Assembly: GCF_030538285.1 (NCBI RefSeq)
Contig: NZ_JAUNUG010000009.1
Location: forward strand, 1 to 64,000
Direction: 5' to 3'
From: Corynebacterium sp.
GTDB lineage: Bacteria; Actinomycetota; Actinomycetes; Mycobacteriales; Mycobacteriaceae
Length of the DNA: 64,000 bases
Part shown: positions 1-64,000 of the stretch, one piece after another
How the letters are laid out: each line of letters opens with the position of its first letter
Numbering within the stretch: the stretch's first letter is position 1
The notes under the pieces: model-generated
Told to the model about the DNA's origin: nothing
The model's input: only the letters and a program-made list of their open reading frames with translations
Database searches by the model: none
Program-made: the position numbers and the translations under genes

Positions 1-41
1 CGAGCGCCCCAGAACGACACACCGTCGCACTGGGGCGCTCG
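1..41. terminator. Hairpin, probable terminator of the gene left of the window
   Basis: An 11-bp perfect inverted repeat (CGAGCGCCCCA at 1-11, complement at 31-41) with a 19-nt loop. No T-run follows, so a rho-independent terminator is only likely. It precedes the mnh promoter and would insulate the operon. Confidence 0.5.
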
Positions 42-97
42 CATTCCCGATTCCACACACCACAGCGGCCGCGGTCTTATAAGGCCCGGCTTTTCGG

Positions 98-103
98 TAT
101 AGT
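98..103 (+). promoter_or_regulatory. -10 element of the mnh operon promoter
   Basis: TATAGT matches the corynebacterial -10 consensus TAnAnT. It lies about 60 bases upstream of the GTG start of the first mnh gene, whose ribosome site GGAGGAGG is at 152-159. No clear -35 box is seen. Confidence 0.45.
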
Positions 104-165
104 CGTAGTGTTGACCCGCGCTTACGCGCACACGATCCCGATCGACCAGGCGGAGGAGGCCGAGC

Positions 166-456
166 GTGGACCTGTTCCTGGGCGGTGTCGTTACGTTTCT
201 GGTCCTCAATTTCGTGGTCGCGCTCGTTGCTGTCTTAAGCCGTCCGCAGCGGGGAACATGGCTACTCGTCCTCCTGCTTTCCGGCACCACGGGTGCGGCG
301 GTGGCGGCAGTACTCTCCGCGATGGATTCCGTCTCCACCCACCGCGGGGATCTGCCTCTTACGTTTACAGCTCTTGCGGCCGTCAGCGCGTTGGTGGCGG
401 TGGTGGGATACCGGACGCGGTTGCGTCGGCAAGCGGAAGAGGAGCCGTCTTCATGA
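166..456 (+). CDS. mnhF: Mrp/Mnh antiporter subunit F
   Basis: A 96-residue integral membrane protein with three predicted hydrophobic helices, the size and form of MrpF/MnhF. The subunit belongs to the multi-protein Na+(or K+)/H+ antiporter that uses the proton gradient to export cations. The GTG start at 166 is chosen because GGAGGAGG lies 6 bases upstream. It is the first gene of an eight-gene operon and overlaps mnhG by four bases (ATGA). The identification rests on length, membrane topology and the unmistakable MnhG, B, C, D and E neighbours; the sequence alone is not very distinctive. Confidence 0.75.
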   Translation: MDLFLGGVVTFLVLNFVVALVAVLSRPQRGTWLLVLLLSGTTGAAVAAVLSAMDSVSTHRGDLPLTFTALAAVSALVAVVGYRTRLRRQAEEEPSS

Positions 457-758
457 TTACCGATATTCTCGGCGGAGTGATCATTTCGGTGGGGGTGGTT
501 TTCTTCACAGCCGGCACTATTGGGCTTATCCGCTTCCCAGATGTACGTAGCCAACTCCATGCGCTGACTAAGGCGGACAATTTGGGGCTGGGGCTGGTGT
601 TGCTCGGCGTCGGAATCCTTTCGCAATCCCTGGTGGTCGTAGCCGCGCTGCTGTTGGTCTGGGCGGTGGCGCTGGGCTCGGCGTCGATATCCGCCCAGTC
701 ATTAGCGGAGCTGGACGCGATGGAAGAGCAAGGCAGCAAAGGAGGGGCCACCGTATGA
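453..758 (+). CDS. mnhG: Mrp/Mnh antiporter subunit G
   Basis: A 101-residue membrane protein with three hydrophobic helices. The segment GTIGLIRFPDVRSQLHALTK is the family signature of MrpG/MnhG (G-x-GLxRFPDxxxxLHAxTKA). The short C-terminal tail is polar. Translation is coupled to both neighbours: it overlaps mnhF by ATGA at 453 and the next gene by ATGA at 755. It acts as a small structural subunit of the antiporter membrane arm. Confidence 0.9.
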   Translation: MITDILGGVIISVGVVFFTAGTIGLIRFPDVRSQLHALTKADNLGLGLVLLGVGILSQSLVVVAALLLVWAVALGSASISAQSLAELDAMEEQGSKGGATV

Positions 759-1666
759 CGATGGTCGATGGTGTGCTCAGCATCGCGCTCCTCGTGTCCC
801 TTGCCGTGATTGTGGTGGTGCCGGACCGGCGGGCACAGGTGGGTTCTTTCCTGAGTTTTGGCGTCGTTATCAGCCTGATGTGGCTCCGTCTCGGCGCCCT
901 TGATGTGGCCTACGCAGAAGCGGCATTGGGCACCGGCATGCTCAGCGCAATCCTGGTGTGGCTGGCTGTCAGGCAACCAGCGGCACCCGGGCACTCCCAG
1001 GACCCCGGAGGGCCGGCGGCTCCACGCTGGGTCAAAGCAGCAGTCGGGCTTGCCAGTGGTGCAGTGCTCACGGTGATTCTCGGGTCGCTGGTCCTGCGTG
1101 CTGATCAACTGATGCCACAGTGGGAGCCGTCCCCCGCCATGCCCGAGGGAGTGACCCATGAGATCACCGGTGTGCTGCTGGCATTCCGCGCCTACGACAC
1201 GCTGCTGGAAAGTGCGGTGCTGCTGTTTGCCGGAGTGATCGCGATCGTGCTGAGCGGTGACCGGATCCCGCGCGGACCGCAGGCAGAATTGCCTCAGGTA
1301 GCCGTGTTCTTTGTGCGTATTGCCGCACCGATATTGCTATTGCTCGGGCTGTGGTTGCTCTTTGCCGGCAGTTCCTCTTCCGGTGGTGCTTTCCAGTCCG
1401 GGGCGGTGTTGGCGGCGCTGCTTATTCTGCTGCAGATGGCGGGCGTCGATATGCAGCGTACGCATCGGCTGCTGAAACCGGCGCTCATCATCGGTGTCAT
1501 CGTGTTCATCGCTGCCGCGGCGCTCGGGCCGGTGGCAGGTGACGCGTGGTTTAGCTGGCCGTCAACGGGCACATTCGCGGCCATCCTGACCGTGGAGATC
1601 GCCCTGACCATCGGTATCACCGCTGGCCTGTACCTGCTCTACCTCGGACTGGAGGAATGGACGTGA
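755..1666 (+). CDS. mnhB: Mrp/Mnh subunit B fused to the MrpA C-terminal (DUF4040-like) domain
   Basis: A 303-residue membrane protein. Roughly the first 75 residues look like the MrpA C-terminal/DUF4040 region, with the stretch DVAYAEAALGTGMLSAI. Residues from about 135 onward look like MnhB, with FRAYDTLLESAVLLFAGV and GGAFQSGAVLAALL. In the usual seven-gene Mrp operon the first part belongs to the large MrpA. Here it is detached from the NuoL-like part and joined to MnhB, as in hydrogenase-type Mrp modules. GGAGGGG lies eight bases before the ATG. It overlaps mnhC by GTGA. Confidence 0.85.
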   Translation: MTMVDGVLSIALLVSLAVIVVVPDRRAQVGSFLSFGVVISLMWLRLGALDVAYAEAALGTGMLSAILVWLAVRQPAAPGHSQDPGGPAAPRWVKAAVGLASGAVLTVILGSLVLRADQLMPQWEPSPAMPEGVTHEITGVLLAFRAYDTLLESAVLLFAGVIAIVLSGDRIPRGPQAELPQVAVFFVRIAAPILLLLGLWLLFAGSSSSGGAFQSGAVLAALLILLQMAGVDMQRTHRLLKPALIIGVIVFIAAAALGPVAGDAWFSWPSTGTFAAILTVEIALTIGITAGLYLLYLGLEEWT

Positions 1667-1935
1667 CTCTCATCCAGTTCTACCTCAGTCTCGCGGTATT
1701 GCTCATCGTCGTCGGTATGGTGCGAATGTTCCTGGTACGTGACCGCGTCGCGCGCCTAGTCGCCATGAACGTCATGGGCGCTGGCACCCTGCTATTCCTT
1801 ATTGCCCTGGCCGCGCGCACGCAGCCCGTGGATCCGGTGCTCACCGCGTTGGTGATTACCGGCCTGGTCATCACGGTAGCGTTTAGTGCGGTGGGTGCGT
1901 TGCTCATCTCCCGGATCGAGGAGGAGAAGCAGTGA
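1663..1935 (+). CDS. mnhC: Mrp/Mnh antiporter subunit C (NuoK-like)
   Basis: A 90-residue protein with three membrane helices, homologous to NuoK of complex I. The signature DPVLTALVITGLVITVA is typical of MnhC. The GTG at 1663 is preferred over the in-frame ATG at 1657 because the ribosome site GGAGGA at 1651-1656 would touch the ATG but sits six bases before the GTG. The GTG also makes a GTGA overlap with the previous stop, as elsewhere in this operon. The next gene starts within its 3' end at 1932. Confidence 0.88.
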   Translation: MTLIQFYLSLAVLLIVVGMVRMFLVRDRVARLVAMNVMGAGTLLFLIALAARTQPVDPVLTALVITGLVITVAFSAVGALLISRIEEEKQ

Positions 1936-3359
1936 CCCTCGCGCAGTTCAGCCTCGGCGGGCTCGTGCTCCTTCCCCTGCTGGCAGGCGCACTCGCCGTC
2001 TACCCGCGGCTCGGCCGACCCCTCGGGCTCAGCATGGCGGGCATCCTTCCGGTGCTGCTGGCGCCCCTGCTGATCAGCGTCACCCGCGGCCCCGTCGAGC
2101 TCACCCTCGGTGGCTACGACGCGCCCTTAGGTATCACGCTGCGTGCCGATGGCCTCTCGCTCCTATTTCTCCTGCTCACCGCCGTGGTGGGCGGGCTGGT
2201 GACGCTTGCGGCGCGGAGGGAACGCGGTTTCTGGCCGCTGTGGCTGGGCTGCTGGGCTGGCCTCAACGCGGTGTTTGTATCCGGGGATCTGTTCAATACC
2301 TATGTCGGGCTGGAGGTTGTGGGGCTGACTGCCGTGGGCCTGGTTGCGCTGGGCGGCCCGCAGGCCCGTCTGGCCGCGCTGCGCTACCTTTTCGTGGCAG
2401 TCGCTGGTTCGCTGCTCTTCCTCGTATCCGTGGGGCTGCTGGTGGCGGTGACGGGCACCCTAGATATCGCCCAGGTGGCGCAGCGGGCGAACGAGCATCC
2501 GGAGGTACTCAGCGTGGCACTCATCCTGGCCACCATCGGTCTGGGCATGAAACTGGCATTGGCCCCCATGCACGGTTGGCTCATTCCCGCGCATGCGGCC
2601 GCCCCCAGTCCGGTGTCCCCGCTGCTTTCTGCGCTGGTGATCAAGGCGGCCTTCTTTGTGCTGCTGCGCCTCTGGCTGTGGGTGGCCACCCCGGAGCTTG
2701 TTGCGGAGCTGGCGGTGCTCACCTGGATTCTCGCCGGGGCAGGTGTGCTGGCCATCGTCGTTGGTTCCGTCATGGCGCTGCGTCAAACGCACATGAAACC
2801 ACTGGTCGCCTACTCCACTGTCGCGCAGGTGGGATACTTCTTCCTCTTTTTCCCGCTCATCCCGAACGCCGCCGCGATTCCCGGTGCGCTGGCCGGCACG
2901 CTGGGGCTGGCACTCGGGCATGGCATCGCCAAGGCGGCGCTGTTCCTCGCGGCCGGCTACCTCAAGGAGCTGTATGGCACCGATGAGATCGCCCGCCTGC
3001 ATGGGGTGGGCCGCGACCACCCCGGCCTGATCCTGGCGATGGGCCTGGCTGCGGTGGGCTTGGCGGGCATGCCGCTTTCCCTGTCGTTTTCCGGGAAGTG
3101 GCTGCTGAGCACCGCCGCGGTAGGCAACGGCCACTACTGGCTTTTGGCCGTGGTCGTGGTGGCTACGCTGCTCTCCGCGGCCTACCTGCTCAAACTCTTG
3201 GGCCCACTGCTCGTCGAGGAGGAGATCGAGCTGGAGAGAACTAGCTCCCTACCTGCTATCGCACTCGCCCCGCCGCTGGCCTTGGGCACGCTGACCCTGC
3301 TGTCCGGCTTCGGCGGAGTGTGGTTGATGAAGCTGCTGGAGGTGGGCGCACCATGGTAG
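1932..3359 (+). CDS. Mrp/Mnh antiporter-like subunit D, first copy (NuoM/N-like)
   Basis: A 475-residue polytopic protein of the proton-conducting membrane transporter family (NuoL/M/N, MrpA/D). It keeps the channel residues expected of the family: the TM5 glutamate at about position 128 (YVGLEVVGL), the TM7 lysine in GLGMKLALAPMHGW, a second lysine in ALVIKAAFF, and a C-terminal lysine in SFSGKWLL. It starts at GTG 1932 (GTGA overlap) and overlaps the next gene by seven bases. One of three such paralogs in the operon; likely the MrpD equivalent, but this cannot be settled by eye. Confidence 0.87.
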   Translation: MTLAQFSLGGLVLLPLLAGALAVYPRLGRPLGLSMAGILPVLLAPLLISVTRGPVELTLGGYDAPLGITLRADGLSLLFLLLTAVVGGLVTLAARRERGFWPLWLGCWAGLNAVFVSGDLFNTYVGLEVVGLTAVGLVALGGPQARLAALRYLFVAVAGSLLFLVSVGLLVAVTGTLDIAQVAQRANEHPEVLSVALILATIGLGMKLALAPMHGWLIPAHAAAPSPVSPLLSALVIKAAFFVLLRLWLWVATPELVAELAVLTWILAGAGVLAIVVGSVMALRQTHMKPLVAYSTVAQVGYFFLFFPLIPNAAAIPGALAGTLGLALGHGIAKAALFLAAGYLKELYGTDEIARLHGVGRDHPGLILAMGLAAVGLAGMPLSLSFSGKWLLSTAAVGNGHYWLLAVVVVATLLSAAYLLKLLGPLLVEEEIELERTSSLPAIALAPPLALGTLTLLSGFGGVWLMKLLEVGAPW

Positions 3360-4834
3360 AACTGCTGGATTATGTCCCGCTCATCATGCTGCTGACCTCG
3401 TTGGTAGCGGCCTTGCTCATCTTCCCCCTCCCGGAAGGCGCGCGGCGGGTACGGTCGACGATTAACCTGGCGGCGGCCGTCGCCAAGCTGGGGTTGGTGT
3501 TCCTGCTCTTCCCCGTAGTGCTGGATGAGGGCCTGCGCCCCGAGTTCGCCGTCCCCTTCCTCCCGGGCATTGACCTGGTGCTGCGGGTGGATGAGTTCTC
3601 GCTGTTCTTCGCCACGCTCTCGGCGGTGCTGTGGCTGCTCACCACCATCTACGCCATCGGCTACCTGGGTCAGGGCCAGCACCGCTCGCGATTCTTCGGC
3701 TTCTTCAGCCTGTGCGTCACGGCGACGGTGGGCATCTCGTTTTCCGGCAACCTCATCACTTTCCTCGTCTTCTACGAGATGCTCACGTTGGTGACGTATC
3801 CGCTGGTGGCGCACTGGGGGACGGCGGCGTCGATAAGCGCGGCGCGCCTGTACCTTCGCTACACCCTCAGCGGTGGGTTAGCGCTGCTCATGGGTGTCGT
3901 CTGGCTGACCAGTTACGCCGGACCGGTCGATTTCGCCCCCGGTGGTGCGGTGGGTGTCGCGGAGCTTGTTGACGCCCAGCCCCTCGCCGCCACCCTCATC
4001 TTCGCCCTGCTCATCGGTGGTCTGGGCGTGAAGGCGGCCCTGTTTCCCCTGCACGGCTGGCTGCCCACCGCGATGGTCGCCCCCGCCCCGGTCTCCGCTC
4101 TGCTGCACGCGGTGGCGGTGGTCAAGGCGGGTGTGTTCGGCATCGTGCGCGTCATCGATGACGTCTACGGCGTCAACGTGGCCGCCGATCTCGGCGTGCT
4201 CGATCCGCTGCTCGCCGTCGCGGTGGTGACCATCCTCTACGGCTCCTACCAGGCGCTACGTCAGAGCGATCTCAAGGCGCGGCTGGCGTATTCGACGGTC
4301 TCGCAGGTCTCCTACGTCACGCTCGGCATCGCGCTCGTGTCTGTGGCGGGTGCGACGGGCGGGGTGGTGCATCTGGTGCACCAGGGTGTCATGAAGATCA
4401 CCCTGTTTTTCTGTGCCGGGTTGTTCGCGGAGGAGGCGGGCGCGAAGAAGATCCCGGAGTTGGACGGCCTGGGCAGACGCATGCCGGGCACCTCCGTGGC
4501 GTTCACGGTCGGCGCTTTCGGAATGATCGGTCTGCCACCGACAGCCGGGTTCATCTCTAAGTGGCAGCTGGGACTCGGCGCGCTGGATTCCGCGCACCCG
4601 TGGGTGATCGCCGTGCTGCTGGCCTCCTCGGTGCTCAACGCCATGTACTTCCTGCCGATCGTCTACCGCCTGTGGTTCCGCGCAGCCCCGGGTGAGCGGC
4701 TGCGCGAGCCGCTGCCCCTGCTGGTTCCCGCCTTATCGACGACCGCCCTGGTCCTTATTTTCGGCACCTTCGCGTCCGCGCCGTTCATGCCGCTGGACAT
4801 CGCCGGACAAGTCGCCGAGGGGGTGTTCCGATGA
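3353..4834 (+). CDS. Mrp/Mnh antiporter-like subunit D, second copy
   Basis: A 493-residue polytopic NuoL/M-type protein. The TM5 glutamate is present at about residue 142 (VFYEMLTLVTYP), the TM7 lysine in GLGVKAALFPLHGWLP, the next lysine in AVVKAGVFG, and a later lysine in FISKWQLG. All known proton-path residues are therefore intact. The ATG at 3353 follows GGAGG at 3338-3342 and is favoured over an upstream in-frame ATG at 3320 inside the previous gene. Two copies of the dispersed 10-mer occur inside it, at 3828 and 4732; one forces the rare codon ATA and the other TTA. Confidence 0.88.
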   Translation: MVELLDYVPLIMLLTSLVAALLIFPLPEGARRVRSTINLAAAVAKLGLVFLLFPVVLDEGLRPEFAVPFLPGIDLVLRVDEFSLFFATLSAVLWLLTTIYAIGYLGQGQHRSRFFGFFSLCVTATVGISFSGNLITFLVFYEMLTLVTYPLVAHWGTAASISAARLYLRYTLSGGLALLMGVVWLTSYAGPVDFAPGGAVGVAELVDAQPLAATLIFALLIGGLGVKAALFPLHGWLPTAMVAPAPVSALLHAVAVVKAGVFGIVRVIDDVYGVNVAADLGVLDPLLAVAVVTILYGSYQALRQSDLKARLAYSTVSQVSYVTLGIALVSVAGATGGVVHLVHQGVMKITLFFCAGLFAEEAGAKKIPELDGLGRRMPGTSVAFTVGAFGMIGLPPTAGFISKWQLGLGALDSAHPWVIAVLLASSVLNAMYFLPIVYRLWFRAAPGERLREPLPLLVPALSTTALVLIFGTFASAPFMPLDIAGQVAEGVFR

Positions 4835-6327
4835 CCTTTGATATTCCCTGGCTGCTCTTCGGCTCCACCTTCCGACTCGATGACATCTCAGCCCCGCTCG
4901 TGGCAGTGGCGACCGTGCTCTACGCCGTGGCGCTCATCGCCTCCCGCGACCGCATGCTGCGAGTATTCCTGCTGGTCAGCTACCTGGGCAACATCGGCGT
5001 CTACCTCGCCGCCGACATCATCAGCTTCTACCTGGCGTTTGCGGTGATGAGTTTCGCGGCGGTCGGCCTGGTCATCCACACGCGCACAAAAGCCGCGCAC
5101 CGGGCCACCGGCGTCTACCTGGTGATGACGGTCTTAAGCGAAACCGCCCTGCTCGCCGGTCTCTGGTTGACCGGTGCCGCCGGAGGGATGCTTATCGACG
5201 CCGCCCCCACAGCCATCGCCTCCTCCGAGCATCGCGAGCTCATCGTCGCGCTGCTCATCGTCGGTTTCGGCGTGAAGGCAGGCCTGGTGCCGCTGCATGT
5301 GTGGTTGCCACTGGCGCACCCGGCCGCACCCCCGGCGGCCAGCGCGGTGCTCTCTGGAGTGATGGTCAAGGCCGGCGTCCTCGGCTGGTTACTCTTCCTC
5401 CCCGCGGGCGTGGATGTGTTCGCCTGGGTCTTGCTCATCCTCAGCCTCCTCGGGGCTTTCGGGGCCCCGCTGATCGGCGTGCTGCAGAGCGACCCGAAGG
5501 TGATCCTGGCGTACTCGACCATCTCCCAGCTGGGTTTCCTCGGTGCGGTCATCGCCGCCGGGATGCTCCTGCCGGGGGCGTCAGTGACCGCTGCGGTGGT
5601 GGTCTACGCCGTGCACCACGGCCTGGCCAAGGGGGCACTCTTCCTCGGGGTCCCGGTATGGCAGGCCGCGGCGCCGGGCGTGCGCCGCTGGATCGCCGTG
5701 GCCGGACTCGGCTGGGCGGGCCTGGCACTCGTCGGCCTGCCTTTCACCTCCGGGGCGCTGGCCAAGTACGAGGCGAAATCATCCGTCGAGGAGCACTGGG
5801 TGTATCTGCTGCTGCCGCTGGTGGCCACCGGATCGACGCTGCTGCTCGTGCGTTTCGCGTGGGCGCTGCGGCGGATGGAGATCAAGCCGCGCAAGGTCGA
5901 TGAGGAGCTGCTTGGCTGGCTCACCCTCTGCGTTCTCGGGCTCGCGCTGCCGCTCGTCTACACGCACCCCACCCCTGAGCCAGGCACCCTGTGGGACATG
6001 CTGTGGCCGCTGCTGCTGGCTATACCGCTCGGCTGGTGGCTGTGGCACCGCGCGCCCGCCGAAACGCCCGTCCCGGCGGGGGACCTCGTCGTCGTGGGTG
6101 AACACGCCCTGGCCGCCACCCGCATCACCGGCGGGGCCGGGCTGGAGCGGGTACATGGGGTGACGCGCGGCGTCGCAAAGCATTGGGCTCGGGCCTTTTC
6201 CAGTGCCGGTGAACTCACCGAACGCAGTGTGGAGGGTATCGAATCCCGCGTGCGCGTATGGACCCTTTCAGGCGTGGTCACCCTGGTTTTGTTGGGCACC
6301 CTGTTGGCCTTGGGGTGGTGGATATGA
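4831..6327 (+). CDS. Mrp/Mnh antiporter-like subunit D, third copy, lacking the TM5 glutamate
   Basis: A 498-residue membrane protein of the same NuoL/M/N family. The lysines of the central helices are present (GFGVKAGLVPLHVWLP and VMVKAGVLG). The position that holds the conserved TM5 glutamate is alanine at about residue 71 (FYLAFAVMSFAAV, where relatives have FWELMS). The N-terminus is about 60-70 residues shorter than the other two copies up to this point. A soluble segment near residues 410-475 precedes a last membrane helix. It overlaps both neighbours by ATGA. Its role may be structural or a modified proton path. Confidence 0.82.
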   Translation: MTFDIPWLLFGSTFRLDDISAPLVAVATVLYAVALIASRDRMLRVFLLVSYLGNIGVYLAADIISFYLAFAVMSFAAVGLVIHTRTKAAHRATGVYLVMTVLSETALLAGLWLTGAAGGMLIDAAPTAIASSEHRELIVALLIVGFGVKAGLVPLHVWLPLAHPAAPPAASAVLSGVMVKAGVLGWLLFLPAGVDVFAWVLLILSLLGAFGAPLIGVLQSDPKVILAYSTISQLGFLGAVIAAGMLLPGASVTAAVVVYAVHHGLAKGALFLGVPVWQAAAPGVRRWIAVAGLGWAGLALVGLPFTSGALAKYEAKSSVEEHWVYLLLPLVATGSTLLLVRFAWALRRMEIKPRKVDEELLGWLTLCVLGLALPLVYTHPTPEPGTLWDMLWPLLLAIPLGWWLWHRAPAETPVPAGDLVVVGEHALAATRITGGAGLERVHGVTRGVAKHWARAFSSAGELTERSVEGIESRVRVWTLSGVVTLVLLGTLLALGWWI

Positions 6328-6806
6328 TCCGGCTCCTTTTCTTCGCCGGCGTGTGGCTGCTGCTTGCCGGGTGGAACGCCGACTACCTGGCGTATGGCGT
6401 GGTTAGCGTGGTGGCAGCCACGGCGCTGAGTCACGTGCTGGTTCCGCGCTCGAATCTACGGCTGCACCCGGTGGGCACCGCTCGGCTGGTGGCGTGGTTC
6501 CTGCAGCAGACCGGCATCGGTGGAGTGGACGTGGCGCGCCGGGCTATCGCGGCGAGACCGGACATCGCCCCGGAAGTAGTCGAGACGCAGGTCTGGCTGC
6601 CGGCAGGGCCCGCCCGGCAGAGCGCGATGCTGTTGATGAACCTGATGCCCGGATCCATGGTGCAGCGCGAAACAGGCGCCGACCGCGTGGAACTGCACAC
6701 CCTCAGCCCCACCCTGGAGCCCGCCCGGCAGTTCGATGAGCTGCAGCGGCGCGTGGCAGCGGCGTTCAGTCTGCCCGACCAGGCAACAGGCGATGCGGAG
6801 CGCTGA
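6324..6806 (+). CDS. mnhE: Mrp/Mnh antiporter subunit E
   Basis: A 160-residue protein with two N-terminal hydrophobic segments followed by a cytoplasmic domain. LMNLMPGSMVQ matches the MnhE signature (xNxxTPGTxx), and the C-terminal part (VELHTLSP) fits the family. It is the last gene of the operon, overlapping the previous stop by ATGA. Its last 41 bases overlap the 3' end of the convergent pseudouridine synthase gene, and no hairpin terminator was seen. Having subunit E last differs from the common ABCDEFG order. Confidence 0.85.
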   Translation: MIRLLFFAGVWLLLAGWNADYLAYGVVSVVAATALSHVLVPRSNLRLHPVGTARLVAWFLQQTGIGGVDVARRAIAARPDIAPEVVETQVWLPAGPARQSAMLLMNLMPGSMVQRETGADRVELHTLSPTLEPARQFDELQRRVAAAFSLPDQATGDAER

Positions 6807-7767
6807 AACTGCGCTGCTCACCGCTGAGCGGATCGATAAAGGACAAGCCCGTGGACACCAGGTGCAGGGGCCGGGTGTAGTCCTCCTCCGCTTCGCTGTG
6901 GATGCGGGGGTAGACGTTATCGCCCAGGATCGGCACCCCGTGCTCCCACATGTGCAGGCGTAACTGGTGGGTGCGGCCGGTCTCCGGGGCCAGGACATAG
7001 TGCGCCAACGCGGGCTGCGGACCATGCACGGCCTCCACCTGGGCTTGTTCGGCGGCGGTGAGCGGGGTGATGTCGATAAGCTTCGTCACCGCGTTGGGCT
7101 CGCCGTCGACGATATGTCCCTGGATCTCGCCGGGGACTTTGAGCATGCGGGAACGCCACACGGTGCCGGGGTGTAGCGCGGGATCGAAACGCGCGATCGC
7201 CTCATAGGTTTTCGATACCTCACGCGCGGCGAAAAGCTGCTGGTAGGCGCCACGGACCTCGCGGCGCAGGGTGCACAGCAGCAACCCGGAGGTGAGGCGA
7301 TCGAGGCGGTGCGCGGGGGTGAGCTCCGGCAGCTCCAGGGCGCGGCGCAGACGCACCGTGAGTGTCTCGGTGATGTGCTTGCCGCGCGGCATCGTCGCCA
7401 AAAACGGCGGCTTGTAGGCGACCAGGAGGTCCTCATCGCGGTAGATCACATCGATCTCATAGGGGACGGGTTCTTCCGGGGCGGGCATGCGGTAGAAGAA
7501 GACGTCCTGGCCGGGGGTGAGAACATCGTCGAAGCGGAAGGGTGTGCCGCGGCGATCGACCACGAGGCCGGCGTCGAAACGCTCCTGCAACGCGCGGGCA
7601 TCATCGTCCGGGTGCCGGTGGCGCTGGGTGAGGATGAGATGACCGATCCACTCCCCGGCGCTCATCGGCGGGGCATCTGCGGGGAGGCGGGCGCGGGTGG
7701 CGGTGAGGCCATCGCGGACCGGCAGCGGCGATCGCTGTCCGCGTGGGGGCTGTACTCTGAAAGACAT
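6766..7767 (-). CDS. RluA-family RNA pseudouridine synthase
   Basis: A 333-residue protein that converts uridine to pseudouridine in structured RNA. The catalytic motif HRLDRLTSGLLL with its aspartate is clear, as is the later GRTHQLRLHMWEHGVPILGD motif. An N-terminal S4-like part precedes it (DGLTATRARLP). The ATG at 7767 was chosen because the protein starts sensibly there and upstream in-frame codons translate a different-looking sequence. The start codon shares CATG with the divergent small gene at 7766. The exact RNA target cannot be told. Confidence 0.87.
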   Translation of the reverse strand: MSFRVQPPRGQRSPLPVRDGLTATRARLPADAPPMSAGEWIGHLILTQRHRHPDDDARALQERFDAGLVVDRRGTPFRFDDVLTPGQDVFFYRMPAPEEPVPYEIDVIYRDEDLLVAYKPPFLATMPRGKHITETLTVRLRRALELPELTPAHRLDRLTSGLLLCTLRREVRGAYQQLFAAREVSKTYEAIARFDPALHPGTVWRSRMLKVPGEIQGHIVDGEPNAVTKLIDITPLTAAEQAQVEAVHGPQPALAHYVLAPETGRTHQLRLHMWEHGVPILGDNVYPRIHSEAEEDYTRPLHLVSTGLSFIDPLSGEQRSFSAPHRLLPGRAD

Positions 7768-7912
7768 GGACTTTGACGCAATCCTCACACCGGCCATTGA
7801 ATTCTCCTCCGAGGGTATCGGAGCGGTCATGCTCAACATCGCAGAGGTCATCTACGGCTTCCTCTACCCGGCGAACTCTGAGGCCGCGCACCCCATCGAT
7901 ATCCCGGCCTAA
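7766..7912 (+). CDS. Small hydrophobic protein of unknown function (48 aa)
   Basis: A 48-residue reading frame, MDFDAILTPAIEF at its start, with a hydrophobic centre (EGIGAVMLNIAEVIYGFLYP) and a polar end. It looks like a small amphipathic or membrane peptide. A -10 box TACTCT at 7753-7758 lies exactly seven bases before the ATG, so it would be made from a leaderless transcript. It shares the start region with the divergent pseudouridine synthase. No function is recognised. Support is the promoter spacing and its protein-like composition. Confidence 0.6.
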   Translation: MDFDAILTPAIEFSSEGIGAVMLNIAEVIYGFLYPANSEAAHPIDIPA

Positions 7913-7995
7913 ATGCAGGTGAGGCCAGGCCTCCCTCCGTGCACATGTCACGGAAACTGGTTGTAACATCCCATTCGGGCGCTGTCATCACCGGC

Positions 7996-8001
7996 TACAA
8001 T
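7996..8001 (+). promoter_or_regulatory. -10 element for the universal stress gene
   Basis: TACAAT is a near-consensus -10 box, followed by a leader of about 45 bases and the ribosome site AAGGAAAGG before the ATG at 8054. The leader contains a weak copy of the dispersed motif (TCGATAAG at 8029-8036). Confidence 0.5.
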
Positions 8002-8053
8002 TGTTGGTGATACTCATAAAACTCATCCTCGATAAGGAAAGGGCGGATACGAG

Positions 8054-8950
8054 ATGACTCAGGAAGACATCGTTGTCGTTGCAGTTGACGGCTCCGCAGC
8101 CTCGCACAACGCGGTCCGATGGGCCGCGAACACGGCCAACAAGCGCGGCATTCCGCTGCGACTGGCATCTTCTTACACGATGCCGCAGTTCCTCTACGCG
8201 GAGGGCATGGTGCCGCCGCAGGAACTTTTTGATGATCTGCAGTCCGAGACCATGGAGAAGATCGACGAGGCCCGTGCCGTGGCGCACGAGGTCGCGCCGG
8301 AGCTTAAGATCGGGCACACCATCGCCGAGGGCTCCCCGATCGACATGCTCCTGGACATGTCCCGCGATGTCACGATGATCGTCATGGGCTCCCGCGGTCT
8401 CGGCGGACTGTCCGGCATGGTGATGGGTTCTGTGTCTGCGGCGGTTGTCTCCCACGCCTCCTGCCCGGTCGTGGTCGTCCGTGAGGACAACACGGTCGAT
8501 GAGTCCACCAAGTACGGCCCCGTGGTCGTCGGTGTCGATGGTTCCGATGTGTCCCAGCGCGCCACTGAGATCGCCTTCGCTGAGGCCCACGCCCGTGGCG
8601 CTGAGCTGGTGGCCGTGCATACCTGGATGGACATGCAGGTCCAGGCCTCGCTGGCTGGCCTGTCCGCTGCTCAGCAGCAGTGGGAGGAGGTTGAGCGGGA
8701 GCAGGTTGACATGCTCACCGAGCGTCTCCAGCCGATGACGGATGCGCACCCGGAGGTGCAGGTCCGCAAGGTGATTACCCGTGATCGTCCGGTGCGTGCA
8801 CTGGTGGAGAACTCCGAGGGCGCGCAGCTGCTCGTCGTTGGTTCCCACGGCCGTGGTGGTTTCAAGGGCATGCTGCTCGGTTCCACCTCGCGTGCGCTGT
8901 TGCAGTCGGCACCGTGCCCGATGATGGTGGTCCGCCCGGAAAACGTCTAG
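8054..8950 (+). CDS. uspA: Universal stress protein with two Usp domains
   Basis: A 298-residue cytoplasmic protein made of two tandem Usp domains, about residues 5-145 and 155-297. Both end with the ATP-binding signature: MGSRGLGGLSGMVMGSVS in the first and GSHGRGGFKGMLLGSTS in the second. Two-domain Usp proteins are typical of actinobacteria and respond to starvation, hypoxia and other stress. The gene stands alone, with its own promoter and a strong hairpin downstream. Codon use is highly biased (mostly C/G-ending), which suggests strong expression. Confidence 0.92.
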   Translation: MTQEDIVVVAVDGSAASHNAVRWAANTANKRGIPLRLASSYTMPQFLYAEGMVPPQELFDDLQSETMEKIDEARAVAHEVAPELKIGHTIAEGSPIDMLLDMSRDVTMIVMGSRGLGGLSGMVMGSVSAAVVSHASCPVVVVREDNTVDESTKYGPVVVGVDGSDVSQRATEIAFAEAHARGAELVAVHTWMDMQVQASLAGLSAAQQQWEEVEREQVDMLTERLQPMTDAHPEVQVRKVITRDRPVRALVENSEGAQLLVVGSHGRGGFKGMLLGSTSRALLQSAPCPMMVVRPENV

Positions 8951-8956
8951 TTTCCG

Positions 8957-8994
8957 CTTATCGACGTCCCGCGTCCCCCTCGGGGGCCGCGGGA
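8957..8994 (+). terminator. Terminator of the stress gene, preceded by the dispersed 10-mer
   Basis: The stem TCCCGCG (8967-8973) pairs with CGCGGGA (8988-8994) around an inner CCCCC/GGGGG stem, followed by TGTTGTTGTTTAT. The dispersed motif CTTATCGACG occupies 8957-8966, directly before the hairpin and outside any gene. Confidence 0.75.
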
Positions 8995-9150
8995 TGTTGT
9001 TGTTTATGTGGGTTTCCGAAGGGTAAAGATCTGTGATCTGTCGTGCAACGATCCGATTACGTTCCGTTTCCCCATTGGACGTGTCCGGTTTTCCTGTGGC
9101 ACACTAGGTATGTTCAATTACGCATGAATGACTAGCAAGGAGAACACATA

Positions 9151-9417
9151 ATGCTCGGACTCGGAATCCTCGGTTGGATCATCATCGGCGGCCTGGCAGG
9201 CTGGATCGCCTCCAAGATCAAGGGCACCGACGCTCAGCAGGGTCTGCTGCTTAACATCGTCGTCGGTGTGGTCGGCGGTCTGCTTGGTGGCTGGCTCCTC
9301 GGCCTCTTCGGTGTCGATGTCGCCGGTGGCGGTCTGATCTTCAGCTTCCTTACCTGTCTGCTGGGTGCGGTTATCCTGCTGACCATCGTCAACATGGTCA
9401 CCGGCCGCAAGAAGTAG
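9151..9417 (+). CDS. GlsB/YeaQ/YmgE family small membrane protein
   Basis: An 88-residue protein with three glycine-rich membrane helices: residues about 3-22, 33-52 and 60-82. The pattern GWIIIGGLAGWIASKIKG is the hallmark of the transglycosylase-associated (GlsB/YeaQ) family, linked to general or acid stress in other bacteria. It follows the stress protein gene but has its own promoter region and terminator. The AGGAG at 9138-9142 supports the ATG at 9151. Confidence 0.9.
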   Translation: MLGLGILGWIIIGGLAGWIASKIKGTDAQQGLLLNIVVGVVGGLLGGWLLGLFGVDVAGGGLIFSFLTCLLGAVILLTIVNMVTGRKK

Positions 9418-9434
9418 CCTCCCAAGCTCTAAGA

Positions 9435-9460
9435 AACCCGCCCCGAGGGGCGGGTTTTTT
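9435..9460 (+). terminator. Rho-independent terminator
   Basis: AAACCCGCCCC, a short loop, GGGGCGGGTTTTTT: a perfect GC stem with a T-run, 17 bases after the GlsB-family stop codon. Confidence 0.93.
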
Positions 9461-9478
9461 CGTGCCTGACTGTTAAAA

Positions 9479-9542
9479 GACGTACCGGTTTGTCTATATT
9501 GTGTAGGGAAGCCAGTCCCGAACAACCCCGGAAAGGTACGTC
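9479..9542 (+). promoter_or_regulatory. Promoter and possible autoregulatory operator of the TetR gene
   Basis: The 8-bp inverted pair GACGTACC (9479-9486) and GGTACGTC (9535-9542) flanks a -10 box TATATT at 9495-9500. The right half ends one base before the GTG start at 9543. TetR proteins commonly bind palindromes over their own promoters, so this is a candidate operator; the 48-base separation is wider than for a single dimer site. Confidence 0.45.
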
Positions 9543-10172
9543 GTGGCCGCAGGTACAGCGAAGAAGAAGACGACCACCCGTCGTCGCAACCGTCCGAGCC
9601 CGCGCCAGCGGCTGCTCGATTCCGCCACCAACCTGTTCACCACGGAGGGCATCCGCGTCATCGGCATCGACCGCATCCTCCGCGAGGCGGACGTGGCCAA
9701 GGCCTCCCTGTACTCCCTCTTCGGATCCAAGGACGCGCTGGTCATCGCCTACCTGGAAAACCTCGACGAGGCTTATCGCGCGGCCTGGGAGCAGCGCATC
9801 AAGGACCTCACGGACGCCGAGGACAAGATCCTCGCTTTCTTCGACATGGCCATCGCCGAGGAACCGGACAAGGACTTCCGCGGCTCCCATTTCCAGAACG
9901 CCGCCAACGAATACCCCCGCCCCGAGGCGGAATCAGAGCACGGCATTGTCGCCGCCGCCCGGGAGCACCGCCGGTGGATGCACCAGACGATGACCGATCT
10001 GTTGAGCGCCAAGAACGGCTACCCCTCGGCCACGCAGGCCAACCAGTTGCTCATCTTCCTCGACGGTGGGCTGGCCGGGGCGCGCTTTGCCCGGGAGGTC
10101 ACTCCTTTGCAGACTGCTCGGGATCTGGCGCGTCAGATGCTGTCGGCTCCGCCGGCGGATTACTCGATTTAG
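9543..10172 (+). CDS. TetR family transcriptional regulator
   Basis: A 209-residue protein. After a lysine/arginine-rich start, residues about 20-65 form the TetR helix-turn-helix (LLDSATNLFTTEGIRVIGID ... VAKASLYSLFGSKDALV). The C-terminal ligand domain has no recognisable specificity. The start is GTG 9543 with GGAAAGG at 9530-9536. The last 74 bases overlap the 3' end of the opposing YidC gene. The effector and targets are unknown; the MFS and copper genes are too far away to assign. Confidence 0.9.
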   Translation: MAAGTAKKKTTTRRRNRPSPRQRLLDSATNLFTTEGIRVIGIDRILREADVAKASLYSLFGSKDALVIAYLENLDEAYRAAWEQRIKDLTDAEDKILAFFDMAIAEEPDKDFRGSHFQNAANEYPRPEAESEHGIVAAAREHRRWMHQTMTDLLSAKNGYPSATQANQLLIFLDGGLAGARFAREVTPLQTARDLARQMLSAPPADYSI

Positions 10173-11358
10173 CCTGCTTTCTCGCTTTCCGCTTGGCGGT
10201 GAATGCGGCGATCTTTTTCACCGTGGGCCGCTGCTCGAAGCGGGCGATCTTTTCCTTGGTGCGTTCGCTCTGGACTTCTGCGCGGACCTTCTGCTTCTCT
10301 TTCGCCAAGGCTTTCGCCGCGGCGCGTTTCTCGGCGAGTTCCGCCTCGCGGGCCTCCTGCTCCTCCTTGAGCTCCGCCCGGATCGCCGGGATCTTCCACG
10401 GCATCAGCGCGCCCTTCGCCTTGCGGCCGCGAATACTCCACTTGCGGCGCCGCTTCGCGCGGATCTTCTCCTTGACCGCATCGCGTCGGGCATTGGAGAA
10501 GTCCCGGAAATCCTCACTGAGTGGGTACTTATGGTGTACCAGCGGGTAGAGGATGAGGGTCTGCACCAAGGTCCACAGGTTGTTGGCGAACCAGTAGAGG
10601 ATGATCGCCACCGGCAGGGGGCCTGTCAGCGCCAGGGAGAGCAGCAGGATCGGCACGAATACCACCATGCCGATGAGGAAGCCGTTCAGCTTGCGGGCGA
10701 GAGCAGATTCCCAGTCAATAGTCTGGTAGTTGCGCCACACGGAGACCAGCATGTTCACGGTGGTGAACACGATCGCGGCGATGAGGAAAGGCATGATGAA
10801 ATCCCGCACCGCCTCGCTGGTGGTGCCCAAGCGGGTGAGCGCGTCCACGGGCATGGCGATATACGCCGGCAGGGGAACGCCGCCAACGGTGGCGTCGAGA
10901 AAAGCATTGATCTCGTCGGCGTTGAGGAAACCGATCCGGGTGTCCGGGGCTACTCCCTCCAGCCCGCCCTGGGGGCGGGCCATCCGTAGGAGAACCTGGT
11001 AAAGGCCCAGGAAGACCGGAATCTGGATGAGGGCAGGCACACAACCCGCCGCCACGCTATGCCCGTGGCTTTCCTTGAGCTCTTTTTCTTTCCGCTCATA
11101 CTCCAGGTAGGACTCCCGGTCCGTCTTCTCCGCGTACTCCTCCTTGAGGGCCGCCAGGGCGGGGCGCATGACAACGGTGATGCGGGCGGATTTCGCCATC
11201 GCCCAGAAAAACGGGATAAGAAAGGAACGCACCGTTAGCACGAGACAGAACATGGAGACCAGCCACGCGGTGGAGTCGTTCATCCCGAACACCGAGTGCA
11301 GCAGAAGGTGCCACAGTTTGAGGATTCCGGAGACCGGATAAATAAACGGTTCCAGCAC
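10099..11358 (-). CDS. YidC/Oxa1-type membrane protein insertase, second paralog
   Basis: A 419-residue protein of the YidC/Oxa1 family, which inserts proteins into the cytoplasmic membrane. The core (residues about 20-270) has the typical helices and the segment PALIQIPVFLGLYQVL. The C-terminal 120 residues are a very basic, charged tail rich in Lys/Glu/Ala, useful for ribosome contact. It starts with GTG 11358 (AGGTGA upstream). The housekeeping yidC of actinobacteria lies near the origin with rnpA, so this isolated copy is probably a second paralog. Its 3' end is antisense to the TetR gene. Confidence 0.85.
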   Translation of the reverse strand: MLEPFIYPVSGILKLWHLLLHSVFGMNDSTAWLVSMFCLVLTVRSFLIPFFWAMAKSARITVVMRPALAALKEEYAEKTDRESYLEYERKEKELKESHGHSVAAGCVPALIQIPVFLGLYQVLLRMARPQGGLEGVAPDTRIGFLNADEINAFLDATVGGVPLPAYIAMPVDALTRLGTTSEAVRDFIMPFLIAAIVFTTVNMLVSVWRNYQTIDWESALARKLNGFLIGMVVFVPILLLSLALTGPLPVAIILYWFANNLWTLVQTLILYPLVHHKYPLSEDFRDFSNARRDAVKEKIRAKRRRKWSIRGRKAKGALMPWKIPAIRAELKEEQEAREAELAEKRAAAKALAKEKQKVRAEVQSERTKEKIARFEQRPTVKKIAAFTAKRKARKQAKSSNPPAEPTASDAPDPEQSAKE

Positions 11359-11458
11359 GGTGGTAAGTCACCTGACCTTTTCTACGGTTCGGGCGTGCAG
11401 GGGTTAGACTGCAGGGAGCTTCCCGTCGATCGTAGCGTTATCCAGGAGTAAATCCCGC

Positions 11459-12280
11459 ATGAGTCATCGCGCCAGTGATGGCCGGAACCCGTCCCGGCCG
11501 GGATTCAGCATCACCCAGTTCCTCGGTGAGTTGCTGCTCACCGTCGGCGTGGTGATCCTCCTGTTCGCCTTCTACGAGTCCTACTGGACGAATATCGCCT
11601 CTGGGCGGCTGCAGGATGAGAAGGCCTCCGCCCTGGAGGCGCGCTGGGGCGAAGATGAGGGTGAGCGGGTCAATCCCCGCCAGCGCCTGACCCCTGAGCT
11701 CGGCGAGGCTTTTGCCCGTATGTACATTCCGGCTTTCGGCTCGGATTTCCAATTCGCCATTGTCGAAGGCACCAACGACGCGGATCTCATCGCCGGGCCG
11801 GGCCGCTACGTGGAGACCCAGATGCCCGGTGAGGCCGGTAACTTCGCCGTCGCCGGGCATCGCGTGGGCAAGGGTGCGCCTTTCAATGACCTGGGCAATC
11901 TGCAGGTATGTGACGCCATCGTCGTGGAAACGCAGACGGAGTGGATCACCTACCGGGTGCTGCCGATCGAGGCTGCGGCGGATGCCCGGCGGGCGGCGGC
12001 CACCGGGTGTTTGACCCCGGAACAGGTCGAACGCGTCACGGGTGGTGAATACGCCTCCGTCCAGGGCCGCTACATCACCCTGCCGGGCGCCATCGAGGTG
12101 ATCAACCCGGTGCCGGGTCTGGCCGCCACGCAGGTTGATCCGGAGATGGAGGGCCTGATCACGCTGACGACGTGTCATCCGCAGTTCTCCAACGCAGAGC
12201 GCATGATTGTGCACGCCATGGAGGTCGAGGCGACCCCGAAGATCGCCGGGCAGCGACCGGCAGTACTGGAGGAAAGCTAA
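11459..12280 (+). CDS. Class E sortase
   Basis: A 273-residue membrane-anchored cysteine transpeptidase: cytoplasmic start, one membrane helix at about residues 22-40, then the sortase beta-barrel. Catalytic residues are visible: His134 (AVAGHRVGKGAPF), Cys239 (LTLTTCHPQFS) and Arg248 (NAERMIVH). The TLTTCHP pattern is typical of class E enzymes of high-GC Gram-positives, which anchor LAxTG proteins. No LAxTG substrate gene is seen nearby. It is followed directly by a small membrane protein gene. Confidence 0.88.
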   Translation: MSHRASDGRNPSRPGFSITQFLGELLLTVGVVILLFAFYESYWTNIASGRLQDEKASALEARWGEDEGERVNPRQRLTPELGEAFARMYIPAFGSDFQFAIVEGTNDADLIAGPGRYVETQMPGEAGNFAVAGHRVGKGAPFNDLGNLQVCDAIVVETQTEWITYRVLPIEAAADARRAAATGCLTPEQVERVTGGEYASVQGRYITLPGAIEVINPVPGLAATQVDPEMEGLITLTTCHPQFSNAERMIVHAMEVEATPKIAGQRPAVLEES

Positions 12281-12433
12281 ATGTACGGACCCCTGTGGCG
12301 CGCCCTGCCCGGCCCCTGGCCGGTCAAGCTCATTGTTGTACTCATCCTCGTGGCGGCCGTGTTCCTCCTGCTCATGGAGGTTGTCTTCCCCTGGGTGTCC
12401 ACCCTCATGCCCTACGCGGACGTGGCGGTCTAG
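12281..12433 (+). CDS. Small single-helix membrane protein (50 aa)
   Basis: A 50-residue frame that starts on the base after the sortase stop codon, with GGAGGAAAG nine bases upstream of its ATG. Residues about 15-38 form one hydrophobic helix (KLIVVLILVAAVFLLLMEVV); the ends are short. It is probably co-translated with the sortase and may partner it, but no function is known. Its TAG stop shares the palindrome CTAG with the stop of the opposite gene. Confidence 0.75.
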   Translation: MYGPLWRALPGPWPVKLIVVLILVAAVFLLLMEVVFPWVSTLMPYADVAV

Positions 12434-13002
12434 AGCCCGAGGTTGGCGATGACCTCCTTGGCCACCAACTCGGCCTTGAGGGACTGCTCCTGGTTGCTGA
12501 ACACCACCACAGCGCGGTTGTCCTTCTGCACCGCGTAGAGCGAGCCCTCCCAGTCCGGGACCATGCCGCCGCCGGCGCGCCCGCCGGACCAGCCCTCAGG
12601 TTCCTCGGCGGGTTCAGTGACGTCGATGGGTGCTGCCCAGTCCACGACCTGGATCGCGGCATCCGTATCCGGCATGTCCCGCACGATGACGCTCAGGTGC
12701 GGTCCTTCCGGGTAGGACCAGTACACGCAGGCCGGCGTGTCGAATCGCTTATCGACACCCACCCCCAGCGTCCGCTGCCCGTTCGTGTCGGATACCCACT
12801 GGGTATCCAGGTAGGGGCACTCCTCGAAGGACTCCCGTCCTGCGGGGATCTCCGGCAGCGCGTCGTGCGGCAGGCCGGAGTCAGCGGCTGGGGGTGCCTC
12901 CTCGGTGGTGGTGTGGACGGGGGCGTCGATAAGCTCCTCCTCGGCGGCACATCCGACCAGGGCGGCACTGAGGGCGAGCACGGGAAGTAGGCTGACACGC
13001 AT
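12430..13002 (-). CDS. DUF2020 lipoprotein
   Basis: A 190-residue predicted lipoprotein. The signal peptide ends with the lipobox ALVGCA (cysteine near residue 18), followed by a Thr/Glu/Pro-rich linker and a compact domain from about residue 55 that matches the corynebacterial DUF2020 family (ECPYLDTQWV near its start). It should sit on the outer face of the membrane. The start ATG 13002 shares CATG with the divergent sensor kinase, and TAGGCT lies seven bases upstream of the ATG, implying a leaderless mRNA. Function is unknown. Confidence 0.8.
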   Translation of the reverse strand: MRVSLLPVLALSAALVGCAAEEELIDAPVHTTTEEAPPAADSGLPHDALPEIPAGRESFEECPYLDTQWVSDTNGQRTLGVGVDKRFDTPACVYWSYPEGPHLSVIVRDMPDTDAAIQVVDWAAPIDVTEPAEEPEGWSGGRAGGGMVPDWEGSLYAVQKDNRAVVVFSNQEQSLKAELVAKEVIANLGL

Positions 13003-13015
13003 GGAGACCAGCCTA
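12988..13015. promoter_or_regulatory. Mirror-image leaderless divergent promoters
   Basis: On the + strand TAGGCT (12988-12993) lies seven bases before ATG 13001. On the - strand the same hexamer TAGGCT (complement of 13010-13015) lies seven bases before ATG 13002. The two start codons share CATG at 13000-13003, so each promoter's -10 box lies inside the other gene's first codons. Confidence 0.7.
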
Positions 13016-14266
13016 GAGCCACGGGGGGATATCGAGAAGTTCGGGCGGACGCGCGCCCCGGATGAGGATGCGCTGACCGACGGTGTCCACATCCTCACGA
13101 CTGTGCTGCTCATCGCCGCGCTGGTGTCGTCCGTCAACCTCCCTTTCGGTGAGGCAGCGCTCAACCTGCTGCTGTGCTCCGGTTTCGCGGTGCTCTACTT
13201 CTACGGCACGGCACTAGCGCCCGGGTGGCGGGAGAGCACGAAGCTCGCCTGGCTGGCCAGCCTGACCATGCTGTGGGTGCTGGCGATGCTCACCTCCCCG
13301 GTGGGCATCTACCTGGTGTTCTCCCTGTTCTTTCTTTATCTGCAGGTCATGGACGATATCCGGGGTGTCGTCGCGGTCATCGCCGCCACCTTAGCCTCGG
13401 TGTTCACGCAGGTGCCGGGCGGGCTGACCGTAGGCGGAGTGATGGGGCCGGCGGTATCCGCGGCGGTGGTTCTGGCGATCCACTACGCATTCCGGACCCT
13501 GGTACGCATCAACCGGGAACGTGAGGAGCTCATCGAACAGCTGATGGCCACCCGGACCCAACTCGCGGAAACCGAAAGGGCCGCCGGTGTGACAGAGGAG
13601 CGCCAGCGTCTCGCCCACGAGATCCACGACACCGTCGCCCAGGGTTTGTCGAGCATCCAGATGCTGCTGCACTCCGCCGAGCGGGACCTGCAGAAAACGG
13701 GACTGAGTGAGGAGGAACTCGCCAGCCCCACCCGCTTCCTCCAGCTCGCCCGCACCACCGCCAAAGACAACCTCGGCGAGGCCCGCGCCATGATCGCCGC
13801 CCTCCAGCCGGCCTCGCTGGCGGAGACCTCCCTGGAAGGTGCCCTGCAGCGCATGGCCGATGGCTTCGCCGCCGCCGGGGAGCTGAGCATCGAGGTCGGT
13901 GTCGAAGGGGAGGAACGCCAGCTGCCCATGAAGGCGGAGGCCGCGCTGCTGCGGATCGCGCAGGGGGCGGTGGGCAATGTGGCCAAGCACGCCCGCGCCA
14001 GTCGCTGCCGGGTGACGGTGACCTACGAACTTGATGAGGTACGCGTCGATATCGTCGACAACGGGCAAGGCTTCGATGTCACCGAGGTCAACGAGCGGCC
14101 CGCCGGACTGGGACATGTCGGGCTCGCTGCGATGCGCCGTCGCGCCGCCGAACAAGGTGGGGTGGTGGAGGTCGAGTCCACGCCCGGCTACGGCACCGCT
14201 GTATCTGTGGCCCTGCCCGTTCCGACTACACTCGACACAGTGAAACCGACCGAGGAAGGGGTCTGA
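13001..14266 (+). CDS. hrrS: Two-component sensor histidine kinase (HrrS-like)
   Basis: A 421-residue membrane sensor kinase. Residues about 25-170 hold several membrane helices with almost no external loop. The HisKA_3 box RLAHEIHDTVAQGLSS with the phospho-accepting histidine follows a coiled linker, and the ATPase has N (NVAKHARAS), G1 (DNGQGFD) and GLGHVGLAAM motifs. It is paired with the response regulator seven bases downstream. Family, partner and position between usp and sodA resemble the haem-responsive HrrSA of C. glutamicum; this is inference, and another NarL-type system is possible. Confidence 0.75.
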   Translation: METSLEPRGDIEKFGRTRAPDEDALTDGVHILTTVLLIAALVSSVNLPFGEAALNLLLCSGFAVLYFYGTALAPGWRESTKLAWLASLTMLWVLAMLTSPVGIYLVFSLFFLYLQVMDDIRGVVAVIAATLASVFTQVPGGLTVGGVMGPAVSAAVVLAIHYAFRTLVRINREREELIEQLMATRTQLAETERAAGVTEERQRLAHEIHDTVAQGLSSIQMLLHSAERDLQKTGLSEEELASPTRFLQLARTTAKDNLGEARAMIAALQPASLAETSLEGALQRMADGFAAAGELSIEVGVEGEERQLPMKAEAALLRIAQGAVGNVAKHARASRCRVTVTYELDEVRVDIVDNGQGFDVTEVNERPAGLGHVGLAAMRRRAAEQGGVVEVESTPGYGTAVSVALPVPTTLDTVKPTEEGV

Positions 14267-14273
14267 TGCTCTC

Positions 14274-14912
14274 ATGATCCGAGTGCTGCTGGCCGATGAT
14301 CATGAAATCGTCCGGATGGGGCTGCGCGCCGTGCTGGAGGACGCCGAAGACATTGAGGTGGTGGGCGAGGTCGCCACAGCGGATGCCGCTGTCGCCGCCG
14401 CCCAGGCCGGGGGCATCGACGTGCTGCTCATGGACCTGCGTTTCGGCCCCGGCGTGGAAGGCACCCGGGTGACCACCGGCGCGGAGGCCACCGCCCGGAT
14501 CAAGGCCTCCATGTCCAACCCGCCGCAGGTGCTGGTGGTGACCAACTACGACACCGACGCCGACATCCTCGGTGCCATCGAGGCCGGCGCGGTCGGCTAC
14601 ATGCTCAAAGACGCCCCGCCGACGGAACTGCTGGCCGCGGTGCGTTCGGCCGCCGAAGGGGATTCGGCACTGTCCCCGGTCGTCGCCGACCGGCTGATGA
14701 CGCGCGTGCGAACCCCCCGCACCTCACTGACCCCCCGGGAACTAGAAGTGCTCACCCTCGTCGCTGGCGGATCCTCCAACCGGGAGATCGGCCATGAGCT
14801 CATGCTCTCGGAGGCGACGGTGAAATCCCACCTCGTCCACATCTACGACAAGCTGGGGGTGCGTTCGCGGACTTCCGCCGTGGCGGCCGCCCGCGAACAG
14901 GGTGTGCTCTAA
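14274..14912 (+). CDS. hrrA: NarL/LuxR-type response regulator (HrrA-like)
   Basis: A 212-residue regulator: receiver domain (residues 1-120) with acidic pocket LADDHE, phosphorylation site Asp54 (LLMDLRF) and the lysine in YMLKDAPP. A C-terminal LuxR helix-turn-helix (LTPRELEVLTLVAGGSSNRE onward) binds DNA. It lies seven bases after the kinase stop, with GGAAGGGG upstream of the ATG. HrrA controls haem use and respiration in C. glutamicum; the same role is likely here, but no haem oxygenase gene is in the window to confirm it. Confidence 0.78.
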   Translation: MIRVLLADDHEIVRMGLRAVLEDAEDIEVVGEVATADAAVAAAQAGGIDVLLMDLRFGPGVEGTRVTTGAEATARIKASMSNPPQVLVVTNYDTDADILGAIEAGAVGYMLKDAPPTELLAAVRSAAEGDSALSPVVADRLMTRVRTPRTSLTPRELEVLTLVAGGSSNREIGHELMLSEATVKSHLVHIYDKLGVRSRTSAVAAAREQGVL

Positions 14913-14918
14913 GAGCCG

Positions 14919-15266
14919 CTAGGCGTGGGCCGCGTCGTAGGCCTCGATGATGCTGGCCGCGATCTTGCCGCGGTCAGAGACCTCCATGTTCTTGGAGCGT
15001 GCCCACTCGCGGATCGCGCGGGAACGCTCGCGCTTCGCAGCGGCCGAGGGCCCGGAAGTGCGGGTGGTTTTAGTAGCGCCGGTGTCCTTGCGTGCGGCGT
15101 CGACCCACGGCTGGAGATCCTTGTGGAATGCGGCGGCATTCTTTTCCGAGAGATCGATGATGTAATTGTTACCGTCAACGCTGAAGCGAATGATGTTCAC
15201 CTCATCGTCCTTGAGCGGTGAGTTGTCGAGGTCATCGAAATACTGGGTGATTTCACGGCGAGCCAT
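14919..15266 (-). CDS. lsr2: Lsr2-family nucleoid-associated protein
   Basis: A 115-residue H-NS-like protein that coats and silences AT-rich DNA. The N-terminal dimerisation part (residues 1-55) and the C-terminal DNA-binding part (IREWARSKNMEVSDRGKIAA) are both clear. The minor-groove loop, RGR in most Lsr2 proteins, reads R-G-K at residues 99-101. GAGGAGA precedes the ATG. A fairly AT-rich upstream region with TAAGAT (complement of 15305-15310) is a likely promoter. Convergent with the response regulator six bases away. Confidence 0.9.
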   Translation of the reverse strand: MARREITQYFDDLDNSPLKDDEVNIIRFSVDGNNYIIDLSEKNAAAFHKDLQPWVDAARKDTGATKTTRTSGPSAAAKRERSRAIREWARSKNMEVSDRGKIAASIIEAYDAAHA

Positions 15267-15377
15267 GACTTAATTCTCCTCTATTGCGGTTATTGACATT
15301 TCTCATCTTAAACGCATTTCGCTGACAATGTGCGGACGGGTAAATGCCAATAGCCTGTAGAGAAGAAAAGGTCTCTA

Positions 15378-16013
15378 TTAGCCGCGGGCCAGGCGATCCT
15401 GGATTTCCTGGGTCACGCCGTCAATATCGCGGGAGATGGTGGCGTGCGCGCGGCGACGCTGCTCCGGGGTCATGAATTCGGCGTTGTCGGTGGCAGAGTG
15501 CAATTCCTGCAGACGGTCCCCCACATCCTGCACGAAGCCCTTCGGCAGGTGATCATCGTCGAGGGAACGCTGAATACCGTCGATGCGGGCCTTGATCTCA
15601 GCGCCGTGGCCGGAGAACTGGGCGAGCTGATCGGCGGAGACGCCGAGGCGGCGCGCGCGGGTGTCCACGAGCTTTTCCCGGCCGGCGGTAATGGCGCGGT
15701 AAATGACCGGCAGAAGAACCGGCAGTGCAACGCGCGCAAATCCCGCATAACGCTTGAAGGTGCCGGCATTGAGGCGACCCTGCTTCATCTGCTCGAGGGT
15801 ATTCTCGGCCATTTTCCGCTCGTGCTTACGCTTGGCCTTGAGGCCCTTCTTCTCTTCCTTGAGAAGGTCCTTCTCGAACTTCTGCAGAAGCTTCTCCTGC
15901 TTCAACTGCAGTTTCGCCTCTTGCTTGGCGTCATGCTTCGCGCGTGCCTTGGCGGCCTGGATCTCTGCCTTGGTCTTGGCGCGGCTCTTGCGGATCGCCT
16001 CGAAAATGCCCAT
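15378..16013 (-). CDS. Coiled-coil protein, DUF6474-like, unknown function
   Basis: A 211-residue protein. Residues about 8-85 are a long Lys/Glu/Ala-rich coiled coil, followed by a hydrophobic stretch near residue 100 (ARVALPVLLPVIYRAI) and a helical C-terminus. It resembles a conserved corynebacterial family of unknown function. ATG 16013 (MGIFEAIRKS) is preferred to the ATG at 16064 because TTAAGG lies nine bases upstream and the family starts like this. It may be membrane-attached. No enzymatic motif is seen. Confidence 0.7.
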   Translation of the reverse strand: MGIFEAIRKSRAKTKAEIQAAKARAKHDAKQEAKLQLKQEKLLQKFEKDLLKEEKKGLKAKRKHERKMAENTLEQMKQGRLNAGTFKRYAGFARVALPVLLPVIYRAITAGREKLVDTRARRLGVSADQLAQFSGHGAEIKARIDGIQRSLDDDHLPKGFVQDVGDRLQELHSATDNAEFMTPEQRRRAHATISRDIDGVTQEIQDRLARG

Positions 16014-16096
16014 GTTGATCAGCCTTAAGTAGTTGTTGTCACGTTTCGTGGTCGGGTTCAACATTACCTGTCATCGTGGGCTATGCTCACGCCATT

Positions 16097-17593
16097 GTGA
16101 ATGCCCAGTACGTGAGCGCCGCTGATCTGGTGGGCTGCCGCTACCGGCAGGTCCAGCGGTTCCGCCACCCGGAAGTGCCGCGCACCCGCGCGGCCCACAT
16201 GCGACTGGAGCGTATCGACGCCGCCCGCAACGCCGTCCACGCTTTCCTTCCGCAGCGCCCGGCGCGTGGCGATCGCCAACGCTTCCTGCGCCTCGATATC
16301 CCGCCCGTCCCCCACGAGGAAGACCCCTTCCACGCGGAGATGGCCACGCTGGAGGCCCTGGCGGCGGAGGCCACGCTGATTACTGGTGCGGTGTTCACTG
16401 GCGATGGGTGGCGCGTTGAGGTGGATATCCTGGTGCGCCGCGCAGACGGCAGCTACCTGCCGGTGATTATCTCCAACCACCGGGTAGCACGGGCCGATGA
16501 GCGCGCGAGCACTCCCGTCCTCGCCACCTCGCGCCTGGGCTTGGGGCAGCCGGTCAATGGGGCGTTTCGCTTGCGCCACCACGTCGCCGACGGTTACCGG
16601 CTGGCCCTTGCGGCCCGTGCCCTGGCGGATATCGGGGTGGATTCCGGGCTCGGTGCGGCGATCGGGCAGGACCGCAGCCGCGCGTTTCTGGCGCCGACGG
16701 CACCGCTGCAGCCAGCTGTGCAGGCCGCCCTCGACGCGGAGCTGCCGGATGCCCCGCGCCGGGTGAAGGAGTGTGCGTCGTGTCGCTTCTGGCCCTTGTG
16801 CGAGCAGGAGCTGCGCGCGGTGGATGACATTTCCCTCTACCTGCCCGGTGATCGGGCGCGGAAATGGCGGGAGGAGGGTATCACGACGGTGTCCGCGCTT
16901 ATCGACGCCGACCTCGGCGACCCCTCCCGCCTCGCCCGCGCCTGGCGTCAAGGGGTGGTCCTGCTGAAGAAGGTCGACGAGGTCAGCGCGCCCCGCGCGG
17001 ATGTGGAGATAGACGTGGACATGGAGGCCTACCTCGATCAGGGCGCCTACCTGTGGGGTGCCTTCGACGGGGAGAACTACCACGGCTTCGCCACGTGGGA
17101 ACCTCTCGGCGGGGAGGGGGAGGCTGAGAATTTCGCCCGTTTCTGGTCCTGGCTCATGGACCGGCGGGCCCAGGCCCAGACCGAGGGGAAGAGCTTTGCC
17201 GCCTACTGCTGGTCCAACCATGGGGAAAACCACTGGCTGACCATGAGTGCCCGCCGCTTCGCCGGGCGTCAGGGCGTGCCCACGGAGGCTGAGGTGAAGG
17301 CCTTCATTTCCTCACCCGAGTGGGTGGACGTGTTCCGTCTGGTGCGTGCACAGCTGGTGGGGCCCGGTGGTCTGGGACTCAAGGTGGTGGCCCCGCAGGC
17401 CGGTTACACCTGGGACGACGGGGATTTCGACGGCGAGGAATCCGTCAACGCGCGCCGTGTCTCCCGTGGCACCGACGCCGCTGCCATGCAGGCCCGCCAT
17501 CAACTTCTGCAGTACAACGAGGATGATTGCCGGGCCACCGCCGCGGTGCGGGAGTGGCTGCGGGCGGGTGCGCCGGGCGTCGAGAAGCTCTAG
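16097..17593 (+). CDS. TM0106-family RecB-like putative nuclease
   Basis: A 498-residue protein with an N-terminal RecB-like nuclease region, then the cysteine cluster CASCRFWPLCEQEL near residues 225-240 (as in AddB/Cas4-like iron-sulfur nucleases). A C-terminal RNase H-like exonuclease domain has acidic residues (VDMEAYLDQGAYLWG; QYNEDDCRATAAV). The GTG at 16097 follows TATGCT (16082-16087) by nine bases, suggesting a near-leaderless mRNA. It shares the CTAG stop palindrome with the next, convergent gene. A DNA repair role is likely but unproven for this family. Confidence 0.78.
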   Translation: MNAQYVSAADLVGCRYRQVQRFRHPEVPRTRAAHMRLERIDAARNAVHAFLPQRPARGDRQRFLRLDIPPVPHEEDPFHAEMATLEALAAEATLITGAVFTGDGWRVEVDILVRRADGSYLPVIISNHRVARADERASTPVLATSRLGLGQPVNGAFRLRHHVADGYRLALAARALADIGVDSGLGAAIGQDRSRAFLAPTAPLQPAVQAALDAELPDAPRRVKECASCRFWPLCEQELRAVDDISLYLPGDRARKWREEGITTVSALIDADLGDPSRLARAWRQGVVLLKKVDEVSAPRADVEIDVDMEAYLDQGAYLWGAFDGENYHGFATWEPLGGEGEAENFARFWSWLMDRRAQAQTEGKSFAAYCWSNHGENHWLTMSARRFAGRQGVPTEAEVKAFISSPEWVDVFRLVRAQLVGPGGLGLKVVAPQAGYTWDDGDFDGEESVNARRVSRGTDAAAMQARHQLLQYNEDDCRATAAVREWLRAGAPGVEKL

Positions 17594-19131
17594 AGCACCC
17601 GGATGGACAACACCATGCCCTGGGCGTGGTGCCCGGCGATGGTGCAGCGGCCGTCGAGGTCAGCGGTGATGACACCGAGGTCCATCTCGACCTCCTCGCC
17701 AGGGACGAGGCGACCGGAAGTGACACCGGAGTCGAGGCGGAGATCGTGGGCGAGCTCGGGGTCGTCGTTACGCAGGCGCAGGAGCACCCGATGCCCGGAC
17801 GGGACGTCGATGACGTCTGGCTCGAAGCGGTAGCCGACGGCGCGCACCTCGACCTGCGTGACCTGCTCCGCCCCGGTGCCCACAACTGTGGTGGAAGGGC
17901 TGGCCAGCCCGCCGAAAGCGCCGAGCAGTAGAGCGAGGACTGCGACCCCGGCCGTGACCTGATTCCAGGCCGGGCGCGGCTCGCTGGGGCGTGGGGGAGC
18001 TTCCGCCTGCTTTCGGATCACCGCGATCTGGGCGCGCGAGGCCCGGCGCATCAGCGGCAAGAAGGCGGCGAGTGCGCCTAGGCACAGGACGGATGCCGCG
18101 ACCTTGAGCCAGGAGTTGTCGGCCGCCAGCCACACTGCCAGACCGCCGTTGACCAGGGTGACCCGGAACAATCCGGCCCGCTCCATCTCCCGGGCGCCGG
18201 CCCGCACCGCGCCGGGCCCACCCCGCATGGCGGCAGGCAACTGGTGGCTCATCACGCCCAGGAGTAGCTGGGCGGCGAACCCGACCAGCAGCGGCAGGAC
18301 AGGACGGTGCCCGAAGCCGAGGGCGACGAGGGAGCCGATGAGCCACAACACGGCGGCCAGCACCGACACGGAGGCAAAGCCGATGCGGTCGCGGGGATCG
18401 CGCAGCACTTCAGCGACCTGCCGTAGCCAGCCCACCAGGCCCAGGAGCCAGCCGGCGGCGTAGAGGAAGAGGGGGGCGTCGATAAGCGGGACCGCGATGG
18501 CACCCACCGCGCCCAGCGTGAGGGCAACGAGCATCGGGGTGAAAGGCGCGGTGCCCTGCACGCGCCATATGGCTGGGAAAAGGATGCTTAACGACGCCGC
18601 CGCCGCGATACCGACGAAACCGAGGAAAGTCGCCGCCAGGTGCGCGGCCAGCAGCTCCTCTGAGGTGTCGTCGGCAAGCAGAGCGCCGAGGAACCCGCCT
18701 ATCGGGAAGAAAAGCGCGGATATGACGTATCCGGCCACCAGCGGGCGGTGGCGGTGGCGACCTGCGCGCCACCATGCCCGCCCCAGGGCGAGCGCGTGCC
18801 ACAGCAGGGCGAGCGCCAGCACCGCGACACCGGCGTGCGTGAGCGGGAGCAGGTCCGTGAGCTGCCCGGCGACGGTGAGCACCACGCCGAGGTTGAACAC
18901 CGCGAGCCTGGCTACCAGTGGCCGCCAGGCGGTGTCCTGCCCGAGAAAGCGGCCGGTGAGGGTCTGGGACCACAAAACGATCGAGTTGCCCACGACACCG
19001 AGCGTGAACAGGTGGATGAGCACCCAGCGGTAGCCGGGGATGAAGGTGTGGGTGAGCCCGGCGAGAAGGAACAGGAGCATCCACACCGTTACCGGCCGGC
19101 TGGCGATGCGATGCCAGGGGAGCGAAGCCAT
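17590..19131 (-). CDS. Membrane protein with C-terminal cupredoxin domain
   Basis: A 513-residue protein. Residues 1-390 form about ten to twelve membrane helices, similar to the N-terminal membrane domain of actinobacterial multicopper-oxidase-like proteins. After another hydrophobic helix (about 400-420) comes one cupredoxin domain with a type-1 copper site: His in LAHDLRL and Cys/His/Met in CTIAGHHAQGM. Relatives often continue into further copper domains; here the protein ends just after the first. Possible roles are copper handling or electron transfer. It may be cotranscribed with the MFS gene upstream. Confidence 0.7.
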   Translation of the reverse strand: MASLPWHRIASRPVTVWMLLFLLAGLTHTFIPGYRWVLIHLFTLGVVGNSIVLWSQTLTGRFLGQDTAWRPLVARLAVFNLGVVLTVAGQLTDLLPLTHAGVAVLALALLWHALALGRAWWRAGRHRHRPLVAGYVISALFFPIGGFLGALLADDTSEELLAAHLAATFLGFVGIAAAASLSILFPAIWRVQGTAPFTPMLVALTLGAVGAIAVPLIDAPLFLYAAGWLLGLVGWLRQVAEVLRDPRDRIGFASVSVLAAVLWLIGSLVALGFGHRPVLPLLVGFAAQLLLGVMSHQLPAAMRGGPGAVRAGAREMERAGLFRVTLVNGGLAVWLAADNSWLKVAASVLCLGALAAFLPLMRRASRAQIAVIRKQAEAPPRPSEPRPAWNQVTAGVAVLALLLGAFGGLASPSTTVVGTGAEQVTQVEVRAVGYRFEPDVIDVPSGHRVLLRLRNDDPELAHDLRLDSGVTSGRLVPGEEVEMDLGVITADLDGRCTIAGHHAQGMVLSIRVL

Positions 19132-19176
19132 ACCCTGACATTAATCGCTCATTGGCGCGGATAAAACCGTGGTAAA

Positions 19177-20364
19177 TCAGTGGCGTTTCTCGGCGCGTCC
19201 CAAGGCCAGGGCAGTGACCACGACCAGCAACAGGATCGCCGCCAGCACCAGGATGAACCCCGACCACGAGGCCGCCGCGAACACCACGCCCGTCGCCGCG
19301 CCCACCAGGGAGGATCCGGCGTAGTAGGAGAACAGATACATGCTCGACGCCTCGGCGCGGTGGCTGGTGGCCGCCAGACCGATCCAGCTCGACGCCGTGG
19401 AGTGCATGGCAAAAAACGACGCCGTGAACAGGAACAGCCCGATGAGCGCGCCGGGCAACCACCCCGACATCGTCGCCAACAGGCCGAGCAGCATGAGCGT
19501 AGCCCCGGCGACCAGCACCCGGCCGCGCCCGTACTTATCGGTCAGGGCGCCGGCGCGGGCCGAACTCCACGTGCCCGAGAGGTACATGAAAAACATCACG
19601 CCGACCAGGGCAGGGGACAGGCCGAAGTGCTCGATCATCCGGAAACCGAAGAAGTTGTACAGGGACACGAACACACCCATGCCCACGAACGCGATGATGA
19701 ACAAACCGACCAGCCGCGGGTTGGACAGGTGGCCGAGCATCGCGGAGACCTCGCTGCGGAGGCCGATCTTCTTCGGCTCGAAACGCCGTTGCTTGGGCAA
19801 CAGGACCGTCATGACGATCGCCATGCACAGCGCCACCAAGGAACTGGCGACCAGTGACAGGCGCCAGTCGACGATCTCCAACAGGCCCGCCGGGATGAGG
19901 CGGCCGGTCAGCCCGCCGACAGTGGTGCCGGCGATGTAGACGCCCATGGCGCGGCCCAGGTGGGCGGGGTCGAGTTCCTCCGATAGCCAGGTCATGGCAA
20001 CGGCCGGCACGCCCGCGATGGCGATGCCCTGTAGGGCGCGCAGCAGGATCAACGTGGTGGCGTCGCTGGCCAACGGCAGGAGCAGACCGAGCGCGGTGGC
20101 GCTCAGGGCGGAGATGATGAGCAGGCGGCCGCGGCCGAAGCGCTCCGAGAGGATCGACATCGGCACGATGAAGATCGCCAGCATGCCCGTCGCCGCCGAG
20201 ACAGTGAGCGCCGCGGCGGTGGGCGTGATGTCGAGGTCCTCGACGAGGGTCGGCAGCAGCGCCTGAGTGGCGTAAAGCGCGTTGAAGGTGGCCAGGCCAG
20301 CGGCGAGCATGGCGAGGACGGCGCGTCGGTAGTCACGGTCGGTGCGCTGCAGTCCTGGGCTCAT
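19177..20364 (-). CDS. Major facilitator superfamily exporter
   Basis: A 395-residue protein with twelve predicted membrane helices, the usual MFS size. The loop between helices 2 and 3 reads LSERFGRGRLL, a variant of the DRxGRR motif, and the second half carries DKYGRGRVLVAG. The drug/proton antiporter group is likely, the substrate unknown. ATG 20364 is chosen (MSPGLQRTDR); an ATG six codons upstream is possible. Divergent from a LysR regulator 70 bases away, which probably controls it. Confidence 0.87.
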   Translation of the reverse strand: MSPGLQRTDRDYRRAVLAMLAAGLATFNALYATQALLPTLVEDLDITPTAAALTVSAATGMLAIFIVPMSILSERFGRGRLLIISALSATALGLLLPLASDATTLILLRALQGIAIAGVPAVAMTWLSEELDPAHLGRAMGVYIAGTTVGGLTGRLIPAGLLEIVDWRLSLVASSLVALCMAIVMTVLLPKQRRFEPKKIGLRSEVSAMLGHLSNPRLVGLFIIAFVGMGVFVSLYNFFGFRMIEHFGLSPALVGVMFFMYLSGTWSSARAGALTDKYGRGRVLVAGATLMLLGLLATMSGWLPGALIGLFLFTASFFAMHSTASSWIGLAATSHRAEASSMYLFSYYAGSSLVGAATGVVFAAASWSGFILVLAAILLLVVVTALALGRAEKRH

Positions 20365-20434
20365 GGCACCATCGTCGCCCACCGGGCATCATGTGTAAAA
20401 TGTCGCAAACAGCTCTAGCTGATACGATTCATAC
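20365..20434. promoter_or_regulatory. Divergent MFS/LysR promoter region
   Basis: Seventy bases between the two start codons. TACGAT (20423-20428) is six bases before ATG 20435, implying a leaderless LysR mRNA. An AT-rich stretch ATGTGTAAAATGTCGCAAAC near 20391-20410 is the best place for LysR binding; no clean T-N11-A palindrome could be fixed. Confidence 0.45.
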
Positions 20435-21319
20435 ATGTATGATGCGAGTGCCGCTGACCTGCGGGGATTCGTGGCCGTCGCTGAATCCGGTCACCTCACC
20501 GAGACTGCCCAGGCCCTGGGCATCCCCCAGCCCACCCTCAGTCGACGCATTCGCCGCGTCGAAACAGTCGTCGGCGCCGAACTCTTCGACCGCCTCAGCC
20601 GCCGCCTCGTGCTCAACGCCCGCGGCCGCGCCTACCTCCCGCACGCCCGCTCCGCCCTCACCGAGCTGGCCGAAGGGCGCGCCAAAGTCGCCCGCCTCAT
20701 GGACCCCGAAAGCGGCACAGTGCGCCTGGATTTTATGCACTCACTCGGGACCTGGATGGTCCCTGACCTGCTGCGCGATTACCGCGCCCTCCACCCCGGC
20801 GTCGACTTCCAGCTCCATCAAGGAGCGTCCCGGGCACTCATCGACCGCGTGCTTGCCGACGCCACCGACGTCGCCCTCGTCGGCCCCCGCCCCGCCGAGG
20901 CCGGTGGCACCCTCGGCTGGCACCAACTTGAGCTTCAACGCCTGGCGCTGGCCGTCCCCGAAGGCCATCGCCTCGCCGGGCAGGGGCCCATCGACCTGCG
21001 CGAGGCGGCCGCGGAACCCTTCATCGGCATGCTCCCCGGTTACGGCACCCGCATGCTGCTTGACCGCATCGCCGCCGACCTCGACTTCACCCCGCAACTC
21101 GTCTTCGAGTCCATGGAGCTGACCACCGTCGTCGGCCTCGTCTCCGCGGGACTCGGTGTCGCACTACTCCCCCTCGACGATCCCTACCTTGCCCCGCAAG
21201 GCATCGTCCTCCGACCCCTTGATCCCCCGCAGCATCGCGAACTCGGCCTCGTGTGGCGGGCCGGGGCGCAGGAAGCCCCGCCCGTCGACCAGTTCCGGCG
21301 CTTCGTCATGGGACGCTGA
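20435..21319 (+). CDS. LysR-type transcriptional regulator
   Basis: A 294-residue regulator. The N-terminal winged helix-turn-helix is clear (LRGFVAVAESGHLTETAQAL, IPQPTLSRRIRRVE, ELFDRLSR). The rest is a periplasmic-binding-like effector domain in two lobes, ending at the usual length. It is divergent from the MFS exporter, the classic arrangement for a LysR activator of its neighbour. The effector is unknown. A hairpin between this gene and sodA serves both convergent transcripts. Confidence 0.92.
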   Translation: MYDASAADLRGFVAVAESGHLTETAQALGIPQPTLSRRIRRVETVVGAELFDRLSRRLVLNARGRAYLPHARSALTELAEGRAKVARLMDPESGTVRLDFMHSLGTWMVPDLLRDYRALHPGVDFQLHQGASRALIDRVLADATDVALVGPRPAEAGGTLGWHQLELQRLALAVPEGHRLAGQGPIDLREAAAEPFIGMLPGYGTRMLLDRIAADLDFTPQLVFESMELTTVVGLVSAGLGVALLPLDDPYLAPQGIVLRPLDPPQHRELGLVWRAGAQEAPPVDQFRRFVMGR

Positions 21320-21327
21320 CATGGAAA

Positions 21328-21356
21328 CGCCGCCGTCCCGGGCGGGAACGGCGGCG
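21328..21356. terminator. Bidirectional terminator between lysR and sodA
   Basis: CGCCGCCGT (21328-21336) pairs with ACGGCGGCG (21348-21356) around an 11-nt loop, in the 54-base gap between convergent stop codons. Confidence 0.7.
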
Positions 21357-21373
21357 CGTCGAAAAGCAGGAAG

Positions 21374-21973
21374 TTACTTCGCAGCAGCGAAACGCTCTGC
21401 GACGTCCTCCCAGTTGAAGACGTTCCAGACAGCCTTGACGTAGTCAGCCTTGACGTTCTTGTACTGCAGGTAGAAAGCGTGCTCCCACATGTCCAGCATG
21501 AGCAGCGGGGTGAAGTTCACGGAGATGTTGCCCTGCTGGTCGGTCAGCTGCTGGATGATGAGGCGACCTGCGATGTGGTCGAAGCCCAGGACGGCCCAGC
21601 CGGAGCCCTGGATGCCCATGGCGACACCGGTGAAGTGTGCCTTGAACTTGTCGAAGGAGCCAAAGTCACGGTCGATGGCCTCAGCCAGCTCGCCGGTCGG
21701 CTCGCCGCCGCCGTTGGGGGACAGGTTCTTCCAGAAGATGGTGTGGTTGGTGTGTCCACCGAGGTTGAAGGCCAGGTTCTTGGACAGGGCGCGGATCTTG
21801 TCCGGGTTGGCCTCGCCGTTGCGCTCCTCCTCGAGAGCCTCGAGAGCAGCGTTGGCGCCACCGACGTAGGTCGCGTGGTGCTTGGAGTGGTGCAGCTCCA
21901 TGATCTCGGCGGAGATGTGCGGCTCGAGAGCGTCGTATGCGTAGTCAAGCTCGGGAAGGGTGTAAACAGCCAT
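21374..21973 (-). CDS. sodA: Superoxide dismutase (Mn/Fe family)
   Basis: A 199-residue cytoplasmic enzyme that converts superoxide to oxygen and peroxide. Metal ligands are visible in the family motifs: His in [11 protein letters not shown], His in [14 protein letters not shown], and Asp/His in [12 protein letters not shown]. Corynebacterial enzymes of this type use manganese. ATG 21973 has the ribosome site AGAGGA eight bases upstream. A promoter with TTGCCA and TATCAT lies about 70-90 bases upstream. Codon use is highly biased, as for an abundant protein. Divergent from msrA, another oxidative-damage gene. Confidence 0.95.
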
Positions 21974-22040
21974 GGTGATCCTCTTTCTGTTGCTAACGGT
22001 GTGCGCCATCGACTGTACAGACGAAAGGCGCGCTGCCACC

Positions 22041-22068
22041 ATGATAGGACAAAATGGGGATTTGGCAA
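22041..22068 (-). promoter_or_regulatory. sodA promoter
   Basis: Read on the - strand: -35 TTGCCA (complement of 22063-22068), 16-base spacer, -10 TATCAT (complement of 22041-22046). This gives a leader of about 60 bases before the sodA ATG. Confidence 0.65.
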
Positions 22069-22110
22069 CGAAAGTGTTGCGTAATGGCCGGGGTGCGTAC
22101 CCTGGATGAC

Positions 22111-22764
22111 ATGTCCTGGATGTTTGTACGTACCCCTGCTCTGGTGCCCGCCGACGAGGCCCTGCCCGGCCGTGACACCCCGATCCTGCCGCACCCACGC
22201 CCACACATGGTCCTGGGTACGCCGCTCACTGGCCCGTGGGAGGAGGGGCAGCGTTCGGTAGTCATCGGTATCGGCTGCTTCTGGGGGGTAGAGAAGATGT
22301 ACTGGGAGACCGAGGGGGTGGTGGGCACGTCCGTCGGTTACGCCGGGGGCGTCACACCGAACCCCACCTACCGTGAGGTGTGCTCCGGCAAGACCAACCA
22401 CACCGAAGTTGTCCGGGTGGTTTATGACCCGGAGCGCATCCCCTTAGATCAGCTCGTGGCTATGGCCCTGGAGAACCACGACCCCACGCAGGGGATGCGC
22501 CAGGGCAACGACGTGGGCACCCAGTACCGCTCCGCCATCTACACCACGGATGAGAAGGAGGCGGAGAGGGTGCAGGGGATCGTCGATAGGTATGCCGCCG
22601 ACCTGCAGGAACAGGGCTTCGGCGAAGTGACGACCGAGGTCGCCCCCCTGGACGAGTACTACCTCGCCGAGGACGAGCACCAGCAGTACCTGCACAAGGT
22701 GCCGCACGGCTACTGCCCGCACCACTCGACCGGGGTGGCCTGCCGGCTGCCGGAGGGATCATGA
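22111..22764 (+). CDS. msrA: Peptide methionine-S-sulfoxide reductase
   Basis: A 217-residue enzyme that repairs oxidised methionine. The active-site motif GCFWGVEK holds the catalytic cysteine, followed by YAGG and [11 protein letters not shown]; the C-terminus has GYCPHH with a resolving cysteine. ATG 22111 is preferred because TACCCT (22098-22103) lies exactly seven bases before it, giving a leaderless mRNA. Its stop overlaps, by ATGA at 22761, the start of a broken pRiA4b ORF-3 gene, so the two were once a coupled pair. Confidence 0.93.
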
Positions 22765-23856
22765 ACTTCGCCTGGGATTTTCCGCTGCTGGCGCCCGAGG
22801 TGAGCGAGCCCCCGGCATCCCCGGTGAGCTTTCAGGTGCGCGTCGCCCTCAATGACACCCACCCGCCGGTGTGGCGTCGCCTGCTCGTGCCGGGGCCCAT
22901 GGGGCTCCACGAGTTCCACCTCCTCCTGTAGTACGCCATGGGGTGGGGGCACAGTCATCTGCACAAGTTCTTCCAGGGGACGGTGTATGAGCGGCGCAAG
23001 TTCCTCACCGACTATGACCTGTCCGAGGGTTATGAGGGGATCAGCGAGTTCGAGGTGCGCGTCGACCAGGTTCTGCACAAGGTCGGTGACAAGCTGCGCT
23101 ACGAATACGACTTCGGCGACGGATGGGACCACACCATCGAGGTGGAGAAGGTGCTGCCGGAGACGCTTTCGGCCCCGCGCTGCATCGGTGGCCGCAGAGC
23201 GTGCCCGCCCGAGGACTGCGGCGGTGTGCCCCGCGTTCCTTCGACTCCGAGTACCTGGATCCGGCGGAATTGGAGGAGTGGATCGCCCCGGCCTGGGACC
23301 CGGACCACTTCGACCCGGAGGAGGTCAATGAGCTTCTGGACATACGTCGCGTCCAACCGGAGAGGCCGTCTGTAGTGGTCCGCCGATCCCGCAAGACAGG
23401 GCGGCAAAGATCTTCCGCCTGTTGAGCGCGGACATCTGGACCGCCGAGCAGGTCCCACCGGCGAGTAAATACAAGGGTCGCCTGGAGTTGACGAAGCTGG
23501 GAGAGCATGCCCTGGTCGACCCCCTCCTGATCTGGCAGCAGGCCGAGCAGGCGGTGCCGGATTCCCGGAAAGAATTCGAGACCCACGCCGCGTGGTTCTA
23601 CCTGGCTGCGGTCGGCGCGGAGACTCCGGCCCATGAATGGTCGGATCTGGCCCAGGGACTGCTGGGTGCCGCTGGTTGGCGGACCGATAGCCCTCTCTTC
23701 CCGGTTCCTTTCCCGCACAGTGCCACCTGCAACCTGTTAGAGCTCCTTGCCTTCGGTGCGGCCTATCAGAGTTGGCGGGTTGCGCCCCGCGACTCACTCA
23801 CTGAGCGCGAGCGGGCGGTGTCGTATCTGGCACGTCATCTCGTGCTGACCACTTGA
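22761..23856 (+). pseudogene. Broken pRiA4b ORF-3 family gene
   Basis: The frame from ATG 22761 reads like the plasmid pRiA4b ORF-3 family (VALNDTHPPVWRRLLVPG), hits a TAG at 22929 in a conserved place (HEFHLLL, stop, YAMGW), and continues in the same frame to about 23225 (YEYDFGDGWDHTIEVEKVLP, CPPEDCGG). It then shifts to the frame that gives SFDSEYLDPAELEEWI. A third frame from about 23422 to 23856 gives a helical C-terminal part (LELTKLGEHALVDPL). One stop and at least two frameshifts, so it is inactive as one protein. The last 59 bases overlap the opposite HAD gene. Confidence 0.82.
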
Positions 23857-24508
23857 TCTCGTCGAGGCTGCTTATCGACGCCGCGCTCTTCCCCGTCCGA
23901 TCCACATGGATCGCGTGTAAGCCCGCCCGCCGTGCGCCGTCGACGTCGTTGGGGAGGGAGTCGCCGATCATGAGGGTGCGCTTCGCGGTGGTGCCGATCG
24001 TACGCAGCGCCGCCCGGTAGGACTCCGGCTGCGGCTTCGGGGCGCCGAGCTCCACGGTCGCGCACATGATCATGCCCTTCAGCCACAGGCCGGTGCGTTC
24101 GAGTTTCGCGCGCTGCATCTCTTCCGCGCCGTTGGTGAAAATGCCCACCTTCAGCCCGCGGCCCAGGGCCTGGCGCAGGGAGGGCAGGGCATCGGGGAAG
24201 GCCCGCCAGTTGGCGCGGTAGACGGCGAGGTAGTCCTCGTACATGGCTAGGGCCTGTTCGTCGCTGAGTTCTGGACGTCCGATGAACTCCCGGCAGCGTT
24301 CCACCCTCTGCCCCAGGTGGCTGACACGCCCCTCCTCGAAGGCCCGGAACCAGCGCCTCTCGATGTCCGCCCAGCGAGCCCACTGATCCCCCTGCAACCC
24401 GAGGGTGGCGGCCCAGGCGTTGACGCCGAGGCGGGCGGCGTGGTCATGGTCGACGAGGGTGCCGTCGAGGTCGAAGAGAACGCCGTCGAGCAGCGCGGGA
24501 AGTTGCAT
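23798..24508 (-). CDS. HAD-superfamily hydrolase (phosphatase-like)
   Basis: A 236-residue HAD hydrolase. Motif I is FDLDGTLVD (residues about 12-20), motif II is GIFTNG, the lysine is in GAPKPQPESY and motif IV is MIGDSLPNDVDGA. The helical cap between motifs I and II makes it a subclass-I phosphatase of the YjjG/phosphoglycolate type; the substrate is not known. AAGGTG lies upstream of the ATG. Its 3' end runs into the broken gene on the other strand. One exact dispersed 10-mer is at 23871. Confidence 0.87.
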   Translation of the reverse strand: MQLPALLDGVLFDLDGTLVDHDHAARLGVNAWAATLGLQGDQWARWADIERRWFRAFEEGRVSHLGQRVERCREFIGRPELSDEQALAMYEDYLAVYRANWRAFPDALPSLRQALGRGLKVGIFTNGAEEMQRAKLERTGLWLKGMIMCATVELGAPKPQPESYRAALRTIGTTAKRTLMIGDSLPNDVDGARRAGLHAIHVDRTGKSAASISSLDEIKWSARDDVPDTTPPARAQ

Positions 24509-24513
24509 GGATC

Positions 24514-24532
24514 ACACCTTATGTGAAGGTGT
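24514..24532. promoter_or_regulatory. Palindrome between the HAD gene and phoD
   Basis: ACACCTT (24514-24520) and AAGGTGT (24526-24532) form a perfect 7-bp inverted repeat with a 5-base centre, right before the HAD start. TGAA steps repeat on to 24575, which could be a phosphate-type box; this was not clean enough to call a PhoR site. Confidence 0.35.
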
Positions 24533-24610
24533 TCTTACCTTTATGAAGCCACGGTGAATTCTTGGCGGCACGGGCTGCACCGGTGCAGGCCAGGGCACAT
24601 AATGAGCGCC

Positions 24611-26308
24611 GTGAGGCAACTAGGCGAGCACCAGATCACGCGACGGGGCCTACTGCAGGGCACCCTCATCGCGGGTGCCGCCGTGGCCGCCCCCAGCTCG
24701 CTGGCCCGCGTACGCGCTTCCGACGTGCAGGCCTGGAATGACGCGGACCTCGCTGCCCTCCACGCCCCGCACCCCTACACCGGCCAGGAACACCACGTGT
24801 TCATGCATGGGGTGGCCTCGGGGGATCCGGTGCCGAACTCCGTCATCCTGTGGACCCGCGTGACCCCCTCCCCGGAGTGCGTCCCCGGCTCCGGCCACGG
24901 CCCCGATGTGCTGCTGCGTTGGGAGGTGTCAGCCGATCCGGAGTTCACGCAACTCGTCCGTGCCGGCACCGCCACCGCCACCGCCACGCACGACCACACC
25001 GTCCACGTCGACCCCTTCGGCCTGCAACCCGACACGGTCTACCACTACCGTTTCACCGTCCTCGACGGTGAACACGCGGGACGAATCTCGCGGGTCGGCC
25101 GGACGCGGACGGCACCGGGGGATGGGGCGGACGTCGATAAGCTGTCTTTAGCTGTGTGCTCCTGCGCGAACTTCGAGGCTGGCTACTTCTCCGCGTACGC
25201 CGACATCGCCCGCCGCGCGGAAGCCGGGGAAATCGACGTGGTCGTCCACATGGGCGATTACATCTACGAATACGCCTCCGGGCACTACGCCGGAAAATAC
25301 GGCGTCGTGCGCCCACACGTGCCCACCTGGGAAATCCGCACGCTCGCCGACTACCGCTCCCGCTACGGCAACTACCGCCGCGACGTCGAACTCCAGGACG
25401 CCCACGCCGCCGCACCATGGGTGGTCACCTGGGACGACCATGAGATCGCCAACGACGCCTGGTCCGGCGGTGCCAAAGGGCACTCCGACTTCCACGGCGA
25501 CTGGGCAACCCGCCGCGACGCCGCCATGCAGGCCTACCTCGAATGGCTCCCCGTCCGCGGCACCGCCCCCTCCTGCGGCGGCCGCATCTACCGCACCCTG
25601 CGCTTCGGACGCCTCGCCGAACTGCACATGCTCGACCTGCGCTCCTACCGCAGCGCGCCGGGCATGCTCCAGCCCGCCGCCCGCAACGCCCCCGACCGCA
25701 CCATCATGGGATCCGAGCAGTTCGAATGGCTCTCCGGGCGCCTGGCCACCGCCACCACCACGTGGAATCTTATCGGTACCTCGGTGATGATGGCCCCGCT
25801 CAACCTCGTCAACATCGACCCGGGGCTGCGCACCCAGCTCGCGCAGATGGTCGGCCTGGATGTCGCCGGCACCCCCGTCAACGTCGACCAATGGGACGGC
25901 TATGTCGCCGACCGGGAGCGCCTCCTCGCGCAGCTGGCCGATAGGCACCCGCACGGACGAACCGTGTTTCTCACCGGCGACATCCACTCCGAATGGGCCA
26001 ACCACATCTGGCACGGCGACCGGGTGATTGCCGCGGAGCTTGTCTGCTCGTCTGTCACTGCCGCCAACGTCGATGAGTTCCTCGGTGCTGCGGAGGACAA
26101 CCCCGTCTCGCAGACCGCCGAAGGTCACGTCCTCGCGCACAACCCCCACATTCGCCACGTCGACCTCGACTCACATGGCTATGCGCTACTCACCGTCCGG
26201 CCCACGGGCGTGGAAATGTCGTGGCAGCGCGTGCGCGATGTCACCGTCGCCGGTTCCCCCGTCGTTGCTGGTCCGACCATGCTTTACGACGGCGCGCAGG
26301 TCAGCTGA
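24611..26308 (+). CDS. phoD: Secreted PhoD-type alkaline phosphatase/phosphodiesterase
   Basis: A 565-residue exported metalloenzyme that frees phosphate from phosphodiesters. A Tat signal (TRRGLLQGTLIAGAAVAAP) starts the protein, then a PhoD N-terminal beta domain and the catalytic domain with CSCANF, MGDYIYEY, VVTWDDHEIAND and LTGDIHSEW motifs for Ca/Fe binding. GTG 24611 is chosen since CATAAT (24598-24603) lies seven bases upstream; ATG 24602 is an alternative. Low phosphate would be the expected inducer. An inverted-repeat element begins eight bases after the stop. Confidence 0.9.
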   Translation: MRQLGEHQITRRGLLQGTLIAGAAVAAPSSLARVRASDVQAWNDADLAALHAPHPYTGQEHHVFMHGVASGDPVPNSVILWTRVTPSPECVPGSGHGPDVLLRWEVSADPEFTQLVRAGTATATATHDHTVHVDPFGLQPDTVYHYRFTVLDGEHAGRISRVGRTRTAPGDGADVDKLSLAVCSCANFEAGYFSAYADIARRAEAGEIDVVVHMGDYIYEYASGHYAGKYGVVRPHVPTWEIRTLADYRSRYGNYRRDVELQDAHAAAPWVVTWDDHEIANDAWSGGAKGHSDFHGDWATRRDAAMQAYLEWLPVRGTAPSCGGRIYRTLRFGRLAELHMLDLRSYRSAPGMLQPAARNAPDRTIMGSEQFEWLSGRLATATTTWNLIGTSVMMAPLNLVNIDPGLRTQLAQMVGLDVAGTPVNVDQWDGYVADRERLLAQLADRHPHGRTVFLTGDIHSEWANHIWHGDRVIAAELVCSSVTAANVDEFLGAAEDNPVSQTAEGHVLAHNPHIRHVDLDSHGYALLTVRPTGVEMSWQRVRDVTVAGSPVVAGPTMLYDGAQVS

Positions 26309-26315
26309 GAGCCCT

Positions 26316-26406
26316 ATGTAAGATTTTCAGGCCGCGACTGATTTTGACGGAGGCTGACCTGGGGTTTTGTCGTGCGCCAGGCGCCGGGGCCCTGAAAATC
26401 TTACAT
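26316..26406. repeat. 91-bp inverted-repeat element (MITE-like or long terminator)
   Basis: The 16-bp perfect arms ATGTAAGATTTTCAGG (26316-26331) and its complement (26391-26406) enclose 59 bases. It fills the gap between convergent phoD and the alpha/beta hydrolase gene. It shares the strings AAGATTTTCA and TGACCTGGG with the element at 34221-34308. A flanking target duplication was not seen. Confidence 0.65.
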
Positions 26407-26413
26407 CGCGGCC

Positions 26414-28207
26414 TCAGCGCTTGATCGAGTCATTGCGGATGAAGGCGGTGGCGCGGCGCTGCAGGTCATGGCTCATGCGGATGGCGGCGTGGTCACCGAG
26501 GACGCCGTCCCAGTACCAGAGCATCTCCGCGTGGTAGTTGTGCCCGTGGCCGCCAGGTACGGCCAGGGAGTTGAGTTGGTCTAGGCCCACCTGCCACCCG
26601 GAGACGAACGGCACCCAACGCATGCCGTGGAAGACGTCGAGACGTTGGGGGCGGGGTGCGGGGATTCCGCGCGAGCCGGGTTCGCGGAGCCAGTCGGGTT
26701 GGCGCCAGAAAAGATCACGGGACCACCAGACGATGGGGTCGGAGGCATGTTGGGCGATGACCACCCTCGGGTAAGCCCAAGGATGTCGATAGGGCATCCC
26801 GAAGTGGTCTTGTTGCAGGTGGAGCGGGGTGGCGGCGAAGCGGACGTGGCGCCCACCATCGACGGTGGGCAACCGCTCGGGAGAGCCGGCGTCGCGCGCG
26901 GCGGATAACGTGCGGATGAGGCGGGTGAAGCGGGGTGCGCCGGAGAGTAGGGCGCCATCGGTGCGCGCGAGCAGATCTGCCAGGTCCTCGAAGGCGGCGG
27001 CGGTGCCGTAGGCCCCGAGGGATTCCCCGGCCACGAAAAAGCGCGGCCGGTCGGCGGGGTCCATCTGCGCCAGGCGCTCCGAAACCGCAGATATGAGGGC
27101 ACGGGCGGCGCGCACCGGGGTCTCGCGGTCGACGACATAGGCGAAGGGGGAGGGCAGGTAGGAGTACTGCATCGCCAGGGTGGCGCAATTGCCCCCGGTG
27201 AGAAACTCCACGGCGCCGACAGACCAGTCGGTGACCCAACCGGTGCCGGCGGTGGTTTGGACGACGATGGTGTCGCGTCGAAAAGCGCCGGTCCGGTCCA
27301 TCTCTGCCAGCAGCAGGCGGGCGGCCCCCTCCACGGACCGCCCAGGGATCAACCCGGCATAGAGCCGGATCGGCTCGTGGACCTCCTTAAGGCCGGTGAC
27401 CTCGGCGATGTCACGCGCTCGCGGGCCCAGGGACAGCACCGCCCGCCCCTGGGAACCCACCGCCGACCACGGTTCCCGCGACCAGGGAGAACCGGAGCGC
27501 TCCGGCTCCCACGGCATCATCGACCCCGGGAACACCGACTTGTTCAGCTCAAAGGCGTGCCGGGAGATGCGGTTAAGAAAGCGCCGGATGAGCACCTTGT
27601 CGCTGAGTACCAGCGCCAGCCACGTCAGACCGCCCGCGGCCAGCGGCCACGCCACCCACAGGGGCATCCACCGGGATAAGCGGGAGCCGAGGCGATCGAC
27701 GGTGGCTTGGGCGGCGTCGCCAAGCAGCAGAAGCACGCCGTAACCGGCGGTGCCCACCAGGCCACCGGCGAGCGCGTGTGTGCGGCCGCGTTTGTTCACC
27801 CGCACTAGCCGGGCCTGCTGTTTCTGGCGGCGCAGGCTCGACACCGCCGCACCCACCGTGATTCCGGCCATCACCGTGTGGCCCGCGCTCGCCCAGAACC
27901 ATGCACGTGGTGACCAGCGGCGTCGCAACGGATAGGTCAGCGCCGTCGCCGTCAGGTGGCCGGCACCCTGCACAAACGCCACATTCGCGGCCGTCACCCA
28001 CCAGGGGCGCGGCAGCAGGGAAGGGGAGATCGCCCACCACGTGGCGATCTCCGCGCCCAGCACCCCCGCACCGAGAGTCTCCGGCAGGCGGCGTCGGCGG
28101 GCCATGCGGAAACCGGGGGTGAGATCGTTGACCACCTCCAGCCCGAAGGCAATGCCCTTGAGTGCTCCGACCGCGGCGGGGAGCAGGAAACGGCGCAGGA
28201 CCCTCAT
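26414..28207 (-). CDS. Membrane-anchored alpha/beta hydrolase (PF10081-like)
   Basis: A 597-residue protein. The first 230 residues contain several membrane helices; the rest is an alpha/beta-hydrolase with nucleophile motif [13 protein letters not shown] and a preceding strand. It matches the actinobacterial Abhydrolase_9 family with its N-terminal membrane domain, of unknown substrate (perhaps a lipid ester). ATG 28207 ([11 protein letters not shown]) is chosen over upstream in-frame starts, which translate to non-membrane, unlike sequence. It is convergent with phoD. Confidence 0.78.
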
Positions 28208-28337
28208 AGCCGCTGATTCTGGCAGAGAACCGACGGTGGCGCAGTACACACTGCATGTCCGATCGGAAAGGGCAATAATAGAAGTAGTCCGAACCCACAC
28301 GACATACTCAGACACAATCGGAAAGCTTGGAGACCCC

Positions 28338-29291
28338 ATGCGCACTGCAGTCGGAAACAAAGTGGTACTCATCGGAGCCGGCGACGTCGGCGTCGCCTAC
28401 GCCTACGCCCTGGTGAACCAGGGAACCGTCGACCACCTGGCCATCATCGACATCGACCAGAAGAAGCTCCGCGGCAACGTCATGGACCTCAACCACGGCG
28501 TCGTGTGGTCCAGCTCCCGCACCCGCGTCACCGAGGGCACCTACGCCGACTGCCGCGACGCCGCCATGGTGGTCATCTGCGCCGGCGCCGCCCAGAAGCC
28601 CGGTGAAACCCGCCTGCAGTTGGTGGACAAGAACATGAAGATCATGAAGGCCATCACCGACGAGGTCATGGATAACGGCTTCGACGGCATCTTCCTCGTC
28701 GCCACCAACCCCGTTGACATCCTCACCTATGGCGTGTGGCGCTACTCCGGCCTCGACCACCACCAGGTCATCGGCTCCGGCACGGTCCTCGATTCCGCCC
28801 GCTACCGCTTCATGTTGGGCGAGATCGCCCAGACCTCGCCGACCTCCATCCACGCCTACATCATCGGCGAGCACGGCGACACGGAGCTGCCGGTGGTCTC
28901 CTCGGCCACCATCGCCGGCGTCACCCTCAACTCCCGGGTGGAAAACGAGCCGGGATTTGCGGAACGCATTGAGAAGATCTTCGAGGAGACCCGCGACGCC
29001 GCATACGAGATCATCGACGCGAAGGGCTCCACCTCCTACGGCATCGGCATGGGCCTGGCGCGCATCACCAAGGCGATCATCCAGAACCAGGATGTCGCCC
29101 TGCCGGTCTCCGCGTACCTGGAGGGCGAGTACGGGGAGCATGACCTCTACATCGGCACCCCGGCCATCATCAACCGCGCCGGTATCGCCCGCGCGGTGGA
29201 ACTCCAGCTCAATGAACATGAGCAGGAGCGTTTCGCCCACTCCGCCGCCACGCTGCGCGCCATCAAGGAGGAGTTCTTCCCGGCGCAGTGA
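28338..29291 (+). CDS. ldh: L-lactate dehydrogenase
   Basis: A 317-residue NAD-dependent enzyme that interconverts pyruvate and L-lactate. The Rossmann motif is [10 protein letters not shown] (residues 9-18); substrate and catalytic residues lie in [22 protein letters not shown] and [14 protein letters not shown], with the catalytic histidine in the last. GGAG lies five bases before ATG 28338. The upstream region has several AT-rich hexamers (CATACT, CACAAT), so regulators such as SugR or LldR may act there, but none of their sites was identified. Pyruvate kinase follows 72 bases downstream. Confidence 0.95.
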
Positions 29292-29363
29292 CTCAAGATG
29301 CCGAACCGCCCCACCGCAGGCACAATGTGGGGGGAACCACTGACACTGAGCGGGAGGACGGCC

Positions 29364-31223
29364 GTGGAAGCCAGGCTGCAGGAACTGATCACCGAGGTCG
29401 ACGGACTTATCGACGCCGTGCGGGCGGAGGAAAACCGGGAGGCCGACGCGATCACGCTGGTGGCTGACAACCACCGCAACGGCGCCACCAACCTGGTGCA
29501 CTACGCCGAACTGCGCCAGCACGATATCCGCGCGGTGCAGGGCGGTTTGGCTTCCATCGGGGCGACTCGCTTATCGACGGCCGAGCCCGCCGTCCTCGCC
29601 CGCCTCCAGGCCGCGCGCAACGTGCTCTCCGCCTACAACGGCGAGGCCCTGAAATACACGGGCGCTGAGGTCCGCGACGCCTTCGCACGCGCCGACGACA
29701 TCCTCGAGGACCACGCCACCGCACTCTTCGGCGAATCCTCGGATGAGACCCATTCCCGCATCATGGTGACCCTTCCCACGGAGGCCGCCGAAGATCTGGA
29801 CATGGTCCGCGGCTTCGTCGAGGCCGGCATGGAGCTGGCCCGCATCAACTGCGCCCACGATGGCCCCGAGGCGTGGCAGCGCATGATCGACCACGTCCAC
29901 ACCGCCGCCGCCGAATACGGCCGCGAGATCAAGGTGGCCATGGATCTGGCCGGCCCGAAGGTGCGCACCGGGCAGATCGCCCCCGGCCCCGAGGTCGGCC
30001 GCGCACGTGTCACCCGCCTGGACACCGGCCTGGTGCTCACCCCCTCCAAGCTCTGGCTGACGCCCAACGACGGGCCCGAGATCCCCGTTCCCTCCGACCT
30101 CCCCGGCCGCCCCGCCCTCCCGCTGCGCGTCGAACGCCCCTGGTTGGAAGACCTCACCGAGGGCGACATCATCGACCTCTACGACAACCGCGACTCCAAG
30201 CGGAAGTTCACCGTCACCCGCCTGCAGGACGGCGGCGTGCTGGCAGAAGGCCAGCAGAACGCCTACATCACCAACTCCACCCTGCTGCAGTGCGACTACA
30301 CCAAGTCCCGCGTCTCCGGCGTCCCAGCCACCGAGCAGAAGCTGCGCCTCCACGTCGGCGACACCCTCATCCTCACCGACGACCCGGCCCCCGCCAACCC
30401 CGCGCCGGGCTGGACCCCGCGCATCAGCTGCACCCTGCCCGAGGCCGTCCGCGCCATCGAAGTCGGGCAGCGCGTGCTTTTCGACGATGGATCGATCGCC
30501 GGACGCGCCGTCGATAAGCGGGAAAACGGTGAGCACACCGACGTGGAACTGGAGATCGTCTACGCCGGGCCGAACGGCACCAACCTCGCCGCCTACAAGG
30601 GCATTAACCTGCCCGAGACCGTCCTCCCGCTGCCCAGCCTGACGGAGGAGGACATCGAGGCGTTTCGTTTCGTGGCCGAGCACGGGGACATCGCCAACGT
30701 CTCTTTCATCCGCGACATCGACGACGTCGCCTTCGTGCTCGACACCCTCGAGGAGATCGCCGCCTCTGCGGCGGATCCCGAGCGTGTGCGGGGGCTGGGC
30801 ATCGTGCTCAAGATCGAGACCATCCCTGCCTACGAGAACCTCGCCCAGATCCTCCTCGCTGGCATGCGCCACCCCAACCTGGGTGTGATGATCGCCCGCG
30901 GTGACTTGGCCGTTGAGCTCGGTTTCGACCGCATGGCAGAAGTCCCGCGCCTCATCGCCCAGATGGCCGAAGCCGCGCACGTGCCTGTCGTCATGGCCAC
31001 CCAGGTGCTGGAAAGCCTGGCCAAGTCCGGTCTGCCGACCCGCGCCGAAATCACCGACGCTGCTTATGCCCTGCGTTCCGAGGCCGTCATGCTCAACAAG
31101 GGCCCGCACATCACCGATGCCATCCGCATCCTGCACACCCTGTCCACCAAGCTGGGACGCTCCCAGCGCAAGAATCGGCAGATGTTGCGACAAATCGGCA
31201 GCTGGATGCCTGAGAATGGATAA
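29364..31223 (+). CDS. pyk2: Pyruvate kinase-like protein (Pyk2 type)
   Basis: A 619-residue protein. After a 130-residue helical N-terminal extension unlike classic pyruvate kinase, the core begins with SRIMVTLPTEAAEDLDMVRG. It carries ELARINCAHD, MDLAGPKVRTG, a long B domain, LKIETIPAYENLAQI, VMIARGDLAVELGF and MATQVLESLAKSGLPTRAE. The regulatory C-terminal domain is short or missing. GTG 29364 is chosen for GGGAGG six bases upstream. It sits directly after ldh, as pyk2 does in C. glutamicum (from memory). Three exact dispersed 10-mers lie inside it. Confidence 0.85.
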   Translation: MEARLQELITEVDGLIDAVRAEENREADAITLVADNHRNGATNLVHYAELRQHDIRAVQGGLASIGATRLSTAEPAVLARLQAARNVLSAYNGEALKYTGAEVRDAFARADDILEDHATALFGESSDETHSRIMVTLPTEAAEDLDMVRGFVEAGMELARINCAHDGPEAWQRMIDHVHTAAAEYGREIKVAMDLAGPKVRTGQIAPGPEVGRARVTRLDTGLVLTPSKLWLTPNDGPEIPVPSDLPGRPALPLRVERPWLEDLTEGDIIDLYDNRDSKRKFTVTRLQDGGVLAEGQQNAYITNSTLLQCDYTKSRVSGVPATEQKLRLHVGDTLILTDDPAPANPAPGWTPRISCTLPEAVRAIEVGQRVLFDDGSIAGRAVDKRENGEHTDVELEIVYAGPNGTNLAAYKGINLPETVLPLPSLTEEDIEAFRFVAEHGDIANVSFIRDIDDVAFVLDTLEEIAASAADPERVRGLGIVLKIETIPAYENLAQILLAGMRHPNLGVMIARGDLAVELGFDRMAEVPRLIAQMAEAAHVPVVMATQVLESLAKSGLPTRAEITDAAYALRSEAVMLNKGPHITDAIRILHTLSTKLGRSQRKNRQMLRQIGSWMPENG

Positions 31224-31937
31224 ATGGAGATCATTGCCCACCGCGGATACTCCGCGAAGTACCCCGAACTGACCGAGGTAGCTTTCGAGCGTGCCCTCGA
31301 GATGCCGATCCACGGCGTCGAATGCGACGTCCGCCTGTGCCACGACGGGGAGATGGTCGTCGTCCACGATCCCATCATCAACCGCGTCGCAGACGGCCGC
31401 GGGCGCGTGTCCCGCATGACGCTCGACGCGCTGCGGGAGTTCAACTTCGGCACCGAGGAACTGCCGCAGTCCGTGCTCACCCTGCCCCAGCTTCTGGAGA
31501 TGGTGAAGGCGACCGACAAGCACCTCTACATCGAGACCAAGCACCCCTCCCGCTACGGGCCGATGGTGGAGGAACAGGTCGTGCGCGTGCTGCAGCACGC
31601 CGGCATGCTGGATGATCCGCGCATCCACGTCATCACCTTCTCGGCGGCTGCCGTGGTGCGCATGAAGCGACTGGCACCGCAGGTCGACCGCTTCCACCTG
31701 CGCCGCAAGTACGAACGCTGGGCCAACCCCCTCGACGCGCACCCCGGTAAGCCGACCGGGCTGGGAGTGTCACTGTGGCGGGCGAAGCGGCGCCCGGATC
31801 TTATTGGCAAGCAGGGGCTGCCGACCTACATGTGGACCGTCAACGAGCCGGAGGACATGCTGTGGGCGCGTGACAACGGTGTCGACCTCATGGCCACCGA
31901 CGAGGTGACACTGGCGCTGGAGGTACTTGGCGGCTGA
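31224..31937 (+). CDS. Glycerophosphodiester phosphodiesterase
   Basis: A 237-residue single-domain GDPD that splits glycerophosphodiesters into glycerol-3-phosphate and an alcohol. The motifs IAHRGYSAKYPE, GVECDVRLCHDGEMVVVHD and YIETKHPS hold the catalytic histidines and metal-binding acids. There is no signal peptide, so it acts in the cytoplasm on imported or internal lipids. It starts on the base after the pyruvate kinase stop, so the two are likely cotranscribed. A GDPD gene also follows pyk2 in related species. Confidence 0.92.
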   Translation: MEIIAHRGYSAKYPELTEVAFERALEMPIHGVECDVRLCHDGEMVVVHDPIINRVADGRGRVSRMTLDALREFNFGTEELPQSVLTLPQLLEMVKATDKHLYIETKHPSRYGPMVEEQVVRVLQHAGMLDDPRIHVITFSAAAVVRMKRLAPQVDRFHLRRKYERWANPLDAHPGKPTGLGVSLWRAKRRPDLIGKQGLPTYMWTVNEPEDMLWARDNGVDLMATDEVTLALEVLGG

Positions 31938-31980
31938 GGTATACCTCTGGGTGATGCCGCCTAAGGGTATCTTTGAGCCC

Positions 31981-32895
31981 ATGGCCAAGAAGAACAAGAA
32001 GAACGAGAACCTGCCCGAGGGCATGAGCCGCCGCCAGGCGAAGCTCGCCGCCCGCGCCGCCGAGCGTGCCGCTCTGGAGAAGGACGCCCGCCCCTACGCC
32101 GGTATCGGCGGCGAGGCTGATCTCATCGCCCTGCAGGAGTTCGTCCCTGCCGCCACCGCCAAGGTCGCTGTCGCCGGTACCGACCGCGACGTCTACATCG
32201 CCACCGTCCTGCCCGGTGGCGCCGCCGCCCTGGTCCGTGAGGATGGCACCACGGCATTCGTGGCACTGCAGACCCGCATCCCCTCCCAGAACCCGGGCCG
32301 CGATCTGGCCTTTGCGCTGGCCTGGGTTCGCGATGCCGCCGCCGGTGCCACCCTCGAGCAGGGCGTGGCCGACGGTTCCCAGCCGGCTCTGAGCGAGCTC
32401 ATCGCCGCCGACGCCGAGCTGGAGATCACCGAGTACCAGGATTTCAACTGGTGGATGCCGGAGGACACCCAGCTCGACCCCGTCACCGCGCAGGCCCTCA
32501 AGCAGGCCAACGATGCTGTCGTGGAGTCCCACCGCGTGGACACCGACATCCCCGGCGCCGTGTGGTGGGTCAACCCTGGCGGCGGCAAGGCGCACATCCG
32601 TTGGGTGCGCCCCGACGACAATGAGGACGGCCTGCTCAACGCCCTGGCGCGCGTCGCTGCCCGCGGCGAGCTCAACCTCGGTGAGGGCACGAAGTTCGCC
32701 GGTGTGTTCCGCACCCACGGCATCATCGTGCCCGTTTTCGATCTCGATCCCTCCGTCGCCCACGATTCTTACGGCGTAGAGTTGACCCGCGTCTCCGAGG
32801 CCGTCACCGCCGAGGTGTCCAACGATGAGCAGCTGAGCGCCGACGAGCGCAAGCAGCTGCAGAACATCAAGTCCCGTCAGGTGACCATCCGCTAG
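31981..32895 (+). CDS. DUF5926 family protein
   Basis: A 304-residue cytoplasmic protein with a very basic start (MAKKNKKN) and a conserved core of unknown function, known from most actinobacteria as DUF5926. A helix-rich first part precedes a region with DFNWWMPEDTQL. No catalytic motif is evident. ATG 31981 has TATCTT (31968-31973) exactly seven bases upstream, so a leaderless mRNA is likely. A strong bidirectional terminator follows. Confidence 0.75.
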   Translation: MAKKNKKNENLPEGMSRRQAKLAARAAERAALEKDARPYAGIGGEADLIALQEFVPAATAKVAVAGTDRDVYIATVLPGGAAALVREDGTTAFVALQTRIPSQNPGRDLAFALAWVRDAAAGATLEQGVADGSQPALSELIAADAELEITEYQDFNWWMPEDTQLDPVTAQALKQANDAVVESHRVDTDIPGAVWWVNPGGGKAHIRWVRPDDNEDGLLNALARVAARGELNLGEGTKFAGVFRTHGIIVPVFDLDPSVAHDSYGVELTRVSEAVTAEVSNDEQLSADERKQLQNIKSRQVTIR

Positions 32896-32913
32896 TCATC
32901 GCAGCTCAGAGGT

Positions 32914-32943
32914 TAAAAAGAGTGCGCAGCTGCGCACTCTTTT
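32914..32943. terminator. Bidirectional rho-independent terminator
   Basis: AAAAAGAGTGCGCA and its complement TGCGCACTCTTTT form a near-perfect stem with A- and T-runs on both sides, between convergent genes. Confidence 0.93.
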
Positions 32944-32944
32944 C

Positions 32945-34141
32945 TTATTTCATCGACTCCCACAGGGCTTGCGCGCCCGCCTGGTCCCACAGGACGACGT
33001 TGCCCACCGCGGTATCCGCGAAGCCGCCGACGGGCACGGTTTCGGTGGACACTCCGCCGCGCATGGCCAGGCCGACGCGGGCGAGGTTCCACACGTGATC
33101 GCCCTTGCCCACGGTGAAGGAGTTCGCCGTGTTCGTCACCAGAGGGAAGAACTCCAGCGGGTTGAGCAAGGTGTTGGGGGCGGTGGCTTCGTCCATGAGC
33201 GCGGCGAAAAACTCGCGCTGGCGGTCGACGCGGTCGAGGTCGCCCATCGGGGTCGCACGGGTGCGCACGTATCCCAGGGAGGTGGCGCCGTCCATAGTCT
33301 GGCAGCCGGCCTGGATGTCCAGGTTGGCCAGCGGATCGTTGATGGGCTGCTCCGGGCAGAGCTGTACTCCGCCGATGGCGTCGACAACATTCGCCAGGCC
33401 GCCCATCCCGATCTCGGCGTAGTGGTCGATGCGCAGGCCGGTGGTGTTCTCCACGGTGGTGGTGAGCAGCTGTGGGCCACCGTAAGTGAAGGCGGCGTTG
33501 ATCTTGTCATCGCCGTAACCGGGGATCGTGACGTAGGAGTCACGCGGCAGGGACACCAGGCGGGCCTCGCCGACGGTCGGGATGTGCAGCAGCATGATGG
33601 TGTCGGTGCGCCCGACACCGACATCGCCGCCCGTGCCCAGGCGGTCAATGTCCTCTTGGTCGAGGCCCACGCGCGAATCGGAACCGACGAGCAGCCAGTT
33701 CGTGCCTGCGGTGTTGGGCACTCGCTGCTCTGGCAGCGCCTCGACGCGATTGAGCTGGGCGTCGGCCCACAGCATCATCGACAGCGCCAAAACCAGCATG
33801 ATGGCGACTAGTGCGCCGAGGATCTTCAACGGGCCGAAAGAACGCTTCTTTCGGCGGCGGGGTGCCGGCGGTCGGTAGCTCGCCGGAGCAGGCTGGTACA
33901 GCGGCTCCTCCCGACGCGGCGGAATGTATTGCTGCGGAGCTGCTTCCCGACGTGGCGGTCGCTGCGGTTCCCGACGTGGCGGTCGCTGCGGGGCGCGCTT
34001 GCGTACCGGTCGGCCGTAGCGGTCGACCAGCGGCTTGCCATCGCGACCGAGGACATAGTCGCCGGAGTAGCGGGGGTCGGCGGAACGGCCGGGCTGGCGG
34101 CGGGGAGGGTCCTGCCGTCGGCGGGGGTCACGTTCATGCAT
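32945..34141 (-). CDS. lcpB: LytR-CpsA-Psr ligase (LcpB-like)
   Basis: A 398-residue membrane enzyme of the family that joins arabinogalactan to peptidoglycan. A long Arg/Pro-rich cytoplasmic tail (with PQRPPRRE twice) precedes one membrane helix at about residues 105-125. The extracellular LCP domain shows WLLVGSDSR, GRTDTIMLLH and SLPRDSYVTIPG with the pyrophosphate-binding arginines. It lacks the LytR_C domain of the larger paralog. TAGTCT lies seven bases before ATG 34141, suggesting a leaderless mRNA. Confidence 0.85.
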   Translation of the reverse strand: MHERDPRRRQDPPRRQPGRSADPRYSGDYVLGRDGKPLVDRYGRPVRKRAPQRPPRREPQRPPRREAAPQQYIPPRREEPLYQPAPASYRPPAPRRRKKRSFGPLKILGALVAIMLVLALSMMLWADAQLNRVEALPEQRVPNTAGTNWLLVGSDSRVGLDQEDIDRLGTGGDVGVGRTDTIMLLHIPTVGEARLVSLPRDSYVTIPGYGDDKINAAFTYGGPQLLTTTVENTTGLRIDHYAEIGMGGLANVVDAIGGVQLCPEQPINDPLANLDIQAGCQTMDGATSLGYVRTRATPMGDLDRVDRQREFFAALMDEATAPNTLLNPLEFFPLVTNTANSFTVGKGDHVWNLARVGLAMRGGVSTETVPVGGFADTAVGNVVLWDQAGAQALWESMK

Positions 34142-34220
34142 GGGGATAAGACTAGTCCTCGGCAGACCAGGAGTCGGAATGAGCGCAAGACGGTCGGGGA
34201 GTGGCCGGATAGCTGAGTGG

Positions 34221-34308
34221 TGTCACAACGGTTCTTGAGGATGACATCGCTCCGCGGGAATCCCAGGTCATGTCAGAGGCGTGAAAATCTTCAAGAACCG
34301 TTGTGACA
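34221..34308. repeat. 88-bp inverted-repeat element (MITE-like or long terminator)
   Basis: The 18-bp perfect arms TGTCACAACGGTTCTTGA (34221-34238) and its complement (34291-34308) enclose 52 bases. It lies between the protease stop and the lcp start. It has similar size to, and shares AAGATTTTCA and TGACCTGGG strings with, the element at 26316-26406. The arms differ between the two copies. Confidence 0.65.
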
Positions 34309-34311
34309 TCC

Positions 34312-35040
34312 CTATCCGATCCCCAGCCACGTGAGGTCCCCGCCGAGGGCGGCGTAACCGACGAAGGCGACGGCGTCAATGAGGAAGTGGGCGATGATCA
34401 GCGGCCACACCCGGCCGGTCTTCCAGTAGAACCAGCCGTAGAGCACGCCCATGATGATGTTGCCGAAACCGGCGGACACCCCCTGGTAGAGGTGGTAGGA
34501 GCCACGGAGCACACTGGAGAAGGCGAGTGCCGCCGGAAGTCCCCATCCGAGCTGTCGCAGGCGGGTGAGCAGGTACATGACGACGACGATCTCCTCGCCC
34601 CAGGCATTGGCGAAGGACCAGGTGAGCAGGACGGGTATCTCGGTCCAGGGATGGGTGAGTGCTGTGGGCACCACTTCGCGGGTCAGGCCCAGGTGCAGGG
34701 CCGTGGCGTAGAAGGCGAGCCCGGGGATTCCGATGATGGCGGCCAGGCCAGCACCCCAACCGATATCCGACCAGCGCGGGCGGGGGAGCTGCACTTGCCC
34801 GGCCAGCAAGTACAAGGCCAGGGCGCCGTAGGCGAAGAGAGTGCCGGCCGAGGCCAGCTGGAGGCCGAGGTCGATCCAGGGGGCATTCGATAAGGACTGG
34901 TGGAGGGTGATCTTTTGCTCGGACAGCGGGCGGGAGTCCAGTAGGGCATCGGCCAGGCGCAGCAGCCCGCGCACCCCGGAAATGCCGAAGCTCACGGCGA
35001 GGACGATGAGGATCTCGGTCCACAGTCGCTGGCGGGTCAC
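34312..35040 (-). CDS. CPBP family intramembrane protease
   Basis: A 242-residue membrane protein with about seven helices. The three CPBP (CAAX protease/bacteriocin-processing) motifs are present: paired glutamates in NAWGEEIVVVMYLLTR, a histidine in SSVLRGSYHLYQG, and a histidine/aspartate pair in AHFLIDAVAF. Such proteins cleave in the membrane; the target is not known. GTG 35040 overlaps the amidase stop (GTGA), so both are made from one mRNA. The 88-bp element follows four bases after the stop. Confidence 0.88.
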   Translation of the reverse strand: MTRQRLWTEILIVLAVSFGISGVRGLLRLADALLDSRPLSEQKITLHQSLSNAPWIDLGLQLASAGTLFAYGALALYLLAGQVQLPRPRWSDIGWGAGLAAIIGIPGLAFYATALHLGLTREVVPTALTHPWTEIPVLLTWSFANAWGEEIVVVMYLLTRLRQLGWGLPAALAFSSVLRGSYHLYQGVSAGFGNIIMGVLYGWFYWKTGRVWPLIIAHFLIDAVAFVGYAALGGDLTWLGIG

Positions 35041-36245
35041 GTGTGCAACTCCTGGGCCAGGGCGAGGAGCTCGGCATCAGTGAGGCGGATGGAACCGAGG
35101 TGCACGCCGACGGGCGGGCGCCCAGGTAGCTCCCACGGCACGCAGACCGCGGCGGCCCCGGTCATGTTGAACAGCGATCCCCAGGGCGACCAGCGGGTCT
35201 GGGCGAGGAAGTTCTCCTCCGGGTCCATCGCCGCGAAGTGCCCGATGGGTGGCGGATCGGTGGTGGTCATGGGGGTGAGGAGGGCGTCGACGTCCCAATG
35301 GTCGGCGAGATACGGGCCGAGGCGATCGGCATGGCTGTTCGCCTGGTCCAGGCACCGTCGGGTGACGGCGCGGCCATGCGCCCGCAGCCACGCGACCAGC
35401 CCCTCCGCGGGACCCGGCAGTCCAGCAAGTTTGGCGGTGAAAATGGTGCGGAAGGCCGCAAAGGTAACCTCGGCGTCCGGATAAGGGTGGACCTCGACCA
35501 CCTCGTGCCCGGCCTTGCATAGCCGCCCAGCAGCTTCGGCCACCGCCTGCAGGTGCGCCTCATCCACCGCCGCGCCCGCGAACAACGGCTCGGTGAGCAC
35601 CCCGATCCGGCGGCGGCCCGCAATGGGGTTAAGGTGCAGGAGGAAGGCGGCGTCGATCAGCGAACGGGTGAGAAAGCCCTGCACTGCCAGCCGCGGCGCG
35701 GAGGGCTTGAACCCGACCACGCCACAGGCGGCAGCTGGCACGCGGATGGAGCCGCCGCCGTCGGAGGCGTGGGCGGCGGGTACCAGGCCGCGGGCGACCA
35801 GCGCGGCCGCACCCCCGGAGGAACCGGCCGGGGTTCGGCCTGGCCACAGGGGGTTATCGGGAGCGTCGAGGCCAGGTGGTTCGGTGTAGATCATCAGGCC
35901 CAGCTCGGCGGTGTGGGATTTGCCGGGGATGATGGCGCCAGCATCGAGGAGCGCGGCGGGAAGTAGATCGGTGGTTTCCGCGAGGCGGGTGCGGCGCGCG
36001 GAACCAAAGGTGGTGGGCATGCCCGCCACATTCGCCAGGTCCTTGACCGGCAGCAGCAGCCCGTGGAGAGGACCCCGCTCCACCTGCTGGTCAAGGCGCT
36101 GCGCGCGCTCATGCGCCTGCTCCAACGCCAGGTGGGAAAACCCGTCCCCGGGCTGGACCTTTGCTGCGAGATCCTCCACCTCATCCACCGCTGAGCGTTC
36201 ACCGGAGCGCAACTGAGCGGCGAGGGCCAGCAGGGACATGGTCAT
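35037..36245 (-). CDS. Amidase-signature family enzyme
   Basis: A 402-residue amidase with the Ser-cisSer-Lys triad: Lys in LLPVKDLANVAG, Ser-Ser in TPAGSSGGAAALVA and the nucleophile region SDGGGSIRVPAA. It resembles small aryl/acyl-amide hydrolases and lacks the GatA partners, so it is not the tRNA amidotransferase. ATG 36245 has TATTCT seven bases upstream on its strand; a second ATG follows two codons later. Divergent from pheA with interlocked promoters. Confidence 0.85.
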   Translation of the reverse strand: MTMSLLALAAQLRSGERSAVDEVEDLAAKVQPGDGFSHLALEQAHERAQRLDQQVERGPLHGLLLPVKDLANVAGMPTTFGSARRTRLAETTDLLPAALLDAGAIIPGKSHTAELGLMIYTEPPGLDAPDNPLWPGRTPAGSSGGAAALVARGLVPAAHASDGGGSIRVPAAACGVVGFKPSAPRLAVQGFLTRSLIDAAFLLHLNPIAGRRRIGVLTEPLFAGAAVDEAHLQAVAEAAGRLCKAGHEVVEVHPYPDAEVTFAAFRTIFTAKLAGLPGPAEGLVAWLRAHGRAVTRRCLDQANSHADRLGPYLADHWDVDALLTPMTTTDPPPIGHFAAMDPEENFLAQTRWSPWGSLFNMTGAAAVCVPWELPGRPPVGVHLGSIRLTDAELLALAQELHT

Positions 36246-36252
36246 GCGGACC

Positions 36253-36273
36253 AGAATACGACTAGATAGGCTG
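36253..36273. promoter_or_regulatory. Interlocked divergent leaderless promoters (amidase/pheA)
   Basis: On the - strand TATTCT (complement of 36253-36258) is seven bases before ATG 36245. On the + strand TAGGCT (36267-36272) is seven bases before ATG 36280. Only eight bases separate the two -10 boxes, so both promoters cannot be occupied at once. Confidence 0.65.
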
Positions 36274-36279
36274 GCAGTC

Positions 36280-37215
36280 ATGACTGAGACCACCACCGTC
36301 GCCTTCCTCGGCCCCGCGGGCACGTTCACTGAGGCCGCGCTCATCCGCTTCCAGGACGCCGGCGCGTTCGGCCCCGGCGAGGTGACGCAGCTGCCGGTCA
36401 ACTCCCCGCGCGAAGCGCTCGACGCGGTGCGCGCCGGGCGGGCGGATTTCGCGTGTGTGGCCATCGAGAACTCTGTCGACGGGGCTGTGACCTCCACCTT
36501 TGACGCGCTGGTGGAAGCTGGCGGGGTGCAGATCTACCACGAGCTGGAGATCGAGATCGCGTTCTCCATCATGCTGCGTCCGGGCACCCGGCTGGAGGAT
36601 GTGCAGACCTTCACCACTCACCCGGTGGCGCATCAGCAGGTGCGGCAGTGGCTGGCGGAGCATCTGCCGCACGCCCAGTTCGTCCCCGCGTCCTCGAATG
36701 CCGCGGCCGCGCAGAACGTCGCGGAGGGGCGCGCGGATGCGGCCGCCGCCCCGGATCGCGCCGCCGTACTGTTCGGGCTGGACGTGGTGGCCAAGGATGT
36801 CGCCGATGTCGCCGGGGCACGTACCCGTTTCGTGGCGGTTGGCCCGCGCGGGGTGCCTACCCCGCGCACCGGCGCCGACCAGACCACCGTTGTGTTCACC
36901 TTGCCGAATGAGCCGGGCACCCTCGTCGGCGCGCTCACGGAGTTCTCGCTGCGCGGCGTGGATCTCAGCCGCATTGAGTCGCGCCCCACGCGCAAGGCGT
37001 TCGGCACCTACCACTTCTACGTTGACCTCGTCGGACACATCGATGACACGCCCGTCGCCGAGGCCCTGCGCGCCCTGTGGCTGCGCGCGGAGGACATCAC
37101 TTACCTCGGTTCCTGGCCGACCCCGGAGCGCTCCGAAAAGACGGCCGTCGACGACCACGCCCGCCTCGAGCGCGCCACCGATTGGGTGTTCGCTGCCAGG
37201 GAGGGACGGGCATGA
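36280..37215 (+). CDS. pheA: Prephenate dehydratase with ACT domain
   Basis: A 311-residue enzyme that makes phenylpyruvate from prephenate in phenylalanine synthesis. The catalytic part starts AFLGPAGTFTEAAL and holds ENSVDGAV, TTHPVAHQQVR and the TRF motif (GARTRFVAVG) with the essential threonine. The C-terminal ACT domain (GALTEFSLRGVDLSRIESRP) gives feedback control by phenylalanine. No chorismate mutase part is fused. Leaderless start at ATG 36280. Overlaps the next gene by ATGA. Confidence 0.95.
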   Translation: MTETTTVAFLGPAGTFTEAALIRFQDAGAFGPGEVTQLPVNSPREALDAVRAGRADFACVAIENSVDGAVTSTFDALVEAGGVQIYHELEIEIAFSIMLRPGTRLEDVQTFTTHPVAHQQVRQWLAEHLPHAQFVPASSNAAAAQNVAEGRADAAAAPDRAAVLFGLDVVAKDVADVAGARTRFVAVGPRGVPTPRTGADQTTVVFTLPNEPGTLVGALTEFSLRGVDLSRIESRPTRKAFGTYHFYVDLVGHIDDTPVAEALRALWLRAEDITYLGSWPTPERSEKTAVDDHARLERATDWVFAAREGRA

Positions 37216-37892
37216 GCGGACGGCTGATCCTGCTGCGTCACGGGCAGACCCACAGCAACGTCGCCCGCAAGCTGGATACCCGCCCACCAGGGGCGGAACT
37301 TACCGATACCGGCCGCAACCAGGCGTGGAATGTCGGTATCGAGCTCGTTGATTATTGCCAGGCCGGCGGAGGTTCCCCGGGGCGTCTCGGGGCGGTGGTG
37401 TCCTCGGTGGCATTGCGCGCCCAGCAGACCGCGCTGCTCGCCATGACTGCCTTCGAGCAGACCGCTGGCCTGCGGGAACGTGAGATCCCGATCGACGTGG
37501 AGGTAGGCCTCCACGAGATTTTCGCCGGCGATCACGAGATGCTCTCTGATGACGCTTCCCACCACTCCTATGCCACCGCTCTGCGCGGCTGGCTGAGCTC
37601 GGACGCGCAGGCGCGCATCCCGGGCGGTGAAACCTACCTCGAGCTCATGGACCGCTACCGGCCCGTCATGGAGAACCTGGTCCTGCAGCACCTGGCCACT
37701 GACCAGGACGTGCTGGTGGTCAGCCACGGCGCGGCGATCCGCACCATGGCGGCCCACGCTGCCAGCGTCGACCCGGACTTCGCCTTCGCCGGCTACCTGG
37801 GTAACTGTCGTTTCATCGTGCTGGAGCCGGGAGAGAAGCCTTTCGGCAAGTGGGACCTGATCCGCTGGGCGGACCTGGATCACCAGATCTAG
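37212..37892 (+). CDS. Histidine phosphatase (phosphoglycerate mutase-like)
   Basis: A 226-residue member of the histidine phosphatase superfamily. LILLRHGQTHSN at the start holds the phospho-accepting histidine, and VVSHGAAIRTMA the second histidine. It is more likely a phosphatase than the glycolytic mutase. It overlaps pheA by ATGA, and the pheA-phosphatase pair is conserved in mycobacteria too, which hints at a shared pathway. Its TAG stop shares CTAG with the opposing zincin gene. Confidence 0.87.
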   Translation: MSGRLILLRHGQTHSNVARKLDTRPPGAELTDTGRNQAWNVGIELVDYCQAGGGSPGRLGAVVSSVALRAQQTALLAMTAFEQTAGLREREIPIDVEVGLHEIFAGDHEMLSDDASHHSYATALRGWLSSDAQARIPGGETYLELMDRYRPVMENLVLQHLATDQDVLVVSHGAAIRTMAAHAASVDPDFAFAGYLGNCRFIVLEPGEKPFGKWDLIRWADLDHQI

Positions 37893-38236
37893 CCCCAGCC
37901 CAACCTCTCCAGGTCCTCTTCCTCCATGCCGAAGTAGTGGCCGACCTCATGGAAGACCGTCACCTTCACCTGCTCCCGCAGGTCCTCCTCGGAGCGGGCG
38001 TAGCGCTTGAGGGCCTCCTTGTAGATGAAGATCGCATCGGGAAGAAAACCCGTGTGGTGGTGGGTGCGGTGCGGAAGTGACACCCCGACATACAGCCCCA
38101 GGTAGGTGGGGTGTTCCTCGTTGTAGTCCGTGACCTGGATTGCCACGTTGCGTAGCTGCCGGGCGAACTCGTCCGGAATCTGGTCGAGGGCGTCGTTGAC
38201 CATGTCCTCGAAGACCTCATCGCTGACGTCCACCAT
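37889..38236 (-). CDS. Minimal zincin-like metallopeptidase
   Basis: A 115-residue protein. The motif VFHEVGHYFGMEEEDL gives HExxHxxGxxxxD, the zinc site of the small PF06262 metalloprotease family. The rest is a short alpha/beta fold with no signal peptide. The ATG at 38236 is next to the stop codon of the septum-type gene with no gap, so the two are translated from one mRNA. Substrate unknown. Confidence 0.87.
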   Translation of the reverse strand: MVDVSDEVFEDMVNDALDQIPDEFARQLRNVAIQVTDYNEEHPTYLGLYVGVSLPHRTHHHTGFLPDAIFIYKEALKRYARSEEDLREQVKVTVFHEVGHYFGMEEEDLERLGWG

Positions 38237-39253
38237 CTAGGAAACTTCCTCGCGCAGGGGATTGCGCGGGGGCTGCTCGGCGGGGGGCTCGGCGTCGATG
38301 AGTAGCCCCTCCCGGGCGCTGCCAGTCAGCGTGGAGAACCCGCCCTCCTCGCGCGGGTGGAACAGTGAACAGTTCACGGAACGGGAACCGCCGATCCACG
38401 AGGCCTGCCCCAACGTGCCCCAATAGGGCTGCAAGGTGGACTGATAGAGGTTCTCCTCCTCGCCGAGATAACCGATGGCGGCCTGGGTGCACACGTCCTG
38501 CAGGTGGCGATCCTGATCTTCCACGCTCGGGGTGCCTTCCGGGAAGACTTCCGCCAAATTCACTATCGACGTGGTCTCCAGGTGATGCTCCTCTGCACAA
38601 TCGACGATGCGCAGGGAGCGAGAATTGTCCACGAAGACGCACTCGCCCGGTTGCGCCACGACCGCCTGGTCCTGCTCCGCCGCGGCACCGGTGGTCAGCA
38701 TCGGCAGGCCGGCCGGATCGGTGGACTGGATGCCGCACAGCATCGTGCGGTCACCCGCCTCCCACGCCTCCGCGGGCGGGAGAATCGGGGCGATGGAGTA
38801 GCGGCCCACCGGGTCGAAACGTCCACCCAAATAGCGCAGGGTGGGGGTCTGGCACAGCTCCTCACGCAACTGCGCCTGACGGGTGAGATCCGGCATTGAG
38901 GCGTTGCGACCGAACTCCGAGGACGGGTAAGTCGCCAGATCCTCGCGGGCGGACACCTCAAAACGGTGCTCGCCCTCACAGGAGGCCTGCTCGAAGTTGC
39001 TCACCGTGCCGTCCTCGGCGATATCCCAGGTCAAGCACGCGCCGACATCGGCGGTGGTGAACGGCGCAACACCGTTCTCGGTGCCGTTCTCGGGCTCGGC
39101 GACGCTGCTCACAGCGGAACCCCCGTCGGCGCCATTGGCCTGGGTGGTCGACTCCGAGACAAACCCATAGGAGCCGACCGCGACGGCGGCAGCCAGCGCG
39201 GCCACCAGGCCCGTGCGCACAGCTGCCGCGGAACGTGCGGTTCGTGTCGTCAT
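38237..39253 (-). CDS. Septum-formation domain (PF13845-like) exported protein
   Basis: A 338-residue protein with one N-terminal hydrophobic helix (about residues 14-31), a short linker, then two repeats of a cysteine-bearing domain of the septum-formation family (ACLTWD ... CEGEHRFEV; ECVFVDNSRSLRIVDCAEEH). It is probably held on the outer membrane face. The C-terminal tail is proline-rich. The gene lies 12 bases after the GntR gene stop, with GAGG close to its ATG, and reads straight into the zincin gene, forming a three-gene unit. Confidence 0.75.
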   Translation of the reverse strand: MTTRTARSAAAVRTGLVAALAAAVAVGSYGFVSESTTQANGADGGSAVSSVAEPENGTENGVAPFTTADVGACLTWDIAEDGTVSNFEQASCEGEHRFEVSAREDLATYPSSEFGRNASMPDLTRQAQLREELCQTPTLRYLGGRFDPVGRYSIAPILPPAEAWEAGDRTMLCGIQSTDPAGLPMLTTGAAAEQDQAVVAQPGECVFVDNSRSLRIVDCAEEHHLETTSIVNLAEVFPEGTPSVEDQDRHLQDVCTQAAIGYLGEEENLYQSTLQPYWGTLGQASWIGGSRSVNCSLFHPREEGGFSTLTGSAREGLLIDAEPPAEQPPRNPLREEVS

Positions 39254-39265
39254 AATCCTCGAATC

Positions 39266-40024
39266 CTACTCGCTCGCCCGCGTCACGCGGGTGTTCAGCC
39301 GGTAGCGGTCGGTGCGGTAGACCGAAGAACACCACTCCACCGGCACCATCCCGGAGCGGGAATACCGCACGATATGAAGGAGGGCGGTGCCGGGCGCGAC
39401 GTCGAGAAGCAGGGCCTGCTGCTCATCCGCGGCGACGGCCGTGACCACCTGATCCGCCTCCGTGACCGGCACGTGATAATGCCGGTCCAGGATGGAGTAC
39501 ACGGAGTTGTAGACGTCATTCTCCAGCAGATCGGGCACGTGATCGGCGTTGTACCAGCCGTCATCGATGGAATAGGGCTCCCCGTCGCCTAGGCGCAGAC
39601 GGCGTAAATGCGTGTGCGGGGTGACCGGGGCGGAGCCGAAGAACTCCACCACCTCCGGCGGGGCGACCGCGCGTTCCGAGAGTAGGATCTTCGACGTCGC
39701 CGACACCTCCTGTGCCTCCATCTCCGAGCTGAAGGACGCCAGATGTAGCCGCGAGACCAGCGGATTCGGTGCCACAAACGTGCCCTTCCCGCGCGCCCGC
39801 CGGAGGCGACCGCTGGCCACTAGATCACCAATGGCGCGGCGCACCGTGATGCGCGAGACGCCGTAGGTCTCCTCGAGGACACGCTCGCCGGGCAGCAGAT
39901 CACCGGGGTGCAGTTGGGTGGTGCACAGCTCCTCCAGGATCGCGCGGAGCTGTGCGTGTTTGGGTTTCGGCCCGTCCGTGATCGGGGTGGCGGGCAACTG
40001 GGGGGTGGGAGACGCTGCGGCCAT
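39266..40024 (-). CDS. farR: GntR/HutC-family transcriptional regulator (FarR-like)
   Basis: A 252-residue regulator with an N-terminal winged helix (LRAILEELCTTQLHPGDLLP, YGVSRITVRRAIGDLVASGR) and a C-terminal UTRA effector domain (LHIVRYSRSGMVPVEW). TAGAAT lies seven bases before ATG 40024, a leaderless start. Its place beside serS and near pheA recalls FarR, a HutC-type regulator of amino-acid genes in C. glutamicum; this naming is from memory. Divergent from serS with 86 bases between starts. Confidence 0.75.
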   Translation of the reverse strand: MAAASPTPQLPATPITDGPKPKHAQLRAILEELCTTQLHPGDLLPGERVLEETYGVSRITVRRAIGDLVASGRLRRARGKGTFVAPNPLVSRLHLASFSSEMEAQEVSATSKILLSERAVAPPEVVEFFGSAPVTPHTHLRRLRLGDGEPYSIDDGWYNADHVPDLLENDVYNSVYSILDRHYHVPVTEADQVVTAVAADEQQALLLDVAPGTALLHIVRYSRSGMVPVEWCSSVYRTDRYRLNTRVTRASE

Positions 40025-40031
40025 AGCGACC

Positions 40032-40103
40032 ATTCTACGCCGGTGGTTATGACCAGTCACGCGCGCAGGTCACGGCACCTCGGCGGGCGCTGCGCGGTAG
40101 GCT
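40032..40103. promoter_or_regulatory. Divergent farR/serS leaderless promoters
   Basis: TAGAAT on the - strand (complement of 40032-40037) and TAGGCT on the + strand (40098-40103) are each seven bases before their start codons (ATG 40024 and GTG 40111). Confidence 0.6.
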
Positions 40104-40110
40104 CGTATGC

Positions 40111-41370
40111 GTGATTGATCTCAAATTCCTCCGCGAGAATCCCGACGTCGTCCGCGCCTCCCAGGTGAACAGGGGTGAGGACCCGGCGCTCGTCGATAAG
40201 CTCATCGCCGCCGACGAGCAGCGCCGCTCCGCGATCTCCGATGCCGACGCCCTGCGCGGCGAGCAGAAGGCCTTCGGCAAGAAGATCGGCCAGGCCGCCC
40301 CGGAGGACCGCCCCGCCCTGCTGGAGGGCTCGAATGAGCTCAAGGCCAAGGTCAAGGAGGCCGAGGAGGCGCAGAAGACCGCCGAGGCAGCGGTGGCGGA
40401 GCTGCAGATGCAGCTGTCCAACGTCGTCGAGGGGGCACCCGCTGGCGGCGAGGAGGACTTCGTCATCCTGGAGCACGTCGGGCAGCCGCGCGAGTTCGAT
40501 TTCGAGCCCAAGGACCACCTTGAGCTGGGCACCTCCCTGGGGCTGATCGACATGGAGCGCGGCACCAAGGTCGGCGGCGCCCGCTTCTACTACCTCACCG
40601 GCGACGGCGCTTTCCTGCAGCTGGGCATGATGATGCTCGCCGCGCAGAAGGCCCGCGCCGCCGGTTTCCAGCTCATGATCCCGCCGGTGCTGGTGCGCCC
40701 GGAGATCATGGCCGGCACCGGCTTCCTCGGCGACCACGCGGAGGAAATCTACTACCTCGAGCGCGACGACCTTTACCTAGTGGGCACCTCCGAGGTGGCG
40801 CTGGCGGGCTACCACAAGGACGAGATCATCGACCTGTCCCAGGGGCCGGTGAAGTACACCGGTTGGTCCTCCTGCTTCCGCCGCGAAGCGGGCTCCTACG
40901 GTAAGGACACCCGCGGCATTATCCGCGTCCACCAGTTCGACAAGCTGGAGATGTTCGTCTACTGCAAGCCGGAGGACGCCGTCACCCAGCACCAGGCGCT
41001 GCTGGATATGGAGCGCGACATGCTCTCCGCCGTCGAGGTGCCCTACCGCATCATCGACATCGCCGGCGGTGACCTCGGCCAGTCCGCGGCCCGTAAGTTC
41101 GACACCGAGGCGTGGGTGCCCACCCAGAACTCCTACCGCGAGCTGACGTCCACCTCGAACTGCACCACCTTCCAGGGCCGTCGGCTGCAAACCCGCTACC
41201 GCGACGAAAATGGCAAGGCCCAGATCGCCGCGACCCTTAACGGCACGCTGGCCACCACCCGCTGGCTGGTTGCCATCCTGGAGAATAACCAGCAGGCGGA
41301 CGGTTCCGTCGTTGTTCCGGAGGCGCTGCGCCCGTTCGTGGGCAAGGATATCCTCGAACCGAAGAAGTAG
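40111..41370 (+). CDS. serS: Seryl-tRNA synthetase
   Basis: A 419-residue class II aminoacyl-tRNA synthetase that charges tRNA-Ser. Residues 1-105 form the long coiled-coil tRNA-binding arm; the catalytic core carries motif 2 ([17 protein letters not shown]) and motif 3 ([15 protein letters not shown]). The start is GTG, seven bases after TAGGCT, so the mRNA is leaderless. A dispersed 10-mer lies at 40191. The acyltransferase gene follows after ten bases. Confidence 0.96.
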
Positions 41371-41380
41371 GGGAGTAGAC

Positions 41381-42316
41381 ATGGCCAAGCGACCGTTCAC
41401 CAAGCGCGCGAGTTTCTATGTGCCGCGTGGGTTGACCGAGGTGCCCGACCACCCGGTCGAGGCCACGGAGCGCCCGTACAACGGGTTCATCATCCCGCTG
41501 GCGAAGTCGCTGATGAAGGCGCAGGGCATCCGCCTGACGGTGTTCGGCGCGGAGAATATCCCCTTGGAGGGTCCGGCGTTGCTGGCGGTCAATCACACCG
41601 GCTACTACGACTTCATCTTCGGCGGCATTCCTGCGCACTTGCGCGGGCGTCGGCTGGTGCGGTTCATGTCGAAGAAAGAGATTTTCGACGCCCCCGTCGC
41701 CGGTCCCCTCATGCGCGCCATGAATCACCTGCCGGTGGATCGTTCCGCCGGTGCCTCTTCGCTTATCGACGCCGTCGAGCGCCTCCGCGCAGGCCAGCTC
41801 GTCGGCATCTTCCCGGAGGCCACGATTTCCCGTTCCTTCGAGCTCAAGGAGTTCAAGAACGGTGCGGCGCGTATCGCCGCGGAGGCGGACGCTCCGCTCA
41901 TCCCCATGGTGATCTGGGGTTCCCAGCGCATCTGGACCAAGGGGCATCCCAAGCGTCTCGGCCGCACGAAGACCCCGGTGTTCATTCGTGTCGGCGAGCC
42001 GGTGGATCCTTCCGGTGATCCCGATGCGGCGATCGCGCGCCTCAAGGACGCCATGCAGGTGCTGCTCGACCGCGTGCAGGACGACTACGCCCGGGCCTAC
42101 GGCCCGTTCCCAGCTGGTGAGTTCTGGATCCCCGCTGAGGATGGTGGTTCCGCGCCCACGCTTATCGACGCCGACCGCATCGACTCCGAAGCCAAAGCCG
42201 CGAAGATCGCTAAGGCGGAAAAGAAAGCTGCCGCCAGGTTGGACCAGCGCGCCGATGCGAAGCTCGGCAATGCACGATCCTTCATTGACAAGGTGAAGGA
42301 AAAACTCAGGAGATAA
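41381..42316 (+). CDS. Lysophospholipid acyltransferase (PlsC family)
   Basis: A 311-residue protein with the acyltransferase motifs LLAVNHTGYYDF (HxxxxD) and VGIFPEATIS. It joins an acyl chain to a lysophospholipid or related acceptor at the membrane face. A C-terminal extension from about residue 240 is rich in Lys, Ala and Asp. GGGGAG lies before ATG 41381. Part of a serS-acyltransferase-HAD-glpK run with small gaps; a glycerolipid link with glpK is plausible. It has two dispersed 10-mers (41762, 42161). Confidence 0.87.
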   Translation: MAKRPFTKRASFYVPRGLTEVPDHPVEATERPYNGFIIPLAKSLMKAQGIRLTVFGAENIPLEGPALLAVNHTGYYDFIFGGIPAHLRGRRLVRFMSKKEIFDAPVAGPLMRAMNHLPVDRSAGASSLIDAVERLRAGQLVGIFPEATISRSFELKEFKNGAARIAAEADAPLIPMVIWGSQRIWTKGHPKRLGRTKTPVFIRVGEPVDPSGDPDAAIARLKDAMQVLLDRVQDDYARAYGPFPAGEFWIPAEDGGSAPTLIDADRIDSEAKAAKIAKAEKKAAARLDQRADAKLGNARSFIDKVKEKLRR

Positions 42317-42319
42317 ACC

Positions 42320-43156
42320 ATGGAGACACCCGGCCCGGCCCCGAAACTGGTGGCCAGTGACGTTGACGGCACGATCATTACCTCGCAGGAGCGCGTTCTG
42401 CCGCGAGTCCGCGACGTCATTGTCCGCGCTGTACAGGCGGGGACCGAGGTGGCCTTGGCCACCGGGCGTCCGCATCGCTGGATCTTTCCCGTGCTCGACC
42501 AGCTGCCCATCCGGCCGGTGTGTGTCACCGCCAACGGGGCGGTGGTCTATGACTCCGCGAATGACCAGGTCATCGCCTCCCACACCCTGACTCCTGACAC
42601 GATGAGCGAGGTCCTGGAGCTGGCCCGCGAGGCTTTCCATGAAGTGGGGGGTGTGTCCGTGGGCTGCGAACGCGTCGGGCATTCCGCCTTTGACCCGGAG
42701 GAGGAGATGTTTGTCGTCGCCCCTGATTTCCTCCACACCTGGGAGGAGCAAGCCTTCGGTGTCGTCCCCGAGCACGAGGTCATCTCCGAGCCGGCGGTGA
42801 AGATGCTCCTGCGCCACGAGGGGCTCAGCGCGCCGGAGATGTTCGACATCCTCGCACCGTTCATCGATACCGACGTCGCGCACGTCACCTTCTCCATGAA
42901 CGAAGGGTTGCTGGAGGTCGCCGCCCCCGGCGTGACCAAGGCGCTCGGTGTTTCGACCCTGGCCACCATGCACGGCATCGACCGCAGCGAGGTCATCGCT
43001 TTCGGTGACATGCCCAATGACATTGAGATGCTCGCCTGGGCCGGCATCGGAGTGGCCATGGGCAACGCACGCGATTCGGTGAAGGATGTCGCTGACTTTG
43101 TCACCGGCACCAACGATGAAGCCGGCCTGGCGCAGGTGCTGGAACGCTGGTTCTAG
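42320..43156 (+). CDS. HAD hydrolase, Cof type
   Basis: A 278-residue HAD phosphatase of the Cof/IIB class: motif I ASDVDGTIIT, motif II ALATGRP, a large cap, lysine in GVTKALG, and motif IV AFGDMPNDIEML. Such enzymes act on sugar phosphates or flavin phosphates; the substrate is unknown. It starts three bases after the acyltransferase stop and is probably cotranscribed. The glpK promoter lies at its 3' end. Confidence 0.9.
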   Translation: METPGPAPKLVASDVDGTIITSQERVLPRVRDVIVRAVQAGTEVALATGRPHRWIFPVLDQLPIRPVCVTANGAVVYDSANDQVIASHTLTPDTMSEVLELAREAFHEVGGVSVGCERVGHSAFDPEEEMFVVAPDFLHTWEEQAFGVVPEHEVISEPAVKMLLRHEGLSAPEMFDILAPFIDTDVAHVTFSMNEGLLEVAAPGVTKALGVSTLATMHGIDRSEVIAFGDMPNDIEMLAWAGIGVAMGNARDSVKDVADFVTGTNDEAGLAQVLERWF

Positions 43157-43165
43157 GATGAACCC

Positions 43166-44674
43166 ATGACGGCTTCGCATCCGAAACAATATGTCGCGGC
43201 GATTGATCAGGGCACCACGTCCACCCGTTGCGTCATCATCGACGAGTCTGGCCAGGTCGTTTCCTCCGGCCAGTATGAGCACCGGCAGATCATGCCGCGT
43301 CAGGGCTGGGTTGAGCACGATGCTCTGGAGATCTGGGCGAATACCCGCCGGGCTGTGTCCAGCGCGATGGTGGACATTGACGTGTCCCCGGACCGCATCG
43401 CCGCCCTCGGTGTCACCAATCAGCGGGAGACCGCCGTGGTGTGGGAGGCCGCGACGGGTAAGCCGATTCATAATGCCATCGTGTGGCAGGACACTCGCAC
43501 CGCTGGCATCGCCGGGGAGGATCCGCGTCGTTGGCTTGATCGCACTGGTTTGCTGGCGAACTCTTATCCGGCGGGTCCGAAGATCGCCTGGATCCTCGAC
43601 AATGTCGATGGTGCCCGGGAGCGCGCGGAGGCCGGGGAGCTGTTGGCCGGCACTATCGATACGTGGCTGTTGTGGAACCTCACCGGCGGCGCCCGGGGTG
43701 ACGATGGCCGACCCGCAGTCCACGCCACTGACGTCACCAACGCCTCCCGTACCCTGCTCATGGATCTGCGCACCTGCCAGTGGGATGAGGAACTCTGCGC
43801 CGAGATCGGGGTGCCGCTGCAGGTGCTGCCGGAGATTCGCCCGTCGCTAAGCCAGTTCGGTGCGGTCCGTCGCCGCGGCACCCTCGCCGGGGTACCCATC
43901 ACCGGTGTCCTCGGCGACCAGCAGTCGGCCATGTTCGGCCAGGGGTGCTTTGAAGTCGGCGATGCCAAAAACACCTACGGCACTGGCTTGTTCCTGCTGC
44001 TCAACACTGGTGAGAAGCCGCAGTTCTCTGACCATGGTCTCCTGTCGACCGTTCTCTATCAGCAGGAAGGCGAATCCCCGGTGTATGCCCTGGAGGGTTC
44101 GGTGGCGGTCGGTGGTTCGCTGGTGCAGTGGCTGCGGGACCAGCTGGGGATCATCCGCTCCGCCGAGGAAGTGGAGCGGATCGCCGCCGACGACAACGGA
44201 GGGGTGTTCATCGTCCCGGCGTTCTCGGGGTTGTTCGCCCCGCGGTGGCGTCCGGATGCGCGCGGTGTCATCGTCGGTCTCACCCGCTTCGCCGACCGCA
44301 CCCATATCGCCCGCGCCGCCCTGGAAGCCACCGCGCTGCAGAGCCGTGAGGTCGTCGAGGCGATGGTCGCCGATTCCGGCATCGAGCTGAACAGCCTGCG
44401 GGTGGATGGCGGCATGACCGCGAACGATACCCTCATGCAGCTACAGGCTGACATCCTCGGCGCCGAGGTTGTGCGCCCCAGCAACATTGAGACCACCGCA
44501 CTCGGGGCGGCTTTCGCCGCGGGCATCGGCGCCGGGTACTGGTCCGGCTTGAAGGAGGTCCGCTCCCTACAGACCCCCGATCAGGCATGGGAGCCGCAAT
44601 GGTCGGCGCAGCGCCGGGACGAGTTGGTCGGGGAGTGGAATCGGGCGGTGGAAAGGTCACTGGACTGGGATTAG
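43166..44674 (+). CDS. glpK: Glycerol kinase
   Basis: A 502-residue FGGY kinase that phosphorylates glycerol to glycerol-3-phosphate. Typical stretches: [14 protein letters not shown] at the start, [34 protein letters not shown], and [15 protein letters not shown] near the end. TAGGAT (43154-43159), within the end of the HAD gene, is six bases before ATG 43166, giving a separate leaderless transcript. Its TAG stop overlaps the TAA of the opposing HNH gene (TTAG). No glycerol facilitator is adjacent. Confidence 0.95.
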
Positions 44675-46047
44675 GCCTCGACGTAGGTGGGTGGAACATC
44701 GGGTGGTTTGCGCCAGGGTAGGTAGTGGCGGGGTTCGGTGGGCTCTGGTGGGGCCTCGATAATGCCGCGGTAGGCGTTGTATCTCTCGGCGGCGGCTTGC
44801 GCCGCGAGGCGTTCCCGGCGGCGCAGGCGCCGCTGGTGGAAGGTCTGCACCCAGCGCTTCTGTTTCGGGGCCAGCGGCCCGGTGGCCTCATCGACCACCC
44901 AGCTGCCATCGGGAAGGAACCAGTACACATCCCCGGTGGGGTGATCGATGAGGTAGAAGATCTGCCGGTCAGTCTTCCGGTTGTGGTGATGCCGACACAG
45001 CATGATCATGTTCGCTGCGGTAGTCGGCCCGCCGTCTGCGTGATTGATCCGGTGGTCAGCATCGCAGGCCACGGCCTTGCGGTTGCAGCCCGGCCAGCGG
45101 CAGATCCAATCACGCCCGATGAGCAGCGCCCGGATTGCCGGGGTGGTCTCATAGGATAAGGTAGCCAGGTCCTGGGCCTCATCCATGTCCCGGGTCTTGG
45201 TGAGAAACTCCTCCAGGATGGCCGTCGATTCGCGGGTGAGGATCCCACGATCAGCGTGGAAGGCAGGGGCATCGGGGACATCGGAGGCCCGGTAGATGTT
45301 GGTGATCACCGTGGAGGTGATCTGGCCCAGGATGAGTCCGACCATGGCGTTGGCCTGGGAGCATTCCTGCTCAGCGGCGGCCTTTTTCACCGCATCCGCG
45401 ATGAGGGTGCCGGTGGCCTGGTCGACGGTGAGATCAAACCGCACCTGCCCATCGGCCAGGTCTTCGACCTGCAAAAGATTGATCTGATCCTCGACCGGGG
45501 GCAGGGAGGAAAGCAGCTCACCGGGATTCTCGCACGGTGTAGGACCATCCTCGGGTGCCGGTACCTCTGGGTCAGGGATTGCGGCGTCCTCCAAGCTGAG
45601 GATGGTGGCCTTGACGGTCTTTCTGATCGTCGAGTTCGACGGGGTCAACTGGCGGGGACGCGAAGGGGTGAAGCGATCCATGAGGTCATCATCGAGGGCC
45701 TCCCAGAAGAAGTCATCGTCCTGGATTGCCACCGGCGCTTCACACACGGCACTTTCGATGGCGGAGAGCTGGTTCATATCCAGCAACCAGGTCTCCTCCA
45801 CCATGGCCTTGACCTTGGGGAGGCGATCGAGGCACTCCAGGGCGTCGAGAAAGCGGGCCTGTCGGTGTTTCGGCTCACCGAGTTCGCTGTAGAGCACGGT
45901 GGAGAGCATCGTCCAGTCTTCATGGCTGAGGACATCAGTGATCGGCAGGGCTGAACGCCACATCTCATATTCGGCCCGCACCTTGGCGATCCGGTACGAG
46001 TAATGGAAGTTCTTCTCGTCCAGTACCGCCCAGGATGGCTTCGTCAT
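44671..46047 (-). CDS. DUF222-type HNH endonuclease protein
   Basis: A 458-residue protein of the actinobacterial 13E12/DUF222 family: a long helical N-terminal part and a C-terminal HNH nuclease domain. The zinc and HNH residues are [20 protein letters not shown] and [15 protein letters not shown] 46047 follows a GGGAGGGGGTGAG ribosome site. The family is repeated many times in actinobacterial genomes and behaves like a mobile or selfish gene, though no flanking repeat is seen here. Biological role unknown. Confidence 0.85.
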
Positions 46048-46172
46048 GGGTCTCACCCCCTCCCGATCTAGTGTTCGATTATCCGTTCGAAACACACCTT
46101 AAACGACGCCTCGGACATGGGGGTGATTAACGGGGGTGAATTCCTGCAAAAGTGCAGGTAGCGGCAACGCAA

Positions 46173-46204
46173 AGCGGCCCCCGACAGTGAAGTCGAGGGC
46201 CGCT
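46173..46204. terminator. Hairpin downstream of the PGRP gene
   Basis: AGCGGCCC (46173-46180) pairs with GGGCCGCT (46197-46204). Eight bases further, the motif variant GCGTCGATTAG (46212-46222) overlaps the PGRP stop codon. No T-run, so a terminator role is likely but not certain. Confidence 0.6.
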
Positions 46205-46218
46205 GAAGGGGGCGTCGA

Positions 46219-48183
46219 TTAGCTCAGTTTGACGTCGACGTTGCCGTCGGCGGGATTGAAGGTGATGTAGCCACCCTCGAAGTCGACGCGGATGAGGTCG
46301 CCCTCGTTGTACTGCTCGTTGAGCGGCATGCCGAGCGGGCCCAAGTCGAAGCCCTGCGCGGCCCACAGGTCGCCGATCACACCCCAGAGAGCGCGGGCCT
46401 CGGGGGCGTCCTGTTCGTCGATGATGATGCCGTTATCAAACAGGGCGTAGGTGGTGCCGGTGGTATTGATGCCGCCGCGCGGATCGCCGAGAACCGCACC
46501 ATAATTGCCGCCCACGCGGTCCACGGCCTGGGTGATCTTCGGGTCGCTGGCGAGGGTCGAGACGACGTCAAGAACGGGCTTGAGGTCCTCGAGTTTGACG
46601 TTGTCCAGGATCTGGACATCGCCAACCTGCTGGGTACCGCCCGGGAGAGATCCGTTAGAAGCCAGGAAGGCCACGGCCAGGCCAGCGAGGGTGCCGGCGA
46701 TGGTGAGCAGGGCGGTAGTGTCGCCACCCGCGGCACTGCTCAGCGTGTTCACGGCCGGGTTGGACGGTGCCGGCTCGCGGTTGACCGGCGGATTCGGACG
46801 CGGCTGCGTGGTGGTCGGCGGGGTGGTCTGGGTGGTTGTCGGGGAGGTCGTCGGGGTGTTGTCCGTCAGTCCTCCGGAACGCATCTGCTCGGCCTTCTTT
46901 GCGGCGATGCTGCGGATGGTGCCCATCTGCGCGTAGCCGTACTGGCCGGGGCAGGCGTTGACGTGGGCATCGCGGTGCGCGAAGACGTTCGACAAGGTCA
47001 TGGGGACGCCGCCGGTGTGCCTGGAGCCGGGGAAGCTCAGCGGGGTGTAGGAGGCGGAGCCCTGCGGATTGAAGCCTGCGAGAGCGGCCTTCCAGCCGAT
47101 CATCTCACCAACGGACTGGATCATCGCCGGGGTGGTGGGGACAACATCGTAGTTGCCCATCATGGAGATGCCGAAGGTGCCATGGTTGAAACCGCCGACA
47201 TGTGCGCCCTGGACGTTCTTGTCCAGCCCGCCAGCGCGGCCTTCGTAGATGGTGCCGAACTTATCGACGACCGCGTTGTACCCGATGTCACACCAGCCCA
47301 GACTGTTGGCGTGGTAGTTGTACATTCCGCGCATGATGCTGGCGGACTGGGCCCGGGTGTAGTTATTGGAGCCGGCGGTGTGGTGCACCGCGGCGGCCTG
47401 CAGCTTGGGGTCGACGGTGACGCGGCAGCGGTTGCCGGACGGCGCGCCCCAGCCGGCGCGGGAAACCACCTTGGGCATGCCGCGGGTGATGGAGTCGGTG
47501 GCCAGTGCGATGCCACCCTCGGCGGCGTTGCCGTCGATGAAGACCACATCGAGGTCCTCGGGTGCGGCGACGTCGGCGACGGGCTGGATGTCGCCGTAGT
47601 TGGTCGGCAGCGGGGCGAGGCCGGCGGAGACCGGGACCTCGACAGCCGGAACATCAACAGCCGCCTCCTCGGCGATGTTGATGTCCACCTCCGGCTCCTC
47701 CGGGGCGCCCAGGATGTCGACGCCGGTGATGGAGACCTGGACCTTGTTGGTGGGCTCGACGTAGAGGAGCTCGGTGCCGTTCTCGCCGTTGGGGCCGAGC
47801 TGGCCGATGGCCTCGGCGTCCCACCACGGGCCCCAGGAGCCGTCGGGCATTTCGGCGCGGACGAAGGCGGCGAGGTCGCGGTGATCGGTCCAGGTCAGGG
47901 CGAACATGGTGAACTGCTCGTCGCGGGTGAACTCCTTGACCGTGCGCGGGCCGGGGATGCCGGACTGGGCGGCGATGGCGGCGTCGTCGATAAGCACGTT
48001 GTCGCCGGAGGCGAAGGAATCGGTGGCCTGGAAGACCTCGACGGGGCCGGTGCCGGCGTCCTGGGTCTGGAGGATCTGGTTTCCGCCGAATGCGGCGGAG
48101 ACGATGAGGGCAAGGGACAGGACTACGGCCAACGTCGGGTTGACGCTGGTCTGCCCTGTGGCGATACGGCGTCGCTGCTGCAC
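46219..48183 (-). CDS. Exported PGRP/amidase_2 domain protein with LGFP repeat
   Basis: A 654-residue exported protein. A hydrophobic helix near residues 18-38 anchors it or serves as signal. Around residues 215-390 lies a peptidoglycan-recognition/N-acetylmuramoyl-L-alanine amidase domain (RAGWGAPSGNRC, AAVHHTAGSNNYTR, IYEGRAGGLDKN). A Thr/Pro-rich linker follows, then an LGFP-like wall-binding repeat at the end. GTG 48183 has GGGAG 11 bases upstream; ATG 48276 is less likely. Mycobacteria also have a PGRP gene beside glf. It may trim peptidoglycan or attach to arabinogalactan. Confidence 0.82.
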   Translation of the reverse strand: MQQRRRIATGQTSVNPTLAVVLSLALIVSAAFGGNQILQTQDAGTGPVEVFQATDSFASGDNVLIDDAAIAAQSGIPGPRTVKEFTRDEQFTMFALTWTDHRDLAAFVRAEMPDGSWGPWWDAEAIGQLGPNGENGTELLYVEPTNKVQVSITGVDILGAPEEPEVDINIAEEAAVDVPAVEVPVSAGLAPLPTNYGDIQPVADVAAPEDLDVVFIDGNAAEGGIALATDSITRGMPKVVSRAGWGAPSGNRCRVTVDPKLQAAAVHHTAGSNNYTRAQSASIMRGMYNYHANSLGWCDIGYNAVVDKFGTIYEGRAGGLDKNVQGAHVGGFNHGTFGISMMGNYDVVPTTPAMIQSVGEMIGWKAALAGFNPQGSASYTPLSFPGSRHTGGVPMTLSNVFAHRDAHVNACPGQYGYAQMGTIRSIAAKKAEQMRSGGLTDNTPTTSPTTTQTTPPTTTQPRPNPPVNREPAPSNPAVNTLSSAAGGDTTALLTIAGTLAGLAVAFLASNGSLPGGTQQVGDVQILDNVKLEDLKPVLDVVSTLASDPKITQAVDRVGGNYGAVLGDPRGGINTTGTTYALFDNGIIIDEQDAPEARALWGVIGDLWAAQGFDLGPLGMPLNEQYNEGDLIRVDFEGGYITFNPADGNVDVKLS

Positions 48184-48299
48184 GGTGGGGACTCCCTGGT
48201 TTGTTGCGCAAAAAATAACGGATACAGGTGTGACGTAAAGGTCACCAGTGAACTCTAGTACACATCTGCGCCCCATGATACTGGTGTGACAAGAATTAA

Positions 48300-49568
<1,269 letters not shown>

Positions 49569-49593
49569 TTGTGCGGCGGGGCCCCGCGGGAGT

Positions 49594-49613
49594 AAAGTTA
49601 ACTCTAGGTTAAC
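49594..49613 (+). promoter_or_regulatory. Operator-like box upstream of the first ArsC-like gene
   Basis: AAAGTTAACTCTAGGTTAAC contains two GTTAAC palindromes 11 bases apart, 49 bases before the start. An 18/20 match occurs at 50330 and a weaker one at 50428, both before the second paralog. Confidence 0.55.
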
Positions 49614-49661
49614 AACGAGGAAACGCCAGGTGTTTCCAGCCCGACTGAAAGGCCCCTGATC

Positions 49662-50276
49662 ATGGACCGTTACGCCATCGTCCGCGAGGATATGCACCGC
49701 CGGTACGGGCAGTACTTCTACGCCCGCACCATCGACGAGCTCCTTGACGAGAAGATCGCCGCCGCCGAGGCCAACGCCAAGATCGACACGTTCCTCCCTG
49801 TCATCGTTGAGCGCGAGGTCTCCGAGATCCTCGAAGAGCGCGCCGAGGCCAAGGGTCGCAGTGGCACCGCCCGCCCAGAGGTGCTCTTCGTCTGTGAGCG
49901 CAACGCTGGCCGCTCCCAGCTGGCTGCCGCCATCACCGCCCAGGCAGTGGGCGACCGCGTTTTCGTGCGCTCCGTCGGCCTGAATCCCGTGGGTGGCATT
50001 GACCCGCAGGTCATCGAGGTGCTCCAGGAGCGCGGCATCCCCACTGGTCACCTGTACCAGAAGGAGATCGTGCCCCGCACGGTGCACCGCGCGAGCGTCG
50101 TGGTGCTGCTGGGCGTCGACGAGGTCCCGGGCATCCCCGCGGACCGCATCGAGCGCTGGGACATCGCCGACCCGGCCGGTCAGCCCATCGAGAAGGTCCG
50201 CGAGATCGCCGATGACATCGAGGCGCATGTCAAGGAGCTGTTGGTGGAGCTCGGCAAGGCTGATTACGCCGCCTAG
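49662..50276 (+). CDS. ArsC-like low-molecular-weight phosphatase with N-terminal helical domain
   Basis: A 204-residue protein. Residues 1-70 form a three-helix bundle domain as in mycobacterial and corynebacterial arsenate-reductase-like proteins. From residue 73 comes the LMW-phosphatase/ArsC fold with the P-loop VCERNAGRS (nucleophile Cys78, CX5R) and the acid Asp170 in WDIADPAG. It could be a mycothiol-dependent arsenate reductase or a tyrosine phosphatase; no ars transporter or ArsR gene is nearby. GAAAGG precedes ATG 49662. A paralog follows. Confidence 0.83.
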   Translation: MDRYAIVREDMHRRYGQYFYARTIDELLDEKIAAAEANAKIDTFLPVIVEREVSEILEERAEAKGRSGTARPEVLFVCERNAGRSQLAAAITAQAVGDRVFVRSVGLNPVGGIDPQVIEVLQERGIPTGHLYQKEIVPRTVHRASVVVLLGVDEVPGIPADRIERWDIADPAGQPIEKVREIADDIEAHVKELLVELGKADYAA

Positions 50277-50289
50277 AAAGATGCTTTTC

Positions 50290-50314
50290 GACGCCCCCTC
50301 GTGGGGCGTTTTTC
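50290..50314 (+). terminator. Rho-independent terminator
   Basis: ACGCCCC (50291-50297) and GGGGCGT (50303-50309), then TTTTT. It separates the two ArsC-like genes into independent transcripts. Confidence 0.9.
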
Positions 50315-50329
50315 CATTGTTCCCGGCTT

Positions 50330-50349
50330 AAAGTTAACTCTGGGTAAAC
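50330..50349 (+). promoter_or_regulatory. Operator-like box, distal copy before the second paralog
   Basis: AAAGTTAACTCTGGGTAAAC matches the box at 49594 in 18 of 20 positions. It lies 118 bases upstream of ATG 50468. Confidence 0.55.
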
Positions 50350-50427
50350 ACCTTTGACCTGCGGGTTTGGGAAATCTAACGCCAAAGTCCCTGCGCGCCT
50401 ACTTGCGTGTTCACCTTCTGTTCACTT

Positions 50428-50447
50428 AAGGTTAACGCTAAGTGAAC
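50428..50447 (+). promoter_or_regulatory. Operator-like box, proximal copy before the second paralog
   Basis: AAGGTTAACGCTAAGTGAAC matches the first box in about 15 of 20 positions and sits 20 bases before ATG 50468, where a promoter or operator is expected. Two GTTCAC strings at 50409-50425 may extend it. Confidence 0.45.
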
Positions 50448-50467
50448 AACACGAAAGGGTCAGAACA

Positions 50468-51091
50468 ATGCAGAACTTCCAGTCCGTCCGCGAGGATCTC
50501 TACACCCGCTTCGGCCACCGCGCCGATTCCGCCGTCATCGACGAGATCCTCGATTCCGTCATCGACGAGCACGTCGCCACCGCGCGTCTCGCCGACTTCC
50601 TCCCCGTCCTCGTCCACCGCGAGGCCGCCGGCCGCATCGAGGACCACTTGTGGACTCACGGTGATGTCGGCACGCCGCGCAAGAGAATTCTCTTCGCCAG
50701 CCGCACCAACGCCGCCCGCGCCGTGCTGGCCGCCTCCCTGGCCCGTCACATGAGCGATCGCGGTGTGGTCGCCACCATTGCCGACACCCACCCCGAGAAC
50801 CGTGAGGATGCCCTCATCGAGTGGGTCATGGATGAGCGCGGCCTGGCCGCCGACGGCGTCACCTACCGCGCGCCCCACCGCACCCTGTCCGCCTCCGATG
50901 TGGTCGTCTACCTCGACGCCGAGGAGCCGCACGACCTGCCGGGACGCACCTACGTGCAGTGGAACATCCCTACCACCGACGGCCTGGGCATCGAGCAGAT
51001 CCGCACCTTCGCCGACAACCTGGAATCCCGCGTCGGTGAGCTGCTCACCGCACTCGGTGTGCCGACCCGCTCCCGCGAACTGGCCGCCTAG
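50468..51091 (+). CDS. Catalytically dead ArsC-like paralog
   Basis: A 207-residue protein aligned end to end with its neighbour at 49662, including the helical domain (VREDLYTRFG versus VREDMHRRYG). Its P-loop reads FASRTNAAR: the nucleophile Cys78 is Ser78. The acid Asp170 is Thr170 (WNIPTTDG). Both catalytic residues are therefore lost, while the frame is intact and codon use is normal, so it is a pseudoenzyme and not a decayed gene. GAAAGGG precedes ATG 50468. Its stop shares CTAG with the opposing gene. Confidence 0.85.
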   Translation: MQNFQSVREDLYTRFGHRADSAVIDEILDSVIDEHVATARLADFLPVLVHREAAGRIEDHLWTHGDVGTPRKRILFASRTNAARAVLAASLARHMSDRGVVATIADTHPENREDALIEWVMDERGLAADGVTYRAPHRTLSASDVVVYLDAEEPHDLPGRTYVQWNIPTTDGLGIEQIRTFADNLESRVGELLTALGVPTRSRELAA

Positions 51092-52452
51092 AAACCACGG
51101 GAGGCTCCCCCGCCGGAGAACCCGCCCGAAGAATATCCGGTCGTAGCCGAGGATGATGCCGACTGGGACGCCTGCACATCGGCCGTGTGCCAGGTGTGAA
51201 TGATGCCGTAGGGGACGTAGTTCCCGTAGCCGTAACCGGGGCGCCAGGTGCTGTCCCAAAGTGCGGGGGCGTGGTGTTTGTCGCTCATCTTCACCTTGGA
51301 ATCCGCGTAGAGCTTCTGCTGGGCCGCCTCCATGATGATGCGCTGCTCCGTGATGAGATCGGCGAAGTGATCCATGAACGCCGGATCCGTGAGCCGATCG
51401 CGAAGGGCGAGGACGCGGACGTCGATACGCTCGAGGCGGGCCTGTAACTCGGCGTCGTCGAGGGCGATTCCGGCGGCGAGGATATCCTCATGCATCTCGG
51501 TGAGCTCACGGCGCCGGATGTCGGCGTCACCGTGCTCCATTCGCGCCAGCGTCTCGATATTCTCCTCCGCAGCTTTCATCCTGGTGACCTGCTCGTGTGC
51601 GGTAGCCAGCGCCTTATGGCGTTTCCTGAACTCCTGATCCGGTGAATCCACCGTGAGCCCGTCAAGCTGGTCGAAGGTCTCGTTGAGGCCGAGGAATCCG
51701 CTCTTGACCTCCTCCCACTGGCCGCGCAGTTGATCATTGGCCAGGGGAGAGGTGAGCGAATGGGCGCGGACATCAATGGCCTGCAGTTCCTGCGCAACCC
51801 GCCCATAGTCCCGCTGGATGACGTCGAATTGCTCACGGGCCTTGCGGGCCTGGGAACGGCGCGTAGCGATGACCGCCCATGCGGCGGCCCCCAGACCCAC
51901 TACCGCGCCACCGAGTCCGAAGACCCAGCCCACCCAGGCCGGGAACTCGGAACTCTCCCGCACTGCTGTCGGGTCGGCCACGGCACGGGCTCCCTCGAGC
52001 ATGCCAGCCGCCCAATTGCCGTCGCGGAGCGGCTGCTCCATGCGGTCGAGGATGCCATCCTGGCGGCCGGTGGAGTAGAAGCTGATGGCATCGCACACGT
52101 CATCGCCGCAGTACACGCCCATACGGCGCGGGTCGAGGCCAACCGCGATAATGAGCGCGCCGGGCGCGAACTTGTCACCCTCGGCAGAGATCAGGTCGGG
52201 ACGGGAGTCCTCCCCGAAGTAGCGGACGGTGTCGTTGAGGTTGTCGTCATTCTCGGGAAACAGAATGTAGGTGACGTCGGTGACCTCGGCCGGCAGCTCA
52301 ATGCCCGGGGTGCGGTCGCGGAGGAGCTCCTCATCGGCAGCCGAGAGCTCTTCGGCGAGGTCAAGGACCTCGACCCGTTCGGCGGCGGAAGCGGCCGGGG
52401 CGAGCCCGAGGAGACCGATTCCGAGGAGGAGCGCGATGAGGAGGGATCTCAT
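51088..52452 (-). CDS. Exported DUF5129/TPM-type membrane protein
   Basis: A 454-residue protein: signal peptide (1-23), an extracellular TPM-like domain (about 25-155), one membrane helix (about 170-195), then a long cytoplasmic helical, coiled-coil-like region. It ends with a Ser/Gly-rich tail (GYSSGGFSGGGASRGF) as in YgcG/TPM proteins. ATG 52452 has TATCCT seven bases upstream, implying a leaderless mRNA. TPM-domain proteins have been linked to photosystem repair or phosphatase activity elsewhere; the role here is unknown. Confidence 0.75.
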   Translation of the reverse strand: MRSLLIALLLGIGLLGLAPAASAAERVEVLDLAEELSAADEELLRDRTPGIELPAEVTDVTYILFPENDDNLNDTVRYFGEDSRPDLISAEGDKFAPGALIIAVGLDPRRMGVYCGDDVCDAISFYSTGRQDGILDRMEQPLRDGNWAAGMLEGARAVADPTAVRESSEFPAWVGWVFGLGGAVVGLGAAAWAVIATRRSQARKAREQFDVIQRDYGRVAQELQAIDVRAHSLTSPLANDQLRGQWEEVKSGFLGLNETFDQLDGLTVDSPDQEFRKRHKALATAHEQVTRMKAAEENIETLARMEHGDADIRRRELTEMHEDILAAGIALDDAELQARLERIDVRVLALRDRLTDPAFMDHFADLITEQRIIMEAAQQKLYADSKVKMSDKHHAPALWDSTWRPGYGYGNYVPYGIIHTWHTADVQASQSASSSATTGYSSGGFSGGGASRGF

Positions 52453-52528
52453 GGCGCCCAGGATAAGCGTTTGTTATCGGTGAGTGGGGCCCAGATTCCG
52501 CCCGCGGGGCACTACCCTTGTTCCGGAG

Positions 52529-54478
52529 ATGAGTCGAAAGGCGGATTCACCCGACGTGAACAACACTCAACACACCCCCGTCCGCGAGATGCTGCAGCGC
52601 ATCCTCCTGCCGCGCAAGGGCGAGCCGCACGATGTGCGCATGCTCTACCTCATCGAGGCCGAGCACAACAAAGAGCGTCTGAGCTGGGAGGACCGGGTTA
52701 CCATCACGGTCCCCGCCGGTGCGGAGGCCTCTTTCCAGACCTACTTCAACGCTTTCCCCGCCAGCTACTGGCGCCGTTGGTCGCAGCTGGATCATGTCCT
52801 GCTGCGGATGAACATCGCCGGTCAGGCCAGCGTCGAGGTGTACCGCTCGAAGATTGACGGCACGCGCGTGGCCGTCACCGGGCAGCTCGTCACCGATAAT
52901 GTGGCCGAATTCACCATCCCGCTCTCCCATTTCGAGGACGGCGGCTGGCTGTGGTTCGACGTCACCGCGGAAAAAGACACCACCATCACCGAGGCCGGCT
53001 GGTACGCCGACCGTCAGCCCGGCCCGCAGACCATGCCGGACGGCACGCAGGTCGGGCCCTTCGACAAGCGCGTCACCGTCGGCATCCCGACGTTCAACCG
53101 CCCCCACGATGCGGTCGCCGCACTGCAGGCCCTCGGCGAGGACCCACTTGTCGACGCCGCCATCGCCGCCGTCATCATGCCCGATCAAGGCACCCAGCAC
53201 CCCGCCGATGAGCCCGGTTACGAGGAGGCCACGGCGCATTTCGGGGAGCGCTTCCACGAGTTCCGCCAGGGCAACCTCGGCGGTTCCGGTGGCTACTCCC
53301 GCATTATGTACGAGGCCCTCGGCGACGTGGCGGAGGCGCCGTTCATCCTCTACATGGATGACGATATCGCCATCGAGCCGGAGTCCATCCTCCGCGCCGT
53401 GCAGGTCGGCCGATACGCGAAGTCCCCGATCATCGTCGGCGGGCAGATGCTTAACCTGCAGGAACGCTCACAGCTGCGCACCATGGGTGAGATCGTGCAG
53501 GGCCATGACTTCATGTGGGGCCCGGCCCCGCACTCCACTTACGACCACGATTTTGCGAAGCACCCGCTGGGCGACGGCGAGGAGGAGACCCGCGACCTGC
53601 ACCGTCGCATCGACGTCGACTACAACGGCTGGTGGATGTGCATGTTCCCCGCCGTGGTGGCCGAGCAGATCGGGCAACCCCTGCCGCTGTTCATCAAGTG
53701 GGACGACACCGAGTACTCCCTGCGCGCCGGCAAGGCGGGCTTCCCTACGGTGACCTGGCCCGGCGTGGCCATCTGGCACATGGCGTGGGCCGATAAGGAC
53801 GATGCCATCGACTGGCAGGCGTATTTCCACCTGCGCAACCGCCTCATTGTCGCGGCGCTGAACCATGATGGTCCCGTCGACGGGCTGATTGCCTCGATGC
53901 GCAAGTCCACTTTCAAGCACCTCATGTGCATGGAGTACTCGACCCTGGCCATCCAGATCGAGTCGATGAAGGACTTCCTCGCCGGCCCGGATCAGCTCTT
54001 CGACATCCTCGAGACCTCCCTGCCACGTATCGCCGCGATCCGGAAGAACTACTCCGACGCGGTCGTCCTGCCTTCTGCCGCTGACCTACCCGCCGCCTCC
54101 GGCGCGCCGGGTGTGCCCACCGCGGACATCGGCGGGCGCCTGGCCAAGATCAAGAAGGTCGGCTGGCTGCTCAAGGGCCTCAAGCACTCCCTGGGCAAGG
54201 AGGACCCGCGTCACCACGAGACGCCGCAGGCCAACCTGTCTCCGGCGGAGGCCCGTTGGTTCTCGCTCTCGCGTCTCGACGGCGCGACCGTCACCACCGC
54301 AGGCAACAACGGCGTCGCCTACCGCAAGCGCGACCGCGAACTCGCCGAACGCCTGCTCAAGGAGACATGGGCGCTGCAAAAGGAGATCGCCGAGCGTTTC
54401 GACGAACTCCGCGACACCTACCGCGCCGCCCAGCCGGAACTGGTCAGCCGCGAATCCTGGAGGAAAATCTTCGAATGA
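52529..54478 (+). CDS. glfT2: Galactofuranosyltransferase GlfT2
   Basis: A 649-residue GT2 polymerase that builds the alternating beta-1,5/1,6 galactan on the cytoplasmic membrane face, using the UDP-galactofuranose made by Glf. An N-terminal beta-sandwich (about 1-170) precedes the GT-A domain (TVGIPTFNRP, NLGGSGGYSR, LYMDDDIAIEPE with the DDD metal site, WDDTEYSLRAG, IWHMAW). A helical C-terminus follows. ATG 52529 is used; GTG 52556 is a possible later start. Overlaps the next gene by ATGA. Confidence 0.95.
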   Translation: MSRKADSPDVNNTQHTPVREMLQRILLPRKGEPHDVRMLYLIEAEHNKERLSWEDRVTITVPAGAEASFQTYFNAFPASYWRRWSQLDHVLLRMNIAGQASVEVYRSKIDGTRVAVTGQLVTDNVAEFTIPLSHFEDGGWLWFDVTAEKDTTITEAGWYADRQPGPQTMPDGTQVGPFDKRVTVGIPTFNRPHDAVAALQALGEDPLVDAAIAAVIMPDQGTQHPADEPGYEEATAHFGERFHEFRQGNLGGSGGYSRIMYEALGDVAEAPFILYMDDDIAIEPESILRAVQVGRYAKSPIIVGGQMLNLQERSQLRTMGEIVQGHDFMWGPAPHSTYDHDFAKHPLGDGEEETRDLHRRIDVDYNGWWMCMFPAVVAEQIGQPLPLFIKWDDTEYSLRAGKAGFPTVTWPGVAIWHMAWADKDDAIDWQAYFHLRNRLIVAALNHDGPVDGLIASMRKSTFKHLMCMEYSTLAIQIESMKDFLAGPDQLFDILETSLPRIAAIRKNYSDAVVLPSAADLPAASGAPGVPTADIGGRLAKIKKVGWLLKGLKHSLGKEDPRHHETPQANLSPAEARWFSLSRLDGATVTTAGNNGVAYRKRDRELAERLLKETWALQKEIAERFDELRDTYRAAQPELVSRESWRKIFE

Positions 54479-54981
54479 GCAACCGCGAAGTTGAACTGTT
54501 GATCAAGGTCCAGGACGCGCTCGTCGATAAGCAGGGGGTGATCCCTGCAGCCACGACGTTGTCGCACTTCGGTGAGCACGCCCTCGGCTGGTTCGCGCTG
54601 TCTGGCGCGGGCGCGGCCCTCGATGCCCGCCGCCGCCGTCAGTGGCTGGCGCTGGGTGCCTCGGCGTTCACTGCCCACGCCGCCTCCGTGGTGATCAAAC
54701 GCATCGTGCGCCGCACCCGCCCGCACGACCCGCGGATCAAGGTGGGGGTGGGCACGCCCTCGCGGTTGTCCTTCCCCTCCTCCCACGCGACTTCCACCAC
54801 CGCCGCGCTGGTCAGCCTGTCCGACCTCACGGGGTCGAAGGCGCCGCTGCTCGGTGTTCCCGTGATGATGATCTCGCGTATGGTTCTGGGGGTGCATTAC
54901 CCGACCGACACCCTGGCCGGCGCCGTCCTGGGAGCCACCACGGCCAAGGTCATCACCGCAATCGAGAGGAAGAGCGCGTGA
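54475..54981 (+). CDS. PAP2-family phosphatase (decaprenylphosphoryl-phosphoribose type)
   Basis: A 168-residue membrane phosphatase with the PAP2 motifs KRIVRRTRP, FPSSHATST and SRMVLGVHYPTD. In mycobacteria the gene in this slot (Rv3807c) is thought to remove the 5-phosphate from decaprenyl-phosphoryl-phosphoribose made by UbiA, on the way to the arabinose donor. Coupled by overlap to glfT2 (ATGA) and ubiA (GTGA). Confidence 0.87.
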   Translation: MSNREVELLIKVQDALVDKQGVIPAATTLSHFGEHALGWFALSGAGAALDARRRRQWLALGASAFTAHAASVVIKRIVRRTRPHDPRIKVGVGTPSRLSFPSSHATSTTAALVSLSDLTGSKAPLLGVPVMMISRMVLGVHYPTDTLAGAVLGATTAKVITAIERKSA

Positions 54982-55973
54982 GCGAGTCACACCCGGTCGA
55001 GGAGAAGACCGGCATCTTCTACCCGGAGCCGCACACCGAGGGGATCGACAACACCCGCAAACGGCGCCCCCCGAAGAACCTCCCGGACGCCATGATCAAG
55101 GCGCTGCGGCCGAAGCAGTGGGTGAAAAACGTCCTCGTGGTCGCGGCCCCTGCGGCCGCCGGCGCTGAGGCGCTCACCGATGGTCGCACGCTTCTCGACG
55201 TCCTCCTCGCCTTCATCGTCTTCTGCCTCGCTGCCTCGTCGATCTATCTGGTCAACGATGCCCGCGACGTCGAGGCCGATCAGCAGCACCCCACCAAGCG
55301 TTTCCGCCCCATCGCCTCCGGCATGCTGCCGGTGGGTCTGGCCTACGCCATGGCCGTCATCCTCATCATCGCGGCGGTCGGCCTGTCCTTCCTGGCCTCC
55401 TCCGGGTGGGGGCTGGCCGCGGTGGTGGCGGTCTACATCGCCCTGCAGCTGGGCTACTGCTTCGGCTGGAAGCACCTGCCGGTGATCGATATCGCGCTGG
55501 TCTCCTCCGGTTTCATGCTCCGCGCCATGGCCGGTGGTGTGGCCGCGGGGATTGAGCTGTCCCAGTGGTTCCTCCTGGTCGCCGCGTTCGGTTCGCTGTT
55601 CATGGCCTCCGGTAAGCGCTACGCAGAGCTGCAGCTGGCGGAGCGGACCGGTAAGAAGATCCGCCGCTCCCTGCAGGGATACACTGCCACTTACCTGCGT
55701 TTCGTGTGGACCTTGGCCGCCACGGCCGTGGTCATGAGCTACGCGCTGTGGGGTTTCCAGCTCTCCAACTCCGTCGAGGGGATGGCCGGTGTCTGGTACC
55801 AGGTCTCTATGGTGCCGTTCACCATCGCGATCCTGCGCTATGCGGCCGACGTCGACCGTGGTGCCGGTGGGGCGCCCGATGAGATGGCCCTGACGGACCG
55901 TGTCCTGCAGGCGCTGGCACTGCTGTGGATCCTGTGCATCGTCATGGCGGTGTACCTGGTGCCGATGCTCTAG
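54978..55973 (+). CDS. ubiA: Decaprenyl-phosphate phosphoribosyltransferase
   Basis: A 331-residue UbiA-superfamily prenyl-phosphate transferase with about nine membrane helices. It joins 5-phosphoribosyl-diphosphate to decaprenyl phosphate, the first committed step to the arabinose donor. The two Asp-rich motifs are visible: YLVNDARDVEADQQHP and the second near DIALVSSGFMLRAMAG. GTG 54978 (GTGA overlap) is the start, with GAGAGGAAG upstream. The cytosolic N-terminus has about 40 polar residues. Confidence 0.93.
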   Translation: MSESHPVEEKTGIFYPEPHTEGIDNTRKRRPPKNLPDAMIKALRPKQWVKNVLVVAAPAAAGAEALTDGRTLLDVLLAFIVFCLAASSIYLVNDARDVEADQQHPTKRFRPIASGMLPVGLAYAMAVILIIAAVGLSFLASSGWGLAAVVAVYIALQLGYCFGWKHLPVIDIALVSSGFMLRAMAGGVAAGIELSQWFLLVAAFGSLFMASGKRYAELQLAERTGKKIRRSLQGYTATYLRFVWTLAATAVVMSYALWGFQLSNSVEGMAGVWYQVSMVPFTIAILRYAADVDRGAGGAPDEMALTDRVLQALALLWILCIVMAVYLVPML

Positions 55974-56006
55974 TCCACACCTGCCCCCCTGCTAACATGA
56001 GCACCT

Positions 56007-57911
56007 ATGACCACGGCTGCCGGAATGCGCTCGCGGGCCTCGCTGACCTTGTGGTCCGGGGCCGGCGCGGCCCTGGTGCTGGCGATTCTGGCATTCATCG
56101 GGGGGTGGCGTCGGCGCTGGATGAGCGATGACGGGCTCATCGTTTTGCGCACCGTCCGCAACCTGCTGGCCGGCAACGGCCCCGTGTTCAACGCGGGGGA
56201 GCGGGTGGAGGCCAACACCTCCACCCTGTGGCAGTACCTCATTTACCTGGCGGCGCTGGTCACCGATGCCCGCCTGGAGGTCATCGCCACTTGGTTGGCG
56301 CTGGCCTTCACCACCGCCGCCCTCGGTGTCGCCGCGTGGGGCACCGCCCGGCTCCACCGTCGACGCGCCAGCCTGATCCTCATCCCGGCCGGCGGGCTCG
56401 TCTACCTGGCGCTGCCGCCGGCGCGGGATTTCGCCACCTCCGGCCTGGAGTGGGGTTTGAGTCTGCTCTGGATCGCGGGGCTGTGGTGGCTTCTGGCCAC
56501 CTGGTCGCACCCGCCCACCGGGGGACGGCATGCGAGCGCTCCCCGCGACCACATCACCTATGCCCTGGCCTTCTGGACAGGTATCTCCTGGCTCGTCCGC
56601 CCCGAGTTGGCGCTCTACGGCGGTTTGGCGGGCCTGCTGCTGCTTGTCGCGGCGACGTCCTGGAAGCAACGCGCCCTCATCCTGGCGGTGGCGCTGCCGG
56701 TTCCGGCCGCCTACCAGATCTTCCGCATGGGCTATTACGGTCTGCTCACCCCGCACACGGCGGTGGCCAAGTCGGCCGGCGACGCAGAGTGGGCCTCCGG
56801 GTGGGACTACGTCCTCGACCTCACCGAGCCCTACGTCCTGTGGGTGGCGCTGGCACTGCTGCTCGCCCTGGGGGCGGTGACGTTGTGGCGCTTATCGACG
56901 TCACGCACGCCCCTCAACCTGCGTTCCCCCGTCACGGTGACCGCCCTGGTTCTGGTGGCTGGCACCCTCCACCTGCTGTATGTCCTGCGCGTCGGCGGTG
57001 ACTTCATGCACGGCCGCATGCTGCTGCTGCCCCTGTTCGCCCTGCTGCTGCCGGTGATGGTGGTGCCGTTGACGGATCTTCGCTCCACCTCGCTGCGCTA
57101 CGACGGCCTGGCAGCCCTGGGGCTGGCGTCGCTGTGCTGGTGGTCGGTTACCACCACCATCAATGGCCACCCCATTGACTGGGAGACGGACTACGAGGAA
57201 CTCGGCATTGTCGATGAGCGGGACTTCTGGACGTACGCCACCTTCCGCGAGAAGAATGATCCGCCGATGTTCGCCACGGACTTCCTCACGGCCAAGGCCA
57301 TGAATGACTACCCGGAGACCGCGCAGCGGGCCGTCGCGGAAGACGTGGGCCTGATGACGATGTTCGGCCTCAACGAAGAAGAATTCTCCTGGACCACCGG
57401 CCCCCGTATCCCGCGCGAGTACGAGGGAGGCGATCCCACCGGGCTGGTAGGCCACCCGCCGACCCTTTTCCACATCAACTTGGGTATGACGAGCATGAAC
57501 GCGCCGTTGGAAATGCGCGTGCTGGACACGGTGGGGTTGGCCACCCCCCTGGCTGCCCGCCAGCCGCGTGACCCGGACGCCCGGGTCGGGCACGACAAGT
57601 GGCTGCCTTTTTCCTGGCAGGCCGCCGACACCTCCATGCCCCTGGACTATCTGCCGCCCTGGTACGACCAGGAGGAGACGACGAGGGTGCGGGAGTCATT
57701 GCAGACCCCGGCGATCGCCGAGCTCATGGCCTCCTACCGGGAACCGATGAGCCCGAAGCGTTTCCTGAAGAACATCCGCTTCGCGCTCACCGACGGGCGC
57801 ACCCTGGAGCTCAGCCTCGACCCGGATGAGGTCATCGAGGAATATGGCCCCGTTACCCCCGGAATAAGGTTGGCGTGGCCAAACAATATTTCGCCCGAGA
57901 ACCCCAGGTAG
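56007..57911 (+). CDS. aftB: Terminal beta-1,2-arabinofuranosyltransferase AftB
   Basis: A 634-residue GT-C enzyme that caps arabinan chains with terminal beta-arabinose before mycolate loading. About ten membrane helices (residues 15-380) contain the acidic motif MSDDGLIVLRTVRNL in the first external loop. The C-terminal third is an extracytoplasmic domain. TAACAT (55993-55998) lies eight bases before ATG 56007. A dispersed 10-mer at 56891 forces the rare TTA leucine codon. A hairpin follows the stop. Confidence 0.92.
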   Translation: MTTAAGMRSRASLTLWSGAGAALVLAILAFIGGWRRRWMSDDGLIVLRTVRNLLAGNGPVFNAGERVEANTSTLWQYLIYLAALVTDARLEVIATWLALAFTTAALGVAAWGTARLHRRRASLILIPAGGLVYLALPPARDFATSGLEWGLSLLWIAGLWWLLATWSHPPTGGRHASAPRDHITYALAFWTGISWLVRPELALYGGLAGLLLLVAATSWKQRALILAVALPVPAAYQIFRMGYYGLLTPHTAVAKSAGDAEWASGWDYVLDLTEPYVLWVALALLLALGAVTLWRLSTSRTPLNLRSPVTVTALVLVAGTLHLLYVLRVGGDFMHGRMLLLPLFALLLPVMVVPLTDLRSTSLRYDGLAALGLASLCWWSVTTTINGHPIDWETDYEELGIVDERDFWTYATFREKNDPPMFATDFLTAKAMNDYPETAQRAVAEDVGLMTMFGLNEEEFSWTTGPRIPREYEGGDPTGLVGHPPTLFHINLGMTSMNAPLEMRVLDTVGLATPLAARQPRDPDARVGHDKWLPFSWQAADTSMPLDYLPPWYDQEETTRVRESLQTPAIAELMASYREPMSPKRFLKNIRFALTDGRTLELSLDPDEVIEEYGPVTPGIRLAWPNNISPENPR

Positions 57912-57932
57912 ACCCCACAATTGTCACAGCTA

Positions 57933-57961
57933 GGTAACGAAACAATGAGCTTTTCGTTACC
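57933..57961 (+). terminator. Hairpin after aftB
   Basis: GGTAACGAAA (57933-57942) and its perfect complement (57952-57961) around a 9-base loop, followed by TTTTGCTCT. A weak T-run makes it a probable terminator, though an operator for the next gene is possible. Confidence 0.6.
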
Positions 57962-58063
57962 TTTTGCTCTAGAGTGTCACGCAGTAGGGACTCGGATGTG
58001 CGTAACGGATGCGCAGGTGCGGTCGATAGTCCCAAAGTAGATACGCCAAAGCCGAGGAGAACA

Positions 58064-59080
58064 ATGTCCGTCAACAGCGTGAGCCGCAAGGCCATCGCCC
58101 TTCTGGTCGCTTTCGCCACCGCCATCACCGTCATGGTCACCGGTGGTGCCGGTGTGGCCAAGGCTGACAACCGTGGGTGGCTGCGCCCCGACAACACCGG
58201 TCACTGTGAGTGGGACGCCGTCGCCTACTGGGTCCAGCGTTGTGACGTCTGGTCCGAGTCGACCGGCCACAACATCACTGTCCAGATCCAGCCGGCCGGC
58301 CGTGGCGGCAACGCCGGTTTCTACCTGCTCGACGGCCTGCGCGCCACCAACCACGCCAACGCGTGGACCGTGGACCGCAATGCCCCCCGCACCTACGCCG
58401 ACTCCAACATCACCCTCGTGATGCCCGTCGGTGGCGCCGGTTCCTTCTACGCGGACTGGGAGAACCCGGCCACCTACGACCTGAACAACCCGGTCACCTA
58501 CCAGTGGGAGACCTTCCTCACCTCTGAGCTGCCCCGCTACCTGCAGCAGCACTTCGGCGTCGCCCCGGACAACAACTCCATCGCCGGCCTGTCCATGGGT
58601 GGCACCGCGGCCCTGAACCTGGCTGCCAAGCACCCGGGCCAGTTCCGTCAGGCCCTGTCCTGGTCCGGCTACCTCACCCAGACCATGCCGGGTATGCAGA
58701 CCCTCATGCGTGTCGCGCTTCTTGACGCCGGCGGCTTCAACATCAACGCCATGTACGGCACCCTCATCAGCCCCCGCCGTTTTGAGAACGACCCGTTCCT
58801 CAACATGGAGGGCCTGCGCGGCAAGGACGTCTACATCTCGGCCGCCACCGGTATCCCCGGCCCGGAGGACGCCGCCTACCCGCTCAACCTGAAGCTCTCG
58901 GGTGCTCCGCTGGAGATGCTGGCCCGCGTCTCCACCCGCCTGTGGGAGGGTAAGGCCCGCGCCAGCGGCCTCAACGTCACCGCTGATTACCCGATCACCG
59001 GCATCCACAACTGGACCCAGTTCGGTTACCAGATGGAAAAGACCAAGCCGCGCGTCCTCGACGTGATGAACGCCTGGTAA
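58064..59080 (+). CDS. cmt2: Trehalose corynomycolyltransferase (secreted esterase)
   Basis: A 338-residue exported alpha/beta-hydrolase of the antigen-85/mycolyltransferase family. The signal peptide ends near AKADN (about residue 35). The nucleophile Ser177 is in [11 protein letters not shown] and the histidine in ITGIHNW. It moves corynomycolate between trehalose monomycolate and acceptors in the outer envelope. GAGGAG precedes ATG 58064. Its codon use is strongly biased, as expected for an abundant secreted protein. Own terminator follows. Confidence 0.92.
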   Translation: MSVNSVSRKAIALLVAFATAITVMVTGGAGVAKADNRGWLRPDNTGHCEWDAVAYWVQRCDVWSESTGHNITVQIQPAGRGGNAGFYLLDGLRATNHANAWTVDRNAPRTYADSNITLVMPVGGAGSFYADWENPATYDLNNPVTYQWETFLTSELPRYLQQHFGVAPDNNSIAGLSMGGTAALNLAAKHPGQFRQALSWSGYLTQTMPGMQTLMRVALLDAGGFNINAMYGTLISPRRFENDPFLNMEGLRGKDVYISAATGIPGPEDAAYPLNLKLSGAPLEMLARVSTRLWEGKARASGLNVTADYPITGIHNWTQFGYQMEKTKPRVLDVMNAW

Positions 59081-59094
59081 CAGGCTGCGGCGAA

Positions 59095-59120
59095 ACCCCG
59101 GAAGGAACTCCTTCCGGGGT
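59095..59120 (+). terminator. Rho-independent terminator after cmt2
   Basis: ACCCCGGAAGGA and its complement CCTTCCGGGGT with TTTTT: a strong hairpin 14 bases after the stop. Confidence 0.93.
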
Positions 59121-59348
59121 TTTTCGTGTTCGGCACGGCGTGGCCTACGCTAAAGTCTCAAGTTCAACTTAAACTTAAGCAAGCCATACGGCGACTATAA
59201 CTTCAACAACCTTTCACTGGCGTGTGACGTCGGGAACGGGTGGGCGTCGATAAGCGCACCCCGGGGGAGGGGAACCCCCGGGAACCACCCGTACCTTCAC
59301 GCACCCCGGAAGTACTAGACAACCGCGACCCCCACAAGGATCCACACC
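59121..59348 (+). promoter_or_regulatory. cop1 leader region: promoter, motif copy and hairpin
   Basis: TATAAC (59196-59201) is the best -10 box, behind an AT-rich CTTAAG-type repeat at 59160-59180. The leader would be about 145 bases. It holds the dispersed motif GCGTCGATAAG (59244-59254) and then a CCCGGGGG/CCCCCGGG hairpin (59260-59282) without a T-run. Confidence 0.5.
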
Positions 59349-61277
59349 ATGCGCGACACCGCATCCCGTTCCCCGCAGCGCCGGCGCCACTGGCTCGCCG
59401 CTGTCGTCGTCCCGACCGCCCTCGCCCTCGGCATGTCCGTGGCACCGCACGCGCAGGCCCAGTCCGCACTGCCCGGCAGCTCCAACCTCTCGGATTCCAT
59501 CCGTCCCTCCGACCCGCCGCAGCGCACGCCGATCGAAACGACCTACCCGGACATCGCCAACTTGCCGGAAGGTGTCGACGTCGAGCGCATGGAGTGGATC
59601 ACCGACCGCCGTGTCGCCCTGTTCATCCGCTCCGCCGCCATGCCCGATGAGCTCATCCAGGTCCAGATGCTGCTGGCCCGCGACTGGCACTCCGCACCGA
59701 ACGCCACCTTCGCCGAGGTGTGGGCGCTCGACGGCCTGCGCGCGCGTGAGGATGAGTCCGGCTGGACCATCGAAACCAACATCGAGCAGTTCTACGCCGA
59801 CAAGAATGTCAACGTCATCATGCCCGTCGGCGGCGAATCCTCCTTCTACTCCGACTGGCAGCAGCCCGACAACGGCAAGCACTACAAGTGGGAGAGCTTC
59901 CTCATGCGCGAGCTGGTCCCCATCCTGGACCAGGGCTTCCGCTCCAACCAGGACCGCGCCGTCGTCGGCCTGTCCATGGGTGGTACCGCCGCAATGAACC
60001 TCGCCCAGCGCAACCCGCACATCTTTGACTTCGTCGGCTCCTTCTCCGGCTACCTCGACACCACCTCCGCCGGCATGCCGCAGGCCATCCTGTCCGCCCA
60101 GCGCGACGCCGGTGGCTACGACGGCACCAAGATGTGGGGCCAGCCCGGCCACCAGGACTGGATCGACCACGACCCCAAGTACGGCATCGGTGAGCTCAAG
60201 GACATGAAGGTCTACGTCTCCGCTGGCAACGGCCGCGATGACTTCGGCCAGGAAGGCTCCGTTGCCCGCGCCCAGGCCAACGCCGCCGGTGTCGGCCTGG
60301 AGATCCTCTCCCGCATGACGTCGGAGACCTTCGTCCGCAAGGCCCGCTCCGAAGGAGTCGAGCCGATCGTCCACTTCCGCCCCTCCGGAGTTCACGCCTG
60401 GGACTACTGGCAGTTCGAGATGGCGCAGGCCTGGCCGCACATCGCCAACGCCCTGTCCCTGTCCAAGGAAGACCGCGGTGCGGAGTGTGAGGTCGGCGGC
60501 GCCATCGCCGAGGCCACCAAGTCCGGTGTCATCGGCTCCTGTGTGACCAACGAGTACGACGTGGAAGGCGGTAAGCGCCAGGACTTCCGCTCCGGTGTGG
60601 CCTACTGGTCCCCCGAGACCGGCGCCCACGCCCTCCACGGCCGCATTAACGCCCGCTACCAGCACATCGGCGGCCCCGCCTCCTGGCTGGGCTTCCCCAC
60701 CACCGGCGAGCGTGCGACCCCGGACGGCAAGGGCCGTTACGTCCACTTCGAGAACGGTTCCATCTACTGGACCCACGGCACCGGCGCCTGGGAGATCCCG
60801 GCCAAGGCCATGGACGCCTGGAGCAAGGACAACTGGGAGCGCGGCCACCTCGGCTACCCGACCGGCGCCCCGCGCGACGCTGCCGGTGGGCAGGTCCAGG
60901 AGTTCCAGAAGGGCGCCATCGTCACCACCCCGGGCGGTGCGGCCCACATCGTCCACGGTGCCATCGGCGCGAAGTACAAGGAACTGAACACCGTGGAATC
61001 CGAGCTCGGCTTCCCCAAGGGCGGCGAGAAGCCCATCCGCGGCGGCGCCTTCCAGGAGTTCGACAACGGCAACATCTACTGGTCCGCCGCCACCGGTGCC
61101 CACTACATCAAGTACGGTGACATCTTCGACCACTGGGGCACCCAGCGGTGGGAGCAGGGTAAGTTCGGTTACCCGACCGCAGACCACGCCAACATCCCGG
61201 CCGGCGGTGAGATCGTCCGCTTCCAGAACGGCACTATCCGCCAGGTCAACGGCCAAATCCAGGAGGGAGGCAACTAA
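59349..61277 (+). CDS. cop1: Major secreted mycolyltransferase with LGFP repeats (PS1-type)
   Basis: A 642-residue exported protein. Signal peptide to about residue 38 (APHAQAQSA), mycolyltransferase domain with Ser209 in [12 protein letters not shown] and histidine in SGVHAWDYW. About four LGFP repeats follow (residues about 415-630: [40 protein letters not shown]) that tie it to the wall. It loads mycolates onto arabinogalactan and trehalose. It heads a run with the next two genes. Strong codon bias. Confidence 0.94.
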
Positions 61278-61279
61278 TT

Positions 61280-61783
61280 ATGCGCACACGGGCGCTCATC
61301 GCCGTACTCGCCGGAGCTCTCACGCTCACCGCCTGTGGTGGTGCGACCGTCGATAATGATGCCGCCACCACTACCTCTGTCGCGCCCCTCGAACGCGCCC
61401 CGAAGCAGAGCACCACTACTTCGGAAGCGCCGGACGAGCAGGAACGGGAGACACCCAGCCGGCAGCAGCCCCGCCCCGCCGACCCGGAACCACAGGACCG
61501 CGCCGCGCGCGAGGTCGACGAGGTCCCCGAGAGCAGCTTCCCCCGTACCGCGGAGGACGTCGCCTACCTCGGAGAGCTCAGCGACGAGAAGATCGACGTC
61601 GACGGGGTGGAGGATCAGCTCATCGGCACCGCGGCCACCGTCTGCGACGGCCACGACAATGAGCTGCTCAACGCCACCCTCCCCGCCGTCGCTGGCCAGC
61701 TCATCGAGCAGGGCCGCACCGACCAGTCAGTGGAGGAGGTGACGGACATCATCGAGTCCGCCGCCCGCTCCGCCTACTGCTAG
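61280..61783 (+). CDS. DUF732-like lipoprotein
   Basis: A 167-residue lipoprotein: lipobox LTACGG (cysteine near residue 19), a Thr/Glu/Pro-rich linker (about 25-80), then a small helical domain with two cysteines (VCDGHDN near 122 and the C-terminal AYC). The fold and placement match the DUF732 family of mycobacteria and corynebacteria. GGAGGGAGG lies nine bases before the ATG, at the end of cop1. Function unknown; found between mycolyltransferase and cutinase genes in relatives. Confidence 0.82.
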   Translation: MRTRALIAVLAGALTLTACGGATVDNDAATTTSVAPLERAPKQSTTTSEAPDEQERETPSRQQPRPADPEPQDRAAREVDEVPESSFPRTAEDVAYLGELSDEKIDVDGVEDQLIGTAATVCDGHDNELLNATLPAVAGQLIEQGRTDQSVEEVTDIIESAARSAYC

Positions 61784-61801
61784 ACCCGAGAAGAAACCCC
61801 C

Positions 61802-62710
61802 ATGCGCAAGCTGTTGACCATTCTGGCGGTGCTCGCCCTCGTGCTCCTCATCGGAGTCGGGACGTTCCGCTTCCTCCAGACCACCGAGGACGTCCCGCTT
61901 CCCCCGGGCGTCCCCGAGCCGACGGAACTACTCCAACCGGAGTGGTGCCCCGACGTGGAGGTCATCGCGGCGCCGGGAACGTGGGAGTCCGCCCCTGGCG
62001 ACGACCCCGTCCACCCGACCGCCAATGAGTACAGCTTCATGCTCTCGATCACCCGCCCCCTCCAGGAGCGCTTCCCGGCGGAGGACGTCAAGGTGTGGAC
62101 CCTGCCGTACACCGCCCAGTTCCGCTCCATCCAGGCGCAGCACGAGATGTCCTATGACGACTCGCGCCAGGAGGGACAGTCCGTCCTGGAGGCCGAGATG
62201 GTCACCCTGCACGAGGACTGCCCCTACACCGACTTCATCCTGGCCGGATTCTCGCAGGGTGCCGTCATCCTCGGTGACGTCGCCCACCAGATCGGCCAGG
62301 GTAACGGCGTGGTGCCGGCCGACCGTATCAGGGGTGTCGCCCTGATCGCGGACGGCCGCAGGGAACCTGGTGTGGGCCAGGTTCCCGGCACCCAGGTGTC
62401 CGGGGTGGGCGCGGAGGTCGCGCTGCAGCCGCTCAACCTGTTCGTCCAACCGATCGTGCCGGGCGCCACCATGCGGGGTCCGCGCGTCGGCGGCTTCGGT
62501 GAGTTGCATGATCGGGTGTGGGACATCTGTGCCCCCAATGACAGCATTTGCGACGCCCCCCGCGAGATCGGCAACGCGCTCGAGCGGGCTCAGGCGCTGG
62601 CCTCCGCCAATGGGGTCCACGCGCTCTATGCCACCAACCCCGATGTCATTCCGGGCACGACCACCAACGCGTGGGTCGTGGAGTGGGCCACCGAGCTGAT
62701 CAACCGCTGA
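61802..62710 (+). CDS. Cutinase-like envelope lipase/thioesterase (Rv3802c type)
   Basis: A 302-residue protein with an N-terminal signal/anchor helix (5-25) and a cutinase-type alpha/beta-hydrolase domain. The nucleophile lies in LAGFSQGAVILGD and the acid/histidine near DSICDAP and HALYAT. The mycobacterial gene in this slot (Rv3802c) is a phospholipase/thioesterase needed for mycolate metabolism. It is 18 bases after the lipoprotein and precedes fadD32. Confidence 0.88.
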   Translation: MRKLLTILAVLALVLLIGVGTFRFLQTTEDVPLPPGVPEPTELLQPEWCPDVEVIAAPGTWESAPGDDPVHPTANEYSFMLSITRPLQERFPAEDVKVWTLPYTAQFRSIQAQHEMSYDDSRQEGQSVLEAEMVTLHEDCPYTDFILAGFSQGAVILGDVAHQIGQGNGVVPADRIRGVALIADGRREPGVGQVPGTQVSGVGAEVALQPLNLFVQPIVPGATMRGPRVGGFGELHDRVWDICAPNDSICDAPREIGNALERAQALASANGVHALYATNPDVIPGTTTNAWVVEWATELINR

Positions 62711-62881
62711 CCGGTGCCACGAGAACCCGGGCCGGCGGGTACCCTGTTTGGTAACGGAAGTATCACAAAGCGGGACTAACAGTAGGTGTGCCTGCTCTGT
62801 TAGGTTGGCACAAAGACTTTAGCCATCGAAAACATCAGAGAAGTTTCTAAGCGGCCCGTGGGTCGATGACAGAGGAGAAGT
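62711..62881 (+). promoter_or_regulatory. Upstream region of fadD32
   Basis: A 171-base gap with no gene. TTGGCA near 62804 and a TAGCCA-like hexamer about 15 bases further form a weak promoter candidate. The ribosome site GAGGAGAAG is just before ATG 62882. No hairpin terminator was seen after the cutinase gene. Confidence 0.4.
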
Positions 62882-64000
62882 ATGGACCTGCAAGCGGCGA
62901 TGAGCCAGTTCTTCAACGACAAGGGCGAAATTGTCCTGGCCCCTCAGCTCACCCTCGCGGGCCTGGCTGAGCTCATGTACCAGGGCGATCTCCAGCTCGG
63001 CGGTGGCGAACGCCAATGCCTGCGTTTCTGGGACTTCTCCGAATCCCGCGAAGGCACTCCGGTCGACTTCACCCGCACCGAGATCAACACCCGCATCAAG
63101 GCCGTCGCCGCGCGGCTGCAGCAGGTGGGCAAGATCGGTGACCGTGTCGCCATCCTGGCTAACAACTCCCCGGAGTACATCTTCGGCTTCATCGGCGCCC
63201 TCTACGCCGGCATGACCCCGGTGCCGCTCTACGACCCCTCCGAGCCGGGCCACGCGGATCATCTCAAGGCCGTCTTCGCCGACTGCGAGCCCTCCTTCGT
63301 CCTCACCAACTCCGGTTCCGCCGCGGCCGTGCGCGAGCACTTCGCCGAGGTGCCCTCCCGCGAGCGTCCCCGCATCCTCTCGGTGGATTCGCTGCCGGAC
63401 ACCCTGGCCACCTCTTACATGAACCCGATGATGACTCTGCAGGGTCAGCAGCTCATGGCGTCCATGTCGACCATGCCGGTCGACCAGCCCGCTTTCCTGC
63501 AGTACACCTCCGGTTCCACCCGCGTCCCGGCCGGCGTGCAGCTGACCAACCGCTCCATCCTGACCAACGTGCTCCAGATCTTCACCGCCGCGCGCCTGCG
63601 TATGCCGCTGCGTCTGGTGTCCTGGCTGCCGCTGCACCATGACATGGGCATCATCCTCGCCCTTTTCGTCACCATCCTCGGCCTGCCGAACGAGATCATG
63701 TCGCCGCGTGACTTCATCCAGCAGCCCAAGCGCTGGGTGGATCAGCTCAACCGCCGTGACTCGGATGAGGGCATCTCCGTCTACACCGTCATCCCGAACT
63801 TTGCTCTCGAGCTGGCCGCCCGCTACGGCCAGCCGAAGGACGGCGAGACCCTGGATCTCTCCGCCATTGACGGCATCATCATCGGCTCCGAGCCGGTCAC
63901 CGAGAAGGCCCTGAACACCTTCAAGGAGGCTTTCGGCGAGTACCAGCTGAAGGCCAACGTCCTGCGTCCCTCCTACGGACTGGCGGAGGCTTCCCTCCTG
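62882..64000 (+). CDS. fadD32: Long-chain fatty-acid AMP ligase FadD32 (partial)
   Basis: The first 373 codons of an acyl-AMP ligase, open to the window's right edge. The P-loop-like motif LQYTSGSTRVPAGV, the core LPLHHDMGIILAL and LRPSYGLAEASLL mark the FAAL branch. It activates the meromycolate chain and hands it to the condensing Pks13, which should follow to the right. The length of relatives, about 610-640 residues, implies about 250 more. GAGGAGAAG precedes ATG 62882. Confidence 0.93.
   Translation, partial: MDLQAAMSQFFNDKGEIVLAPQLTLAGLAELMYQGDLQLGGGERQCLRFWDFSESREGTPVDFTRTEINTRIKAVAARLQQVGKIGDRVAILANNSPEYIFGFIGALYAGMTPVPLYDPSEPGHADHLKAVFADCEPSFVLTNSGSAAAVREHFAEVPSRERPRILSVDSLPDTLATSYMNPMMTLQGQQLMASMSTMPVDQPAFLQYTSGSTRVPAGVQLTNRSILTNVLQIFTAARLRMPLRLVSWLPLHHDMGIILALFVTILGLPNEIMSPRDFIQQPKRWVDQLNRRDSDEGISVYTVIPNFALELAARYGQPKDGETLDLSAIDGIIIGSEPVTEKALNTFKEAFGEYQLKANVLRPSYGLAEASLL

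Follow-up and report, generated by a model that had tools for sequence, protein, structure and literature searches.

A short, dispersed DNA motif in Corynebacterium has the features that mark DNA uptake sequences, dialects included. We consider it probable that this genus uses the motif as an uptake sequence for natural transformation with a preference for its own DNA; a similar footprint could come from other functions of dispersed motifs. To our knowledge, DNA uptake sequences with dialects are known only in Neisseriaceae and Pasteurellaceae. Here, we describe the motif, its conservation and its placement, and weigh what it may be for.

A polar element built around a 10-mer

The window (the whole 64,000-nt stretch of DNA analysed) contains 21 exact copies of CTTATCGACG, 12 on the + strand and 9 on the - strand (Table 1). 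A first-pass annotation had reported these copies and expected well under one; all 21 are found where it placed them, against 0.27 under an order-3 Markov model. Allowing up to one mismatch gives 44 matches, while 100 shuffles average 2.41 (largest 6). The whole genome (assembly completeness 96%, contamination estimate 6.7%) holds 436 + 427 = 863 copies against 1 + 1 of the reversed word, so the excess reaches beyond the window. For GCTTNNCGACG, the counts are 1,964 versus 64 for the reversed word in the genome, and 35 versus 2 in the window. The motif is therefore a non-palindromic word of 9-12 nt, dispersed in hundreds to thousands of copies, as is expected of an uptake sequence.

Within genes, the motif is read in several frames and on both strands (sense 58, 2 and 6, antisense 0, 10 and 25, for 101 in-gene copies in a 375-kb sample), and thus, as had been argued from the window, it is not a protein motif. 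Gene calls also bear out that two of the 21 copies, at 8957 and 59245, lie outside genes.

The 10-mer, which had been taken as the unit, represents the optimal version of a longer, polar element. G precedes it in 18 of the 21 window copies, and the fuller core is YGCTTATCGACG, with a core length of 11-12 bp. The element is laid out as YGCTT-[AT]-CGACG followed by approximately 30 bp richer in C than in G, spanning about 42 bp in total. Its two central bases are relaxed inside genes and sharpest in intergenic copies (A in 53 and T in 64 of 71). The C-G skew of the flank tracks the quality of the core, falling from 0.446 over 0.289 and 0.085 to 0.024 between the best core and TCGACG alone (the last computed on 1,392 sites).

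Could such an excess arise from codon-pair or composition bias? The LID frame dominates in genes (58/101), and the TT half alone is 1.3- to 3-fold more frequent than its reversed word at other gaps as well in the same genome. However, the full GCTT half is strongly enriched at a gap of 2 only (290 versus 7; at gap 5, 20 versus 8), reversed words stay at chance level, permuted control words carry no C-over-G flank, and the sharpest form is the intergenic one. On these grounds we reject an artefact as having a negligible chance of being correct. The shape of the element also bears on a HIP1-like reading, which would link the motif to mismatch repair and a DNA methyltransferase. HIP1 is a palindrome hugely over-represented in cyanobacterial genes, and the Corynebacterium motif is likewise very abundant, dispersed, confined to one lineage and in huge excess within genes. 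Unlike HIP1, it is polar, non-palindromic and gapped (4+2+5) with a one-sided flank, so the HIP1 analogy of the first-pass annotation fits poorly and this reading is very improbable.

Table 1. Motif sites in the 64,000-nt window
Positions	Strand	Form	Remarks
424..434	-	core variant GCTTGCCGACG	intergenic by gene calls
3478..3488	-	core variant GCTTGGCGACG	inside gene 3353-4834
3828..3838	-	best core GCTTATCGACG	10-mer at 3828-3837
4732..4741	+	10-mer CTTATCGACG	preceding base C, not G
5190..5200	+	best core GCTTATCGACG	
6171..6181	-	core variant GCTTTGCGACG	
8956..8966	+	best core	intergenic, directly past gene 8054-8950; C-rich flank enters C5/G5 hairpin
12924..12934	-	best core GCTTATCGACG	
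16897..16907	+	best core GCTTATCGACG	
17578..17588	-	core variant GCTTCTCGACG	
18477..18487	-	best core GCTTATCGACG	
18586..18596	+	core variant GCTTAACGACG	
18669..18679	-	core variant GCTTGCCGACG	
20851..20861	+	core variant GCTTGCCGACG	
21357..21367	-	core variant GCTTTTCGACG	intergenic
23870..23880	+	best core GCTTATCGACG	
25132..25142	-	best core GCTTATCGACG	
26281..26291	+	core variant GCTTTACGACG	
27276..27286	-	core variant GCTTTTCGACG	
27715..27725	-	core variant GCTTGGCGACG	
29406..29415	+	10-mer CTTATCGACG	preceding base A, not G
29569..29579	+	best core GCTTATCGACG	
30476..30486	+	core variant GCTTTTCGACG	inverted partner of copy at 30509
30509..30519	-	best core GCTTATCGACG	
33942..33952	+	core variant GCTTCCCGACG	intergenic
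39400..39410	-	core variant GCTTCTCGACG	
40191..40201	-	best core GCTTATCGACG	
41761..41771	+	best core GCTTATCGACG	
42160..42170	+	best core GCTTATCGACG	
43842..43852	-	core variant GCTTAGCGACG	
47260..47269	+	10-mer CTTATCGACG	preceding base A, not G
47985..47995	-	best core GCTTATCGACG	
49004..49014	+	best core GCTTATCGACG	
50283..50293	+	core variant GCTTTTCGACG	past gene 49662-50276; C-rich flank forms arm of terminator-like hairpin, then T5
54522..54532	-	best core GCTTATCGACG	
55190..55200	+	core variant GCTTCTCGACG	
56890..56900	+	best core GCTTATCGACG	
59245..59255	-	best core GCTTATCGACG	intergenic

Conservation and dialects across the genus

Conservation of the motif between orthologues exceeds the synonymous expectation, which had been named as a check on the motif. 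Copies are kept between orthologues of relatives in 24 of 55 cases in one pair (5.1 expected) and 13 of 19 in a second (1.8 expected), and third-position identity within the motif is 0.729 versus 0.585 and 0.795 versus 0.539 for permuted controls. Averaged over the nine core places, identity reaches 0.784 against a control of 0.770 in one orthologue pair, and 0.871 against 0.776 in the other; the narrow difference in the former indicates that a copy is either retained intact or sits where the sequence has diverged.

Across Corynebacterium, the C form is found in 173 of 242 genomes, GCTTNNCGATG is the spelling of another clade, and 52 of the 242 have neither main form; two sampled genomes show further variants. 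Carrier genomes typically have around 1,000 core copies each. No motif was found outside Corynebacterium in an order-wide genome sample. At least seven Corynebacterium loci came from a related-locus search, where equal counts denote genomes already among the 242 (for example, G491 is G229).

The dialects run with phylogeny and have an inner core in common: TT-N2-YGAYG occurs in the C form, the T form and the forms of G054 and G012, and only in part in that of G128. A TadA tree of 50 genomes, which traces the gene rather than the species and leaves out G172, whose stretch yielded TadA alone, needs 7 changes of dialect label, compared to 25.7 when the labels are shuffled. Here G012 and G128 were labelled as having no form, the weak T form of G032 as T, and G054 as C; G012 and G128 were later found to have forms of their own and are thus not losses. 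The T spelling requires three changes, all in a single clade, and the NN spelling requires one, too few independent events for coevolution to be assessed.

Placement along chromosomes

Over the 173 genomes, the motif is balanced between strands (92,130 versus 92,211). In 20 evenly spaced stretches of one closed relative, copies on the leading and lagging strands number 108 and 107, and no origin-to-terminus gradient is visible, two poor stretches aside. A KOPS-like orientation is thereby rejected, as is the polar chromosome-organising site that had been among the suggested analogies. Copies that appeared only or mostly on the + strand near the starts of several closed genomes proved to be a listing artefact when compared with the DNA itself. 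An intergenic bias was likewise missing in two counts (34 versus 33.8 expected, and 40 versus 54.0).

Among 20 sampled 20-kb stretches of G009, 18 hold 6-20 copies (mean 11.9), while the other two hold 1 and 0. Judged by gene functions read from the sequence, the empty stretch of this one genome is rich in transposase-like genes, and the 1-copy stretch has two transposase-like genes together with metal-resistance-like genes.

The main rival to an uptake sequence is a Chi-like signal, in which a recombination helicase-nuclease (of the AdnAB, RecBCD or AddAB type) would read the core single-stranded in the context of its C-rich side, the motif marking the cell's own DNA. Chi and KOPS are polar, species-specific words, and Chi in E. 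coli is influenced by its 3′ context; the polarity of the element, its 3′ context, its enrichment, its lineage-specific spelling and its absence from one stretch of mobile DNA all agree with such a role. Unlike Chi and KOPS, however, the motif has no strand bias along replichores, whereas known Chi sites are mostly biased to the leading strand. Furthermore, an 11-bp core with a 30-bp flank far exceeds the 5-8 nt of known Chi sites, and absence from some species would fit a basic repair function badly. Overall, a Chi-like signal is unlikely.

A putative binding site for a nucleoid or chromosome-organising protein would account for the motif being kept in place between species. Copies are also spaced a little more evenly than chance would give (coefficient of variation between 0.79 and 0.90 across five samples), a weak effect given that 4.8% of random placements reach the G009 value of 0.90. 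The lack of polarity and of a visible gradient nevertheless speaks against this, and it gives no obvious reason for a clade-wide re-spelling or a 30-bp one-sided base skew, leaving it rather improbable.

Inverted pairs of uptake sequences serve as terminators in Neisseria and Haemophilus. In 89 C-form genomes, inverted motif pairs number 318 in one arrangement (no enrichment) and 454 (1.5-fold) in the other, each against 297.1 expected with rounded genome sizes; the remaining 32 of 121 genomes, including G028 and G158 (1 pair each), were left out as not C-form. Clear single cases of terminator-like inverted pairs occur in L064 (15616-15647) and G038.

Competence machinery

The machinery includes a Tad/Flp pilus locus, ComEA-ComEC and DprA, with a comEA-like gene adjoining comEC in six of seven loci. 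ComEC was found in 68/68 genomes, the Tad ATPase in 68/68 and DprA in 56/56. A further search for the Tad ATPase put 31 of 34 genomes above the cut-off, the rest being the fragmented assemblies G168, G169 and G203 (370-480 contigs); in the motif-rich G229, the ComEC match is split over two open frames. All three proteins also occur in genomes without either main form, so the presence of the machinery does not predict the motif, and we dropped it as a predictor. We also dropped a link between long ComEC and motif absence, as G107 (T form) and G153 (C form) have long open frames too. Among Tad minor pilins from 51 loci, considered as candidate readers, none emerged as the reader: no residue could be tied to spelling, because the T spelling is found in one clade and a central sub-dialect in another.

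The literature records searched, at the level of listings, include no report of natural competence in Corynebacterium. In the same phylum, transformation of Micrococcus luteus depends on a Flp (Tad) pilus, and the paper on it (PMC4322843) never uses the words 'uptake sequence'.

Comparison with known uptake sequences

Of the analogies in the first-pass annotation, DNA uptake sequences fit most tests, the weak points being terminator pairing and the machinery of motif-less species. In Neisseriaceae, the DNA uptake sequence (DUS) is read by the minor pilin ComP, and ComN/PpdA is the proposed reader of the Pasteurellaceae uptake signal sequence (USS). Corynebacterium has a mycolate outer layer and is therefore two-membraned, like both proteobacterial families. 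According to Frye 2013 (PMC3630211), the DUS has a 10-12 bp non-palindromic core, about 1,000 copies or more, permissive positions within genes and clade-wide dialects that share a small core. The Corynebacterium motif matches this in its non-palindromic core, copy number, in-gene copies at permissive positions and dialects with a common inner core. It differs in its unrelated sequence, its 30-bp C-over-G flank, its weak terminator pairing, its actinobacterial host and the Tad/Flp pilus as candidate carrier. The USS, as outlined in PMC12616744, combines a core with a discontinuous, one-sided downstream flank to ~32 nt, an arrangement that the Corynebacterium element shares. The USS flank is AT-rich, whereas in Corynebacterium the AT content differs little from background beyond about place 19, and C takes the place of G.

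A proposed uptake-sequence system

In the uptake system that we propose, a candidate DNA receptor on the cell surface would bind the core and pull the DNA in; its most likely seat is the Tad/Flp pilus or the pilus's vicinity. The flank may aid the start of bending, melting or threading. ComEA and ComEC would then import one strand, to be recombined by DprA and RecA. Fragments with better copies would be taken up and recombined more often, so that biased uptake (molecular drive) could spread and maintain the motif, and a change in the receptor could re-spell it across a clade. We lean slightly towards a more specific version, in which a dialect-bearing DNA uptake sequence system evolved here independently, as the third of its kind and the first among Actinomycetota. 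Its 42-bp polar tag, with a C-over-G flank that serves in threading, would be read at the Tad/Flp pilus, and its spellings would split the genus into DNA-exchange groups.

If confirmed, this would be a third origin of uptake sequences, in a distant phylum and a widespread genus, and many corynebacteria would be naturally competent now or have been so until lately. The C-over-G flank would offer a new physical clue to how the tagged DNA end enters the cell. The spellings would predict which species exchange DNA, and comparing them would make the question of the receptor testable.

Extent and polarity of the motif

The first-pass annotation had singled out a dispersed 10-mer, CTTATCGACG, as over-represented, and its count bears this out: 21 exact copies lie in the window (12 on the + and 9 on the - strand) against 0.27 expected from an order-3 Markov model, and 44 matches with at most one mismatch against a mean of 2.41 in shuffles. 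The genome-wide count that it proposed shows the excess beyond the window as well: the 94 contigs (2.95 Mb) contain the word 863 times and its reversal twice. As a unit, the 10-mer held up as the optimum spelling, but the real element is larger, with a centre that varies inside genes. Substitution counts in a 375-kb sample show that place 4 tolerates any base (CTTCTCGACG, 54 vs 4.4 expected) and that place 2 accepts G (18 vs 1.5), the majority of the remaining single substitutions having single-digit counts. The gapped form GCTTNNCGACG occurs 290 times against 7 reversed in a 415-kb sample. The full GCTT half is strongly enriched only at gap 2 (4–10 copies at gaps 0, 1, 3, 4 and 6; 20 vs 8 reversed at gap 5), and the TT half alone is about 10-fold enriched there, compared with 1.3- to 3-fold at other spacings. 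Over the whole genome GCTTNNCGACG reaches 1,964 copies vs 64, about one per 1.5 kb, the top count among 242 Corynebacterium genomes. Intergenic copies, being codon-free, show the full base preference. In this genome and in G009, a relative with a closed chromosome, a pyrimidine is preferred before the core (G in 1/71), and the central bases are A in 53/71 and T in 64/71. These copies thus mark the 10-mer as the optimum form, coding constraint making the centre vary.

Downstream of the core, C exceeds G from place 12 to about place 42, counted from the core start, with a skew of 0.20–0.47 in 6-base bins (places 13–42) that falls to about 0 beyond places 45–60. This flank was seen in three genomes with the main spelling (C form, GCTTNNCGACG) and in four pooled genomes with another clade's spelling (T form, GCTTNNCGATG); no comparable skew was found upstream in the same genomes, nor around permuted control words. 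Its AT content is near background from about place 19 onward, and it accompanies intergenic (68), sense (350) and antisense (168) copies. Flank strength tracks core quality: over places 12–41, the skew is 0.446 for GCTTATCGACG (301 sites), 0.289 for other GCTTNNCGACG (383), 0.085 for TTNNCGACG without GC (258) and 0.024 for TCGACG alone (1,392). Together, core and downstream-only flank therefore form a polar element of about 42 bp.

Position in genes, strands and chromosome

Of 101 copies inside genes, most occupy one sense (58) or one antisense (25) frame, both permissive. A gene-control site is ruled out by this placement and by intergenic core copies being no commoner than chance (34 vs 33.8 and 40 vs 54.0 expected); in a smaller sample, intergenic copies of the plain 10-mer numbered 22 (14.7 expected) in the present genome and 15 (15.9 expected) in G009. 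A chromosome-polarity site is likewise ruled out, since 20 sampled stretches of G009 hold 108 leading and 107 lagging copies, if the origin is placed at base 1 and the terminus about halfway round, positions suggested by the GC-skew sign change. Strand totals over 173 C-form genomes are 92,130 and 92,211. Spacing is at most slightly evener than random (CV 0.79–0.90; 4.8% of random placements reach the 0.90 of G009). Of the 20 stretches, 18 hold 6–20 copies and the other two hold 0 and 1; judged from sequence, the empty stretch carries many transposase-like genes, and the one with a single copy has two such genes along with MerR/mercuric-reductase-like genes. A separate 12-mer, TAAAGTTAACTC, occurs twice in the window (see table) and is perhaps a shared regulator site.

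Synonymous sites, whose conservation had been suggested as a check, are conserved within the motif. Relative to frame-matched permuted words, third-position identity is 0.729 vs 0.585 for G009/G059 (104 orthologues, overall third-position identity 0.577) and 0.795 vs 0.539 for the T-form pair G209/G004 (48 orthologues, 0.550). Fully conserved copies number 24 of 55 aligned vs 5.1 expected and 13 of 19 vs 1.8, respectively. Averaged over the nine places, identity is 0.871 vs 0.776 in G209/G004 and barely above the control in G009/G059 (0.784 vs 0.770), because unkept copies there sit in diverged places. The minor frames hold few copies and are not all conserved (G009 sense frame 1, 0/2; antisense frame 1, 1/7).

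Distribution and dialects

In 173/242 Corynebacterium genomes GCTTNNCGACG is at least three times as frequent as its reversed form; these genomes have a median of 1,076 copies (115–1,964). Fourteen genomes instead carry 490–1,337 copies of GCTTNNCGATG and four more carry 159–223; only G024 among the T-form genomes also exceeds the C threshold, and the remaining C-form genomes have up to 165 GCTTNNCGATG. A central sub-dialect of six genomes (G056, G070, G071, G168, G169, G237) has 1,444–1,901 GCTTNNCGACG yet just 2–5 CTTATCGACG, and the C-form G054 has an additional ATTNNCGACG flavour. Neither main form is found in 52/242. Six of these were sampled, 100 kb each. G012 has its own word, TT-NN-TGACG-YCGCG (TGACGYCGCG, 66 vs 0 reversed; L228–L232), which lacks the C-rich flank and may represent either another dialect or a second system; G128 has TGCCGATGCC (12 vs 0.25). 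In the samples of G008, G043, G121 and G132 no clear word was found, although G043 retains 5 GCTTNNCGATG vs 0 reversed. An inner core, TT-N2-YGAYG, is common to the C form, the T form and the G054 and G012 spellings, and is shared only in part by that of G128. Named examples among the 242 genomes, as motif vs control, are C. urinipleomorphum Marseille-P2799T (1,152 vs 69), Corynebacterium sp. MSK041 (1,010 vs 56) and, without the motif, C. variabile NBRC 15286 (86 vs 81) and a C. urealyticum bin (56 vs 55). Outside the genus, the survey covered one order: GCTTATCGACG has at most 11 copies in each of 246 genomes (order-wide sample, 249 genomes), and Rhodococcus oryzae (159 vs 197), Nocardia cyriacigeorgica (88 vs 374), Tsukamurella (147 vs 148) and Gordonia asplenii (221 vs 292) lack the motif.

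In a 50-genome tree of TadA, the form label changes 7 times vs 25.7 when shuffled. One group of 15 with full support contains the T form (13 genomes, plus 2 labelled none), the central sub-dialect makes up a clade of its own, and the C form surrounds both. A deep group of seven, with TadB-TadC apparently fused, is without the motif, which may have been gained after its divergence or lost within it.

Coordinates of individual features (L, stretches of compared genomes)
Sequence	Position	Feature
Window	49593-49604	TAAAGTTAACTC, shortly upstream of + strand open reading frame start 49662
Window	50329-50340	TAAAGTTAACTC, shortly upstream of + strand open reading frame start 50354
Window	50283	Motif copy; flank is one arm of a terminator-like hairpin
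L064	15616-15647	Terminator-like hairpin from two copies
L059 (G132)	20-2157	36 repeats, 61-62 bp period (AAATACCTCCGCGTGCGCGGAGAATTG...), CRISPR-array-like
L057	18400-18680	DnaA-box-like TTRTCCACA, small cluster (L057, L054, L073: G121 and G107)
L054	979-1033, 12654-12672	TTRTCCACA
L073	3817-3875, 11497-11555	TTRTCCACA
G029:C1	1842183-1842692	Weak DprA match, E 1.9e-16

Competence machinery and proposed function

ComEC (68/68 genomes), the Tad ATPase (68/68) and DprA (56/56) are present in motif-bearing and motif-less genomes alike. TadA and ComEC were identified by Pfam; the other tad genes are named by resemblance. In six genomes, the genes after tadA are tadB, tadC, one for a small Flp-like pilin and others resembling minor pilins; tadB-tadC is a single fused gene in G121, and gene calls are incomplete in G054. 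A comEA-like gene adjoins comEC in 6/7 genomes, the exception being G054, where gene calling went astray. In the motif-rich G229, the ComEC match is divided between two open frames. Across the genus, ComEC frames range from about 440 to about 880 aa, the long ones mostly in motif-less genomes (exceptions G107, G153). The weak DprA match in the table belongs to a genome with neither motif form; the best matches of the other 55 are 1e-56 or better. In Micrococcus luteus, transformation depends on the Flp pilus (PMC4322843).

The motif is in excess, balanced between strands, placed at permissive positions, conserved at synonymous sites and spelled in dialects with a common inner core, a footprint that fits an uptake sequence, a tag on own-kind DNA for natural transformation. 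Several points count against this reading: no reader protein for the motif was found, the candidate uptake machinery is also present in motif-less species, and copies pair weakly, with inverted pairs at 318 and 454 vs 297.1 expected each in 89 C-form genomes, although individual terminator-like hairpins made of two copies exist. Weighing the weaker spacing evidence and the divided ComEC match of G229 makes the uptake reading marginally less likely and a rival reading, a Chi-like signal, marginally more so. Inverted pairs are frequent in G168 (27 and 26 vs 7.4 expected each), unlike in most relatives.

Earlier work describes uptake-sequence systems as known in two families only (PMC12616744) and dialects in Neisseriaceae (PMC3630211); Corynebacterium is named for CRISPR-derived spaced motifs (PMC5217627). 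Among the matches listed in open-licence PubMed Central, none points to this motif or to any Corynebacterium uptake sequence, and the 40 listed of 144 papers containing one of the words appear unrelated or primer-like.

Receptor recognition, uptake and ComEC import are most likely how the motif works. A surface receptor would recognise the core, the C-rich flank would ease DNA entry, ComEC would import one strand and recombination would install it; since fragments carrying the tag would be taken in more often, copies would spread.
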